Of a stretch of 64,000 nucleotides of DNA, positions 1-64,000 are shown piece after piece. Numbering within the stretch: the first letter of the stretch is position 1; the number at the start of each line of letters is the position of its first letter. The position numbers and the translations under genes are program-made. This DNA is from Branchiostoma floridae. Lineage: Eukaryota > Chordata > Leptocardii > Amphioxiformes > Branchiostomatidae. The stretch lies in assembly GCF_000003815.2 (NCBI RefSeq), contig NC_049995.1, positions 6,156,475-6,220,474 of the forward strand, given 5' to 3'. Under the pieces are notes generated by a model that was not told the origin of the DNA, did no database searches, and was given only the letters and a program-made list of their open reading frames with translations.

Positions 1-135
1 CCAGCTTTCATCACACACTACTAACACACCTAGTATGAAACCAATCCACTCAACCGTTCTTGAGTTATCTTGTTCACAGACACACACACAAACGCAGGGT
101 AAAATATAACCTCCATGGCATTTCATGGAGGTAAT
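1..135. mobile_element. 3' end of the ACCTCCATGAAA small inverted-repeat element (copy 1)
   Basis: Matches the ends of the element near 21.9-22.4 kb: AGCTTTCATCACA, then ACCAATCCA, then a self-complementary CCTCCATGGCATTTCATGGAGG terminus (given as two shorter halves: CCTCCATGG and CATTTCATGGAGG). It is cut by the window edge. It sits upstream of the left patatin exon and is absent at the matching place in the right arm. Confidence 0.75.
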
Positions 136-430
136 TAATTGAATGAATTTGCAGGACCATGGGATATGAAACTATTCTTTCGTATATTCTTTCCTAGTGT
201 CTTACCTTGACTTGAATCTAATCTAATGTGATCCCCAAAGTTTACCTCCACATATGACATATCAATCTTTTTTCTATTCATCTTGGTTGTGTTAAAATTT
301 GTCCAGCCATCATATTGTTCAACTTTCTTGAGAACCATGTGTAAGACACCTTTAGTGAGCGATTAAGTCAAGTATGTCAATGCAAATCTTGATCATAACT
401 TCATATGTACGTTAACTTTACTTTTTCTAG

Positions 431-3400
431 TCGCCTTCCAGCCGTTTGAGGGGTACGGGTTCCCCAAATTCACCTTTATCGACGGTGGACTGGCGGCCAA
501 CTATCCAATCTGGGCATTTGACGGTATGTCTAATTATGATGCAAAAAATGCGGTGACATTGGTTTTAATTAGCTTCTTGCTATAGGTTTCACTTCTAGGT
601 TTCGCTCCTTGCTATAGGTTTCCCTGCTAAATTATTTTTTTAGCGTAGACCCCATATCTTATCCACAGGATGATCGGTATGCATCCGCCAGGCAATGTGT
701 ATCAACGAGAAAAGTCTGCATTAGACTAAATTAGAAAATGTTCTACATAACAGAAGGAATCGATGGAATTACAGACCATTTTGTGAGCAAATTATGCTGC
801 TTTGGAGAATAAATCTTGTTTGTGGCGCAAGATTGTATGTTTCATGTTTGACTTCCTGTTAGGGTGGTACCTGTCCATGGACGAAGCAGACACCTTCAAG
901 CAAAGACTGGCGTCGGTTCAACAACGTAATGAGGAAAATAAGGAAAAGATTCGTAGGATGTTCGAACCGCAATACAGGAGGAAGGAGCGTTTCAACACAA
1001 GGAATGACAAGACTCTGGGAATTGTATTGGTAAGCTTCTGGCACAGATTAACTGTAGCTGTAAATAAGAATCAAAGTCACTCAAAGTTTCTTGCGACACA
1101 TGTTCATGCACAAATTAATTTTCGTAGGTATAAATATGCTACTCACTGGGTTAATCTATGATTGGTACAGAGCAAATTATAGCATTGCAGTCAATTTGTA
1201 CTTTGTAAGAATTCATGGCATTTCCTGCGCATTGAATTGCGGCTCTTTGGCGACCCCCTTCATCATAATGATTGTTGTTTTGGAGCCCAGCCGTCACCTT
1301 TGCATATTATTAAAATCTTAAATATTGTTGAAAACATTCATAATTTTCTTATCATCAAGTTCTCCAGAAAGGACCCTGAATTGTACCAGGAACGGTTTAA
1401 GAGTCGTTTAAGAAAATTGGAAGAAAAGGAACATCCGACGCCCAAGACCGAGCTATACGAGTAAGCTGTTTGCATTCTTTCCAAGCAGAAGTTTAGCGTA
1501 GACATAATTCTTGCTCTTTTCCCTCGCATTATTATTATTCGTATACGAGATTGTTTGACTGTGGCTGATCGGCCCATGAGAAATTTCCAATATGACTTCC
1601 AGTAATTTTCCTCAAATCAACTATGAAATTCATTAGGAGGTGTTTGCTAATTTACATTTTATATTCTGATATTAAAACGGTTCACTCCTGTGGAACTAAC
1701 TTTTGCACAGGGAGTACAAGAAGGAGATGACCAAGCAGGAAGAGGTACGAAAAACGACTGAACAACTTTTAAATGAACTAGTTGGCGATCAGATCAAAGG
1801 ACTAAAGAAATGTATTGAAGATGGCGACGAAGAAGGAGCGTGGAAGCACTTCGACAAGGTATTAGTAATAATCAATTATTCTCCAAGCAGAGGTTAGGCT
1901 CCGGCTGGTTTTGAACGTTTCTTTTTGCGCGCTGTCTACTTTGTTAGGTTTTCTTCATATCGCCGAGCCACTGGTAAATAAAACTTAACAAATTAGAAAG
2001 CCTCCCCCCAAACAATAGTCTAAACAATAGCCTAACCTGAGATTTGAGAGTTAAGGGTTAATGACACGCCTGTTGCTTGGTGTATACGTTGTCATAACGC
2101 CTGGTCCTTTGCTATAACCACCTCAAAATTTATTCGGTGGTTTTAGCAAAGGACCAGGCGTTATGACACCGTATACACCCAGGAACAGGCCGGGTATTAA
2201 CGTTTTTACGCCATACCTGTGACGCGAAAACGTTCGATACGGGTGTTCCGGACCGGGTGATAACTTTCCGTACGGCCCGGGCTTATCACACGGGCTCCAT
2301 TCGAATAAAACGAACTGTTTCGAGTGGGCCGAGTACGGCGCCATCGAAAGTTCGAATACCTGATTCGGACGTTGTAACATTACTGTTGCAACGCTTTTTT
2401 TTCGAGGGGAACAAATTTTTTCAACTTCTGGCGCATTTCGCATCAAAACAGTGGCTTTCTCAGGTGAGAAAGCCACGGCCTTCGTGCGATCCGACCCGCG
2501 GTCGAGCTGATACCTTGGGTGATACGGAATACACCGTGTTGTATTCTATATGTATCATACAGCCCATCCAAACTGACCCATATAACAGAGACAAATTCCT
2601 TGTATTTACTCAATAATTAAGGGCTGATACGAGACATAGGTTCGCCAGGCCTCCATCTGGGTGATTTGAAGTAAATCACCAACTCCCGACAGAAGGATTT
2701 GCACCAACGCACACCGCACCATCGCACGTGTTGGGGTTCTTTAACGTGCATGGGATGTGGCTCTCCCCATACATGGGACCTCCATTTAAAGTCCTATTCG
2801 AGGGACGGCCCTAGTTGAAGCTAAACTCGGCACAAAAAGTTTGGCATATCAACTTTTGTTAATCATATTTCTGATTTTTCTGCACTGATATCAGTGTATT
2901 ATATATCAATTGAAACCTTGTGTGATTCCCTTTCCTATGGTTTCAAACTCATCATGATTGTAAACTCATGAAACCAGCCCAGGGCCTGCTTACATGAGTG
3001 GGTCACCAAAAAAAAGTGCCCAAATTTCCCTTCTTGTGTTAAACACAATATCGTCTTACTTTTACTGGTGCGCGTGTCAGTGATTCATCCAATCCTTTTC
3101 TCGCGTCATGTTTGTTATACAGAACATACATGTTTGGTTTGGCTCATCTTAGCAGAATACATCTGCCCTTTTGGCAGTGGGGTGGCCAAATCCAAGCGTG
3201 GAGGCGGCAAGGAGAGCCGCACGCTGACAAGGCAAGGGTAACTGTCAGCTTTTGGAGGTGGAGGCAGCGTCATGGTGTGGGACGGTATAACTGCCATAGG
3301 ATAAAATAAGACTCGTCATCATTCAAGACAACCTCAATGTCGTGAGATATAGGGACAGTGCATCCTCCGTCTAGTCTCAATATCCCACCTCTTCAACATT

Positions 3401-6097
3401 GGACCAAATTCTATTCTGCAAGATTACAACACCCGGACGTCCACACAGAGCAAGGACCATTGCAGACTACCTCCAGAATGCGATGCTGGAGTAGTCTTAG
3501 GATGGAATAGCCTCCCTACGACTTATGGCTAGCACTCGATTGAACACCTCTCGGTTCAAATTCTTTGCTTTAGTAACAGTAGTTTTCATTAACATGTCCT
3601 GCTTATTCAACGTGTCATCATTCACAAGTCAATACAAACGGATAAAGAGGAGCTGAATGGAGTGTTTAACTTCAGTAGGGTAATTTCGGCACGTTTTGTT
3701 TTGTGACTCCCTGTATGCAAGCAGGCCTGGTGCTCGTTTCATGAATTCGCAAATCATAGAATACTCTACTCAGATGTACTAAAAATAAAGTTGGATGTTC
3801 TGTATACCAAAAGTTACGTGTAAAAAGGATTGATTGAATCAGTTGTCCCACTCATCAAAGCAGGCCCCGTGCTCGTTTCATGAGTTTGCAACCATAATGC
3901 GTTTGATTCCGTGGGAAACGGAATCACACAGGCTTTCAATTGATATATAATACATGGAAATCGATGTAGAAACATCAGAAATATGATCAACCAAAGTTAA
4001 TATGCCAAACTTTTTGTGCCGAGTTTAGCTTCAACTATGGCCGTCCCTTGGATAGGACGTTAAATGGAGGTCCCATGTATGGGGAGAGCCACACCCCATG
4101 CACGTTTTAAGAACCCCCACACGTGCGATGGTGCGGTGTGCGTTGTTGCAAATCCTTTTGTCGGAAGTTCGTGATTCAAATCACCCGGATGGAGGCCTGG
4201 CGAACCTATGTCTCGTATCAGCCACACGGATATGTACATCATTCACCCGGACGGGAGACCTGGCGCATCCCCGTCTTCTAATTAGCCAGCGAAAGGGTAT
4301 GTCACCCCGTACGGGGCGGTATAACCCCGTCGTGTGTAAACATGTGCGAACAAGTGTGATCACGTCGTCCGATGATGATGACACCTGCCCTTACGTCACT
4401 GTTTGCGATCTATCTCTTTGTACAAACGCGTCTTCAAACTGCCGCCATTTTGTGCATCCGCGGTATGGTGGCTCTCGTTCTTCCTACTCACAAATCATGG
4501 ACAATACTCTAAGAACGAGACCTATGCCCGTATTTTAGACCAATGGGAACCCTGGAAAAACCGGGTAGCTACGTAGTATATGGGATATTAATGACCTGGG
4601 TTATAGAGAAATTGGAGCCTTCTGATTTGTCCACGCCTGCTGGCTATATGGTAATAATTATTAATCAATTTCCTTCTTTGCGCTAGCAAGCTAGCTAGCT
4701 TGGTAATCATCGATATTAAGCTACCTGGTTCCGAAGAACACTTTGGAAAGTTTTTTGGTGTTTGATATGTCAACACGTGGAGAAAGGAGCGTTCGCTCCA
4801 ATGCTATATATGCACTAGTTACTAATATGATGACGAAATATCATAACATTCAAGTTTGGTTGGGTCTGACATTTCAACTATAATAATTCTTTAATTCAAG
4901 CTTGAGATTTGCCCAGTTTAGTGATGATCATCTGACCACTTCGGATTGCAACGGTCAAAACTTTGTGTACATGTCGCAATATCAGTAAATCATGTGGATG
5001 TTCCCTTTCTACTATTTTCATTTTAGATTTTCAGCCGGAAACACCTTGACATTCTGAACGTAAAGACACAGGAAGAGGCCATCGAGATGTTGTTGATGGA
5101 TGATGATCGCAAAGTAAGTTGTAATTTGTCACTTATTTGAATCTAATGTACCGTTGAACTAAACCAGTTATATGTTTAAAACAATGGCATATTATCTTAT
5201 TAAACTCTTGTAAATTGATATGTATCTACTTTTTCAGCTGACAACAGAAATGCTGAAGAAAATTGACGAGAACGTTGGTCCTCTGCAACTGGTCAAGGGC
5301 AGATTGAGGCATAGGCATGTGTCAAAACCAAGCGACTACTACAGCACCATGCTCGAGTTCGTCGGACACAACAGCGGAATTGAAGTATGCAGGTTTCACA
5401 TTTTTCAATAATTTAGGTCAATATAATGTTGAGCAACGTGCATGTTATTCTCCAAGAAGAGGTTATGGTCGGGGTGGTGGGAGGCAGCTGAAAAAAATCG
5501 CGTCCACCAGGCTATTGATCTGCTTAGAGAACACTGCGGGTGATGTTTCTTGTTTAAGTGCACTTCTTAGATTGTGATTAGATTAGATTTCTTTTTGGTG
5601 AAAGCTTAATATTTAGGGACAACTTAATTTAAGTATGGTATGTGCCGTGTTGTGTTTACATTGAAATTACGTTATTCTGTCCAGGAGGAGGATGTCGATA
5701 GGTCAATGGCCATCGACGTGGACTATGTGGGCACCATGGATTTTGACATGGCACCTAAAGATATGGAGTTCCTCATGAGGGTGAGATGATATTCTTTATT
5801 AGCAAGTCTTGTATGTTCTTTTGACATTTTTGTTTGGGTCTTTATTGTGTGATGAAATGTGGTATTACGGTTGCTCTCTACTTGTTTTTGATGCGCGCGC
5901 GTTTATGTATGTGTATCTGTTTGTGTATATTCAGTTACAAAATGTGGGATTTGACCGACTAGACGCATTGGCTTCTAATAAGAGAAATCGTTTAACTGAA
6001 TATTGACACATTATATATCGTTTTGCAGCAAGGAGCAGTGGCGACCGTTGCCTTTCTGGAGGAAAGGAAGAGGGAGAAAAAGGACGAGGAAAAGTAG
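431..6097 (+). CDS. Patatin-like phospholipase, left paralog (5'-partial at window edge)
   Basis: C-terminal two-thirds of a patatin-like lipid acyl hydrolase. Coding exons, all with AG/GT boundaries and matching phases: 431-523, 863-1029, 1360-1460, 1711-1858, 5027-5113, 5238-5384, 5685-5780, 6029-6097 (stop TAG). The first exon carries the IDGG motif, the aspartate of the patatin Ser-Asp dyad; the exons with the oxyanion loop and GxSxG serine must lie off the left edge. After the patatin core comes a charged, helical, Lys/Glu-rich C-terminal region that I do not recognise. Exon for exon it matches the minus-strand gene at 23220-48909, with small in-frame length differences: the WYLS exon is 18 nt longer and the IFSRK exon 9 nt shorter. 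The last exon ends in a Lys/Glu run, and its stop lies at the start of a GA-rich minisatellite, giving a C-terminus 15 residues shorter than the other copy. No frameshift or internal stop is visible, so it appears functional. Intron 1859-5026 is swollen by insertions. Confidence 0.85.
2057..2204. mobile_element. Near-perfect palindromic hairpin element
   Basis: Two arms of about 65 bp, centred near 2130, are reverse complements of one another with few mismatches. The inner part GCCTGGTCCTTTGCT is followed by a short AT loop and then AGCAAAGGACCAGGC. Outer words GTGTATAC and CCTGTT are also mirrored. A single half-like relic (ATATCGCCTGGTCCTCTGCT) is present in the right arm near 24490-24515. 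Probably a MITE or fold-back end. Confidence 0.75.
2629..4227. mobile_element. Fold-back element with inverted arms of about 365 bp
   Basis: Sequence 2629-2990 (starting GGCTGATACGAGACATAGG) is repeated in inverted orientation at 3860-4227 (ending CCTATGTCTCGTATCAGCC). The arms share the TTTGGCATA/AAAAAGTT and CACGTGCGATGGTGC regions. Between them lies a dead Tc1-like element. The whole insertion is missing from the matching intron of the right paralog. Confidence 0.82.
2991..3722 (+). pseudogene. Internally deleted Tc1/mariner-like transposase relic
   Basis: Frame-broken matches to Tc1-type transposase: WRRQGEPHADKARVT near 3210, FGGGGSVMVWDGI near 3252-3290 (family motif FGGGSVMVW), and GRPHRARTIADYLQNA near 3435-3480 (family motif NARPHTAR). 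These lie in different frames with stops. Short inverted ends near 2991-3040 (TGAGTGGGTCAC) and 3675-3722 (GTGACTCCCTGTATG) flank it. Too short for a full element and clearly inactive. Confidence 0.75.
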
Positions 6098-6525
6098 GAG
6101 GGTGAGATGTAGGGTGAGAAGTAGGATGACAAGAAATATGAGAACGAGGATGATGAGAAATATGAGGAGGATGAGAAGAAAGATGAGAAGGAGGGTGAGA
6201 TGTATGGTGAGAAGTAGGATGGGAAGAAAGATGAAAAGTAGGAGGAGAAGTACGATGAGAAGTAGGAAGAGATTTAGGATGAGAAGTAGGAAGCTTAAGA
6301 GACGTAGAATAGGACGGAATAATAAGAATTAGAATGAAAAGTAGGGTAAGAAGAAGGAAGAGATGTAGGGTGAGATGTAGGATAATGTCAAGTAAGATTA
6401 GAAGTAGAATGAGAATGAGTGATGAGAAGTATAAGAATCAGGATGAGAAGAATGATCAGACGTAGGATGAGAAGTAGAATGATAAGAAGAATAAGAAACA
6501 GGATGATAAGAAAGGCAGCATTTGA
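6098..6525 (+). repeat. GA-rich minisatellite in left patatin 3' UTR
   Basis: Degenerate 13-17-bp units of the type GATGAGAAGTAGGA / GGTGAGATGTAGGG start directly at the stop codon. Its purine-only strand is the sense strand. The related array is at 22630-23219 on the right arm. Confidence 0.9.
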
Positions 6526-8414
6526 AGCGAACATTGTGGATCAAATATACAGCATGCTTTAAAGTCTCGATAGCAGCTTGCTTTCTGACTTGTACTGGAA
6601 GACACGCAAGGGTGCCATATGCATTTGTTGTGATTATTTACTGAACTTGTACTATGCAACTTAAAAGAGTAATGACGAAGTAAAGAAAATGAATGTATAG
6701 ATTTCACTGTGACAATCCTTTAGGTGATATCTATTTGTTTTTCTTGATAGTTTATTATTTTAGAACGCTTTTGCCTCATAAAAGGGTCATGTATACTGCA
6801 TATGCCACTTCTTAAAACACTAATTAGGAGTATACACAGCACATATTTGTGAACAAAAAAAATGTGTCGCTTTTAAAACTCATGTAATATGTTGAATTAA
6901 GTTAGACTGTAACTTTGTGGTAGGATATGTTAAATTGATAAGATTAGATAACAGCAGTTAAATCGTAAATTTAATGTTACAGTAGTCTTCTTGTTTTGGC
7001 CTCGTTAGAAAATTGCGTGATCTATTATACGTTTATGTCTTCTAGAATTTAGAATTTTTGTCCGATTTCACAAAAAGAACTTTTTTTTTCTTCTTCGGAG
7101 ATGGTCAAAATGACGAGAAATTCCAAAAATGAGCAGATGTGTCGTGTTGTAGCGTTGATTGTACTTGTAGAAGTGAAGCTAGTGAGGTAGCCAAGACTGT
7201 AGAAGTGGAACTAGCTGGATATTTGTGAAGGTTTCACCGACATGGAAGCAATGGGGGTAGTTGTCAACTTGTTAAGTGATACCAGTCTACCACACTAGTG
7301 TCACTTTTACAAGGCCAGGGCACGTAATGAATGCAGGAATGAATGCCTTGTTGGCTGTGATACAATGTTTCGTTACTTCAATTTTGTTACAACGTTGATG
7401 GTGTCAATTTTGAAAATGTAGCCACCTTTTTTTTGCCCTATCTCAGTATTTTGTAGTCTGCAGGGGATGTCATGTTTACTTGATGTGGCCTTATATAGAA
7501 TAGAAGTTTGAAAGCATACATACGTGTAATTTGTGGTGGCTTAAAAAGAGCATGGATCAATATAAATTTTGTGACTTGTTAGACACAAATGCACACGATT
7601 CAACTTTGATGTGGGGCTCTTCATGTGTCCAATTTCCCCTGTTTTGCCATGTCGCGGGAATAAAGTAGCTGACAAGCTGTACGTGTACTGGTGGCGTGTA
7701 CTGGTGGCGTGTGTTCATTCTTTCGTACATTGGCACGAGTTAGTAGTGTATCATATGTTGATGCCGTATATTTATGTCTATGGAAGGAACACTAAGCTGT
7801 ATGTCACAGGGCTTCTGTTGGGGACTTTGAGTAATACTTTGTTCCATCTTCATATATTTTTCAGTATTCGAAAATATAGAATCTGTATAAAGTGTCAATA
7901 TAGAAAATACGAACCTTCTTGTAATGAGTTCATACTGGCAAATGCAAATTTCTTATTCATAGTTGAACAGAGACTACGGTATAACGATATATATATGCAT
8001 CTAACCTATGACCGTGGTATGAAGTTATATATTTTACATTCCTAGTTATATGAATTGCTACCACTATTCTTTGAGTGAATGGTACTCATTTTTACTTGAG
8101 TAAAGTGAGAAAAGTTGTGCGCTTAAGTACACTTAATTATTTTGATGACTATGTAATCTTTTTTACACTCTTATGGAGAAAAAATGCTTAGCGAATACCA
8201 TTTGCAAACAGTTTATGTAAAACTCTACTTTGCAAAGTCGTATGTTCAGAAACTTTAGGGTGATTATGCACTACATCAAATGTAAAAGAAAATGTTATTT
8301 TTTGGATCAGTAAACCCCCAAACACTTGAACGCCTGCCAGTATAATCTGTTCATTTTCCAATCGGTCCAAAATCTGGTCCAGTAAAGTTTTAGGCCCGTT
8401 TTCTTTCCGACCGT

Positions 8415-8514
8415 NNNNNNNNNNNNNNNNNNNNNNNNNNNNNNNNNNNNNNNNNNNNNNNNNNNNNNNNNNNNNNNNNNNNNNNNNNNNNNNNNNNNNN
8501 NNNNNNNNNNNNNN
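8415..8514. other. Assembly gap
   Basis: A run of exactly 100 N, so the size is likely a placeholder. It falls inside the inner part of the left duplication arm. Confidence 0.99.
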
Positions 8515-8640
8515 GAAACATGGGGTTACTTTAAAGTAAAAAATGAGAAAAAGATAATATTATTTCACAGTGGAATCAGCATTTACAATAAATAGACATT
8601 TATAAGAGTTCTGTTTCGCAACTCTGCAAGATACATGCCA

Positions 8641-9853
8641 CTATAAGACAGTAAAACTTGATTTTATTATTAAAATACAACGCAAAATGTTAACGTATGC
8701 AAGATAGCAAAACATTTGAAAAAAATCGTGAAACCTCATAACAGAACAGAGGAACGTTTGGATTTCCATGATATTTAGCATGCAGGTTTGTTTGGCTTTG
8801 TTTGAGATAATATACATAATGGAGTGCAGGTTATGCAAATTTGACTTAATTTGCATACTTAATGAGGAAAATCTACATTTCTAGTATTTTCCATTATACG
8901 ACTCAAATACGTATAACATATGTAATGTGTGGCAGGTGGAAAGTTATCAGACACCAATTATGCAAATAAATCATTAATTTTCATGATTAATGTCAAAGGG
9001 TCCTAATTCATCTAAGTACATATAGTAAATAATTGGATTGTCAACATTGTGACCTGTGTAACTTATTTAAAGTTGTACATAACCAAGCATAAATTATGCA
9101 GATGTTCAAGTCATTTGCATAATCAGAATATTTCATGCAGGTATGAGTAAGCAAAAAGGTGTTTAAAGGGAGCAAGCACTTTTTCTGTTTCCTATAATTA
9201 TAATGGTATGTGACCACAGCAGAACCAACCTCGACTTTTGTTCATCAGTGCATCTTGTTCGTGACCGGGTTTCCCAGGTTTTCCGGAAAAGTGCAGCCCG
9301 CTCTCTTGAACAGCCACAGCGTCTAATCTTTTCCAGTTCAGTGTCCTTGGTCTGTGTGTAAATATGTTAACTTGAACTATGAATATGCACAAGGACCAAT
9401 AAATGGACCAATCAGGAGAAAGATGACTCACAGTTTAGTTAATGTGATACTATGTTCTCAGTTTCGTATACTAGCATACCAGCAATTAGATATATTTGAC
9501 GTGAAATCTGTGCTAGGTGCCTATCTTCATTCCAGTAGCCCATGGGCCACACATTTTTGCAGGCAAAATGTATAACAGCAGGGAATAGTCCACTAGAAGT
9601 GGTGTGTGGTTAATTAAAACGCCCTTTTAAACGTGCTAAGAAAAAAATACAAGTTTAAGGAATCTTTTGAAAGTACGATCCAACCGGGGATTGAAGTCGT
9701 GTCATTCCGAATGTAGAGCGAGCTCCGCTGGGTATTTTGCTGTTGTTGTTTTTTTTGTCAGGGGTCCAATATCTTAATATTTCTGTTTATAAAGGGGATT
9801 GTCTATTTTGAGCAGGACTGGTGTAGGATGAACTATATAACACTTGGGAACCA
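8641..9853. other. AT-rich spacer of the inverted duplication
   Basis: No gene seen. Between the inner end of the left arm and the CACTA-like element. Contains TTTGCATAATTAATG-like words (8830-9150) of a dispersed family that recurs near 28020-28400 and 32200-32400. Confidence 0.6.
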
Positions 9854-10530
9854 CACTACAAAAAATTATTTTTCTTATTTTTCTTGTTTTCTTGTTTTTT
9901 CTTATGGAGAGAAAGAGTTTCTTGAATAAAGAAAGGTTGAGAAAAATCAAGAAACTTCCCATGAAACCTTTGTATGATAATTCCTACACGAAGATTTTCA
10001 TTCTTGTTTTTTCTTAACTGAAGAAAATACTTCCAGTATAATGCTCACTGACAAGAATGTTCAAGAAATTTAAGTAGAACTTTCTTTTCCAGTCTTTGCA
10101 CAAGATTTGCTTCTTGAATCATGATAAAGTGGAAGATATGGCAGAATCTGTCCTGCAGATTATTATTCTTGCCATGTACAAGTCTTTTCTTAAAGATTTG
10201 TTTTCATTAGAATAAAATTCTTGAACTTTCTTGTTGTCTTAATGTAGAATGTCTGAGAAACATAACTCTTGCTTTTCTTGCTATTATAAGAAAAAAAGAA
10301 AAGCAAGCAATTGCAAAAAAAGTTATAGCTAGCATTAAGTTCCCAAATGTTCTTGTTTTCCTTACCCATTAAGTTTAAGAAAGATAATTCTGTTTTTTTC
10401 TGGAAATAAGAAAGTTAGCTGTGCTAAGGATCATGGGAAATTACTCCCATCATCCTTTGCTGTTTCATTTGAATGTTACCGATAGTCTGAGTGGAAGCTG
10501 TTGCTCTCTAGCTATAATTTTTTGCCCTAA

Positions 10531-11739
10531 TCCTCAAACACCCGAGTGGGGTCCATTTGGACCCCATGCGTACATTTTGAAGTGCCATTTGAACATTTTT
10601 GATCTCAAGAAAAAATACTTCCGTGACTTCGTCCGTCAATATGACTTATACCTTCTCCTAAGTTTTCGCAAAGATTGGTACAATAATTGATAATCTTTAT
10701 TGATAATCTTTATTGCATATTCATGCCCGAGGGCTAAATGCACAAAGGGACCACATATGGTCTTATGGATGCAGAGGAAAAAAAGAAACTAGACTACTAC
10801 AATGGTTTTAAACTAGTCTAAATGGAAAAGGAACTAAGACACTATGTGTTACAATCTCTAATGGCTGCTTCTAACATGTTCTTCTCTCTTTTTGAAACAC
10901 ATGGAGACATATTTACATATTGTGTCGATAATGTGGAAATTATAAAGAAAGTTTGTGTTCAGTCCCTCTGGGGTCCAAACGGACCCCAGGAAAAATGTGC
11001 AGTTTTTAAAACAAACTTTGGAGGCTAACTCCTTAACCACTTACAGTATGACTACCAAACTTTCAGACAATAATAAGAATGTAAACCTTAATCATAACAA
11101 AAATTTCTGTGTCAAAAACATGTAATATGACAACATTATGACGTCATTTGCCTAATCAGGGCGGCCATCTTGGATTTAGACCAATGACGTCATCAAATTA
11201 GCATAAATTATAAATTTTAAGTCATGAAAATTACATTGAATTTCATAGAACTTAATTGTTGTCAGAAAACAGGTGTAGTTTACCAAGAAAACCTTGTTTA
11301 AATTGAAATTGTCAAATTTTGGCAAAAATTAGAATATGGTTGTCATGGCAACCCCCAAAAATGATAAACTTACTTTATTGACCAAAAACTTTTGCAAACA
11401 ATATTCTGTGATAAATTACTAAGTTTTGTAGCTTTAGCTCTAGCAGTTCATGAGTTATGCGACATAAATGTTGCTGAGGACCTCAAAATTCCCCTATCTG
11501 GTCGGAATAGGTTTAGTACAAAACGTGGTCCTTCTGAACTTTTGCATAAATTATGATAATGAGTTGGAATTAGCAACACCTTAACATCTCATAATCTTCC
11601 TCTTACATTGACGAAGCAATGTATATACAATGACCGCCGATAAGAAATGGTACCGAGATTTTATGAACAAAACATTTTGGGGTCCGTTTGGACCCCACTC
11701 GGTCATTTTAGTCGCAAAGAAAGGTCGGGTGCTTGAGGG
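10531..11739. mobile_element. piggyBac-like MITE nested in the CACTA-like element
   Basis: Inverted termini TCCTCAAACACCCGAG / CCCTCAAGCACCCGA flanked by CTAA (10527-10530) and TTAA (11740-11743), consistent with a mutated TTAA target site. Each end has an inner palindrome GGGGTCC(A/G)TTTGGACCCC; a third copy lies near 10970-10990. The right terminus is split by about 20 bp of extra sequence. No coding capacity. The superfamily call rests on the TTAA flank and CCCT start. Confidence 0.55.
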
Positions 11740-11948
11740 TTAAGGCCATTGGATCTTCCAATAAAAGGGAACAAGTATGGTGTGTTTAGTGATGACAATG
11801 TTCTGCATCATGTGGGACATTGTGAACAATGTGGCTAGCTTTTTAAAGTTCCAAAATGCTACCGAAGCCAAGGCCAGAGGCTGGACACCCCCCTCCCCCA
11901 TGCAGGTATGTTAGCCATCTTGGTTTGGAATATGACTTCTAAAGCTAC

Positions 11949-12048
11949 NNNNNNNNNNNNNNNNNNNNNNNNNNNNNNNNNNNNNNNNNNNNNNNNNNNN
12001 NNNNNNNNNNNNNNNNNNNNNNNNNNNNNNNNNNNNNNNNNNNNNNNN
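11949..12048. other. Assembly gap
   Basis: A run of exactly 100 N inside the CACTA-like element. Confidence 0.99.
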
Positions 12049-12150
12049 TGTTATGATAAGGCCGAACAGTAATTACAGAATATGAAAGTAAAGTAAATGA
12101 GTTTCTGCGTAATACTAAGAATTGACTATGATATTTGCAAGGAAGGAATG

Positions 12151-12849
12151 TAGAGTCCATTCCAAGACACCATGCGGATGTTTGTGGCCATTGTTTAGAA
12201 TTGATTTTAAAGTTTTGTAATTATATGTCTAGGGCATTTGATACTTCAGAAATATTTGTAACACTGTTTCAACTTTATAAGTATTTCCCTGGTCCTGTAA
12301 AACTTTGGAAATATTCATCGTGTGGAATTGGATACTTCTAATGGTTTCTAAATAATGATAACAGCATTCTACCATTATTTACCATTTTCTACCATTTTTT
12401 GTAAATGGTTCAGTGGGCTGGGAAGATAGCAATTCACACATCCTTGCAAAGTATGGTTGGGTGCCATGCAACAATGGCCCACCACAAAGGATCCACCAGT
12501 GCCCAGCAGTGAAGTCTAAAAATATACAGATACAACAATAGGGCTTACTTTTATGGGGGCAATAAACTAATTTAACCATTTGGCCAGGTTTACCATTTTT
12601 TGTAAATATTTGTAAATGTGAAATAATCACACAGAGGTTTCACAATTATTCTAAATAAAGATATTTTTGACAGTTACTTTCAAAATGTTTCTAAAATATT
12701 CAAAGGAATTCAAATATATGAGTACTTTCTCAGTCAATTTTTATAAAGTAATTTAATTATTGTGGCTCAGATATTCTTTTATTCAAAATAATTCAGACTA
12801 ATTATAAATATCGCCTAAAAACCCTCATGGTGTCTTGGAATGGACTCTA
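12151..12849. mobile_element. 699-bp element with perfect 24-bp inverted ends
   Basis: The first 24 bases (12151-12174, beginning TAGAGTCCATTCC) are the exact reverse complement of the last 24 (12826-12849, ending GGAATGGACTCTA). The outer TA on each side would be a mariner-type TA target duplication. Non-coding interior with repeated TACCATTT words near 12370-12400. Confidence 0.72.
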
Positions 12850-14963
12850 TTGTGATTTTGATTTTTACAGGGGGAGGGGGGCGGTATATTATAAGGAATT
12901 GGCTATCATTCATGGTCTTTGTGTGTTGTTCTAGGCTCCGAAACCTGTTGGAGCAAAGAGGATGTTCCCATCTTAACTTTGGAAAAGCTTTCAACAAGGA
13001 CAAGTCGCAAGTCATCAATAATAATTACAACAAATTATGACAACATTGTGGCTTTTGATTAATGATTTTAGAAGGATAATTAGTAGTGTGCAGTGCTGTA
13101 TGAGTAAAAGGACAAGTAAGTAAAGTGTAGTTACGAAATGGTTAAATTTTTTCAATCTTTGTTAAAATGGTTAATTTTTTCAATCTTTGTTAAAGTATAG
13201 GTAATAGAGGAAAACACAACAAAACTTGTATGAAACATATTGATGATAATAAATACGATTGGCGTGTATTTACACAACTGTTAACATTTGATTTGTTTGT
13301 ATTCTTTATATAAGAATGACAATCTTAGTTTAAGAAACTAGTTTCTAGGTTTGTGGTTGCAAGAAGTTTAGTCTTGGAGGGAGAAAGGTATTTCTGGTAC
13401 AAGAACCTTTATTGCAAGAAATCCATTCTTAGTGTAAGATTGAATCTTAGAGACAGAAAGATATTTCCGGTAAAAGAATCTCAATCTTCATGTAAGAAAG
13501 CCCTTCTTGATGTAAGAAATTCTGTCTTTGAGATACTCGTAGAAAGGTATTTCTGGTGCAAGAAATTCAATCTTGGCTCAAAAATCTTATTCTAGGGGTA
13601 AGAAAGTCATTCATCGGCATGCAAGTGTTAGAAATAGATTCTTACCACAAGAACACTTTTCTAAAAGTTTCGGTCCATTAGTGATAAGAAAAAAGTTCTT
13701 ACTAGAATCTTGGCACAAGAAAAATATGGGGTTCTTGAATTTTCTCAAAACAGGGATTCTTGTATACAGAATAATATTCTTGCTGAAAGATCTGTTTTCT
13801 TTGTTCAAGAAAAAATAAGAAAAATAAGAAAAAGCATTTTTTGTAGTGCAGGTAGTTCCTTATGTACTGTTTTATATCAACAATGCTAGAATTATCACCT
13901 ATCAATATTGTTATTGTGCTCTGAGTTATGATACAGAAGGCGGTGTGAATGTATCTTGCACAGTTGCGACACTCAACTCCTATAAGCGTCTATTTATTGT
14001 AAAGGCTGATTTTAAAGATTCCAAGATGTAAAACTGTCAATAAACATTTCATATAAAGTAACGCGGTAAAACCGTATCGCACAGAGCTAAACGGATTCGA
14101 GGCCAACGTGCAACCAAAGACGTCATCAGTGTTTGGTACAGGAGCGCACTCTGGCGTCAGGAAGTTGAAGAACTGCAGGCAGCAGAGGCGAGAAGAACAG
14201 AGAAAAGCCAGCCCCCTAAATGACGGATTTTAACAAGACAATGCTAGATAGAAGGTGGACACACACATGATCTTCCGGCATAAAAATAAGAACCATACGT
14301 TCGGGTGGTAAACCGGTACAAAACGGTCTTATTGGACCAGTGCGAAAAAGGGAACCCAAAAAAATTAAGTGGACCAGATTTTGGATGAACAGATTATACC
14401 GGCAAGCGTTCAAGTGTTTACGGGCTTACTGATCCAAGAAAATAACAAAAGAAAAGTAGAGGAGAGTTGGTTGTCAGTTTCTGCAGTTAAACTTGGTCTA
14501 AGTGTTAATCAGTGTTGTTTGCATGAAGATAGGGTTTCGAAACACCTGTAGAAGTCGAATTTTCCACCAAACAGAAATGTCTTTCTAGAGAAGTGGACCA
14601 TTTTTTTTAGTATCACCCATTCACGAGTTTTCACAGACAGTTAGGTTCAGGTCCGGACCTGAACCTGGTTTTCTCTAGATCTGGACCTGGACCGTACCTT
14701 TACGTACCTGAATTTCCTGTACCGGGACTCACTCCTTCCTGGCATGAACACCTGGCCGCGATATGTTAAAAATCGCACCATATCAGCGCTCCCCCAAACA
14801 ATAAACGCCAATGCCTGTAGAAGTCCGTGAATAAGGCAAGAAGTAACACTGCTCTTCAAATCTTCAACATTTTTAATGACACGAGTTCATTTAACAATAC
14901 ACAGCGGTAACAGTGCATGTGGTATCAAATTGGTAATCTAATTTGTCCCATGTGTTTTATTTA

Positions 14964-17900
14964 CCTACCTACCTAATCCTCTTCGCTCCCTTTGGTGGAG
15001 CATAAGGCACTGACGAACTTCTTCCAGTCCTTCCTATCTTGGGCCATCCATCTAACTTCATGCCAGGTCTTACGTGCTGCCTTCATCTCCCCTTCAACCG
15101 TCCTTCTCCAGGTCCCTAGAGGCCTGCCTCTGCTTCGCTTCCCTTGAGGAGTCCATTTGAGGGCGACATAAGGGTGTCTGTTTTTGTGCATACGCAGCAC
15201 GTGCCCCAACCACTTCCAACGTCTGCGTTTTATTTCCTCAACGATGTTGGGAATTCCTGTACGTTCGGCAACCTCCTTGTTGGAGACTCTTTGCTCCCAA
15301 CGTATTTTCAGGATTCTCCTGAGGCATCTACTTTCAAAACCCCTAATGCGCTGCTCGATCTTTTTATTTGTTCTCCAAGTTTCTGCTGCATATAGAAGGA
15401 CTGAACGGACGTTTGATCTGTATATCCTCAGCTTGGTCTTTTGCTTCAAGGTCGATGCTTTCCAGATGTTTCTCAGCTTATTGAAGGCTTGTGCTGCCAT
15501 CCCAATTCTGGTGGAGACTTCCTTCTCTATGTTGCTGTCAGATGAGATGTAGCTACCAAGATACTTAAAGTCCTGTACTTCCTCTAAGTCCTGTCCACGA
15601 ATGGTCGTCTTTACTGTACTTTTGCTCTTTACTTTTAATATCTTGGTCTTATCTTGGTGTGTCTTGAGGCCCACACTACTTGCTTGTTGGTCCACGTTGT
15701 TTGTTTTCTCTTGTATGTCTCTTTGCGCGTGTGACAGTAGAGCTATGTCGTCTGCGAAGTCGCAGTCTTCCAGTCTGGATGTGAGACCCCAGACAATCCC
15801 TCTTGGATGTCCTGCAGTAGCTCTTCTCATCACCCAGTCGATGACGACAAGGAAGAGAGTAGGTGAGATCACACATCCCTGTCTGACTCCTGTCTTTACG
15901 TGGAACCACTCGCTGTGCTGGCCGTCATGACGGACGCAACACTGGTTGTCAGCATACATGTCTTTTAAGATGTTTATGAATTTAAATGGAAATCCGTATG
16001 CTTGTAGTATTTTCCATAAAGAAGGGTGGTGTATACTGTCAAATGCCTTCTCAAAATCAATAAAATTAATGTAAAGAGAAGAGTTCCATTCTAGAGACTG
16101 CTCAACGATGGTGCGTAGGACAAAAATCTGGTCTGTACATCCCCTGCCACTTCTAAATCCGGCCTGTTCCTCTCTCAGTATCTTGTCAATGGAGCGTCTT
16201 GTACGCTGTAGTAGGACTCGACAAAAGATCTTACCTGTAACTGACAGGAGATTAATACCTCTCCAATTTCCACAAACCGATAGATCACCCTTCTTTGGCA
16301 GTTTTACTATTATCCCTCTTTTCCAAGCTTCTGGTACCGTTTCTTCGTACCAGACTTGGTTAAAGAGTGTTATTAGACCTCTGGCAGTTGCTACTGGGTC
16401 TACTTTCAGCATGTCAGCTGTTACTCTGTCTTCACCTGGGGCTCTGTTTGCCTTCGTTTCTTTTATGGCATTTACAATCTCCTGAAGTGTGATAGGACCA
16501 CGTTTCATCTCTATGTTAAACCCCATATCCTCGATGGTCGCTTCGGACTCGGGGGGAGGTCTGTTTAATGTTTCTCTGAAGTGTTCTGCCCATCTGTCCA
16601 ACTGGTCTTTTCCCTCCATGAGTACTTTCCCGTTCTTGTCTTTTACTGCTGCGGCCCTGTTTTTGAGATCTCCTGATAGCTGTTTAGTGATTTTATACAC
16701 GGTCCTAGTATCACCCTTCTCTGCTGCTTGTTGTGCCTCAGTTGCTAAGCTATCCATATACACACGTTTGTCTCTTCTGGCACTTCTTTTCACTTCTTTG
16801 TTCTTTGCTTGGTAGGTCTTGGCTGCTGCAGCCCTCTGTCTCTCGCTTCCATTCAACATGTGTTGCTTAGCTGCCTTCCTTTCTTGTACCAGGTTCCAAG
16901 TGGTCTCTGATAGCCACTCCTTCCTCTCTCGTTTACGGTATCCTAGTACTGCCTTACTGGTATCTGTAAAGACTTTGTGTATACCCTCACATCTGGCATT
17001 TATGTCATCAACCGGTATGTCCTCGAGTACCTGAAACCTATTCTTGAGCTCCACGGTGAACTGTTCCTTTACCGCTAGGTCTTTGAGCTTCCCAGAGTCG
17101 AAGAGTGGATCATTCTTGCCCTTGCTTGCCTTCCTAAGTTTCAGTTGTAGTTTGCACAACATCAGGTGGTGATCGCTGCTTGCATCAGCACCTCTGATGG
17201 CCTTGACGTCTCTCAAGGACTTCCTCCACTTTCGGTTGATACATATGTGATCAATCTGGTTACTCGTTCTCCCATCTGGGGATACCCAAGACAGCTTGTG
17301 GATGTTCTTGTGTTTAAAGATTGTGCCCCCGATGACAAGACCATTCTCCATGCATACATCTACCAGTCTTTGACCATTGTCGTTCCTCTCACCGACACCT
17401 TCTTTTCCCATGCAGGCTTCGTAACCTACATTGTCTGTACCAACTTTGGCGTTGAAATCCCCCATCAGGATGAGAATGTCGTGCCGTGGAGTTTGGTCTA
17501 TCTGGTCCTGAAGGCTGCTGTAGAAGAGATCTTTGTCCTCTTCCGTTGCCTGTTCGGTTGGCGCGTAACATTGAATAATGGTTGTCTTAATGTATCTTGA
17601 ATAAAACCTCGCTCTTATGATACGCGGACTAACTGGTTCCCATCCTAGCAGGCTTTTCCTTGCCTCTTTGTCCATGATAATGCCTACGCCTTCCTGGTGT
17701 TGACCATCTGTCTTACCTGAGTAACAAACTGTTTGACCTGAGTTGAGCGTTATCATGCCTGAGTCTGTCCATCTCATTTCGCTTACACCAAGGATACTCA
17801 ACCTGTACCTCTCCATCTCTTTTACGACTTGTAGTGTTTTGCCTGTCTCGTACATGGTTCGCACATTCCAGGCTGCAATTCTAAGTAGTTGTTGGGGTGT

Positions 17901-18282
17901 TGCCAAGGACTCCCTCAGAACGGAAACTTCCTCTCGGCTTTCATTTCCACTCGTCATGTGGGGTTCTGCCCCAGTCCTCAGTTCCACGCCCGAAGAAGAA
18001 TAACTTTCTAAGTTCGTCAGCGTTTCAGTAGCACTGCAACTTTCACGTGGCCGGATGCTGACCCAGCGCACAACCTTCTCTCTTTCACATCCGGGCTTGG
18101 GACACCGGCAACGGCGGAGTTGGATCCTCCATTTGGCGACTACCCAATTTCCACCCCCTCATTCGAGGTTACAGAGTAGGAACTTGCCACCTACCCCAGG
18201 ACAAGGAAATTGGTACATTCGGGCCCTCACACCACGACAAGGCTGGAGGATCGGGAGCCGATGTTTGGGCTCCCAGTGAGGG
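14964..18282 (-). mobile_element. Complete RTE-like LINE with 12-bp target-site duplication
   Basis: A 3,319-bp non-LTR retrotransposon flanked by a perfect 12-bp direct repeat, GTGTTTTATTTA, at 14952-14963 and 18283-18294. It has about 210 bp of 5' leader beginning CCCTCACTGGGAGCCC, a single intact ORF and almost no 3' UTR: the ORF stop TAG is the first repeat of a short TAGG-type tail. A single ORF, a short tandem 3' tail and the lack of an ORF1 fit the RTE group; clade assignment is tentative. The intact ORF and perfect flanks indicate a recent insertion. Confidence 0.88.
14973..18071 (-). CDS. LINE ORF: apurinic endonuclease plus reverse transcriptase
   Basis: An open frame of 1032 codons. 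The N-terminal part is an exonuclease-endonuclease-phosphatase domain: RIAAWNVRT with Asn69, the VSEMRW glutamate at residue 98, MGDFNAKVG, and a terminal SSDHHLM. The centre is a reverse transcriptase with the FIDFEKAFDS, TGVRQGCVISP and CDFADDIALL motifs (catalytic FADD). The C-terminus has the RRWKWLGHVLRM and GKRSRGRPLGTWRRT segments common to this LINE group. The endonuclease nicks target DNA and the reverse transcriptase primes on the nick. All key residues look intact, so the copy may be able to move. Start ATG at 18071 is the first in frame; a shorter start is possible. Confidence 0.93.
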   Translation of the reverse strand: MRWVSIRPRESCSATETLTNLESYSSSGVELRTGAEPHMTSGNESREEVSVLRESLATPQQLLRIAAWNVRTMYETGKTLQVVKEMERYRLSILGVSEMRWTDSGMITLNSGQTVCYSGKTDGQHQEGVGIIMDKEARKSLLGWEPVSPRIIRARFYSRYIKTTIIQCYAPTEQATEEDKDLFYSSLQDQIDQTPRHDILILMGDFNAKVGTDNVGYEACMGKEGVGERNDNGQRLVDVCMENGLVIGGTIFKHKNIHKLSWVSPDGRTSNQIDHICINRKWRKSLRDVKAIRGADASSDHHLMLCKLQLKLRKASKGKNDPLFDSGKLKDLAVKEQFTVELKNRFQVLEDIPVDDINARCEGIHKVFTDTSKAVLGYRKRERKEWLSETTWNLVQERKAAKQHMLNGSERQRAAAAKTYQAKNKEVKRSARRDKRVYMDSLATEAQQAAEKGDTRTVYKITKQLSGDLKNRAAAVKDKNGKVLMEGKDQLDRWAEHFRETLNRPPPESEATIEDMGFNIEMKRGPITLQEIVNAIKETKANRAPGEDRVTADMLKVDPVATARGLITLFNQVWYEETVPEAWKRGIIVKLPKKGDLSVCGNWRGINLLSVTGKIFCRVLLQRTRRSIDKILREEQAGFRSGRGCTDQIFVLRTIVEQSLEWNSSLYINFIDFEKAFDSIHHPSLWKILQAYGFPFKFINILKDMYADNQCCVRHDGQHSEWFHVKTGVRQGCVISPTLFLVVIDWVMRRATAGHPRGIVWGLTSRLEDCDFADDIALLSHAQRDIQEKTNNVDQQASSVGLKTHQDKTKILKVKSKSTVKTTIRGQDLEEVQDFKYLGSYISSDSNIEKEVSTRIGMAAQAFNKLRNIWKASTLKQKTKLRIYRSNVRSVLLYAAETWRTNKKIEQRIRGFESRCLRRILKIRWEQRVSNKEVAERTGIPNIVEEIKRRRWKWLGHVLRMHKNRHPYVALKWTPQGKRSRGRPLGTWRRTVEGEMKAARKTWHEVRWMAQDRKDWKKFVSALCSTKGSEED

Positions 18283-18314
18283 GTGTTTTATTTAGAGAGT
18301 AGACAAAACTCATG

Positions 18315-18450
18315 TACACTATAAGCTGGTTAAACTCTCTTCCACTCAAAGATTTGCAGAAGCCGCCAGAGATAAAAGAGTCCGTTACAAGTTGGTAAAT
18401 GAGGTGTAAGGGAAGGGGTAAGAGAGAAAGGTTGACAGACAACTTTAAAT
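18315..18450. repeat. Dispersed repeat, second copy at 58385-58540
   Basis: Shares AAGCTGGTT, CAGAAGCC-like and GTAAATGAGGTGTAA, then AAGGGGTAAGA and TTGACAGACAACT, with 58385-58540 in the same orientation. Part of the 4.8-kb right-arm-specific DNA next to the LINE. Confidence 0.6.
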
Positions 18451-18796
18451 TAATAAATTTAAAACAATTTAAGTTAATAAATGTAGCACTTGACCTATGT
18501 ATAAAGTAGAATGTCGGAATACCAAGGATTTCTTCCAGAATGATCAATTCTTATTTGAACGAAGAAAACATTACAACCAATCACTACATTAACAAACTTT
18601 ATAAGACATGCTGTTTTGGTCATGCCTTAACTATAAAAATGAAACGAAAGTTTGCAGTGGTTTGATTTTAATGGTATTATAAGGTATTGACATTAACGTC
18701 AGCATATTTAAAGTTTTTACAAAAGGCGTAAGTTATCTTAATAGCACGCGGATAACGCCAGGAGAAACATTTGCTCATTTGCGCAATCTCCCTCTA

Positions 18797-18874
18797 ACAC
18801 ACACACACACGCACACGTACACTCACACACACACACACATACACACACACACACACCTACACACACTCTCACAC
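18797..18874. repeat. (CA)n microsatellite
   Basis: About 78 bp of CA dinucleotides with minor interruptions (GCACACGTAC, CACATACAC, CACCTACAC). Confidence 0.95.
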
Positions 18875-20902
18875 ACTTCTAAGAAATCCACACTTTCTTC
18901 TTCATTATCTGCCTATCACCAGAGTGTTTTGGTGTTTCAGTTAAGTCAAAGGAATGTATGCGTAGGAGTAAGTTACTATGTACGTTTTCACCATCACATT
19001 TCAAGCAAGTCCATCTCCATCTACAGTTTCAACACCACAGACTATTGGAAGCCGATTGTGTGTATTACAGTAGTTTTAGAACCTATGTTTTGGGCTAATG
19101 TTAGAGTCAAAGATAATGTAATATCATAGCATATAGTGATTTTTCCATATAACAACTTATTTCCCTATCTTTTCGATAGCTGTAATGCAAACTTTTATTT
19201 GAGTCATGGACAGCGAAGTCTCTAAGTTTTGTTTCAGAATGGGGAAGGAGGGTGCCTGTAAAATGACATTTCTTTTACATCTGAAGTTTCCGAACATATG
19301 ACATGACATAAAACTTTTTATTTTATTTTTGAATGCCTTTGCAAAAAAAGAAAAGTTTCACACAACAATTTGCAGACAATATTCACTAAGCATTCTTTTT
19401 CGCTAAGTTTAAACAAGATTACATGGTAATTAAAAATCATTAAGTCAAGTTCACAACTTTCCTCACTTCACTCAAGTGAACATGAGTACCCTTCAATCGG
19501 ACTCCAGGGTGGATAGTAACGTATCAGTCACTACTGGAGATCCTAATTAAAACCAAAACCATAATATATATTGACGTTTTGAAACAGGCCTAGGGTTGAA
19601 CCAAGAATTTTTCCAACTATAATGGTATGGGAATAGTGTGTTAAATTGTTATTATGTCAACATATGTTATTATACAGACGTAATCAGAAATTTACATTTG
19701 CCAGTATGACTCATTATAACAACGTTTGTATTTTCTATGTTGACACTTTATATAAATTCTATTTCTTAATTTAGTGATTTAGAATAAATATATGAAGATG
19801 GACCAACGTATTACTCAAAGTCTCCACAGATGCCCTGTGACATATAGCATATACAAATATACGGCATCAACATATGATGTATTGTGAGCTACTAACTCGT
19901 GCCATTGTGCAAAAGAATGAATACACGCCGCCAGTACAGCTTGTCAGCTACTTTATTCCCACTACATGGCAGAACAGAGGAAATAGAACACATGAAGAGG
20001 TCCACATTAAAGTGGAATCGAGTCCATTTTTCTATGTCTAACAAGTCACAAAATATATACTACTCTTTTTAAGCCACCATAAAATACACGCATGTGTGCT
20101 GTCAACCATTTCCTTCTATGTAAGGCCACATCAAGTAAATATTATGGATGAAATCCTCTGCAGACTGCAAAAATACTGAAATTGGGCGAAAAACAAGATG
20201 GCTACATTTTCAAAATTAACACCTTAAACGTTGTAACAACATTGATGTGACAAAAATTTTGTATCACAGCCAACAAGGCATTCATTCCTGTATTCATTAC
20301 GTGCCCTGGCCTTGTAAAGGTGACACTAGAATGGTAAACTGGTATCACTTAACAAGTTGACAACTACCCCCATTACTTCCATGTTTGTGAAACCTTCACA
20401 AATATCCAGCTAGTTTCACTTCTACAGTCTTGGCTACCTCACTAGCTTCACTTGTACAAGTACAATGAAGGCTACAACACGACGCATCTGCTCAATTTTG
20501 GAATTTCTCGTCATGTTGACCATCTCCAAAGAAGAAAAAATGTTGTTGTTTTTTTAAATTGGACAAAAATTAATGATCGTGCTGATATCGTCCACAAAAT
20601 TTACTTACTATGTGCCCTATATAAACATGACATAATATGATATATCTACCAAATTATCTTTCACCTAATACCTATCATTTTAGAGGACATAAACGCATAA
20701 TAGATCACGCGATTTTCTAACGAGGCCAAAACAAGAAAACTATCGCAACGTTAAATATACGATTTAACTGTTATATAATCTTATAAATTTATCATATCTT
20801 ACCACCAACGCTACAGTCTAACTTATTTCTACATATTACATACGTTTCAAAGGCGATACAAATTTTGGTTCACAAACATGTGCTATGTATACTTCTAACT
20901 AG

Positions 20903-22363
20903 AGTTCGGGGACCTCATACCTCCATGAAATATTTATTGCTTTTTTGTGGATGGTATGTATGTTTATAGTCGATTGTATTTGAGAGTAATGGTTATAAAT
21001 GTTATGGGAAAGTAGTGGTCTATTTATTTAATGACACAGAGGATGTCCATCTGATTAGTAATTATTAGAATGTGACACTTAATTGTGTAATGTGCGTTTA
21101 AGAGGTCGACGGCATATGGTAGCGTGGTGTTCCTTAAGCTTGATGTTTGGCATTTAAACTGTCTAAGGTTGTCAGCATTATTGAGGTTCGACTATGTGCC
21201 TTAGAGCGGTGTGGTGGGAGGAAGTTGGGAAACTCAGAAAGAAGAAGGGATGTGGTCAACTTTAGTCAGATGGTGATTTGATTTTACACCAATATGTCAT
21301 AACATCAGCTGTTCACACGGTACAAAAATGAGATGCACACTTTTCTCTGATAGCCCTACATCAACTGTAAGATGAATACTTGGCGCCAACCCCGTCTGCT
21401 AAAAAACAAGTACCATTGGCTACGAAAGAGACAACTAACAACTGTCCCTTATCGTAACGAAATCAGAACATCTGTATCGCCCATAAAACTTCTGACACCC
21501 AACCCATCTAAGATGAGAGGACCTAATGGCATTTTAATCACCATGTCACTCAAATCAGCAGTACAGTATGTGAGACATCCATACCTGTTAAGCATTACCG
21601 TTAAATGTACCTCAACTTCTTACAATTATACTTACACTTCACATCTCCATGATATCCTAAGCAGACATAAATAAAACTAATTATCATATTCAAAAAACTC
21701 GGGGTTCCCCAAACAGCTGTCATACAAATCACCTCACTATCTGCTTGGAGCTAAGCCCATTAACAAAACTTAAAGCACGATGCCTGTTCCAATATATCAC
21801 AGATATAGGGGGGATTTCTGATATTGTTACATCGATTATAACGACAGATACGGCGCCCAAAATTACATCGATTCGAGCTTTCATCACAGCCCACCAACAC
21901 AACAAGTATGAAACCAATCCATCCAGCCGTTCTTGAGTAATCTTGTACACAGACAGAGACACATAACAGAACATATAACCTCCATGACATTTCATGGAGG
22001 TAACTACTGTGCCAACTGTTACAAATATTTCAAACAGTCCTAAGCAGACATAAATAAAACTACTGGGGGTTCCCCAAACAGCTGTCACCTCACTATCTGC
22101 TTGCAGCTAAGCCCATTAACAAACACATACAGCACGATGCCTGTACCAATATATCTCAAATATAGGGGTGATTTGTGATATTATTACATCGATTATAACG
22201 ACAGATACGGCTCCCAAGATCTTATCGATTCGAGCTTTCATCACACCCCCACCAACACAACAAGTATGAAACCAATCCATCCAGCCGTTCTTGAGTAATC
22301 ATCTACACAGACAGAGACACATAACAGAAAATATAACCTCCATTCCATGACATTTCATGGAGG
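20903..22363. mobile_element. 1.46-kb inverted-repeat element with target duplication, absent from the left arm
   Basis: Bounded by TAACTAG (20896-20902) and TAATTAG (22364-22370), a 7-bp near-identical target duplication. The unoccupied site is preserved in the left arm as CTAATTA at 6820-6826. Ends carry ACCTCCATGAAA and its inverse TTTCATGGAGGT. The 3' part is internally duplicated: about 21700-22009 and 22060-22363 are copies. The related fragment at 1-135 is a third 3' end. No coding capacity recognised. Confidence 0.8.
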
Positions 22364-22629
22364 TAATTAGTGTTGTAAGAAGGGGCATATGCAGTATACA
22401 GGATCATGCTATTTGATATGAATAGATAACACGTAAAAGATTGTCACAGTGAAATCTACACTTTCATCTTCTGTACTTCCTTATCACTCTTTTAAGTTGC
22501 ATAGTACAAGTTCAGTAAATAATCACAAAAATGGCACCTTGCGCGTCTTCCTATGAAAGTTAGAAAGCCAGCTGCTATCAAGACTTTAAAGCATGCTGCA
22601 CAATTCATCCACATTGTTACTGCCTTTCT

Positions 22630-23219
22630 TATCAACCTCCTTCTCATTCTTCTTATTATTCTACTTCTCATCTACGTTTGATCGTTTTTCTCATCCTACA
22701 TATTATTCTTCTCAGCATTCCCTCTCATCCTATACTTCTCATATTATCCTACATCTCTTCCTCCTTCTCATCCTACATCTCACCCTACATCTCACCCTAC
22801 ATCTCACCCTACATCTCACCCTCCTTCTCACCCTTCTTCTAATCTTTCTTCTCATCCTCCTTCTCATCCTCCTTCTCATCCGACATCTTATCCTACTTCT
22901 CACCCTACATCTTACCTTACTCATATTTCTTCTCATCCTACTTTTCACCCAATATCTCATCCTACTTCTCACCCTCCTTCTCATCCTTCTTCTCATCCTC
23001 ATTCTCATTTTTCTTCTCACCGTTCATCTCATCCTGCATCTCATCGTCCTTCTCACCCTCCCCCCATCCCCCTTCTCATCTTTCTTCTCATCGTACATCT
23101 CTTCCTACTTCACATTCAACTTCTCATCCTTCCTTCTTATCCTATTTATCATTCTTAATTTCATCCGTTGTCTCATCCTTTTTATACTCCTCACCCTTCT
23201 TCTTATCCTACTTCTCAAC
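22630..23219 (-). repeat. GA-rich minisatellite in right patatin 3' UTR
   Basis: Same family as 6098-6525, read on the minus strand: units such as GATGAGAAGTAGGAT and GTGAGATGTAGG. On the plus strand it is a TC-rich tract of about 590 bp. Long basic or Leu/Ile-rich open frames here are repeat artefacts. Confidence 0.9.
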
Positions 23220-26200
23220 CTACATATCCACCTTTTCCTTCTCATCTTTCGTCTCATTTTTCATCTCAACCTTTTCCTCGTCCTTTTTCTCCTTCCTCTC
23301 CTCCAGGAAGGCAACGGTCGCTACTGCCCCTTGCTGCAAAACAATAGATAATGTGTCAATACTCAGTTAAAATATTTCTTATATTATAAGCCAATGCATC
23401 TAGTCGATCAAATCCCACATTTTGTAATTGAATATACCCAAACACATCATCAAGTACATCCACAAAAACATACACATAGATAAACGCGCGCGAATCAAAG
23501 AGCTAGTAGAGAGTTGCAGTAATGCCACATTTCTTCACACACAAATACCCAAACAAAAATGTAAAAAGAACATACAAGACTTTCTAATAAGGGACAGCAT
23601 CTCACCCTCATGAGGAAGTTCTTATCTTCAACTTCCATATCAAAATCCATGGTGCCCACATAGTCCACGTCTATGGCGATTGACCTAGAGATATCCTCCA
23701 CCTGGAGGATAACGTAATTTCAATGACAACACAACATGGTACATACTTAAGTTGCCCCCAAATATCAAGCTTTCACCAAGAATAAATTATCACAATCTAA
23801 GAAGTGCACTTTAACAACGAAGAAACATCACCCGCAGTGTTCTCTAAGCAGGTCAATAGTAGCTGTAGTGGCCGCGATTTTTTCCAGCTGCCTCCTACCA
23901 CCCCAACCATAACCTCTGCTTGGAGAAGAACAAGCACGTTGCTCACCAATGTACAGCATATTGACCTAAGATAGAAAATGTGAAACAATCATACTTCAAT
24001 TCCGCTGTTGTTTCCGACGAACTTGAGGATGGTGTCGAAGTAGTCGCGTGGTTCTGACACAAGCCTTGGCTTCAGGTATTTACCCTTGGCCAGTTGCAGA
24101 GGACCAACGTTGTCCTCTATTTTCTTCAGCATTTCTGTCGTCAGCTGAAAAAGTAGACGTTTAACATGATGAATATCAGTTTACAAGAAATTACTAAAAT
24201 AATATGCCATTGTTTTAAACATATAACTGGCTTTGTACAACGGTACATTAGATTCAAATAAGTGAGAAATTACAACTTACGTTGCCATCTTCATCCATTA
24301 ACAATCCATCCATCATCTCCATGGCCTCTTCCGGTGAACGTACGTTCACAATATCAAGGTTTTTCTCGGTGAAAATCTAAAATGAAAATAGTCAAAAGTG
24401 AACGGACTCGGTCGCTTCATTCGGTGGTTAGGAATAGACCATGAATTATGGCACCGTATATATATCTGTGGGCGGGTCATTAACCCTATAATATCGCCTG
24501 GTCCTCTGCTATAATCACCTCATAAAACCTCCAAAACTCTCAAATCTCAGGTTAAGCCCCGGCGAGAAGTGAATTTTTTAAAGACTTTTGAATAAGGGGA
24601 GGCTTTCTATTTTGTTACGTTTTATTTACCAGGGGCTCGGCGATATAAAGAAAATCTAACAAAGTAGACAGCCCGCATAGAGAAACGTTCAAAACCAGCC
24701 GGAGCCTAACCTCTGCTTTGAGAATAGTTGATTTTTACTAAGGCCATGTTGATTTGATTATTGGATGACATCCTCCGGGAACTCCAAAACTGATGCGAGC
24801 GAGCGAATAAAAAAAAAGTTTGGCCCCCCCAAAAAAAGTTGCTTTCAGTATGAAATCAAAGTGGCCAGGAAGGTTGAACATAGAACTAAACACACATAGT
24901 ATGGTATACCAACAGTTAGGTGTAGGGACTAGTACATCATACGGGTGCAAAACATTTTTTTCTTCTTGGACCAATCCGAAAAAAAACAGACCTTAAAAAA
25001 AACAACAGAGCAACAGGTTTCGCCAATTACAAAATGGACACACTATGTCGGCAGCCATTTGGGGTCTAACCAGGGGGCCAAGAAGACAACAAGAGCGAAG
25101 TCAAGTAGGGTTTATAGTCAATTGTACCAGGTTTCTACAGTCAAAGGTACAGAGACAGTTAGCCTTTATTACATGGACATGGGATTTTAGAATGCAGTGG
25201 GAGTCCAATAATCCACCAAACAGATTCCTTTGTAGCAGAACTGACCAATTACCATTGTTTTGAGTATTGCCAGTTCTCAAGTTTCCACAGACAATCAGGT
25301 CCAGGTTCATGTAAGGACCTGGAAATGATCCTCTGGACCTGAATTTTCTGTACTGGTACCTCCCCCAACCAACAATAGATTTTTTTTTCTTTCTGTCCTT
25401 TCAGATCTTATTCGTTGACTTTAGATTCATTTTGGCATTCTATGGTATTAGTTATCTGTTTTCTGATACTTTTTTTTCAATCTACGGAATATTTGTGCTC
25501 AGCTACAGCTGCTTTGCACAATTTATTGTGTGGTCGAAAACGTTTTTTTTTTGGAAATGGCCGAAAATTGGTGCGAGCGCGGATGTCATCCATATAATCA
25601 AATCAACGTGGCCTAATACCTGTGCCAAGTGCTCCCTCGCTCCTTCAACGTTGTCATCTTCAATACACTCGTATAGTCCTTTAATATGTTCGCCAACTAG
25701 TTTCTTTAACATTTGTTTTGCTCTTTCTCCTACGTCGTCCTGCTCGCTCATCTTCTTCTTGTACTTCCTGTCGAAAGTTAGTTCTGCTAGAGTGAACCAT
25801 TTCAAATGAGTGCTTCAGAATTGATATAAAAAGCGAATTAGCAAAAATCTTCTAATGAATATTATAGTTGATTTGAGGAAAATTACTGATCTTGGAAATT
25901 TCTCTTGGGCCGATCAGCCGCAGTCGAACAATCTCTTGCGAATGATGTGAGGGAAAAGTAGCAAAAACTATGTCAACTTCTTATCCTAGTTGAAAAGAAT
26001 ACAAACAGCTTACTTGTATAGCTCCGTCTGAGGTTGTTCTTTTTCAAAATCAGGTTGTGCCTTCACCAGCTTTCTTAAGCGCTCCTCAAACTGTTCCTGG
26101 TACAATTCAGGGTCCTTCCTGGAGAACTTGATATAATGAAGAAAATAGTCACCTATAAGGTAGTGCTTGTGTCACTTCAGGCTATTAATGTGGTTATCTG

Positions 26201-29200
26201 TTATTTTTGCAGTGCCCCTGTTGGGTGTCAACGATATCTTATTCCATTTTATTTGATTTTGATTTTTGATTTTTATGGTATGAAATGTTGAGGTATCGCT
26301 ATAAAAGGTGTGAAGCCGGTGACGGCTCGGCTCCAAAACAACAATCATTATGAGAAAGGGGATCGCCAAAGAGCCGCAATTCGTTGAACAAGAAATGCCC
26401 TAGATTCATAAAATTTACAATATTGATTGTATGATTTTTTTTGGGCACCCATTGTAGTTTAACCGAGTGAAAAGCATAAAGTGATATACCAACTAAATAG
26501 ATTATTGCATGAACAGGCGACGCAAGCAAAGTTGACTGACTTTGGTTTTCATTCTCTTACAGCAAGAGTTAATCTGTACCAGAATCTTACCATTAGAATG
26601 CCCAGAGTCTTGTCATTCCTGGTGTCGAAACGTTCCTTCTTCCTGTGTTCCGGGTGGAACATCCTAGAAATCTTGGCCTCATCTTGCATCGACAGCATTT
26701 TCTTAAAGGTGTGTTCTTCTTTGTCGGACAAGTACCATCCTAACATGAAGTCAAATATAAAACATTCAATCTTGCACCACAAACATAATATTTAATTGCC
26801 GAAGCAGCATAATTTGTAAATTTCTTTCTATTATGTAGAGCATTTTTCCTATCTTAGTCCAACGTAGACTTTTCTTGTTGAAAAACATTGCTTGAAAGAT
26901 GCATACCACTCGTCCTCTGAATGAGATACAGGGTCCACGCGAAGAAAAAAAAATTAGCAGTAAAACCTATAGCAAGAAACTAAACCAATGTCATCGCATG
27001 TTTACACTACAATTAAACTTACCATCAAATGCCCAGAGTGGATAGTTGGCCACCAGTCCACCGTCGATAAAGGTGAATTTGGGGAACCCGTACCCCTCAA
27101 ACGGCTGGAAAGCAACTTGAAAAAGCAAAGGAAACATACTTATGAAGTCATGATCAAGATTTGCACTGATATACTTGGCTTAAGTTGTGCTTCACACATG
27201 GTGCTCGAGAAAATTGAACATAAAGATGACTAATTTTGCGAAAACCAAGGTGAAGAGGAGACTATCGATGTCATATGTGGAGGTAAACTTTGGGCATGAC
27301 ATAAGATTAGATTAAAATCAATGTACGACTCTTCCTGTCTAGAGACTAATGTAAGACAGTAGGAAAGGAGACCGGGAAACGTACATTATACGATAGTAGA
27401 ATTCCATATTCCATGGTCCTGTGGATGCCTTCAAATTCTAGACATACAGTCGGAAATGTACATGCAGCTTTGTGAAGCAGGTTTAGTGGATAGACGATCT
27501 AACCTGGAATGGACATAGACATGCGCACTGCATCCCGAATCTTTATCATGGGCGTGGTTTTCACATGGAAATAAGCTTCACTGCCAAGGACCATGTTGTA
27601 AGCCACGATGCACAGCTCCTTCCCCGTCACACGGTGGAGCTAACACGTACGGAAAGGCCGATTGATTTGTAAAACTGCATTACATATTTCTTGTACGATG
27701 TAAATAAAAAATTCTAACGTGAAATTTTGCAGAGAACCGGCTGTATGCATTCACATAAAACATTGCAATAAATGTGCAATCATAAAAATTATCTCGAAGT
27801 ACTAGTTCTACTACCTACATACTTCATACTCGACCACGATGCTGCATACGCGTCATACTACCAAAATGGTTTGAATCTTTTCGAGGGAGGAATTTGTAAC
27901 AGTTTCCAATTGATTATGCATAGATGGTCGGTGATTTGCCTAATTTGTCTCGGCTGATCATCATCTCTATCCAAGAGGCACAAGTTCAAAGTAGAAAAAG
28001 TATTAAAGTCTTATCATAGCATTGAAGACCCTTTTAGTGATTCCTGATTGATTATGTAAATACTTAACTAATTTGCATGATTTATGTCTAATGATGTTCA
28101 CCTTCACTAAGCTTCATAATGTTGTAATCATTAAATTAGCATCATTTACCACAGTGGAATTACAATATTATTTGGCAAAGGTTAAAAGGGAAGACACTAA
28201 AAGGAAATGAACAGAGAAGAAAACAATAGCCCAACACAGCGATGCAAGGAGATTTTCTCAATCTGATTGATATGTTTTCATTTATACGGCTGTAGTGTCC
28301 TCAAAATCAGGTCTTACCGTGAAATGCAGGGATTTGTAAACTTTCATTAATTATGCAAATAAGCACCTGATCAACACAATTGCCATTTCAATATAAAGAT
28401 CATCACTTAAGGTATTTGCATACCAAATGTCTTGACGATCCTTCGACCCTTTCTGAGTTATTCTGTTTCTAAGTCTGCGACAAAGTTGGCCCCTACAGTT
28501 CAAAACTAGCTGCTAGTGGCCCAAACCTACACCACTGACTTCGAGCCTCAAGACCTATAAACCACTCAAAAATCACGAACCTGCATTTGCAGAAAATTTA
28601 ACATCCAACTTTGAAGCGCTGCTGCAGTACCGCAACACGCCGCAAGAAGGCCCATTATTGAACTTGACCTTCCTTTTTGCCACCCCTACCTATCCACCAA
28701 ATATCATGATGGAAATCCACCTACAACATCTTGAGTTATGTTGTCCACGGCCAAATTAACTAATCAACTCCTACTTTGTTCGTCTTTCTTAATTGAAATA
28801 TTAACAGACGTTTCACCTTTGAGCCCTCAGCTGAAGAACCGCCTATGTAATACTACACCACTACTGTTTGATTTGACACAGTTTTCCAGAATTGTGACCA
28901 GCAGCTGTGTCCTTGATATATGTCAATGTACTAAGCTCTATTCTTTACAAAGGGATCATTACCTTTACCTGAGCTGATTAATTAAGTAAATCAGGACCTG
29001 CCTTGTATGAAATACATCTTAATATGTAAACCATCACCTAAACTATCTATATTCCAAACACAGTAAAGATCCATTAACGTAGACTTTAGCTATTCTCCTC
29101 CAAAGTATCGAGCATAAATGTCCACTGAAGTTCTCAACAAGCCGCTAAGGGGACAAAACATAAACACTTACTCCCAGTTCCTAGAATATAATCCACTACT

Positions 29201-32200
29201 AGAAAATCATAAACTTAGCACTTCCAAAAAATTTAACTTTAAAATTTGAACTTCAGCTTCAGTACCACAACTCGTTGCTAGGAGGTTTATTATCGAACTT
29301 GACCTTCATTTCTGCGACTCCAGTTCATCCAGTAAATATTATGGAGATATAACGTCTGGACTTATGTTGTTCACAGCCAAACCCACTTAAGTACAAAACC
29401 AGCTACAGCACCGTAGGTAAAAGAAAGGTAACTTGCACTTGCACTTGACCTTCCTCTTTTTAACCGCTACCGCTACACACCTGCCAAATATCGTGAATAT
29501 ATCCCAGCAGCATCTTGAGTTATGTTGTTCAAAAATAAGCGCACAAAGATACAAAATCGCTGCAGTACCATAGGAAAACGCAAGGTAAACCGTTTCTGAA
29601 CGTCCTTTTCACAAACGCTACAAACCTACCCAATGTTCCATCTACATTTTCTCGAGTTATATGCTGTTGACCTACATATAGACCCATCATTACCGAAAAC
29701 ATAATTTTCTTGGAGAAAAGATTTAAGTGTAAAATAGTTTATAACCGGTTATTAATTAACACTTTTATCTTCAAATTACTACTCATGGCGTGCGCTTTCT
29801 TACTTTGTCGAACGTGATGTCTTTGTTCATTCCTCTCTTGTCCGGATGAAGTTCTCTAAGGTTCCGTTCTAAGACGTCTCCGAACCAGTCATAAAAATCC
29901 TTCCCTTCGAACATGCCTCTCTCTTTAAACGCTGCTGAGGCCATGGACACCATGTCCACCGTCAGCCAGCTAGGCACACCACGGACGTGGGGAAGCTTGT
30001 TCATGGAGCGCCACCAGCCCCTTGGTGGATCTGTACGTGAAACGAGAAATATTTTATAGTCTACACTTAATTTTGTTACACCATAAGGAGTAGTTCAACC
30101 ATGTAACCCATGTATTTATTAAGCCAATAGCACACATACATAGACACATTCACCCCCCCCCGGAAAGTCTAAACCACACGTTTCTCGCCACAAAATGGAC
30201 CAATCGGCGGGCGCCACAGGATGAGCCAATCGGCGGGGAGCGTTTTGCCACGCCCACGCGCGAGCTCCTGATTGGCCAAGCCGTCCAAAGCGGCATATAC
30301 GGGATAGCATGCTTGAAGGTTACGTTACCAGTATATAGAAGTAAGGGACCGGTGAAATAATGAAGTATTACAGCTTCAATAGTCGCGCGCTGCGACTTAT
30401 GGAGCTTTCATTATTAGATGGCCACTGTCCCGAAGAGAAGGAAATAGTGGAGAACGACCCTTCCTTCCCCACAAAAAGTCAGCTTTCGCCAACCGGACGC
30501 CAGCAGAAATGGCGAGAAGTTATGGCGAAACTAACGCTACAAAACGGCGTCCTCGCGCATAAAGACGCGCCACAACTGCAGCTTGTTTCCGTTGAAGCAG
30601 TGCAGGAAACTTTCATGAGATGTCATCACAACCATCGCTCATGGGAGGAAACATGGAAGCTGGTAGGTCACAGTGTACATTTTGTTAAAACAACGGATGT
30701 ACAATTGGCAACGTTACAATAGCCCTTATTGATAGAATTCTGACATTTAAAAAAGGATTAAACGAATTAATCCGTTTGAGTTTTACAACTTTGCTAATAA
30801 ATACATCACAATCTACACAAATACACATTCAACCCATCTGCACTGACATAATAAAGAAAACTGACGCCCAATATGTTATAAACGAGCAATTACTCAAAGT
30901 CCGTGACATCAAAACATGACTGACTCAACTGCCGTTACAAGGTCACTCAGTCACGTAAGAAGTTGGCCTTACAAAGTCAATCAGATTGGCAGTTTTCACG
31001 ACTGTGTGGTATTTAACAGTGCGAAATGAATAATGAGTCGAATCTACTCCTTGTCCAAGATTTCTGATTGTCTTGAGCAGATAAAGATGGTCATAATCCG
31101 CATGTTACTGTAGGTACGGTAATCAGATGACCGCTAGTAACCCCACAGACGTGAGTCTAACGCTGTGAATATGCTATCATATGATGAACGTCACAGAGTC
31201 ACCGCAAGTGTTTTGTGCAATAAATGTTTATGACAACAGATGTAGTAGAAATTCTACGAAGCTTGTTTTTTTTTTACTTGATAGATGCAGTAAGGCTTTC
31301 TTGTCCCCCACACAAGCGTAATGATATTATACTGTTACATTCAGGGAAAAAAATAGCAGAGTGGAAAGTAGATTTCGCCTGTCTCGTCGGTCGTACCATG
31401 GTCCAATTAGTAATATTATTGTGACCACTTTATGGGTGATATATTCGCGTGCATTGCTAAATCGCTCGTCAAAATCAAAGAGCCATAAACTGTAGGTTCG
31501 ACTAAAATCTTCTTGACTTAATTGCAATAATTGAAGGAGACTGGATCTGCATAAGTGTCGCAATCCACCATATCCCTATAAGGCACTGAACCCCGCTCAG
31601 ATTTCCTTTTAGTATTATACCCCTGGTGCAGTATGTAGTTAGATAATACTTGAATTCCGAGCGGACATTTCTCAGTGTTCCTCTTACCACATAAAGTTCG
31701 CACCTTTTGAAATCTAAAGACTCTAGCTGGTCGTATGAAGGCTCCGTCTTTGCAATGAATTCGCTGAAAGCGCTAAGACCACTGGTCTGTTACCTTAGCC
31801 AAGATGGTTATGTTTTGGGTAGCGTTTGTATGTATGTTTCTATGTTTGTAAGTAACGTTAGAAAACCAACATAACTCGAGAACGCCTGGAAGGATTGTGT
31901 TGATATTCGGTATGTTGGTAGGTCTTGATGAGACCTGGAAACAATTAGATTTTGGGCCCCTAGCGGCCTGTTCCAGTACTGCAGATGAACTTCCTGGTTT
32001 CATATTTCGAGTTCTCCACATGCTGTGGCTATGATTTTTGAGTAGTATACAGCTCTTGATGCCTAGAGTAATTGGTATAGGTTTTGGCCCCTAGTGGCTT
32101 GTTTTGGAACTGCAGTGCAGGTTTAGTGTGAGACTTTGAAAGGGAATAACTCAAGAAGGTGACGGATTGTCATGATTTTTGTATGTAGGTAGCTTAAGTG

Positions 32201-35200
32201 ATGCCTCATATAACTACATATTGAATATGCAAATTGGAATCTAATTTGCATAATTAATTAGAGATATCGTCTAAACATGCTCAGTTCAATTATAGGACCA
32301 TTGCAACAAGACATTTGTAACCGAGAAAGAGAAGAATATTGTTAGATATATATGATGCAAAATAAAGACCTAATTTGCATAATTAATGAGAAAATGTTAT
32401 ATTGTCATTGTGGTAAATGATGGGAACTTCTTAACACTAACTATAAGACTTTCCAATTGCACTGCTAAGTGCTGACCTATCAATTTATGAAGGGTGTGCC
32501 ATCGTTCCAGTAACACAGCCTTGAAAAGACCTTTGCTTTCCTTTGTTACTTGCCAACGACCTAGTCGAAGACAAACATTGCTTGAAGTGTATTTTTTTTG
32601 GTTATCATACATGGCCTAGCGGAAGACCAGTGCGTGAAAACTGCATCTCTTGTGTAATACAGCCAAACCGTCATTGTTCAAAGCTTCAGTGGCTCAGGTG
32701 TAGTAGAAAGTAGAAAGCTGCACTACTGTATGAAAGGTATCAATGTTTGACGAGTCAGTCTTTCCTCCGAACTTGGCCAAAACACAATTTATGAAGGATA
32801 CTTTAACCACACAATTTTGAAGCAAACTGTCTCTGACCAGTGTGCGACTGTTTGACACAATGAAATGGCAAAAACAACTGAAAACATGAAGTTATGACAA
32901 ACCGGTAAACCTTTAATGACACAGGGATGAATCTGACAGTGTGAATGAATGAATGGTATACACACAGGCTGAATTGCATTCTTTTACACTTACAATCATT
33001 GGCTTAGGCAAATTACAGCTTTAACGAAATTGCAGCGGACTTACAACAAAATTTGCATTCTTATAATCAACAAAGACGAAGACTTTCCATGGATAAACAC
33101 AATTTCATAAAGACAATTTACGAAATTTAATACACATGAAAAGTAATTGTGTGAAACATGCGTCTTCCAAGCTCTGAAATATTTTTGTTTCCAAGGTCGC
33201 GTCTCTCCTGTAGCAGAGTCTGAAAACGGTGCCATGCAGGATTCATTGTTCTAGTGATATAGTTTTATTAATAAAGTTATACAAACGACTTCAACATTAA
33301 TGCTCACATGGTCCCTAGTACATGTATATAAAATCATTTCTATCCATTCCAACCTTTAAGGTATCTCACCTGGTCTCAACTAGTCAAAGAAAACACATAT
33401 ATCTCACCTGTAAGGTACTTTACCTGGTCTCACCTGGACCTCAGTCAAAGAAACCATACATATTTCACCTGTAAGGTACGTTACCTGCTCTCACCTGGAC
33501 CTCAGTCAAAGAAACCATACATATTTCACCCGTAAGGTACTTTACCTGGTCTCACCTGGACCTCAGTCAAAGAAACCATACATATTTCACCTGTAAGGTA
33601 CGTTACCTGCTCTCACCTGGACCTCAGTCAAAGAAACCATACATATTTCACCTGTAAGGTACGTTACCTGGTCTCACCTGGACCTCAGTCAAAGAAACCA
33701 TACATATTTCACCCGTAAGGTCCTTAACCTGGTCTCACCTGGACCTCAGTCAAAGAAACCATACATATTTCACCCGTAAGGTACTTAACCTGGTCTCACC
33801 TGGACCTCAGTCAAAGAAACCATACATATTTCACCCGTAAGGTACTTAACCTGGTCTCACCTGGACCTCAGTCAAAGAAACCATACATATTTCACCCGTA
33901 AGGTACTTAACCTGGTCTCACCTGGACCTCAGTCAAAGAAACCATACATATTTCACCTGTAAGGTACTTTACCTGGTCTCACCTGGACCTCAGTCAAAGA
34001 AACCATACATATTTCACCTGTAAGGTACTTTACCTGGTCTCACCTGGACCTCAGTCAAAGAAACCATACATATTTCACCTGTAAGGTACTTTACCTGGTC
34101 TCACCTGGACCTCATATCTCACACATACACACATACAAACACTACCAAAAGCATAACCTTCTTAGTAAAGGACAAAAACCTACTATGATACTAATGGTGT
34201 TACTTACTACCGTACGGAATGATATGTTACTAGAATTGTCTGTTTTGTCAAATACTTACTGCCATATGGAAATACCTGTTTTGTCTAACTAAATGCAGTG
34301 CTTGTGGAGAAAAAGAGATCTTACATTTCCATTCATTTTCGTCATTTTCAGATAGTGTCTACATACCAGACGAATAGCAAGCGCTTTGGAATCCCACAGA
34401 GCATGTTTCGCAAGGTCTTTGATGAGTGTGGGTGCCAAAATACAGTGGCACAAGAACCTGTGTGTCCAGAGACCACGGGAGAGCCAGAAGCTGTGTGTCC
34501 AGAGACCACGGGAGAGCCAGAACCTGTGTGTCAAGAGTCCACGGGAGAGCCAGAACCTGTGTGTCCAGAGACCACGGGAGAGCCAGAACCTGTGTGTCCA
34601 GAGTCCACGGGAGAGCCAGAACCTGTGTGTCAAGAGTCCACGGGAGAGCCAGAACCTGTGTGTCCAGAGACCACGGGAGAGCCAGAACCTGTGTGTCCAG
34701 GGACCACGGGAGAGCCAGAACCTGTGTGTCAAGAGTCCACGGGAGAGCCAGAACCTGTGTATCAAGAGTCCATGAGAGAGCCAGAACCTGTGTATCAAGA
34801 GTCCACGGGAGAGCCAGAACCTGTGTGTCAAGAGTCCACGGGAGAGCCAGAACCTGTGTGTCCAGAGACCACGGGAGAGCCAGAACCTGTGTGTCCAGAG
34901 TCCACGGGAGAGCCAGAACCTGTGTGTCAAGAGTCCACGGGAGAGCCAGAACCTGCATGTCCAGAGACCACGGCAGAGTCCAAAGGTCCAAAATTCAACT
35001 TGTTCCATCAAATTGGAGTATCGTCATGTCAAAATCAAAGTCCCCTAAAACGTAAAAGAAAAGTTACCAAGAATGACTACCAGGTGTTTGAAATAGAGCG
35101 TGATACCACTGATGAACACATAGCTACTCTGGCTGCCAAGTTCAGCTGCCAGATGGTTTTCATCAGAGCCAAGCGTAAGGTTACCTTCAGGCGAGCAAAT

Positions 35201-38200
35201 GGCATGCTCTGTCGTGGCACGGTCAGGGAGTACGCATGTCACAGACATGGAGCTCCGTCACGCAAGCGTGGCAGCAAGCGCAACAGAAGAAGTAAAAAGG
35301 TTGGGTGCACTTTTCACGTGAAAGTTATGGAGCCTGAAGACATGTCTATAAAGCTTGAGATACGTCTCCATAGTGTCCACGCTAACCATGTGCCTGGGTC
35401 AACAGAAGACAGCAAGTTCCTTCCAGTAGACAGTCGGGTACTGGACATTGCTCACGATTGCCTGGACGCTGGCCTACGCATTCAACAAACTGTGAACATT
35501 ATACAAAATGTTGTTAGTTCTGGTAGCATTGGGGAAATTGACAAGAGCAGATACAGGGCAGTCATGACACGCAAAGAGCTAACAAGGCTACAGCACCAGC
35601 GAAGACGGAAGCATAGGCTCTCTGATGATGACTGGTTTAGTACTTACAGCAAGCTCAATGAGTACAAGTCCCAAGGAAAGTGCATCTACTTCCAGAAGTA
35701 TGACCCAGACAACGCCGATAGCGACAAACGGCCATTTGTCGCCGTCCTACAGACAGAATGGCAGAGGAGAATGGCAGAGCGCTTTACCCCGAACAGCGCT
35801 TGGAGCGTTGACTCAACTTTCGGACTGAACTCATATGGTTTGCCACTGTTCACAGCCACAGTTCCCAATCAAAACAAAGAAGGAATTCCACTGTTCTTCC
35901 TCATCACATCGGCAGACAAGAACACAAACCAGGAGGAGACAGGGATCAAGGTTGGCTTCTCTGCAGTCTTTCAGAATGTGCAAGCACGACCAAACGCCAT
36001 CCTTATAGACAAATCTCTTACAGAAAGACGAGGGATACAGGCCGCAGTGGACCAGGATGCCCTGTCGTGGGACCAATCCAAACAAACAAAGTGCAGGATA
36101 ATCCTGTGCTGGTTCCACTGCAAAAAGGCGTGGACGGAAAACCTCCTGCCAAAGCTGCCAGCGGACGTGGCAGCAAAAGTGTATGACCAGCTCTGCACGA
36201 TGATGTTTGCCAGCACATGGGAGAAGTATGAAGAAGAAAGTAAACGAATGGAGGATGAGTTTAACGACTACCCAGCAATCAAAAAGTACCTCCGTGGCTG
36301 GGACTCGGATGACTGGCGACACATGTGGGTCAGGGCTGGGAGGATGTTCCCTCATGGAGACCAGAACACCACCAATCTGACGGAGAGAGAATGGATGACG
36401 ATCAAATACACCATTCTAACTGGACGCGCCAATCACCGTATAGATACGCTCCTAGATGCGCTGATTGGAAACCCTAGGGACGAGAGGTATCAGGGTGGCC
36501 AGACCACAGTGGCCTTTCATGTAAAAAAGCAAGAGGAAGCCGACATGGGCTTCAACACGAAGTCATTGTCAAAAACAGAGCGCGGTCGCCAAGACATGGC
36601 AGAAATGTACATGGCTGCCTACAGGAAAGACCCTTCAGTGATAACAATGGTAAACCAGAACGTGCTGCTCTTCCATGTCAAGAGCACGAGTGTGGAGGGT
36701 GTATCACACAGTGTGAGCCTTACAGAACAGTTCTGTACATGTAGGGACAATGCCACAAATGGACAGACATGTAAGCACTTATTAACAGCAACCAAGTTCC
36801 TTCAGCAGTACCACCCCAGTCTGATCAACAGCATCATGCCTCCAGAGATGTACAATACCAGTAGTACATTTGTTCCTACTTCAACTTCAAGTGAGCTGTC
36901 TGAAATGTCTGCTGTGCTAGCAGAGGACCACCTTGACACGACTCAAGAAGACTGCAGGGGCAAACTAATGGATGGTATCACAAAGTTAGAGTCTGTTTTA
37001 ACTGGAATGAAGGAAAACACAGCACAGATGACCGAATACCAATGTCAGCAGGCATCTACAGTTGTAAACCAATGCCTCCAGCAACTACCAATGACAGCAA
37101 CACTTCAAAAGCCACAGACGAAAGACGAACGGGTAACAGCAGCTCGACTAGTCAAGTCTATACAGCAGAGCAACATGGCAGCTAGAAGAAGAAAGGCCAG
37201 GGCAAGTACACCTGCAAGTGCTGCTGCCTCAGCGGACAATATGACAGGTCCTACTGCAACATCATCAAGACGCATGAAAGTAAAACAGGTGCACAAACGT
37301 GTAAGGCTTCCAGGCAAGAATGCATCGTATAAGAGAGTGCGCTGTGACAACTGTGACACAAACACTTTTGTAGGCGTCACCAAGAAGGGGAAAACAGTCA
37401 AGGGTAGTACAACCTGCAAAAACTGTGACACCTCAATATCTTATGTAGCTTAGATATACTTAGTCTGATGTCTTAAAGAGCTTGGTCACAGAAGATGTTA
37501 ATTTTTCTGTGCTGGTTTTCTTACAAACATTGTACTTGTACTTATTAAACTGTATTAGCCAGGCCTCCATTGATGTGGCTGCCAGTAACATGCTACATTT
37601 GATAATTAATGTTATCTGGATTTGTACTGGTATTATCTGGTCTATGTATATTATTTTGTTATGTAAATTCTGTCATTAAGAATCATTCTATGTACTAGCT
37701 GCATCATTGGCAAGTTCTTTGGTACAGATAGAGTGCATGCCAAACCCTCCTGTTTACAGGAGACAATTTTAGTTTTGTGAAAGAAGTTGTTATATCTTAC
37801 TACTATCAAGATTCAACTTCATAATGCACCGCCTTCCTGCTTGGTGTGACATAGATTTAAGGTTTAGGAGAGGGCTCACAACGCCTCCCTGTAAAACTTG
37901 ATGCAGGCTCTTGTACATGTATCACTTTGAACAAATTGAAGTTCTGTCTTTAATCATGACAGTTGAGTGAGAGATACTAGTACCTTCTTTAGGCATGGAC
38001 AACCTGATTGTGTTATTATTATACTTCAGTCAACATCGTGTCCACTTTTAAGTAGAATAGTGGTTCAGACATGCTTGAAGGGCCAAGATATTGGTGATGT
38101 TGCTCGTTGTTAAAAATGTATTTCTTATATTAGCTCAATCCCTGCCAAACGTTTAATGATCTGTGGCCACTGGGACACCTTTACTTTCGAGCCCGCTTAC

Positions 38201-41200
38201 CAGAAAGAAATGTCATTACTTCTACAATCAGCATCCAGCTGCATCAATTCAACTATACCTGTAGACTAGAGCATGTTTTGAAATACAAATTATAGTCTAG
38301 TGAAATATTGACATAATTGTTGTTCAATCTTACAACTTGTTTTGATCCATCATTGGTAAACTGCATTTCACTGATTTGTTATGGTAAACTCTTGAACCCT
38401 AATTGCAAATTGGATACAACTTCTGTGTGCCTTGTTCTAGTATACATGTACTAGTATGTATACTGATGTTAATTAACTGACTTGTTGTAAACAACCAATG
38501 GTCTTCTCTATGTAAAGTACAACTATTTTCATATTGCTTAGGACTTCAAGGTGTTTGGATTCACTTATTAGTTGACTATCACTTTAAATGGCAGTACCAG
38601 TAGCTCCTACAAAAACTTCGAACATTATGACATAAGGGATGAAAATACAGTTTCAGATTATTTGGAGGATATGATTGATGCGATGTGTTCAGGTAACTAA
38701 TTTTATCACTTCAAGAGTTTATGGTAGATCTACTGTGTTGCAATACTTGCCATAATGTTACAATAAAAGGCCTGACCATGGATCATGATTATTTTTCCTT
38801 CAGTTGTGCATTTGTGAAAACTGTTCTCAAGTACTAGTAAACTTAGCCCCTTTATAACCTTAGCTACATGAAAGACATGTACCCATTTGTTAGTAGAAAT
38901 ATGACAGTTAACATATTAACAAACCAGAATATTGCTGGGATAAATAATTCAATCACAAACTTGCCTTCTTGGAGACATCTAGTCACACTCCAGTTGGTGT
39001 GAAGCCCCAACGCCACGGCAAGGCAGTCTCCATTGTTGGGGAAATTTTGTGGTGAAATGACACCTTTTGCAATGTTGCATTAGTCAAGAACATTAGAGTT
39101 CCAGACTGATGGAACAGTGCATAACCAATCAAAGAAAGGCAGTTTCTCAAAAACAGAACCTACCACCTATATAAAAAGCTCTACCTAGCCCCTATCATGT
39201 ACAGATGCCCTAACTAGTCCCTATCACCCATACATAGAGCTGTGTACTGGTATACGTAACGTTATAGACTGTACCAATACAGTACCAGTACAATCAATTA
39301 AGGAACAGGTCGAAAATAACCGAACCCTGGCATACAAGTACTGTACCTACAACACATGTATACACAGAAGGACTGCTTGTCTATTACTTAGCCTACACGA
39401 AGGAACTGACAGAAGTTTTCACTTCAAATTACGGCAAATACCCGGTAGTCCCTTTCAATGGTAAAAAACATCAAAAACTTGCAGAGACATTTTGTAAACA
39501 TGCTAGCATTCAGGAAGAAAATGCAATCAAATTTTCTTGTTGGCAACATGTGGATGATTTTTGTCTTTGTTTCCATAAACTACTACTACTAGTAATCCCT
39601 ACTGGTGGTATTGGTGGTGGGGAATTATAGATCCTACAATTAAACACGCTTAGGTATCAGTTCGAACATGCATTTGGTGTGATCAAAGATCAATCATTAT
39701 TTGAACAAGAAAGTCAGGTCTGGACCTGTACCTAAACCCGTGTACCTCTACCTAGAATTTGTTTAGTTAGAACTTACACAGCTCCATCCATAAAGTCCCC
39801 ATATATATAAACCCTCTCCCTATACTATACACCCATAAAGTGCCCTACCTAGTCCCTATTACCCATACAGTGCCCTACCTAGTTACTATCATCTGTAACT
39901 TAATTAGTTAACCAATAACTAATCCCAAAAAAAAATTTTGAGCCCTCATGTCCTATTGCAAGGATGCCCTACCTGGTCCCAATAGTATGGATGCACTACG
40001 TATACATGGTCCCAATAGTATGGATGCCCTACCTGTTCCCTATCACATATGGATGCCCTACCTGGTCATTATCACATGCACATCACTTGTTGTAGTCATG
40101 AAGTTTCCTTCCACCTTTTTTGACCTGGTGTTATCAAGTACTAGTAATCTGTATGTCTTGGAATGAACTCACTGTAGATCTGTAAGTAATGTCAGAAACC
40201 ATAAAGGCATAAATTAGACAATAAAGTAATAGTGATAGACACCACTAAATTAAATATATCAGAAAGCTGGCTTATCATGGTCAGCATTCCAATGTAGAAT
40301 GTGTTTGTAGCATCTGATCATTTCCAAAATCATATAGAGTTGCTGGAGTACCTGCATTTTTGGCGTATAACTTGCAGCAGAGAGACCTGTACTAGTACTT
40401 AAGTTTCACTCGCCAACAAATGATATTTCTCAACAAGTATTCAACTTCTGACATGGTCATGCAGTGGATAATTTATGATTTCTGGTGCTATTGATTTTAA
40501 CAACAGTTACTCATTGACAAAACAAAACAGCACAATATAAACAAACAGGGATGATATGCTCTACTCTATTCTACATTGTTTAACTCTACTCTACATTGTT
40601 TAATCTGTTTAATAAGTGATATAGTATCTGAATTTGATAACTTTTATCACAATTCTCCGGTTCTGTACAACATGAAAGAACAATATTGTAAATCCTGGAA
40701 GCTGAAGGTTAACCTGAAAAAGTTATTGTATTTACAAAGGGAGGACAATTATGGAAAGATTGTTGTTTTTTGTTTGATAACAATGATTTAGAAACAGTAG
40801 CATCTTATTGTTAATCTTGTTGTTGTATCCTCAGCGGGCACATTCAAAGTCAACAGCAAATACTTAACAGCAAGGGATTGAAAGCTTTATTTGGAATTAG
40901 ACAATCATTAGACAAAGCAGACGCACCATTATCAGTTGAAAACAAACTCTTCAAGTGTGGTTACCCTTTAATTTGGCAAGCCCCTCAATCAAAAGATTCA
41001 AACATATCCCACTTAAACTGGCTGGTAAAACTATATAAAGACCAGATAATATAAACTATGGTCTTCAGTATGCTACAGGCACCCATGCAGTTAACATCAG
41101 TGGTAGCCTGACTGAGAAAGTACAAGTTACTCTTCAAATCCTGTTTGAAATCTAGAGACAACAGATAAGAAATTGAAGTAAGACTACACATCATAGAGAA

Positions 41201-44200
41201 ATTAGCTTGTTGAAGAATATTTAGCCCAGAATATGAAGTAATGACAATACTGGGTTGCTATTCAGTGTGAGACATCAGCTGGCAGTTTTATTTTGTACAG
41301 TTCTACAGAGCATAGGTCTATACTGGTCTCTTACTATAAGTCAATTATTACGAGTCATGTTTCTACACACACAACTCATGAGAGCTATAAGTCGTAAGGA
41401 ATACATTTTCAAGTTCGAAATGCAGATGCAAGTAGATGCTTTGATACAATTTTGACAAGGATGATTTGAAATTTGAAGAAATTTGTTTTTTCCAGAACTG
41501 CAGATAGTATTATCTTATTATCACATGATCTTATCTAATTGAAACCTTGCATTATGTAACTTTGTTAACACTTACTTTGGGTCATTCTGTATGATTTGAT
41601 AATGTTCCTATGAAAACCAGTACAGAATATTTGAATCAGTGACCAGTAATATGCAAATCTGTCTCTGACCATTGTTTCTAGCTGGTAGACAGTCTGGGGT
41701 GTTTATGAGTTTATGTGGTTATGGGGGTCAATCCACCATTCAAACTGCTGGACAAGTCACAGTGGGAGCACTTCCTTATTGTTCTTACCCTGGGCAAGAA
41801 ACCAGCCGGTTTAATTTCTGCAATTCACCAGCGTATGAAGGATATATATTTCCAGAATTTCCTAACCAACATTCATAATGAAAATAAAGGTCTAAGTGCG
41901 AAAACCAAACTCCGAACGTACACACTACTCAAGTCCTCATACAATGAAGAGCAGTATTTGAAAATTACAAACAATCGGCTCAGAATTACCATTATTGCTA
42001 AACTAAGAATCAGTTGCCACAAACTGCAAATTGGATCAGGAAGGCACAACCGTACTCCTCTATAACAAAGAGTCTGCCAATTTTGTACTTCAAACATGGT
42101 AGAAGATGAAGTGCACTTCACTGTTGTATTTTTACACACGAGTTAGCACTGACAAGTTTATATTCCTCATGCATTTTGACAAACCGACCATAACTAAACC
42201 CACAGTCCTACATTTTCACCATTACCAAGAAGCGAGAAGCCAAACTTCTGTGTTAGACTAGGTCTGTGAAATTTTTACATGTATAACACACTTTGGGTAC
42301 CTACTGGCTGCAAAATGCACCCGATATCATTATTATAACATAATAAAACCAATATTATTATTATTATCATAACTTTATATATATATATACACATGTTTTG
42401 ACTTGTTGTGACCTGTACTTAGCTTGGTTGGGCAAAACTGTGCAATAAAGGTCTTCATTTTCTTCTCATAACCAAGTCATGTTTTATATGTCTACAAGTG
42501 AAGTACAACCATTCTGACCATGCACCACACAAATTATTCCCAAGGTAGATGTCATCATAAAACTGTTGGTCAGCAAGGCAAATAATTCATAGACCCAAGT
42601 GCACACTGAGTCAGTTCATATTATCATGGTGTATTCTGTTATATAGGGGACATGCACATGTGAACAAGGAGGTTATACAACGTGATGTAAAGACTAAGAT
42701 TAACTTATGCATTTTTATCAAGGTTCTAGTTCTACTAAAAACTTGAAGAGGGATTTCGTAATTAATCACATGTAGCGACATTGAAAAAAAGTGCCGTCCC
42801 TCCTTCACATAAACGATGAGTAAATTCAAGGTATGAAGCTATTACAAATGTGTCATCAATATGTTTCGTGGAACTTCATCGTGTCCATAATGTTTTGGTA
42901 ACAGTTATCGTCATAATTTTTTTTTATAAGCCACAACTCTAACAAAAACCTCGAAGCCGTTTGAGCAGAACAAGGAGCAGAATAACGCAATGCACGCACT
43001 GCGCGAAAACACAGATTTCCACTTTGCAAACCCGTGTACACATGCAAGTAAATTCAGAGTGTCCACGGGTTCCCACGAGTGCCCACTGTGCGAACGTGAC
43101 GTGCCCCCACATGGGACACCCGTGCAAACCCGTGTAAACGGACCACTCGCGTGTCCATAACGTGCCCTTCCTGTGGAAACCCGTGTGCACTAACTGTGCC
43201 CTCTTAGTACACTTGTGCGTACGCGTGGAAACTATCGACGTATGCTTTTGTGTGCGAATGACTGTTGCATAACTTAACGGCTAATTATCACCTAATTATC
43301 TCCCCGGGGCTCGACTGCGCCGTAATTCCCCCCTTTGTCATTAAAAGCAGCGCCATTTTCACTGCCCGGGCTTTCCCAGCCCAAAAATTTACCCTCCCAG
43401 ATTTTCCCTTCCCCTGTATACAATGTGTTTGCTTTTATTCTTTCTGAATGGTGAATTACGTTAATTTTCGTTTTGTTTTTTTGAGAGTCGACCGCTCCTG
43501 ACGCGTTCCTTCATATTTACTTAGTGCTGTCGCCCCTTTAGCTTCCAAAGGTTCGTCGGTCCTCCATCCCGTTGTTTTGGGGTTGTTATCCGCAGTCGCT
43601 CCACTCCAGGACGTTATAAACGTTGTCCTTTCTCCACTGTGCAGTCGCTCCAAGTTTGATGACAGAAAATTCCTGTAGGTCTCTTGAATTCAGCTCTGTA
43701 CATTATGATGTCGGCAGCATATACATTTATCACATAGTCGTTGCAGAATTCCAAGCGTGGACGTGCAAGTTCGTAACAGTGGTATCCAGCCGAGCCGAAG
43801 GAACTCCAAATCATTCACCCAAGTCGACCGGACAGAATCTTGTGTACCATGTAGAGCGACGTAGAGTTAACAGTCAGGGGTGCGTCTGGCGATCCAAGCG
43901 GTGGGGATCACCACACCCCACCCACAGAGAGCCCGCCCGACTCTCGGTAGACTGGATAATAGTCAGGAGGCCAGTCGTTGCTCTGAAAGTAGAATTTGGT
44001 CCCATGGCACTAGCAGTGGATTTCAATTCGATGGCAAGATAATGTCCGGTCTTGATGTAGAATCATTCCCAAGCTCTCAATGAGTGCCTGCGCTGTTTGT
44101 CGTGCGATCAAATACTTAGCTATCGGCCGGTTTGCGCAGCGTGAAAGCACTCTGAATGAGAAGATTTGAAATGACAACCGTCACAGGTTTGAAAATTGGG

Positions 44201-47200
44201 ACACGTGTGTTGATTGGTCCTCATTTCCAAACACCCACCTCATGTGTGAAATACGATTGGCTACTTCGGATCGGTATTTGAATACAGACACAATACTAGT
44301 AACTCATTGTATATACTATTTGTGTGTATCATCAAGGAGTTTGTACATGATGCCCTGCGCTCTACAAGTATTCTCAGTTCACTAAAGGAAGCTTGAGCTT
44401 TTCTTATGTATCATTGTTTTATCAAATATACAAATCGCATAAGTTCTAATATTTTTCTCAAAACACCTTGGGCTTTAGATAAATCATTTGTGTCTGCAGA
44501 AAGCCTACCAACCAAAACAAAAAAGAAACATTTAAGATTATCGACCAACTACACCCTGTGTATGTAGCCTCCCGCTAAACTCCCTTCCACGGTAAACTTA
44601 CTTTCCCGGCATTAGAAAACCTTAGTCAACATTGAAAATCGCGAACCAGCCCCCATAAAATAAAATCCAACCCTCCTCGTAGCCTGCGACGGAGGCTATG
44701 AGACACGCACGTCGGGATGCCATGCCGGGAAACAAAACAATGAAATGTGTATTTGGCCGTGGGGGAGGGGTGCTTGTGAAAGTCCAGTAATAACCTTCTT
44801 GCTTTTCACCTTGCTTGTCGGTATTACCCACTTGTAACAGACATTTAGACATTTGCTGAGTTCATTAGTATTCTGGCGGGTCAAACTTCCGCCCCTCAAT
44901 ATTCAACCAAAAACCAACTTGAAGCCAGGCAGACAATCTCCATAATACCGATATCAACCAAAAATTACACTGTGAAAGTGAACTATACAAATATTGAAGT
45001 TCTCCATAACCTAATTATCTTTGTAAATGTTTGAATCGATTTTTTTTTCGGCAAACAAGGACTCAGTACAATGGAAACTCAACACGGTGTCGGAATGCGG
45101 CGTTGATATACTGTATAAACAAAGCCGACCGACCAAAGAACAACACTTTCAATCTAATAGAATACATGCATTGATAGGCGCCGCACTCCAGGTTAAAGCC
45201 TAGATGACAATCAACTCATGTAATGTTGCATAGAAAACAATTCATATGATTAGTTACAGAAATCGGGCACACTCCGTTAAAATTGAATATGTTGCTTCAG
45301 CAGTGACTTTAATCTTACACGCTATCTGTATATAGAGGTAAAGTAGTTTGTTGAGTTTCATGTATACGGCACGATTGTGTTGCATATCTTATTTCGCGTG
45401 CTGTTGGCGTCGGTTTCATTATTGACTTTCCCGCAAGTACATACCGAAATGTGGCAAGGGCTCTGATTATTTTTACTTGACAATTCACATAACTGAATCA
45501 TCAGACACTTCTCAGCCCTCCATTGTTAACGATAATTGTTCAACACGGGGAGTGTGCAACAGTGGGGCGCGTGGACTCTTCGCGTGCCCTATCGTGCGCA
45601 CAGGTTTGCATTGTAGGGGCACGCGGGAACAGGCAGTCCGTGGAAACCCGTGCCCACGGTGAGAACACACCAGGTTTCACCATCGTGCACAATATTGGGA
45701 ACTCGTGGAAATTTGCCTTTTCATGCAGTGACGGCAACGTTAACTTTTCAAAACTACACTAACGTCATAGAATTTCGGCCAGCAACATCTGTGTGGTAAT
45801 AAAATCGAGCATGATGTTTGGATTAGATGTTGACAATCTCTTTACAAACCTACTGTTTCGCTGAGAAATTACGCAAAAGTCAGGAAAACACAGTCCTCGA
45901 CCACATCCAGGGCGGCCATTTTGGCTGAATAATTGTAACCCCGAAGTGCCAGAATAAGCCAATCAGAGCCAGCTTTGCCACCCGCCGGTCCACCAATCAG
46001 GCGCTAGCGCCTGTTCAATTTGTAGCGAGAGGCGTGTGATTTAGATTTCGGCCCCCCCCCCCCCCCGTGTAGACTATTTGACATTCAGTAGTTTCTAGCG
46101 AGGACCAATCAAATAGCTGCTGGCAGATCAATGCCATTATGCAATAACTGTCCAGTCCGAGCTTTTAGCACCCTTGCTTATCATGTAAATGCCGTGAACT
46201 AAAACCAAACAGGCATTATTGTTCGTCATTTTGCACCGTGCAAGAGTTTTACTGGTCCACACACAGCTGTTCTATACTATCAGTTTAAAAGTTTACTTTG
46301 GTGACCAAAAGGTGGAGGGACTGTATATATAGCGATAGAGTTGTTGCGCCTTCAAAGTTTTTGAAATGACGGCCCTGTATCTTATTTCCGTTCGTATTAT
46401 TACACGCTCCGTCACTTCAGTTCTATTCATTTCAATTGCACTGTGAAGGTTCATGGCGTAATTGATTAGCGATTGGGATGCTAACTTTTCGACTCGAGTT
46501 CGAACCCGACGTGGTGCATTTAAACCCGATATGGTGCATTTTTTAGCTTTCTTTTTTTTTTCGAGAACATTTTACAACTAGTATTTACTTATAAGGTCGT
46601 ACTTTTGTAATTGAAATGTTGCTTTACATAAGGTTTTGCTTCTTGTCACACACCCAAAAAGTGGTGAGCTTTGTACGGGTCACAATATCTATCGGCGCTA
46701 TGTCTGTGCATTCGTTGAAAATCATGAGCACGCAGTCAATGTGCATACAATGTAATTAGAAAACATAGTACGCAGTCGCTTTACTGCAGTATCAAATATA
46801 ACGTTCTACTTCAAATAACCAGCAAACTATCAAAAGGAATCTCAAAGATTGTAATGTGTATTGCTGTTATCCAACAGCCAGTATGAAATCTACGGACAAT
46901 AGGTGTGAAATATTCCTCCCTGCCCCTCGCGTGCCACCAGTTTAGTGTTAATTAGTTACTCAGCATCTGAAATAACCGACTTCATGGGCGTTGACCTCGC
47001 TAGAAATCTTGTTCATGTGATTTAGAGACGAGCTCCCCCCCCCCCCCCCCACACACACACAACTAAATATACAAAGCATTACACAGCTGTAGTGAAATCA
47101 TGAAACCTGTTGAAAGAACTGCGGGATAAATATGGAGCCCACTGGAAAATAGTCAAATCACATCATGGCCTGCAATAAAAGGAAGATATAGTTACAGACC

Positions 47201-48909
47201 CTTGAGGTCCATCAAGTTCTTCTCGCTGAGCTCCTGCAACATCTGCTCTGGACTCATCCCTATGGCCAGTAGGGTGGCGGTGATTGCGCCTGCGCTGGTT
47301 CCTGCAAACCGCTTGATGTTGGGCAAAATTCCAGCTTCTTTCAACGCCTGAGAGTTAAAGTATAGAGACGTGTGATAATGTCGACACCTTTTTGTATTCG
47401 GCTCAAACAATAGACGCAACATACTTCAGGACAGTGATTCTCCTCTAAACGAATTAATCGCCCCACCCTGGGACAATTGCTAGAGTCTATGTTGTGAAGG
47501 CCGCTTCCGGCCACCAAAAATAAGCAACACCAAGAGACAGGCATGATCTCTCCTTTGTTCCCAGATCTTTTAGACTACTCTGCCACATTGACCCTTGTTC
47601 TGCTGAGCTGTATTGTTATACCACTTACATACCATGGAAAACCCATCAAATGGGAGTAAATCTGTAGCAGCAGCACAGAACAGGTCAATTTTTAGTTATC
47701 AGATTAAGCCATCAGTTTTGGGAGGTTAAATTGGCCAAAAAACATCCAGCAGGACAAGGGTTAACTTTGTTGCTTAGTCTGTCAGTCGTTTGACAAGTTT
47801 GTTATGTATAAGTGACGCTAAAATCTCGGTTTCAATTTGAATCTCTTTGTGCAAGTTATTTCAAATTTGTAATGTTTTAAAGTTTTCTAATAAGTGACTT
47901 GTACAACATTCCTCTTTGTATATTATTTGTTTCATGTGCGAGAAATAAACTGAATCTGAAAGATTTTGGAAAACAATAAGATAGTGATTCAACATGATTG
48001 GCTGCAAAATGTGTTGCTGAAAAGGGGAGTGTATGAAAATTGTCTGTCATTGTTCTGTTTGTAGCGCGTGACCTGGACGCTAGGTATGTCAAGTTGATGA
48101 AGAAGACTGAATTTATTTGATACATTGTGTTAACACCCTAAATTATATTTACTATCTGTATGTGTACCTGGCAAGCTCCGATGTATGCGATTCCTTTCGC
48201 CCCTCCACCTTTTAGTACCAGATTCTCGTAGGCAAACTCCTTTTCGGAGTATTGGAGTCCATACTTTTTGGGAAGATCTACCTTGGGTACGCCAGAATTC
48301 CACCATTGCCAGAATTGTTCCGTCCTCGTTAAAGTCTGTAACACGGGTAGGGATTCTGTCACACTTGATGTACTGAGGAGAACGAGTGCATGTTCATATT
48401 CATCAATCATCATCATCTATTGGCCTGTTACTGTCGGGATCAAGCTAGTACATATTTCGCTCCACAGATCCCTGCCAAGCATTACTATGTGTAAGTTCTC
48501 ATGTTCAATTCCAGTAAAATTAACAAGTAAGTTGATGAACTTCTGAGGCAGACGCAAACAAAATAGAAGGTCTGCTACAGTCACCAGCAGACCTAAAATT
48601 GACTGTCAGCTCAATAACACCCACCTACGTAATTACTATCGCAATCCGTCTAGAGGTTCTTACGAATTCCACCGGACATGCACACACACATGAAAAATAG
48701 TGAAAACTATAACACAACTTTCCATGAAGTAACAATAACTTAGAGGTTACTAGTAAAAGTAAAATGTTTAAATACACCAAAAACACCATGTTGTTACAAA
48801 GCACAAAGTCTATATAATCATTATTGTAATTCCATAGTGGTAATCGATGATAATTTACTGGCGTGGCGGCCCCCTCCTCCAGCAGCTGCAGCTCAGTTTG
48901 CTCCGCCAT
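23220..48909 (-). CDS. Patatin-like phospholipase, right paralog (13 coding exons)
   Basis: Predicted lipid acyl hydrolase/phospholipase of the patatin family, cytosolic or membrane-associated by family knowledge; no signal peptide is seen. Coding exons in transcript order: 48859-48909 (ATG, least certain), 48168-48335, 47200-47347, 29804-30030, 27504-27639, 27023-27115, 26591-26739, 26014-26126, 25620-25767, 24281-24376, 23995-24144, 23606-23701, 23220-23333 (TAG). Phases agree at every junction, giving about 562 residues. Motifs: GGGAKG oxyanion loop near residues 60-65, GTSAG nucleophile elbow near 89-93 (Ser about 91), DGG near 261-263; the Ser-Asp dyad is intact. Residues beyond about 280 form a charged C-terminal region of unknown role, shared with the left paralog. 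The exon 3 donor (GTCTGT) is weak but keeps phase with exon 4. Intron 3 is 17.2 kb and contains another gene on the opposite strand. Alternative acceptors for exon 2 and an unseen 5' exon are possible. Confidence 0.88.
24742..25613. mobile_element. 872-bp MITE with GGCCA(T/C)GTTGATTTG termini
   Basis: Inverted ends of about 35 bp: GGCCATGTTGATTTGATTA at the left and its mirror at the right, continuing through GGATGACATCC. Flanked by TAA on both sides. The left paralog has the empty site within intron 1859-5026 (TATTAG at 1860-1865). A second family member starts at 49147. Confidence 0.82.
28020..29700. repeat. Dispersed repeat-derived intron DNA
   Basis: Patatin intron 4. Contains ATTAATTATGCAAAT-like words and repeated phrases such as ATCTTGAGTTATGTTGT and CGAACTTGACCTTC that recur several times with divergence. 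The inverse family is at 31770-32400. No gene seen. Confidence 0.5.
30165..30359 (+). promoter_or_regulatory. CCAAT/GC-box promoter of the nested MULE-like gene
   Basis: A GC-rich island in AT-rich DNA immediately upstream of the ATG at 30360. It contains CCAAT boxes at 30200-30204 and 30226-30230, an inverted one (ATTGG) at 30271-30275, GC boxes (GGCGGG, GGCGGGG, CACGCCC) and several CpG pairs. A TATA-like CATATACGG lies near 30293-30301. Clustered NF-Y and Sp1-type sites upstream of an ORF with a good splice donor support a real pol II promoter inside an intron of the opposite-strand gene. No transcript evidence is available here. Confidence 0.6.
30360..37453 (+). CDS. MULE-type transposase-like protein with SWIM zinc finger, nested in patatin intron
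   Basis: Two-exon model: 30360-30662 (101 codons, donor GTAGGT) and 34352-37453 (acceptor TTTTCAG), both phase 0, about 1134 residues. Exon 2 alone is an uninterrupted frame that would also permit an ATG at 34298. Numbering exon 2 from that ATG: residues 55-230 are sixteen 11-residue repeats (VCPETTGEPEP type); about 290-385 is a Cys/His cluster like FAR1/WRKY-GCM1 fingers (YACHRHG, VGCTFHV, HANH); the MULE core has D505 (DSTF), D571 (LIDKS), a CWFH motif at 604-607 and E696 in TNLTERE; SWIM finger CxC...CKH at 813-827; the C-terminus has two CxxC pairs resembling a zinc ribbon. At the exon junction a His cluster (RCHHNH) and a CGC vaguely recall an H2C2 integrase finger. By family it binds DNA and cuts or joins transposon ends; it could be a live element or a domesticated gene. 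No clear terminal inverted repeats were found. Confidence 0.75.
30723..33352. other. Intron of the MULE-like gene and of patatin: no gene seen
   Basis: Non-coding. 31770-32400 is a dispersed repeat with TTTTGGCCCCTAGTGGC and AACTGCAGTGCAGG, followed by TTTGCATAATTAAT words; its inverse relatives occur near 28440-28580. The rest is unremarkable AT-rich sequence. Confidence 0.5.
33353..34113. repeat. 61-bp minisatellite, about 12 copies
   Basis: Head-to-tail repeats with a 61-bp period; each unit holds a GTAAGGTAC(T/G)TTACCTG motif followed by CTCACCTGGACCTCAGTC and AAAGAAACCATACATATTTC. Copies differ at a few positions (TACTTTACC, TACGTTACC, TACTTAACC). The array lies in the intron between the two exons of the MULE-like gene, ending about 240 bp before the second exon. 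Each unit contains repeated splice-donor-like GTAAGGTA words. Confidence 0.95.
34460..34987 (+). repeat. 33-bp coding minisatellite (16 units) in the MULE-like ORF
   Basis: Sixteen in-frame 33-bp units, each encoding an 11-residue VC(P/Q)E(T/S)TGEPEP motif. Unit types recur in the order PET, PES or PGT, QES, suggesting a 99-bp higher-order unit. Because the unit is a multiple of three and lacks stops in most frames, several overlapping open frames of more than 120 codons occur on both strands; these are by-products of the repeat, not genes. Confidence 0.95.
37454..40560. other. 3' flank of MULE-like gene: no gene seen
   Basis: Likely starts with a 3' UTR; the first clear AATAAA is at about 38762 and could be a polyadenylation signal. 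39180-40080 contains loosely repeated phrases (GCCCTACCTAGTCCCTAT, CCAATAGTATGGATGC). No coding sequence seen. Confidence 0.45.
40590..42170 (+). pseudogene. Decayed LINE reverse transcriptase, C-terminal half
   Basis: Fragments in changing frames match the late reverse transcriptase and tail of a non-LTR element: SWKLKVNLKK near 40695, TFKVNSKYLTARD near 40845, then a stretch with AKTKLRTYTLLKSSY and RITIIAKLRISCHKLQIGSG near 41900-42050 and a degraded Cys/His tail (VEDEVHF-like) near 42095. Many stops and frameshifts; inactive. A different lineage from the intact LINE at 14964-18282. Confidence 0.65.
42180..43010. other. AT-rich intron DNA: no gene seen
   Basis: A short (ATT)n-rich patch near 42345-42370 and (TA)n near 42375-42390; otherwise nothing recognisable. 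Confidence 0.5.
43010..43235. repeat. CGTG-rich repeat (copy A)
   Basis: Dense in CCCGTG / CACGGG / CGTGCCC words in both orientations, including GTGGAAACCCGTG. A related block lies at 45540-45725 (GTGGAAACCCGTGCCCACG). Possibly the ends of a diverged small element. Confidence 0.5.
43300..44100. other. GC-elevated stretch, unidentified
   Basis: More GC- and CpG-rich than the surroundings, with an open frame of 139 codons on the plus strand (43623-44042) and shorter ones on the minus strand. None gives a recognisable domain. Could be a CpG island, a promoter or a diverged pseudogene; I cannot decide. Confidence 0.3.
44101..45535. other. Intron DNA: no gene seen
   Basis: Two inverted CCAAT boxes (GATTGG) near 44212 and 44249 precede unremarkable AT-rich sequence. 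No gene seen. Confidence 0.4.
45540..45725. repeat. CGTG-rich repeat (copy B)
   Basis: Same style as 43010-43235, with GGGGCACGCGGG, GTGGAAACCCGTG and CGTGCCC words in the same orientation. Confidence 0.5.
45895..46115. promoter_or_regulatory. CCAAT-box cluster, possible promoter or enhancer
   Basis: AGCCAATCAGAG near 45957, CACCAATCAGGC near 45992 and GGACCAATCAAA near 46102 in one orientation, with GC-rich DNA and a poly-C run between. NF-Y-type sites at promoter-like spacing, but no gene start was found next to it. Could serve an unseen 5' exon or be repeat-derived. Confidence 0.3.
46452..46545 (+). ncRNA. tRNA-like pol III unit or SINE head
   Basis: A box TGGCGTAATTGA and B box AGTTCGAACCC, about 35 bp apart, each one base from the pol III consensus; a TTTTTT run follows near 46539 and a longer T run near 46551. 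The sequence resembles a tRNA (GATTAGCG D-loop-like, TTCGAAC T-loop), but acceptor-stem pairing is not convincing. Most likely a tRNA-derived SINE head or tRNA pseudogene. Confidence 0.5.
47035..47064. repeat. Poly-C tract followed by short (CA)n
   Basis: About 16 C residues, then about 12 bp of CA repeats. A similar poly-C run lies near 46053-46067. Confidence 0.9.
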
Positions 48910-49146
48910 TGTTTATTCGTCTATATCACCTCCTGAAATGTGAATCAATGTCATATCAAAGGTGGCGAGGACAAAACTTCCTCTTAGGTTAAATATCCCT
49001 TAGTCCCTTAGGCCAAATAAGTTTAGAAAAAAGATCGATCGATAGTTTTTGCATGTTTTATGGTCTTGCTGTTGCCCAACGCTGTTTATCAGGATGAACT
49101 GACGACATGAATCGCTAGGTGGCGAGAGAACAACGGCTTTGCACAT
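48910..49146 (-). promoter_or_regulatory. Presumed 5' flank/promoter of the right patatin gene
   Basis: Only about 240 bp separate the proposed start codon from a MITE end at 49147. No TATA or CCAAT box is obvious. The promoter may be further away if a 5' non-coding exon exists. Confidence 0.3.
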
Positions 49147-50305
49147 AAGGCCAATGTTGATTTAATTATATGGATGGCATCCGCCCGCGAATCAATTTTC
49201 GGCCATGTCCAAAAATAAGATAGAAAGTTTTCAATCATACTTTAAATCGTAGAAAGCAGCTTAAAAATAAGCAAATATATGCCATGGATTGCAAAAAAAA
49301 ATATCGAAAAACTTATATAGAATATTCCAACGTCAAAGAAGATGAAAAAACAAAATGATTATGATGATTTGGTTTTTATTGATTCCAACATTCAAACTTA
49401 TGACAGTATAGCAGTCAACTAGAATGTAGCTAACTGAATTGCACTGTTCGACAAATTGACAAAACTCGGACTGGATCGCCAACAGACGTCTAAGAGTATA
49501 TTACATATACATACAAAATATAACATTTATAATTCGTTAAATTCTACTATATATGGTACTTGTTGTTTAAAATTAACGCTTGACTACTACATTACAATAC
49601 GAATATCAAATTTTCATCTGTTTTCAGATCAATCAGTTCTATCATTATACATCAATCTTTCTTTTCCTTTAGAATGTGAGTGTCGAACGATGGAATAAAA
49701 ATTTTATTTTAGGCTGGATTTCATACCTATTTGTGCTTTTTATTGACCAGTGTGACCATATAGGGAATGGGACTTTTCCTATATCTTTCAGTTCTCGTTT
49801 TGATAGAGTCCATCAGATTACTTGAGCGGGTCGTACGTATATACGGCCATTGACATCACCTCGTCGAGGGGGCAACCATTCACGAAATGTTTCTGACTGG
49901 AGGAGTTTCAAGGCAAACATTTCACAGAGGTGATCACGTCGTTGGTTCAAATGTACGAGACCGAGCCGATGGCAGGCATCTGTGTAGTTGGTGTACTGGG
50001 GACCCAGGATAATACGACACGCTCTACGTTGGATCATTTCTATCCTGTTTCTCTGAGTCTCAGTGATCCCTGGTTGCCAAACTGGTACTGCATATTCGCA
50101 AGTTGGCCTTACAAAACTTATGTAGATGGTGACGAGAATTATAATTTCAAATATAACAGTACTATATTTTATGTGTTCAATCGTTTGTTCAACCTTCCTT
50201 GTGAATTAGATTTCATAGTGAAGGTAACTTTTTTTTCGGTTAAACTTTCTTTATTCGCACGCTCGCATTTTGTTTGTTTCTAGGGGATGTCATCCATGAA
50301 ATTGC
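49147..50305. mobile_element. Second GGCCA...GTTGATTT MITE-family copy
   Basis: Starts GGCCAATGTTGATTTAATTA, then GGATGGCATCC and TTTTCGGCCATGTCC, as at 25613 reading inward. Its far end is AACTTTCTTTATTCGCACGCTCGC and GGATGTCATCC near 50240-50295, as at 24760-24820, though the last bases have diverged. It contains a LINE fragment. Confidence 0.65.
49806..50160 (-). pseudogene. LINE reverse transcriptase C-terminal fragment
   Basis: An uninterrupted minus-strand frame reading ISFVRPTCEYAVPVWQPG, then QRNRIEMIQRRACRIILG, YTNYTDACHRLGLVHL, and FREWLPPRRGDVNGR: the thumb/C-terminal region of CR1/jockey-like non-LTR elements. It is 5'-truncated and lacks the catalytic motifs. It lies within the MITE-family copy 49147-50305, so one has inserted into or captured the other. 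Confidence 0.75.
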
Positions 50306-51446
50306 TACACTTTGTTTCTCCGTCAAAACCCTAGTCTGACCAGTTTCTGACGAGGGGGATGGGGGGATTTGTTTTTTTATCAAAAGCCTCTAATAGTCTG
50401 ACATATTTCGGACATGAGGGCGGTTAAATTTGACCTAGAATATTTGTGATCGATTGAGATTCAATGAAGTTTAAGACTTATCTGTGAACACTGGATAGGA
50501 CGGTAGATATTTGCCAGCGGAAAGAGATAAAATATCATTGGTCAAAGAGAGTCAAACATGAAGACCGGATCGCAAGGTAAATTCCTGCCAAAATGTTTCA
50601 GTACTATAACTGGCATTCCGTTGATAGGTAGAAAAGGAAATTTTTTCAAGAATTATTGTGAATTTTCTTTCAATCAGTGTTTGTGTGTGTGTGAGTGTTT
50701 TTGTTGTTGTTGTTGTTGTTGTTGTTTGCTCGACAAATATAGCACATCTTACATAAAAGTTACACTGTGTATATTTCAGCAGATCTCCAGAAAATCAAGA
50801 AAAAATACATTATGAGTCCATCCAAAATACGCGACTGTTTTCAGACCTAATTCTAACATTTTTCTAAGGTCATTATAATTTTGGGGTCAAGAGACAGCGA
50901 AATTTATCATCGTTTTGGTTTATACAACAAAATACTTAACATGATATTTTAGCATATATCAATTTCACCATATAACAAATTAATCAATTATTTATACTGT
51001 TGTCGCAGCATTGTTACATTCCAAACATGAAAAGCTTAGTCCCAGTTTTTTCTCACAAAAGCTCCAGACATGTTGTTGACGTGTCACTGACTCGGTAACA
51101 TTTGCCCACGGCAGAACAGACCTCAATAAATCATCAGTGGTAGGTTCGGGGTCACAATCTAGGGAAGGTGGATGCCAGAAGAGCTGAATTGTACTCTACG
51201 TGGACCTGCTGTATTTATAAATCAGGATGATATGTCACCAATTTGCTTAATAGTCTTTATTTTCAAGATATATTAAAATCAATACTGAAATTATAAAGAG
51301 TCCCAATAAAATGCAAGGACTCTAGCTACAAAACAAAAAGACCCGGCAAGACAGTGCTCAAACTTAACGTAGTAAAAACGGACGTCTTTTGAATGTCACA
51401 ATACCTGTTGGTTGGCGTCAGTGGAACATGTCCAATTTCATTGATC
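50306..51446. other. Intergenic: no gene seen
   Basis: (GTT)n microsatellite at about 50700-50727. A segment near 51060-51180 (CAATAAATCATCAGTGGTAGGTTCGG, best seen as AATAAATCATC and GTAGGTT) resembles 53040-53145 and, inverted, 59810-59930. Confidence 0.5.
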
Positions 51447-52440
51447 TGCTTATACCCCTGTCACATTCGCTGAAAATCGATCGGACGACGTTTCCTTGAG
51501 CTCTAAATAATTTTCGTAAGTAAGACGTCCGATGTTCTCACGATCATCCCTCGATTTTTCAGGATCGCCGGCTTTCTTCATGGGTCGTACGATAGTCGCG
51601 GTGCCGCGAAACATGTTCTTAACATAAGCGACAAGTCGCAAAAGATCTCTGAGATCGCAGAGCTCGTTACCGATTCACAGATCGTGCGTGCAAATCGTGC
51701 GTAGTCGCAAGGGTATCAGTCGACATTCGATTGATAGTCGTGCTTCAATCCAGCACAGACTAGTTATTAATCGGACTGCGAACGCCCGTCAGTCGGGCGA
51801 CGTTCGGGCGATGTTCGCCCGACTTCCGTTTGTTTACAAATATTTTGGAAATGTGAGGGTAATTCGGACATTGTGGCCCCTGTGGTAGGCTTGCTTTGTG
51901 ACACACTTTCTTTTCTTGTGTCATTTCTAATACTGTAAATGCAGAAATTAATGTTTGCGGTGGATTTATGTTCGCGGTTTTCGCGTTGGCCATCTCACCA
52001 CGGATTTAAAACCACCGCGAACATTTTCCCAGGGCATTAAGATACTAAAGTGCATGAAATTAAACCACCGCGCAAAAGTCATTTTTCCTGCTACCGCGAA
52101 ATTAAATCCCCGCCAACTTAAATGCATTTACAGTATGCCCTCGCATTCCATTCATTGGTTAAATGATTCCGACAACAAAATAAATAACATTTATTGATCT
52201 CTTGCCTTTTTTGAGGAACGTTTTGTGTTACCTTGTCCGCGTGCAATAGGTCATGGGAGGTTCATTATCATAGATTTATTCGCCGGCGAGCGCACGAGCC
52301 TCGCTTAAATTTGACAGGGACATTTTTTGGGCGACAAATACGCAAGACCCTCTGAAGATCTTAAAATTTTGCCGACCTTCCTGCGACCGCGAAGTTAAGT
52401 ACGTCCGAAGATCGTATATAATGTGACGGGGGTATAAGCA
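51447..52440. mobile_element. 994-bp inverted-repeat element
   Basis: TGCTTATACCCCTGTCACAT at 51447 is mirrored at 52420-52440 (ATGTGACGGGGGTATAAGCA) with one mismatch. The TATA next to the CCCC/GGGG on both sides could be a 4-bp target duplication, making the true ends CCCCTGTCAC. GC-rich ATCG-containing subterminal DNA; no coding. Hosts a smaller MITE. Confidence 0.8.
51931..52135. mobile_element. 205-bp mariner-like MITE nested in the 994-bp element
   Basis: Ends TACTGTAAATGCA and TGCATTTACAGTA are perfect inverses with a TA at each edge. The interior has CGCGGTGG/CCACCGCG words. Matches the general form of mariner-type MITEs common in marine invertebrates. Confidence 0.82.
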
Positions 52441-52484
52441 ACACACACACACACACACACAAACACGCCATACGCATACATACA

Positions 52485-52519
<35 letters not shown>

Positions 52520-52588
52520 CCAAAACACAGAGAGAGAGAAGAGAGAGAGACAGAGAGAGAAGAGAGAGAGAGAGAAGAGAGAGAGAGA
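52441..52588. repeat. Compound (CA)n-(GA)n microsatellite
   Basis: CA repeats to about 52515, then GA repeats with AGAGAGAGAAG interruptions to about 52588; it directly abuts the end of the 994-bp element. Confidence 0.95.
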
Positions 52589-53279
52589 CCTCTAATAATA
52601 ACTTTAAACAAACATGGATGTAAAAATAATGTAATACAGAGAATCTATGATTGATGCTAAAGGTATAGGTTCAAATGAACTTGTTTGAAATACCTCGTAT
52701 ATTGGTAAAAATGCACATTATAAAGTACTCCTACGCGTACATTCCTTTAACATAATCAAAGCGTTCTTGGCAAGTGGCAATGTGTTACTGCGCATGCGTA
52801 TTGCACCCACGCCTACATTCTCCCACCAATGTCTAAACTGATGCGTGACTTTCTTACAGTTGAATGATTTCTTATCAATTTGTATATATGTGGAAAACAA
52901 AATTATATGAGATAAACGAATAAACGAATTTATAATTTATGTTCTTGAAAACATGTTAAAAAGTGATCCACATTACAACTCACATTGAGAACAGTAGACA
53001 ATGGAGATCGTTATCGTCTGAAATAGGCGGAGTTGAGGATTTCTGGGTCTGTCGTCATGTTTCTTACGTGTCACTGACTCAGAAGGGAGGCAATAAATCA
53101 TCCATGATGATTTGGGGCCCCAATTTAGAAAGGGGTAAAATGAATTATCTTCTACTTTTGAATCAGTCTGGGGTTTCTAAACATACTACATGATATAAAA
53201 CAAATCCGGTTTTTTAAAGGTATGTTAACTGTACAATTCTGGCACAACTGCAAATATTCTCATTCAAACTAATCCCCTA

Positions 53280-54960
53280 GTCTCTACCAGACTCCCGCCT
53301 GGCCGAAAAGTAGGGGACTTTGGCCAAGTTAGGAATAAAAGACCTTGTAGCAGTTAATTGGCCTAGAAGTGAACTGAATAGCTGGACTGACTGAGAACCT
53401 ATAGCAACTTATTTGTCCCTAATTGGCCAAATTCTCCAGTTGACACGTCTGCACAGAGAGTACTAATTTCCAACATATTTGCGTCATTTTTCTCATTTCA
53501 AGCTTTGGTAACCAACTCGGCAAATTCCGCTCATTTCAGGTAGAAATATGCCAGCCGTAGAACGTTCAAGATCTTCGAAGCTTTTTGGGGGATCCAAAAT
53601 CACTATGCACGCATGGACAATCAGCAAACCTATGCTAACGATGTTACCTTGTGATTGAAAATTACCGGGTATAAATTGCTTTTTAGAAATATTAATTAAT
53701 ACTAAAATATTACTATTCAAACTATAAAGTGTGCTAGTGCAGTCAAACACTTAGCTACTAGCTACCCAACTAATTCCTGCAGTGATCAAATATTTCATCA
53801 AATGGACGTCGAACGTTAGAAAATAAGTCGTGATCTTCGAAATGCTGGTATTGTTTATTGGGTACATTTACTGGGGAAACTTTGAAGGACGTGTATACAT
53901 ATCAGCTACACAATGCAGATTCAGAAAGAGAACAGTACTTACAGCTGGGGTGGTCACAGAGCCCGCAAATTTGGGTGATGATAACCACGAACCTTTCCGG
54001 TGGTGCAGAGCCCGCAAAGTTGGGTGTTGACTATCAGCCACTTTCGAACCCTGTGGTAGAACAGAGAACAGGGTTGTGTACTTACTATGGTGTGGTTCCG
54101 CCTTTCAAACCTCCCCCCTGACTGAATAGTAGGGGACTTTGCAGGAGTTGATAGGCCTAGGAGTGAACTGAATAGCTGGATAGGCTGCAAAAGACTGACT
54201 GACTGAAAACCCATAGGAACTTAATCGTCCATATTTGACCAAATTCTTCTCTTTTTTATCCAGCTGACTTGTCTACCTGCATAGACTAATTTCCAACATA
54301 TTTGCGTCATTTTGTCACATTTCAATCCTTGGTAAGCAACGCGAAAGCGAGTCGCCATCAAGTCCCCTCATTTCTGGTAGCCTACCAGAAATAAGCCAGC
54401 CATACATCGTTAAAGATATTTAAGAATCGACCGTTGTGGTCAGAGATCTTTAAAAATTCGCGGGGGATCAAAAATCACCATGCACACATTGACAGTCAAC
54501 AAACTTGTGTTACTTTGTGATTGAAATTTTCTGGTATGAATTACATGTTTGAAATACCAACATATTACTATTCAAAGTATTTCTAAAGTCGCCCCTCGAC
54601 AGAAGTGCACTGATAACATAATAGATTGGTTAGCGAAACGTCCAAATGTATGCCTCCGATGAATTAAATTTCATGTGTTATATAGCTACCTACGATAGAA
54701 AGAAACTGAGTTTTTCACAATAATAATGACAGTGACAATAGATTGGACTTTACATTATGTAGATATATAGCATTAATGGAATAAAACTACAAAATAATAA
54801 TGGGATGTGACGAATATCATGAAGAAAACAGTACTTACAGTGGTTACAGATCCCGCAAAGTTGGGTGTTGATTCCTTCCCTGTGGTGAAAACAGAGAACA
54901 GGGTTGTTTACTTATATGGTGTGGATCCGCCCCCTTCTAATACTCCACGTGACACTGGTT
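53280..54960. repeat. Tandem duplication of an 830-850-bp unit
   Basis: Unit 1 (about 53280-54110) and unit 2 (about 54115-54960) share, in order: AAGTAGGGGACTTTG, GTGAACTGAATAGCTGGA, TTTCCAACATATTTGCGTCA, TTGTGATTGAAA, CAGTACTTACAG, CCCGCAAAGTTGGGTGTTGA and AGAGAACAGGGTTGT. The last block reads on the minus strand as acceptor, short insert, then GTAAGTACTG donor. Unit 1 has an extra internal duplication of the CCCGCAAA block. Confidence 0.75.
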
Positions 54961-55261
54961 GTTCCCACCCACATGTACCAGCAAGAGATTGATGGTCCGT
55001 GATCAAGACCATGAATAATTTAAGTGATACAACAAAAATGGGTTTGATTCGTTTAGATATATAGCTAATACCAGTTATGCTTGTTATTTGTCATCAGAGA
55101 ATATACGAACTCGTTGTCTTTATCAACATTTCAGAGCTAACGTACTGTCAGATAAATGCCTTGATGTATCAAGGACTGTTCGAAGCTAAATCTGCAGTCT
55201 AGATGACGTGACGAAGAAATGACAAATATGTTCCTAACCACACATACCAATCACAATTGAC

Positions 55262-55357
55262 ACGCACACACACACACACCAGAAACACACACAAGGGCAC
55301 AGAAACAGGCACACACATACACACACACACACACACACACATGAACACACACACACG
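55262..55357. repeat. (CA)n microsatellite
   Basis: Interrupted CA repeats. A related CA block occurs at 56268-56320. Confidence 0.9.
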
Positions 55358-57290
55358 CGTATTGTAGTTTGTACCCACGCTTACATTCCTCCACCTTTTA
55401 CTTTAAAATTTATTGATGCATAACTTAACTTAAGAAAAATCATTGAGAGAAAAACTGCGAGGGTATTATCATAAGGGTGCTATATTTCATTGGAGGTCGA
55501 TATCCATACAGTCTTAAAATGTTATTGTCAGTAACAATGACAATGTAGGTATAACGGGCTACTAATCGGCTTTATTGTGAGTATGGAGGCCGAACACGGA
55601 CACCTCAAAAGCACTAGGTTGTAAGTATTGATCTACTAGTAATTGGATTGTTTAACTACACAAAACGACATTTTGGTTTTGGCCTTACGTATTTTTGTTT
55701 CAGTGACACTGGTGGCAAAAGTTTATTTGTTTAAGCACCATCAATGTGTTTCAGTGACACTCGTGTCATAAGTATGTTTGTGTAAGTACTATCAATGGTG
55801 AATTAAAAAAATAGGACTCACTTACTTACTGTGTTTTAGTGAAACTAGTGGCAAAGTATGTTGTTTAAGAACCAACCATCGATGGTTAATAAAACAACTC
55901 AGTAAATGACTCAATAACAGTGTTTCAGCCAAACTTGTGGCAAAATGTGTTTGTTTATGTACTATCAATGGTAAATGAAACAACTTAGTAAAGAACTCAC
56001 TTACTTTGCTTCAGTGAAACTATTGTCAAATTTTTTTAAGTACTATTAATGGTAAATAAAACAATTAAGAGACTCACTAACTCTGTTTCAGTGAAAGTAG
56101 TTGCAGAAGTGTGTTTGTTTATGTACTATCAATGGGAAATAAAACAATTAAAGGACTCATTTACTGTGTTTCAGTGAAACTAGTAGCATAAGTATATCTA
56201 ATAGTATGTACTATCAATGGTGAAAAAAAAACAATTTAAGGACTCACTTACTGTGTTTCAGTCACATAGACACACGAACACACACACACATACATACAAA
56301 CACAGACACACACACACATAAACAAACAGAAATAACAAGTGACAAAGCTCTAACCTATCTGAAACATGAGCTTTGATATAAGTCAAATACATAGATTCAG
56401 TTTCCCCATCTCTTCGTGATGTATAGTTTGAGATTTCAGATGGACGTCCTTGAAATAATTTATAAAGGTCAACACACACACATAGCAAAGAACTCCTACG
56501 CGTACATTCCATAAACATTACCGCTTCCCACTTGCACATGCGTATTGTGGTTTGTACCCACGCTTACATTCCTCCAACTTTAAACTAAGTAAAAGTCATC
56601 GAGGGAGAAAACTGTGATGGTGTTATCATAAGGGTCCTATATTTCATTGGAGGTCGTTAATAATACAGTCTAAAACATTATTGCTAGTAACAATGACAAG
56701 ATCGGCATGGCAGGCTACTAATAGGCTTTATTGTCAGTATCGAGGCGGGCACCTTAAAGTTGCTAGTTTTGATCTTGTTGCATAAAGATTGTTTAACGAG
56801 ACGAAAAGATTTTGGTTCCAGACTTACTGTGTTTCAGTAAAACTAGTGGCATAAGTATATTTGTTTCAGTACCATAGATGGTAAAAATGATTGAAGGAAT
56901 CATTGTTTCAGTAAAACTAATGACAATAGTATAATTGATTAAGCACTATCAATGGTGAAAAAAAAAATTAAAGGGCTCACTCACTGTGTTTCATTGACAC
57001 TAGTGGTAATATCAATGGTGAATAAAACAATCAACGAACTCACTGTGTTTCAGTGAAACTAGTGGCATAAGAATGTTTAAATACCAGCAATGTTGAATAA
57101 AACAAATGTCTCACTCACTGTGTTTTAGGGAAATTAGTGGCATAAGTATGCTTGTTCAAGTACTATCAATGGTGAATGAAAAATAATGGGGCACACTTAA
57201 TGTGTTTCAGAGAAACTAGTGGCAAAAGTATGTTTATTTAAGTACCATCAATGGTGAATAAAACAATTAAAGGACTCACTCGTTGTATAT
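55350..57290. repeat. Composite repeat array (two rounds)
   Basis: Each round has a 330-bp leader (GTTTGTACCCACGCTTACATTCC ... CTTTATTGT; from about 55360 and about 56530; the first phrase is best read as GTTTGTACCCACGC plus TTACATTCC) followed by tandem 80-90-bp units of the form TGTGTTTCAGTGAAACTAG - TGGCATAAGTATGTTTG - ACTATCAATGGTGAATAAAA. The third round is at 61165-62215. Confidence 0.8.
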
Positions 57291-57559
57291 ATTGAGAATA
57301 GTTACTGTTTGGGGCACATCTAATGGGATCTATTTCAAATTAGTTAAGAGCCACTTTGTAGAATTTCTCACTGTTTTCTAGTGAGATAAAGCATTGCATA
57401 CCAATATTTAGAGAGGGAAGTTGTTACACGCACTCACTCAACAATCCACACACTCACAGACATACGCACAAACACAGAAACACACAGAAATGTAGAAAGT
57501 ATAATTAGCTGTTTAGAAATAAAGTAGTCAAGTGACAGAACTCAAAATGGGTTCTAATA

Positions 57560-58110
57560 CAAAACCATTAAACATAGTCTCTTGTTGTCTTACCTGTCGT
57601 TCAGTGGAAGAAGTAACAAAAGTACATGTAAGTTTGTTTAGGTGCCATCTATGGTGTATAAAAAACAAAGGACTCACACGGTGTTAAGGGTAGCTACTGT
57701 ACAATAATATCGAGTTCATGGTTTTCAGCGCTCTAACGAGAAGGAATTAGAACCTGAAACTCTACGACAATTTAATATCTTAATTAACTCTCCCCATTAA
57801 TGGAAATACTTTTAAATGCTCATTTTGGGAATACAAGTTTACAAGATAATATTTCAACTACGGTTTATAGCTTCATCAGTGTCTCAAGAATTTCTGGAAA
57901 GTTGTTGCAATGTAACTACGCTGGCATGTTGCTGAAATGTTGGTGCTTAGGAGGAACCAAAAGAACTTGACTTTCAAAATGTTAACAACTATGTTTCACT
58001 CCCATGGCCATCTTTACGTGTTTTTAACAGAAGTTTACTTCCCGTTAACGCACAAATGTAAACATTTAGGACACTAAATGAATGTGATATATTGTTGCTA
58101 TACCATCATG
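57560..58110. repeat. About 540-bp segment, copy 1 of 3
   Basis: Shares AGTCTCTTGTTGTCTTACCT, GTGCCATCTATGGTGTA, GAGAAGGAATTAGAA and ATGTGATATATTGTTGCTAT with 63480-64000, and the later parts with 62765-63315. Confidence 0.75.
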
Positions 58111-60930
58111 ATATTTGTTGGCATTACAAAACACTAATAGTATGCTGTCAACGAGTATAAGTATAAGTGTGTAACAAGACATGCTGTACATGTATTTCAG
58201 ATCACCAGCCATAATAATATCACGCGTACACATATATTTCTATCTTAATCAAAACTACAGCACCCCTTTTTCTATTCATCTAATAGCTGCATGCATCCAT
58301 TGTGGACATGCTAATATTGTCAGCTGTCAAAATCAAGCACATTAGGGACTCGTGACAAATGGCATGGACACAATGGATGCTCAGTAAGCTGGTTCATCCA
58401 CTCAATTAAACATTTGTAGAAGCCACAACTTGGAGATTATTTATGAATAATTTATGAGTCCTTTTCAAGTGGGTAAATGAGGTGTAAAGGAAGGGGTAAG
58501 ATCCAGAAAACAAAGGTCGACAGACAACTCCAAAAGAGTTTAGGTAACATGCATTGGCATAATACCGGTCATAAGCCTTATACCGGTCGATTAAAAATAG
58601 TGGAACTTAAAGAGATCTACACATGCAACAATAGTTATTTCTGAGGTATGCACACTTCAGACATCTAGGTGTCCAATACATAATTTACAAAGCATCGATA
58701 ACAATGCATTCGAAGACAACAAGGCCAAAAGTTTTCAGAAAATTCTTGTCAGTATACGCCCATTTTCTCATGACTTTTTGTATGCTCATGCAGATTTTTG
58801 TTTTGTGCAACTACTAACAGGAAAGAAAGGAACAACAGAGGATGAATAAAGGTACATAGCGGCAGTTAATTGTGCCGTGTTTCGTTCGACCGGTATTGTG
58901 CACCCCCTTCCAACCACGCGCCCGTTCTCCGTGCAATTCCGCGGTGTGTTCCAATTACGATATTATGTTTTTAGCAGGACCAGAGAGACAAAATAATTTA
59001 CACAGAAGAAGTGGCAAAGGTAAGCTGTTACAGCAACATGTAACTGGAGAAAATGATGCGTTGATCATTTGCCAAATTAGCGTTGCTTGAGAAATTTCAG
59101 TAAACCGACCGGTATTATGCCAATGGATGTTAAATGAACTCTTGACAGTTATCGCACAGAAATGTTTTGCATACAAAGCCAACTAGGAATTTTCCATTAG
59201 TCTGGAGTGCATCCTTATTCTCTTCAGTCCACTCCCGAAGATCGCTACCCGCTTTCGGGGACGGACTAAAGCGAACAAGATTGGACTCCATGCTATTTCT
59301 AACTGCATTTCAAGTACATATACTAGTAGATGAAAACGTAAATGAATACATATGATTACAGAATTGAGAAATTCTCCTACACGTACATTTCTTCAAAATA
59401 ACCAAAACCTTCGTGGCTGCATGCCAATTTGTTAAACGTTATCACACATGCATTTTGCACCCACGCGTAAATTTCTCCACCTACTGCCATTTCTGATGCG
59501 TGACTATCTCACTGTTGAATGATTTCTCGTCACTCTGGATGGAGATTAGCTGATATGAAATCATATGAGATGCAAAAAAAATGTGATTCATGCTACAGCA
59601 GCACCACAGCATCTTGAATAAGGTTATGAAACCGGCAGAGTTGAGGAAGTTATCTGTGTATTGTACATTTTAGTGGTTATGTACATTCCCCCTTTTTATG
59701 ACATGTTAAGTATCTTCTTTGGGGGTAAAAGTAATTTGATAAATGCGGACCAAACTCATGAATAGTCTCTTTTGTTGTTGTTGACTAACCTCCTCTCTAG
59801 CCACCAGGGACAAGACCATACCCCTCCCCAAATCTTGGCACCAAACCTACCACTGATTTATTGCCTCCCCTCTGCTGGGGGCAAACACTCCCGAGTCAGT
59901 GACATGTAAGCAACATGTTAGCAGTTTTTGTACACAAACATTTTGTGTAAGCTTTCCATCGTACGAAAATAAATGTTTGCGATACAGTGACGATAACATA
60001 GGAAAATGGGTTGTGATCTCTTGGAATTGATATATTCTAGAATGTTATGTTAAGTGTTTTGTTTTACTTTACGGTTACCACCTAATAAGACACGATTGTC
60101 ACTTCAAGGTGACCCGAAGGCCACTCCAGGGTTATTGGTAACACTGTAACTGTAACAGCATCTCAATAAGTCAGAGATATTATGATTGAGACCAGCCTAA
60201 TTGCTCGCTAAGACTGAGAACTAAATGACCTGGCTCCTCTAGAAATATACCTCTTACATTATTACGTCACGGTTTGTTTACCGCACGGAATGCCGGGACA
60301 GTTGTGGGTCAATCAATGTTTCTATAGTACTATCAAATGTGTATTTGCTTTTTGTCAACAGTCTAGTCCCTTGTGCTTTCTTAGACTGTAGACGAAAAGC
60401 ATGTACACAACGGATGCATAATAGTTTAAGAGATGCTATCAAAAAAGGTTAAAATTGATGTGGACAAGTAATTTAATTATTGCTTGGCTCCAAAATTTAG
60501 CATTCTCTTGTCATACACCCGTGAACACCCAGAATTGATGTGTGTTTTTGGAATGACGAAATACCATAATAATGGTGTAGTAACAATACATCAGATTTAT
60601 CTTGTGCCCTGACATGAGTATAATTGTAAAAGAGTTTGTAACCTTTTGAAGGTCAAATTCCTTAGGTTTCTAATTTTCAACATTTTCAAAAACAGGTTAC
60701 GCAGTTACCTTGAAACAGCATTTTAGAAGTTCTTACACAATGCAGAAGCTATTGACGGTTGTTGAAATGTTGTCTAGTAAAATTGTGTTTTGTGTTGTGT
60801 TCCCAACTGAGTGCTTTGAAGCATGTTCTTTACTGGGATAAGTTAATGCCAAATTCCACACATATACTAATAAAGTTGTCAACGGGTTTAAGATATTCCG
60901 ATTTCTTCTCTTCAGAGCGCCCCAAACAAT
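58111..60930. other. Intergenic: no gene seen
   Basis: Contains the 58385-58540 dispersed repeat, a 59370-59550 block similar to 52725-52880 (GATGCGTGACT...TTGAATGATTTCT), and 59810-59930, inversely similar to 51080-51170. No coding sequence supported. Confidence 0.5.
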
Positions 60931-60939
60931 AACTACCTG

Positions 60940-62215
60940 TACAATGAGTGAGTCCTTTAATTATTTTATTCACCATTGATAGTACTTGAAGAAACATACT
61001 TTTCCCATTAGTTTCACTACTGAAACACAGTAAGTTAGCTCTTTTATTTTTCATTCACGATTGATGGTTCTTGAACAAACATACTTATGCCACTAGTTTT
61101 ACTGAAACACAGTGAGTCCTTTAATTGTTGTATTCACCATTGATGGTACTTGAATAATTATTCTTATGCCGCTTTCACCTTGCACATGCGAATTGTAGTT
61201 TGTACCCACGCTTACATTCCTCCACGTTTTGTTTACTGATACATAACTAAGTAAAATCAATCGAGAGAGAAAACGGTGATGGCATTATAATAATGCTATA
61301 TTTCATTGGATGTCAATTATCATACAGAATTAAAACTATTATTGCCAGTAACAATGCCAAGATCGGCATAGCAGTCTACTTACAGGCTTTGTTGTCAGTA
61401 ATCGGGCAGAGTCGGGCACCTAAGTAGGTATAAGCTGCTTGCATTGATCTAATTGGATAAAGATTGTTTAACGAGACGAAACCACATTTCGGTCCCGGCC
61501 TGACGTATCTGTGTTTCGGGAAACTAGTGGCATAAGTATATTTATTTAAGTACCATCAATGGTGAATACAACAATTAAAGGACTCACTTATTGTGTTTCA
61601 GTAAAACTAGTGACATACGTAGGATTGTTTAGGTAATTTCAATGGTGAATAAAACAAATGTCTCACTCACTGTGTTTCAGCAAAACAAGTGATATAAGTA
61701 TGTTTGTTCAAGTACTATCAATGTTGAATAAAACAAAGGTGTCACTCACTGTGTTTCAGCAAACAAGTGATATAAGTATGTTTGTTCAAGTACTATCAAT
61801 GGTGAATAAAACAAAGGTGTCACTCACTGTGTTTCAGCAAACAAGTGATATAAGTATATTTGTTCAAGTACGATCAATGCTGAATCAAACAAATGTCTCA
61901 CTCACTGTGTGTCAGCAAACAAGTGATATAAGTATGTTTGTTCAAGTACGATCAATGTTGAATAAAACAAAGGTGTCACTCACTGTGTTTCAGTGAAACT
62001 AGTGAAATAGGTATGTTTGTTCAAGTACTATCAATGGTAAATTAAAAATAAAAGGGCTAACTTACTGTGTTTCAGTGAAACTAATGAAAACAGTATGTTT
62101 GCTTAAGGTATTCATAGTTTATGAAAAATAAAAGGGCTGACTTACTGTGGTTCTGTAAAACTAGTGGCAAAAGTATGTTTGTTTAAGTACCATCAATGGT
62201 GAATAAAACAAATAA
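60940..62215. repeat. Composite repeat array with an inverted block
   Basis: 60940-61165 contains the 80-90-bp repeat in reverse orientation (TTCACTGAAACACAGT-like words followed by TTTATTCACCATTGATGGTAC); then comes the 330-bp leader (61170-61510) and forward units to 62215. Units near 61660-61980 are the most alike, period about 79-82 bp. Confidence 0.8.
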
Positions 62216-62450
62216 ATGAAAGTCTTAAAAATTGTAACAAATAAATGAGTTTACGTCGTACATGTTAAGGATAGATGCTGTTTTGGGCGCTCTTGAGAGA
62301 AGATATCTGAACCTAAAACCCGATTACAACTTTATTTCCATATGTCTGGAGTTTAACATTAATCAAAGTAAAAATACTTTCAAGCTCATTGGAAAAATAG
62401 GCTTACTAGGTATTATTATACCGTCAACTACCGTCAAACATAAGTAAGTT

Positions 62451-62572
62451 NNNNNNNNNNNNNNNNNNNNNNNNNNNNNNNNNNNNNNNNNNNNNNNNNN
62501 NNNNNNNNNNNNNNNNNNNNNNNNNNNNNNNNNNNNNNNNNNNNNNNNNNNNNNNNNNNNNNNNNNNNNNNN
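62451..62572. other. Assembly gap
   Basis: 122 N; unlike the other two gaps it is not a round placeholder. It directly follows the satellite array. Confidence 0.99.
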
Positions 62573-62764
62573 TTGCTACACCACTACCATGACATTTCCT
62601 CATTCCAAAAACACACATCAGATGATCAGTGCATGGTGTTCACGAGTGTTTGACAAGAGAATGCTCGTTTCAGAGCCCAGCAATAATTAATTTGACTTGT
62701 CCACATCAATTCTAATTACTCTGATTAACAGCAAAACATTTTGGTCCTAGTTCTGATTATGATT

Positions 62765-64000
62765 ATTTGTGTTTCAGTGAAACTAGTGACAAAAGTACGT
62801 TAGTTTAGCTGTCATCAATGATAAATAAAACAACTAACTCGGTGATGAGGCTAATTACTGTACAATGCTATTCATGTAAAGGTTTTGCTCTGGGCTCAAG
62901 AGAAGGAATCAGAATGTTGGAATCAAGGAGAACTTTATTTCTATATTACTAGAATTTTACATAGCAATATTCGTCGTCGTCGGATTTCTATGGTAATAAT
63001 AATAGAAATATTTCCGTTAGAGAAAATACCTTAAAGTGTTTTATTAGGGAACACAAGTTTACTAGAAAATATTACAAGTACCGTTAGCAGCTTTATCTGT
63101 TTCTTGGTACTTCTGAAAAGTTGTTTTAAAGTAGCTACAATGACCTGTCGCTGAAATGTTGGTATTAGAGAGAGACCAAAGGAATTTGACCTTTAAAGGT
63201 AACAAACTAGTTTTTAGTCCCAGGCTCATCTCTATGTGTTCACCACAGACGTTCACTTCCATCTTTACGCAAAGATACATGTAGGACACAAGATAGATGT
63301 GATATATTGTTTCTATACGATCGAGATTGTATTTCTGTATTCAGAAAGAACTCATAGGTTTACTAGCATAGGTCTGTCTACTAGCATAGGTGTGTGACAA
63401 GAGATGGTTTATTTTAAAGCACTATAAATAATTATATACTTAACTTTCTATCTCCATTAAGATCAAGGTTCTAATAGAAAACTATTAAACATAGTCTCTT
63501 GTTGTCTTACCTGTCTTTCAGACAAGTAGTGACAAAAGTACGTCTCTTTAGGTGCCATCTATGGTGTACAAGTAAAGGAGTAACCAGGTGTTCATTTTTA
63601 GTTACTGAACATTACTATCAAGTTTACGGTTTTCAGCGCTCTGAAGAGAAGGAATTAGAATCTGAAGCTCTATGACAACTTTATCTCTTTATCAACCAGC
63701 CCCCCCCCCCCCATCAAAGGGAATACCTCATTTTGGGAATACAAGTGTGCAAGATGATATTTCAACTACTGTTCATAGCTTCATAAGTGTCTTAAGAATT
63801 TCTAGAAAAGTGTTACAAGGTAAATACACTGACATTGTTGGTGCCGAGAGGAATCAAAAGACTTTCCAAATTTTAAAAACTATGTTTCACTCACAGGGTC
63901 ATCTTTACGTGTTATCGACAGAACTTCACTCCCCGTTAAAGCACAGATGTATACATATAAGACACCAAATGAATGTGATATATTGTTGCTGTACTATCAT
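62765..64000. repeat. About 540-bp segment, copies 2 and 3 of 3
   Basis: 62765-63315 and 63480-64000 are related to each other and to 57560-58110; the last copy runs off the window. Copy 2 is preceded by a TGTTTCAGTGAAACTAGTG unit. Confidence 0.7.

Follow-up and report, generated by a model that had tools for sequence, protein, structure and literature searches.

Vertebrates and the annelid Capitella teleta have Dlx genes duplicated as tail-to-tail pairs, in which close, linked paralogues lie inverted to each other and mosaic gene conversion is reported as possible (PMC3199776). In Branchiostoma floridae itself, the VCBP2/5 cluster is reported to have large inverted repeats in and beside a multigene family, which are haplotype-dependent, together with transposon-like inserts in introns (PMC2632668). 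Inverted duplicated genes or repeats also form the palindromes on the sex chromosomes of mammals (PMC8981503, PMC3723533) and of willow (PMC7023750), and the mammalian ones are reported to hold more than 99% arm identity by conversion. The pair of patatin-like genes described here, A and B, shares the tail-to-tail layout of the Dlx pairs, but its introns and 3' flank can still be aligned, its products are of the lipase type and conversion has left at most a weak trace. With the VCBP2/5 repeats it has in common the multigene-family setting and transposon-like insertions in introns, but unlike those haplotype-dependent repeats it is strongly diverged, and in contrast to the mammalian palindromes its arms are 84.5% identical in aligned columns. 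Among the titles and abstract openings listed, which are not exhaustive, we found no account of this locus.

The window, i.e., the whole stretch of DNA analysed, covers 64 kb; position p corresponds to C17:6156474+p and values below 1 lie to the left of the window. An earlier note on this DNA had described two convergent patatin-like genes in inverted arms around a central spacer. Both genes are present, A on the plus strand and B on the minus strand, as is the spacer (8637..13948), and self-comparison gave an anti-diagonal from 139/27434 to 8636/13949, against a predicted 150/27425 to 8640/13940. Exons, introns, a common repeat insertion and the 3' flank are collinear on opposite strands, bearing out a segmental inverted duplication. 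The two arms and their convergent layout were therefore right but the size was not, since the duplication is longer and the arms are unequal. At full extent the collinear chain runs from -6576 to 8636 in arm A (15.2 kb, of which 139..8636 lies inside the window, plus strand) and from 48400 to 13949 in arm B (34.5 kb, minus strand, of which only 13949-27425 had been seen), arm B being the longer because transposons have swollen it. The best collinear chain scored 5054 bits on the opposite strand versus 195 bits on the same strand, and no match appeared when arm B was shuffled 20 times under a first-order Markov model.

Each arm carries 12 matching exons in one open frame, and all 11 introns are GT-AG in both genes. 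Splice sites of gene A were picked by hand and the 5' end of its exon 1 is provisional; exons 1-4 lie to the left of the window (-6557..-6318, -2819..-2672, -908..-682, -377..-242), and exons 5-12 lie within 431..6097 (431-523, 863-1029, 1360-1460, 1711-1858, 5027-5113, 5238-5384, 5685-5780, 6029-6097), all on the plus strand. Gene B, whose first exon and start codon are provisional, occupies 23220..48416 on the minus strand, with exons 1-6 at 48416-48168, 47347-47200, 30030-29804, 27639-27504, 27115-27023 and 26739-26591, and exons 7-12 at 26126-26014, 25767-25620, 24376-24281, 24144-23995, 23701-23606 and 23333-23220. The PF01734 (Patatin) profile scored 109.5 bits in A (E 3.1e-31) and 114.7 bits in B (E 8e-33), both above the curated cut-off of 27.7 bits and covering profile positions 1-190 of 191 in each. 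GGGAKG (exon 1), GTSAG (exon 2) and FIDGG (exon 5) occur in both copies; these correspond to the glycine-rich loop, the GXSXG motif and the catalytic DGG/A motif of patatin-like proteins, GTSAG and DGG being the motifs of the Ser-Asp dyad. By profile and motifs, A and B classify as predicted patatin-like phospholipase genes. Their proteins are identical at 361 of 536 aligned residues (67%), and both copies are probably active lipid hydrolases that may have begun to specialise.

Across 5858 aligned columns the arms are 84.5% identical, with many large indels; exact matches reach at most 58 bp, and identity never exceeds 93.3% in any 150-column window. Alignable sequence remains in ten of the 11 introns, intron 1 having none. 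Arms with this identity and so short an exact match have drifted too far apart to represent a near-palindrome or split haplotypes, and the idea of a near-palindrome forming hairpins did not survive these values. A gene-converting palindrome, with its near-identical arms or long identical tracts, was rejected on the same two figures.

The lowest identity in the arms, 69-74% in windows, falls in a 12-bp minisatellite immediately downstream of the gene A stop codon (6099..6515, plus strand; counterpart in B at ~22746-23278). A dispersed repeat of ~440 bp has one copy in what is predicted to be the 3' UTR of A (7053..7494, plus strand) and another at the same place in B (~20571-20130), so the insertion at this site predates the duplication. 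Copies other than that in B are 69-79% identical (40 scored of 2610 first-look candidates). A 91% identical block at 7053-7370 had initially suggested a conserved or recently converted tract, but it sits inside this repeat. The A and B copies differ at 40 of 441 columns, a low divergence for which repeat status does not account. Other insertions are private. Arm B alone carries, in its 3' flank, a LINE-type retrotransposon ORF (endonuclease and reverse transcriptase, 1061 aa open; 14973..18158, minus strand); here B skips from 19347 to 14447 while A advances by 62 bp, from 8231 to 8293. Intron 2 of gene B (30031..47199, minus strand) measures 17.2 kb versus 1.8 kb in A, and contains a MULE/SWIM-like ORF (34289-37453, plus strand) and minisatellites (33382-34114, 34453-34978). 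Rfam, at gathering scores, returned no matches within the 64-kb window.

Constraint is uneven along the coding sequence of the pair. Amino-acid divergence is smallest in the catalytic exons, where dN is low (0.095 in exon 2, 0.060 in exon 4 and 0.028 in exon 5), and dN reaches 0.24-0.31 in exons 3, 6, 7 and 8. These last four exons pooled have a dN of 0.282, which exceeds the divergence of introns (falling at or below it in 5 of 2000 bootstraps), whereas for exons 2-12 pooled dN was not above it (1588 of 2000 at or below). By exon, dN exceeds dS in exon 1 (0.402/0.357), exon 3 (0.314/0.206) and exon 8 (0.285/0.241). Positive selection was nonetheless rejected as a reading: dN/dS for the whole gene is 0.68 by NG86 and 0.84 by YN00, the exon groups were picked post hoc and the exon-1 alignment is poor, and we therefore restrict the claim to uneven constraint. 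At 0.296 over exons 2-12, dS is itself higher than the value for short introns aligned globally, which diverge by 0.197 (dS at or below this in 7 of 2000 bootstraps), so a single clock does not account for the divergence of A and B, which counts against the explanation that we prefer below.

A rival reading is gene conversion between the arms after duplication, which would make the inner (3') half seem more recent than the outer (5') half. With exons and minisatellite left out and a change-point near 1233, non-coding differences amount to 17.3% in 1269 outer columns versus 11.9% in 2652 inner columns, with permutation p ranging from 0/2000 for single sites to 0.013 for blocks of 100; after removal of the dispersed repeat the inner value is 12.4% of 2211 columns and p is 0.006-0.042. 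Mosaic conversion has, moreover, been described for a tail-to-tail Dlx pair (PMC3199776). However, this is a weak signal, recognised only post hoc, the same pattern would arise from local mutation rate or constraint, and the 58-bp longest exact match and the ceiling of 93.3% in 150-column windows speak against it, so we hold such exchange to be possible but unlikely. For the gene conversion suggested in the earlier note, this means no sign of a recent event and perhaps an older, weak trace in the inner half.

The family gives the pair its context. In a tree of ten patatin-like genes, A and B are sisters with an ultrafast-bootstrap support of 100, and three of the five sister pairs are convergent. 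Compared with 15 further stretches from 13 distinct loci (each 3-10 kb long, many therefore lacking the 3' part of the gene), A and B matched at exons, exon edges and dispersed or private repeats, with no match along their shared introns and flank; the repeat matches lie at 7053-7494 and, in B, at 42459-40954, 31929-31790 and 25598-25542. Another sister pair, on C9 (C9:22944500-22967499), is likewise convergent and has inverted homology across exons, introns and 3' flank. It is a separate pair from another branch of the family, and differs in having no N at its centre, although N gaps lie inside both of its arms; its central spacer is 2.1 kb by the innermost 43-bp match or 3.7 kb by the innermost long match. 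With the same layout and a gapless centre, the C9 pair demonstrates that the convergent arrangement does occur in the patatin-like family.

This bears on the assembly, since a 100-N gap in the central spacer (11949..12048) lies between the arms and their relative orientation thus depends on a scaffold join. Were that join wrong, A and B could be a direct tandem duplicate or unlinked copies flipped at the gap. The assembly, provided that it is the one described in PMC7269912, was built with ARACHNE, HaploMerger2 and HiRise, and five of nine neighbouring gene pairs of the family, read by eye, are in direct orientation. There is a further 100-N gap inside arm A (8415..8514), but homology runs in order across it (8391 to 8574 versus 14360 to 14011). 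The spacer holds one further in-order match of 37 bp (9854-9890 to 13848-13812, 92%, E 7e-10), other matches having E 0.029 or worse. The in-order homology across the gap in arm A, the gapless C9 pair and a third pair, on C19, likewise convergent and 73 kb apart, make a wrong flip improbable. A misassembly of two divergent haplotypes of one gene side by side is more improbable still, by a wide measure, and we regard it as strongly disfavoured. Two papers do lend it a background: the assembly is reported to derive from a single diploid individual whose two haplotypes are highly divergent (PMC7269912), and artefactual gene duplicates were reported at the VCBP locus on a scaffold of an earlier assembly (PMC2632668). 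Against this stand 67% protein identity, large private insertions in each arm, their opposite orientation and the lack of a third near-identical copy among the candidates scored. Allelic heterozygosity is a few per cent, and the non-coding columns differ by 11.9-17.3%, seemingly too much for alleles.

The proposal that convergent transcription leads to antisense RNA pairing and regulation between the paralogues draws on orientation only. In gene A, a candidate poly(A) signal, AATAAA (7659..7664, plus strand), aligns with B 19957-19952, and as these aligned candidates are 12.3 kb apart, antisense pairing is unsupported. The A flank holds three candidate signals and the B flank 15, of which the innermost (A 8669, B 13998) are still 5.3 kb apart. 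From predicted ends at ~7.7 kb and 19.9 kb, read-through of ~12 kb would be needed, and the LINE ORF and two gaps lie between the 3' ends, leaving this idea with very little probability.

We therefore consider it highly probable that a ~15-kb segment with one patatin-like phospholipase gene was duplicated inverted, tail to tail, beside itself in the Branchiostoma floridae lineage. Break repair or template switching between strands at a replication fork, a standard origin of inverted duplicates, probably generated the inverted copy. The copies have diverged to 67% amino-acid identity and carry private insertions, yet keep 12 exons in frame. Our verdict is that the duplication is old and ordinary and that the copies drifted apart as duplicate genes usually do; the inverted arrangement itself probably has no present function. 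A broader reading, which we consider improbable, is that tail-to-tail inverted duplication is a recurrent mode of gene birth in this family, with partners exchanging sequence near the centre before escaping conversion and so leaving a two-speed inner and outer divergence.

Taken alone, the A/B pair leaves current views of patatin enzymes and genome structure as they are, and it serves as a readable example of gene-family growth by inverted copying. Together with the C9 pair, the layout occurs twice within a single family and genome, each time with introns and flank that can be aligned, and this allows us to ask whether inverted partners exchange sequence before they diverge.

Comparison of the window with itself recovered the anti-diagonal described in the earlier note (139/27434 to 8636/13949), and once 30 kb of left and 20 kb of right flank were added, the inverted duplication, there placed at 150..27425, was found to be real but larger than the window had shown. 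The matching chain spans −6576 to 8636 in the left copy (arm A, 15.2 kb; negative positions lie left of the window) and 48400 to 13949 in the right copy (arm B, 34.5 kb). Arm A gave 22 matches to the reverse complement of 13900-49000, their best collinear chain scoring 5054 bits, compared to 3 matches (195 bits) on the same strand. No match was found to first-order Markov shuffles (0 matches in 20/20) or to either strand of the next 35 kb, and chance is excluded as the source of the match. The homology runs, as also claimed, through alignable intron sequence and the 3' flank. Two 100-N gaps separate the arms, one at 8415-8514 inside arm A and one at 11949-12048 in the central spacer, and homology continues in order across the former (8391 to 8574 against 14360 to 14011).

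Each arm carries 12 corresponding exons, and all 11 introns are GT-AG in both, with splice sites chosen by hand. The joined exons form single open frames of 552 residues in gene A and 572 in gene B (first exons and start codons are provisional), with 361 identical residues among 536 aligned positions; the frame of B extends 16 residues beyond the last residue of A, and a 12-bp minisatellite adjoins the coding end in both (A, 6099-6515; B, 22746-23278). Both proteins match positions 1-190 of the 191 in the Pfam Patatin profile (E 3.1e-31 for A, 8e-33 for B) and hold the GGGAKG, GTSAG and DGG motifs, while exon 1 upstream of GGGAKG aligns poorly. Among the catalytic exons dN is 0.095 (exon 2), 0.060 (exon 4) and 0.028 (exon 5), compared to 0.24-0.31 in exons 3, 6, 7 and 8, a pattern consistent with an active site still under selection and the rest of the protein less tightly constrained. 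The best solved-structure and NCBIfam relatives of protein B include bacterial patatin-type effectors and anti-phage phospholipases, far under NCBIfam cut-offs, a likeness that probably reflects shared fold only.

The arms are 84.5% identical across 5858 chain columns, with a longest exact match of 58 bp. K2P divergence is 0.164 in alignable intron sequence and 0.158 in the 3' flank, six short introns aligned globally give 0.197, and intron 1 has no sequence alignable between A and B. Synonymous divergence is higher (dS 0.305, dN 0.206 for all exons; 0.296 and 0.181 for exons 2-12), and its excess over the intron value (at or below in 7 of 2000 bootstraps) does not fit a single clock. Non-coding difference, minisatellite omitted, drops from 17.3% to 11.9% near position 1233, the inner, 3' half being more alike (permutation p from 0/2000 to 0.013; 0.006 to 0.042 without a dispersed repeat). 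Of the gene conversion proposed earlier, this contrast leaves at most a hint of old exchange. The dispersed repeat, of ~440 bp (7053-7494 in A, 20571-20130 in B), differs less between the arms than most of their length and has very many genomic relatives (2610 first-look candidates, 40 scored).

Much of the extra length of arm B is private insertion. Intron 2 measures 17.2 kb in B and 1.8 kb in A, and in B holds a MULE/SWIM-like ORF of 1054 aa (34289-37453, + strand) scoring under Pfam cut-offs; this ORF contains a 33-bp coding minisatellite and is preceded by a 61-bp one (33382-37453 overall, +). The 3' flank of B carries a LINE ORF (14973-18158, − strand) that encodes endonuclease and reverse transcriptase domains, perhaps a rather young insertion since it is open across 1061 aa. 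Private to A is a fold-back element in intron 8 (2622-4223). At the right edge of the window, from 59131 to 64000 and about 8-10 kb beyond, blocks of ~0.6-3 kb recur at 94-99% identity with ~80-bp minisatellites, and may represent either recent tandem duplication or merged haplotypes.

Antisense pairing would require the convergent transcripts to overlap, which is not expected because the candidate AATAAA signals that align between the arms (A 7659, B 19957) place the gene ends 12.3 kb apart, and even the innermost candidates, from 3 seen in A and 15 in B, are separated by 5.3 kb. Hairpin formation is unlikely given the divergence and spacing of the arms. The locus is best explained as a neutral inverted duplication of a single predicted enzyme gene, after which the copies diverged and accumulated transposons. 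Comparable tail-to-tail gene duplicates are described for Dlx genes, with mosaic conversion in some (PMC3199776), and large inverted repeats are reported at the multigene VCBP family of B. floridae, a locus with artefactual duplicates in an earlier assembly (PMC2632668). Mammalian sex-chromosome palindromes, as described with arm identity kept >99% (PMC8981503, PMC3723533), differ in kind.

The genome compared (513,431,437 bases, 431 contigs), in which the window occupies C17:6156475-6220474, contains another convergent pair of patatin genes in inverted arrangement, at C9:22944500-22967499. Eight of the 12 exon queries match both its genes, exon 6 matches one only and exons 1, 8 and 9 neither; its inverted homology covers exons, introns and 3' flank around a central spacer of 2.1-3.7 kb. 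The arms contain N gaps, but none within 22946812-22965078, centre included, so that by analogy this pair would lend independent support to the tail-to-tail layout of A and B, whose own centre holds the gap 11949-12048. Elsewhere, contig C227 (3709-3876) scores equal to the 8.40 Mb gene on C19 (8402391-8402558) for two exons and is perhaps its leftover haplotype. An unrooted tree built from 10 genes of the family joins each of the five neighbouring pairs as sisters (support 92-100; A/B 100); three of these pairs are convergent and two direct. Among nine neighbouring pairs ≤100 kb apart, scored by eye from 29 exon-4 matches, three are convergent, one divergent and five direct; including the partial match C3:21023908 would add one more direct pair, the tenth. 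Therefore, mixed orientation is usual in the patatin-like family here, and inverted birth is not rare.
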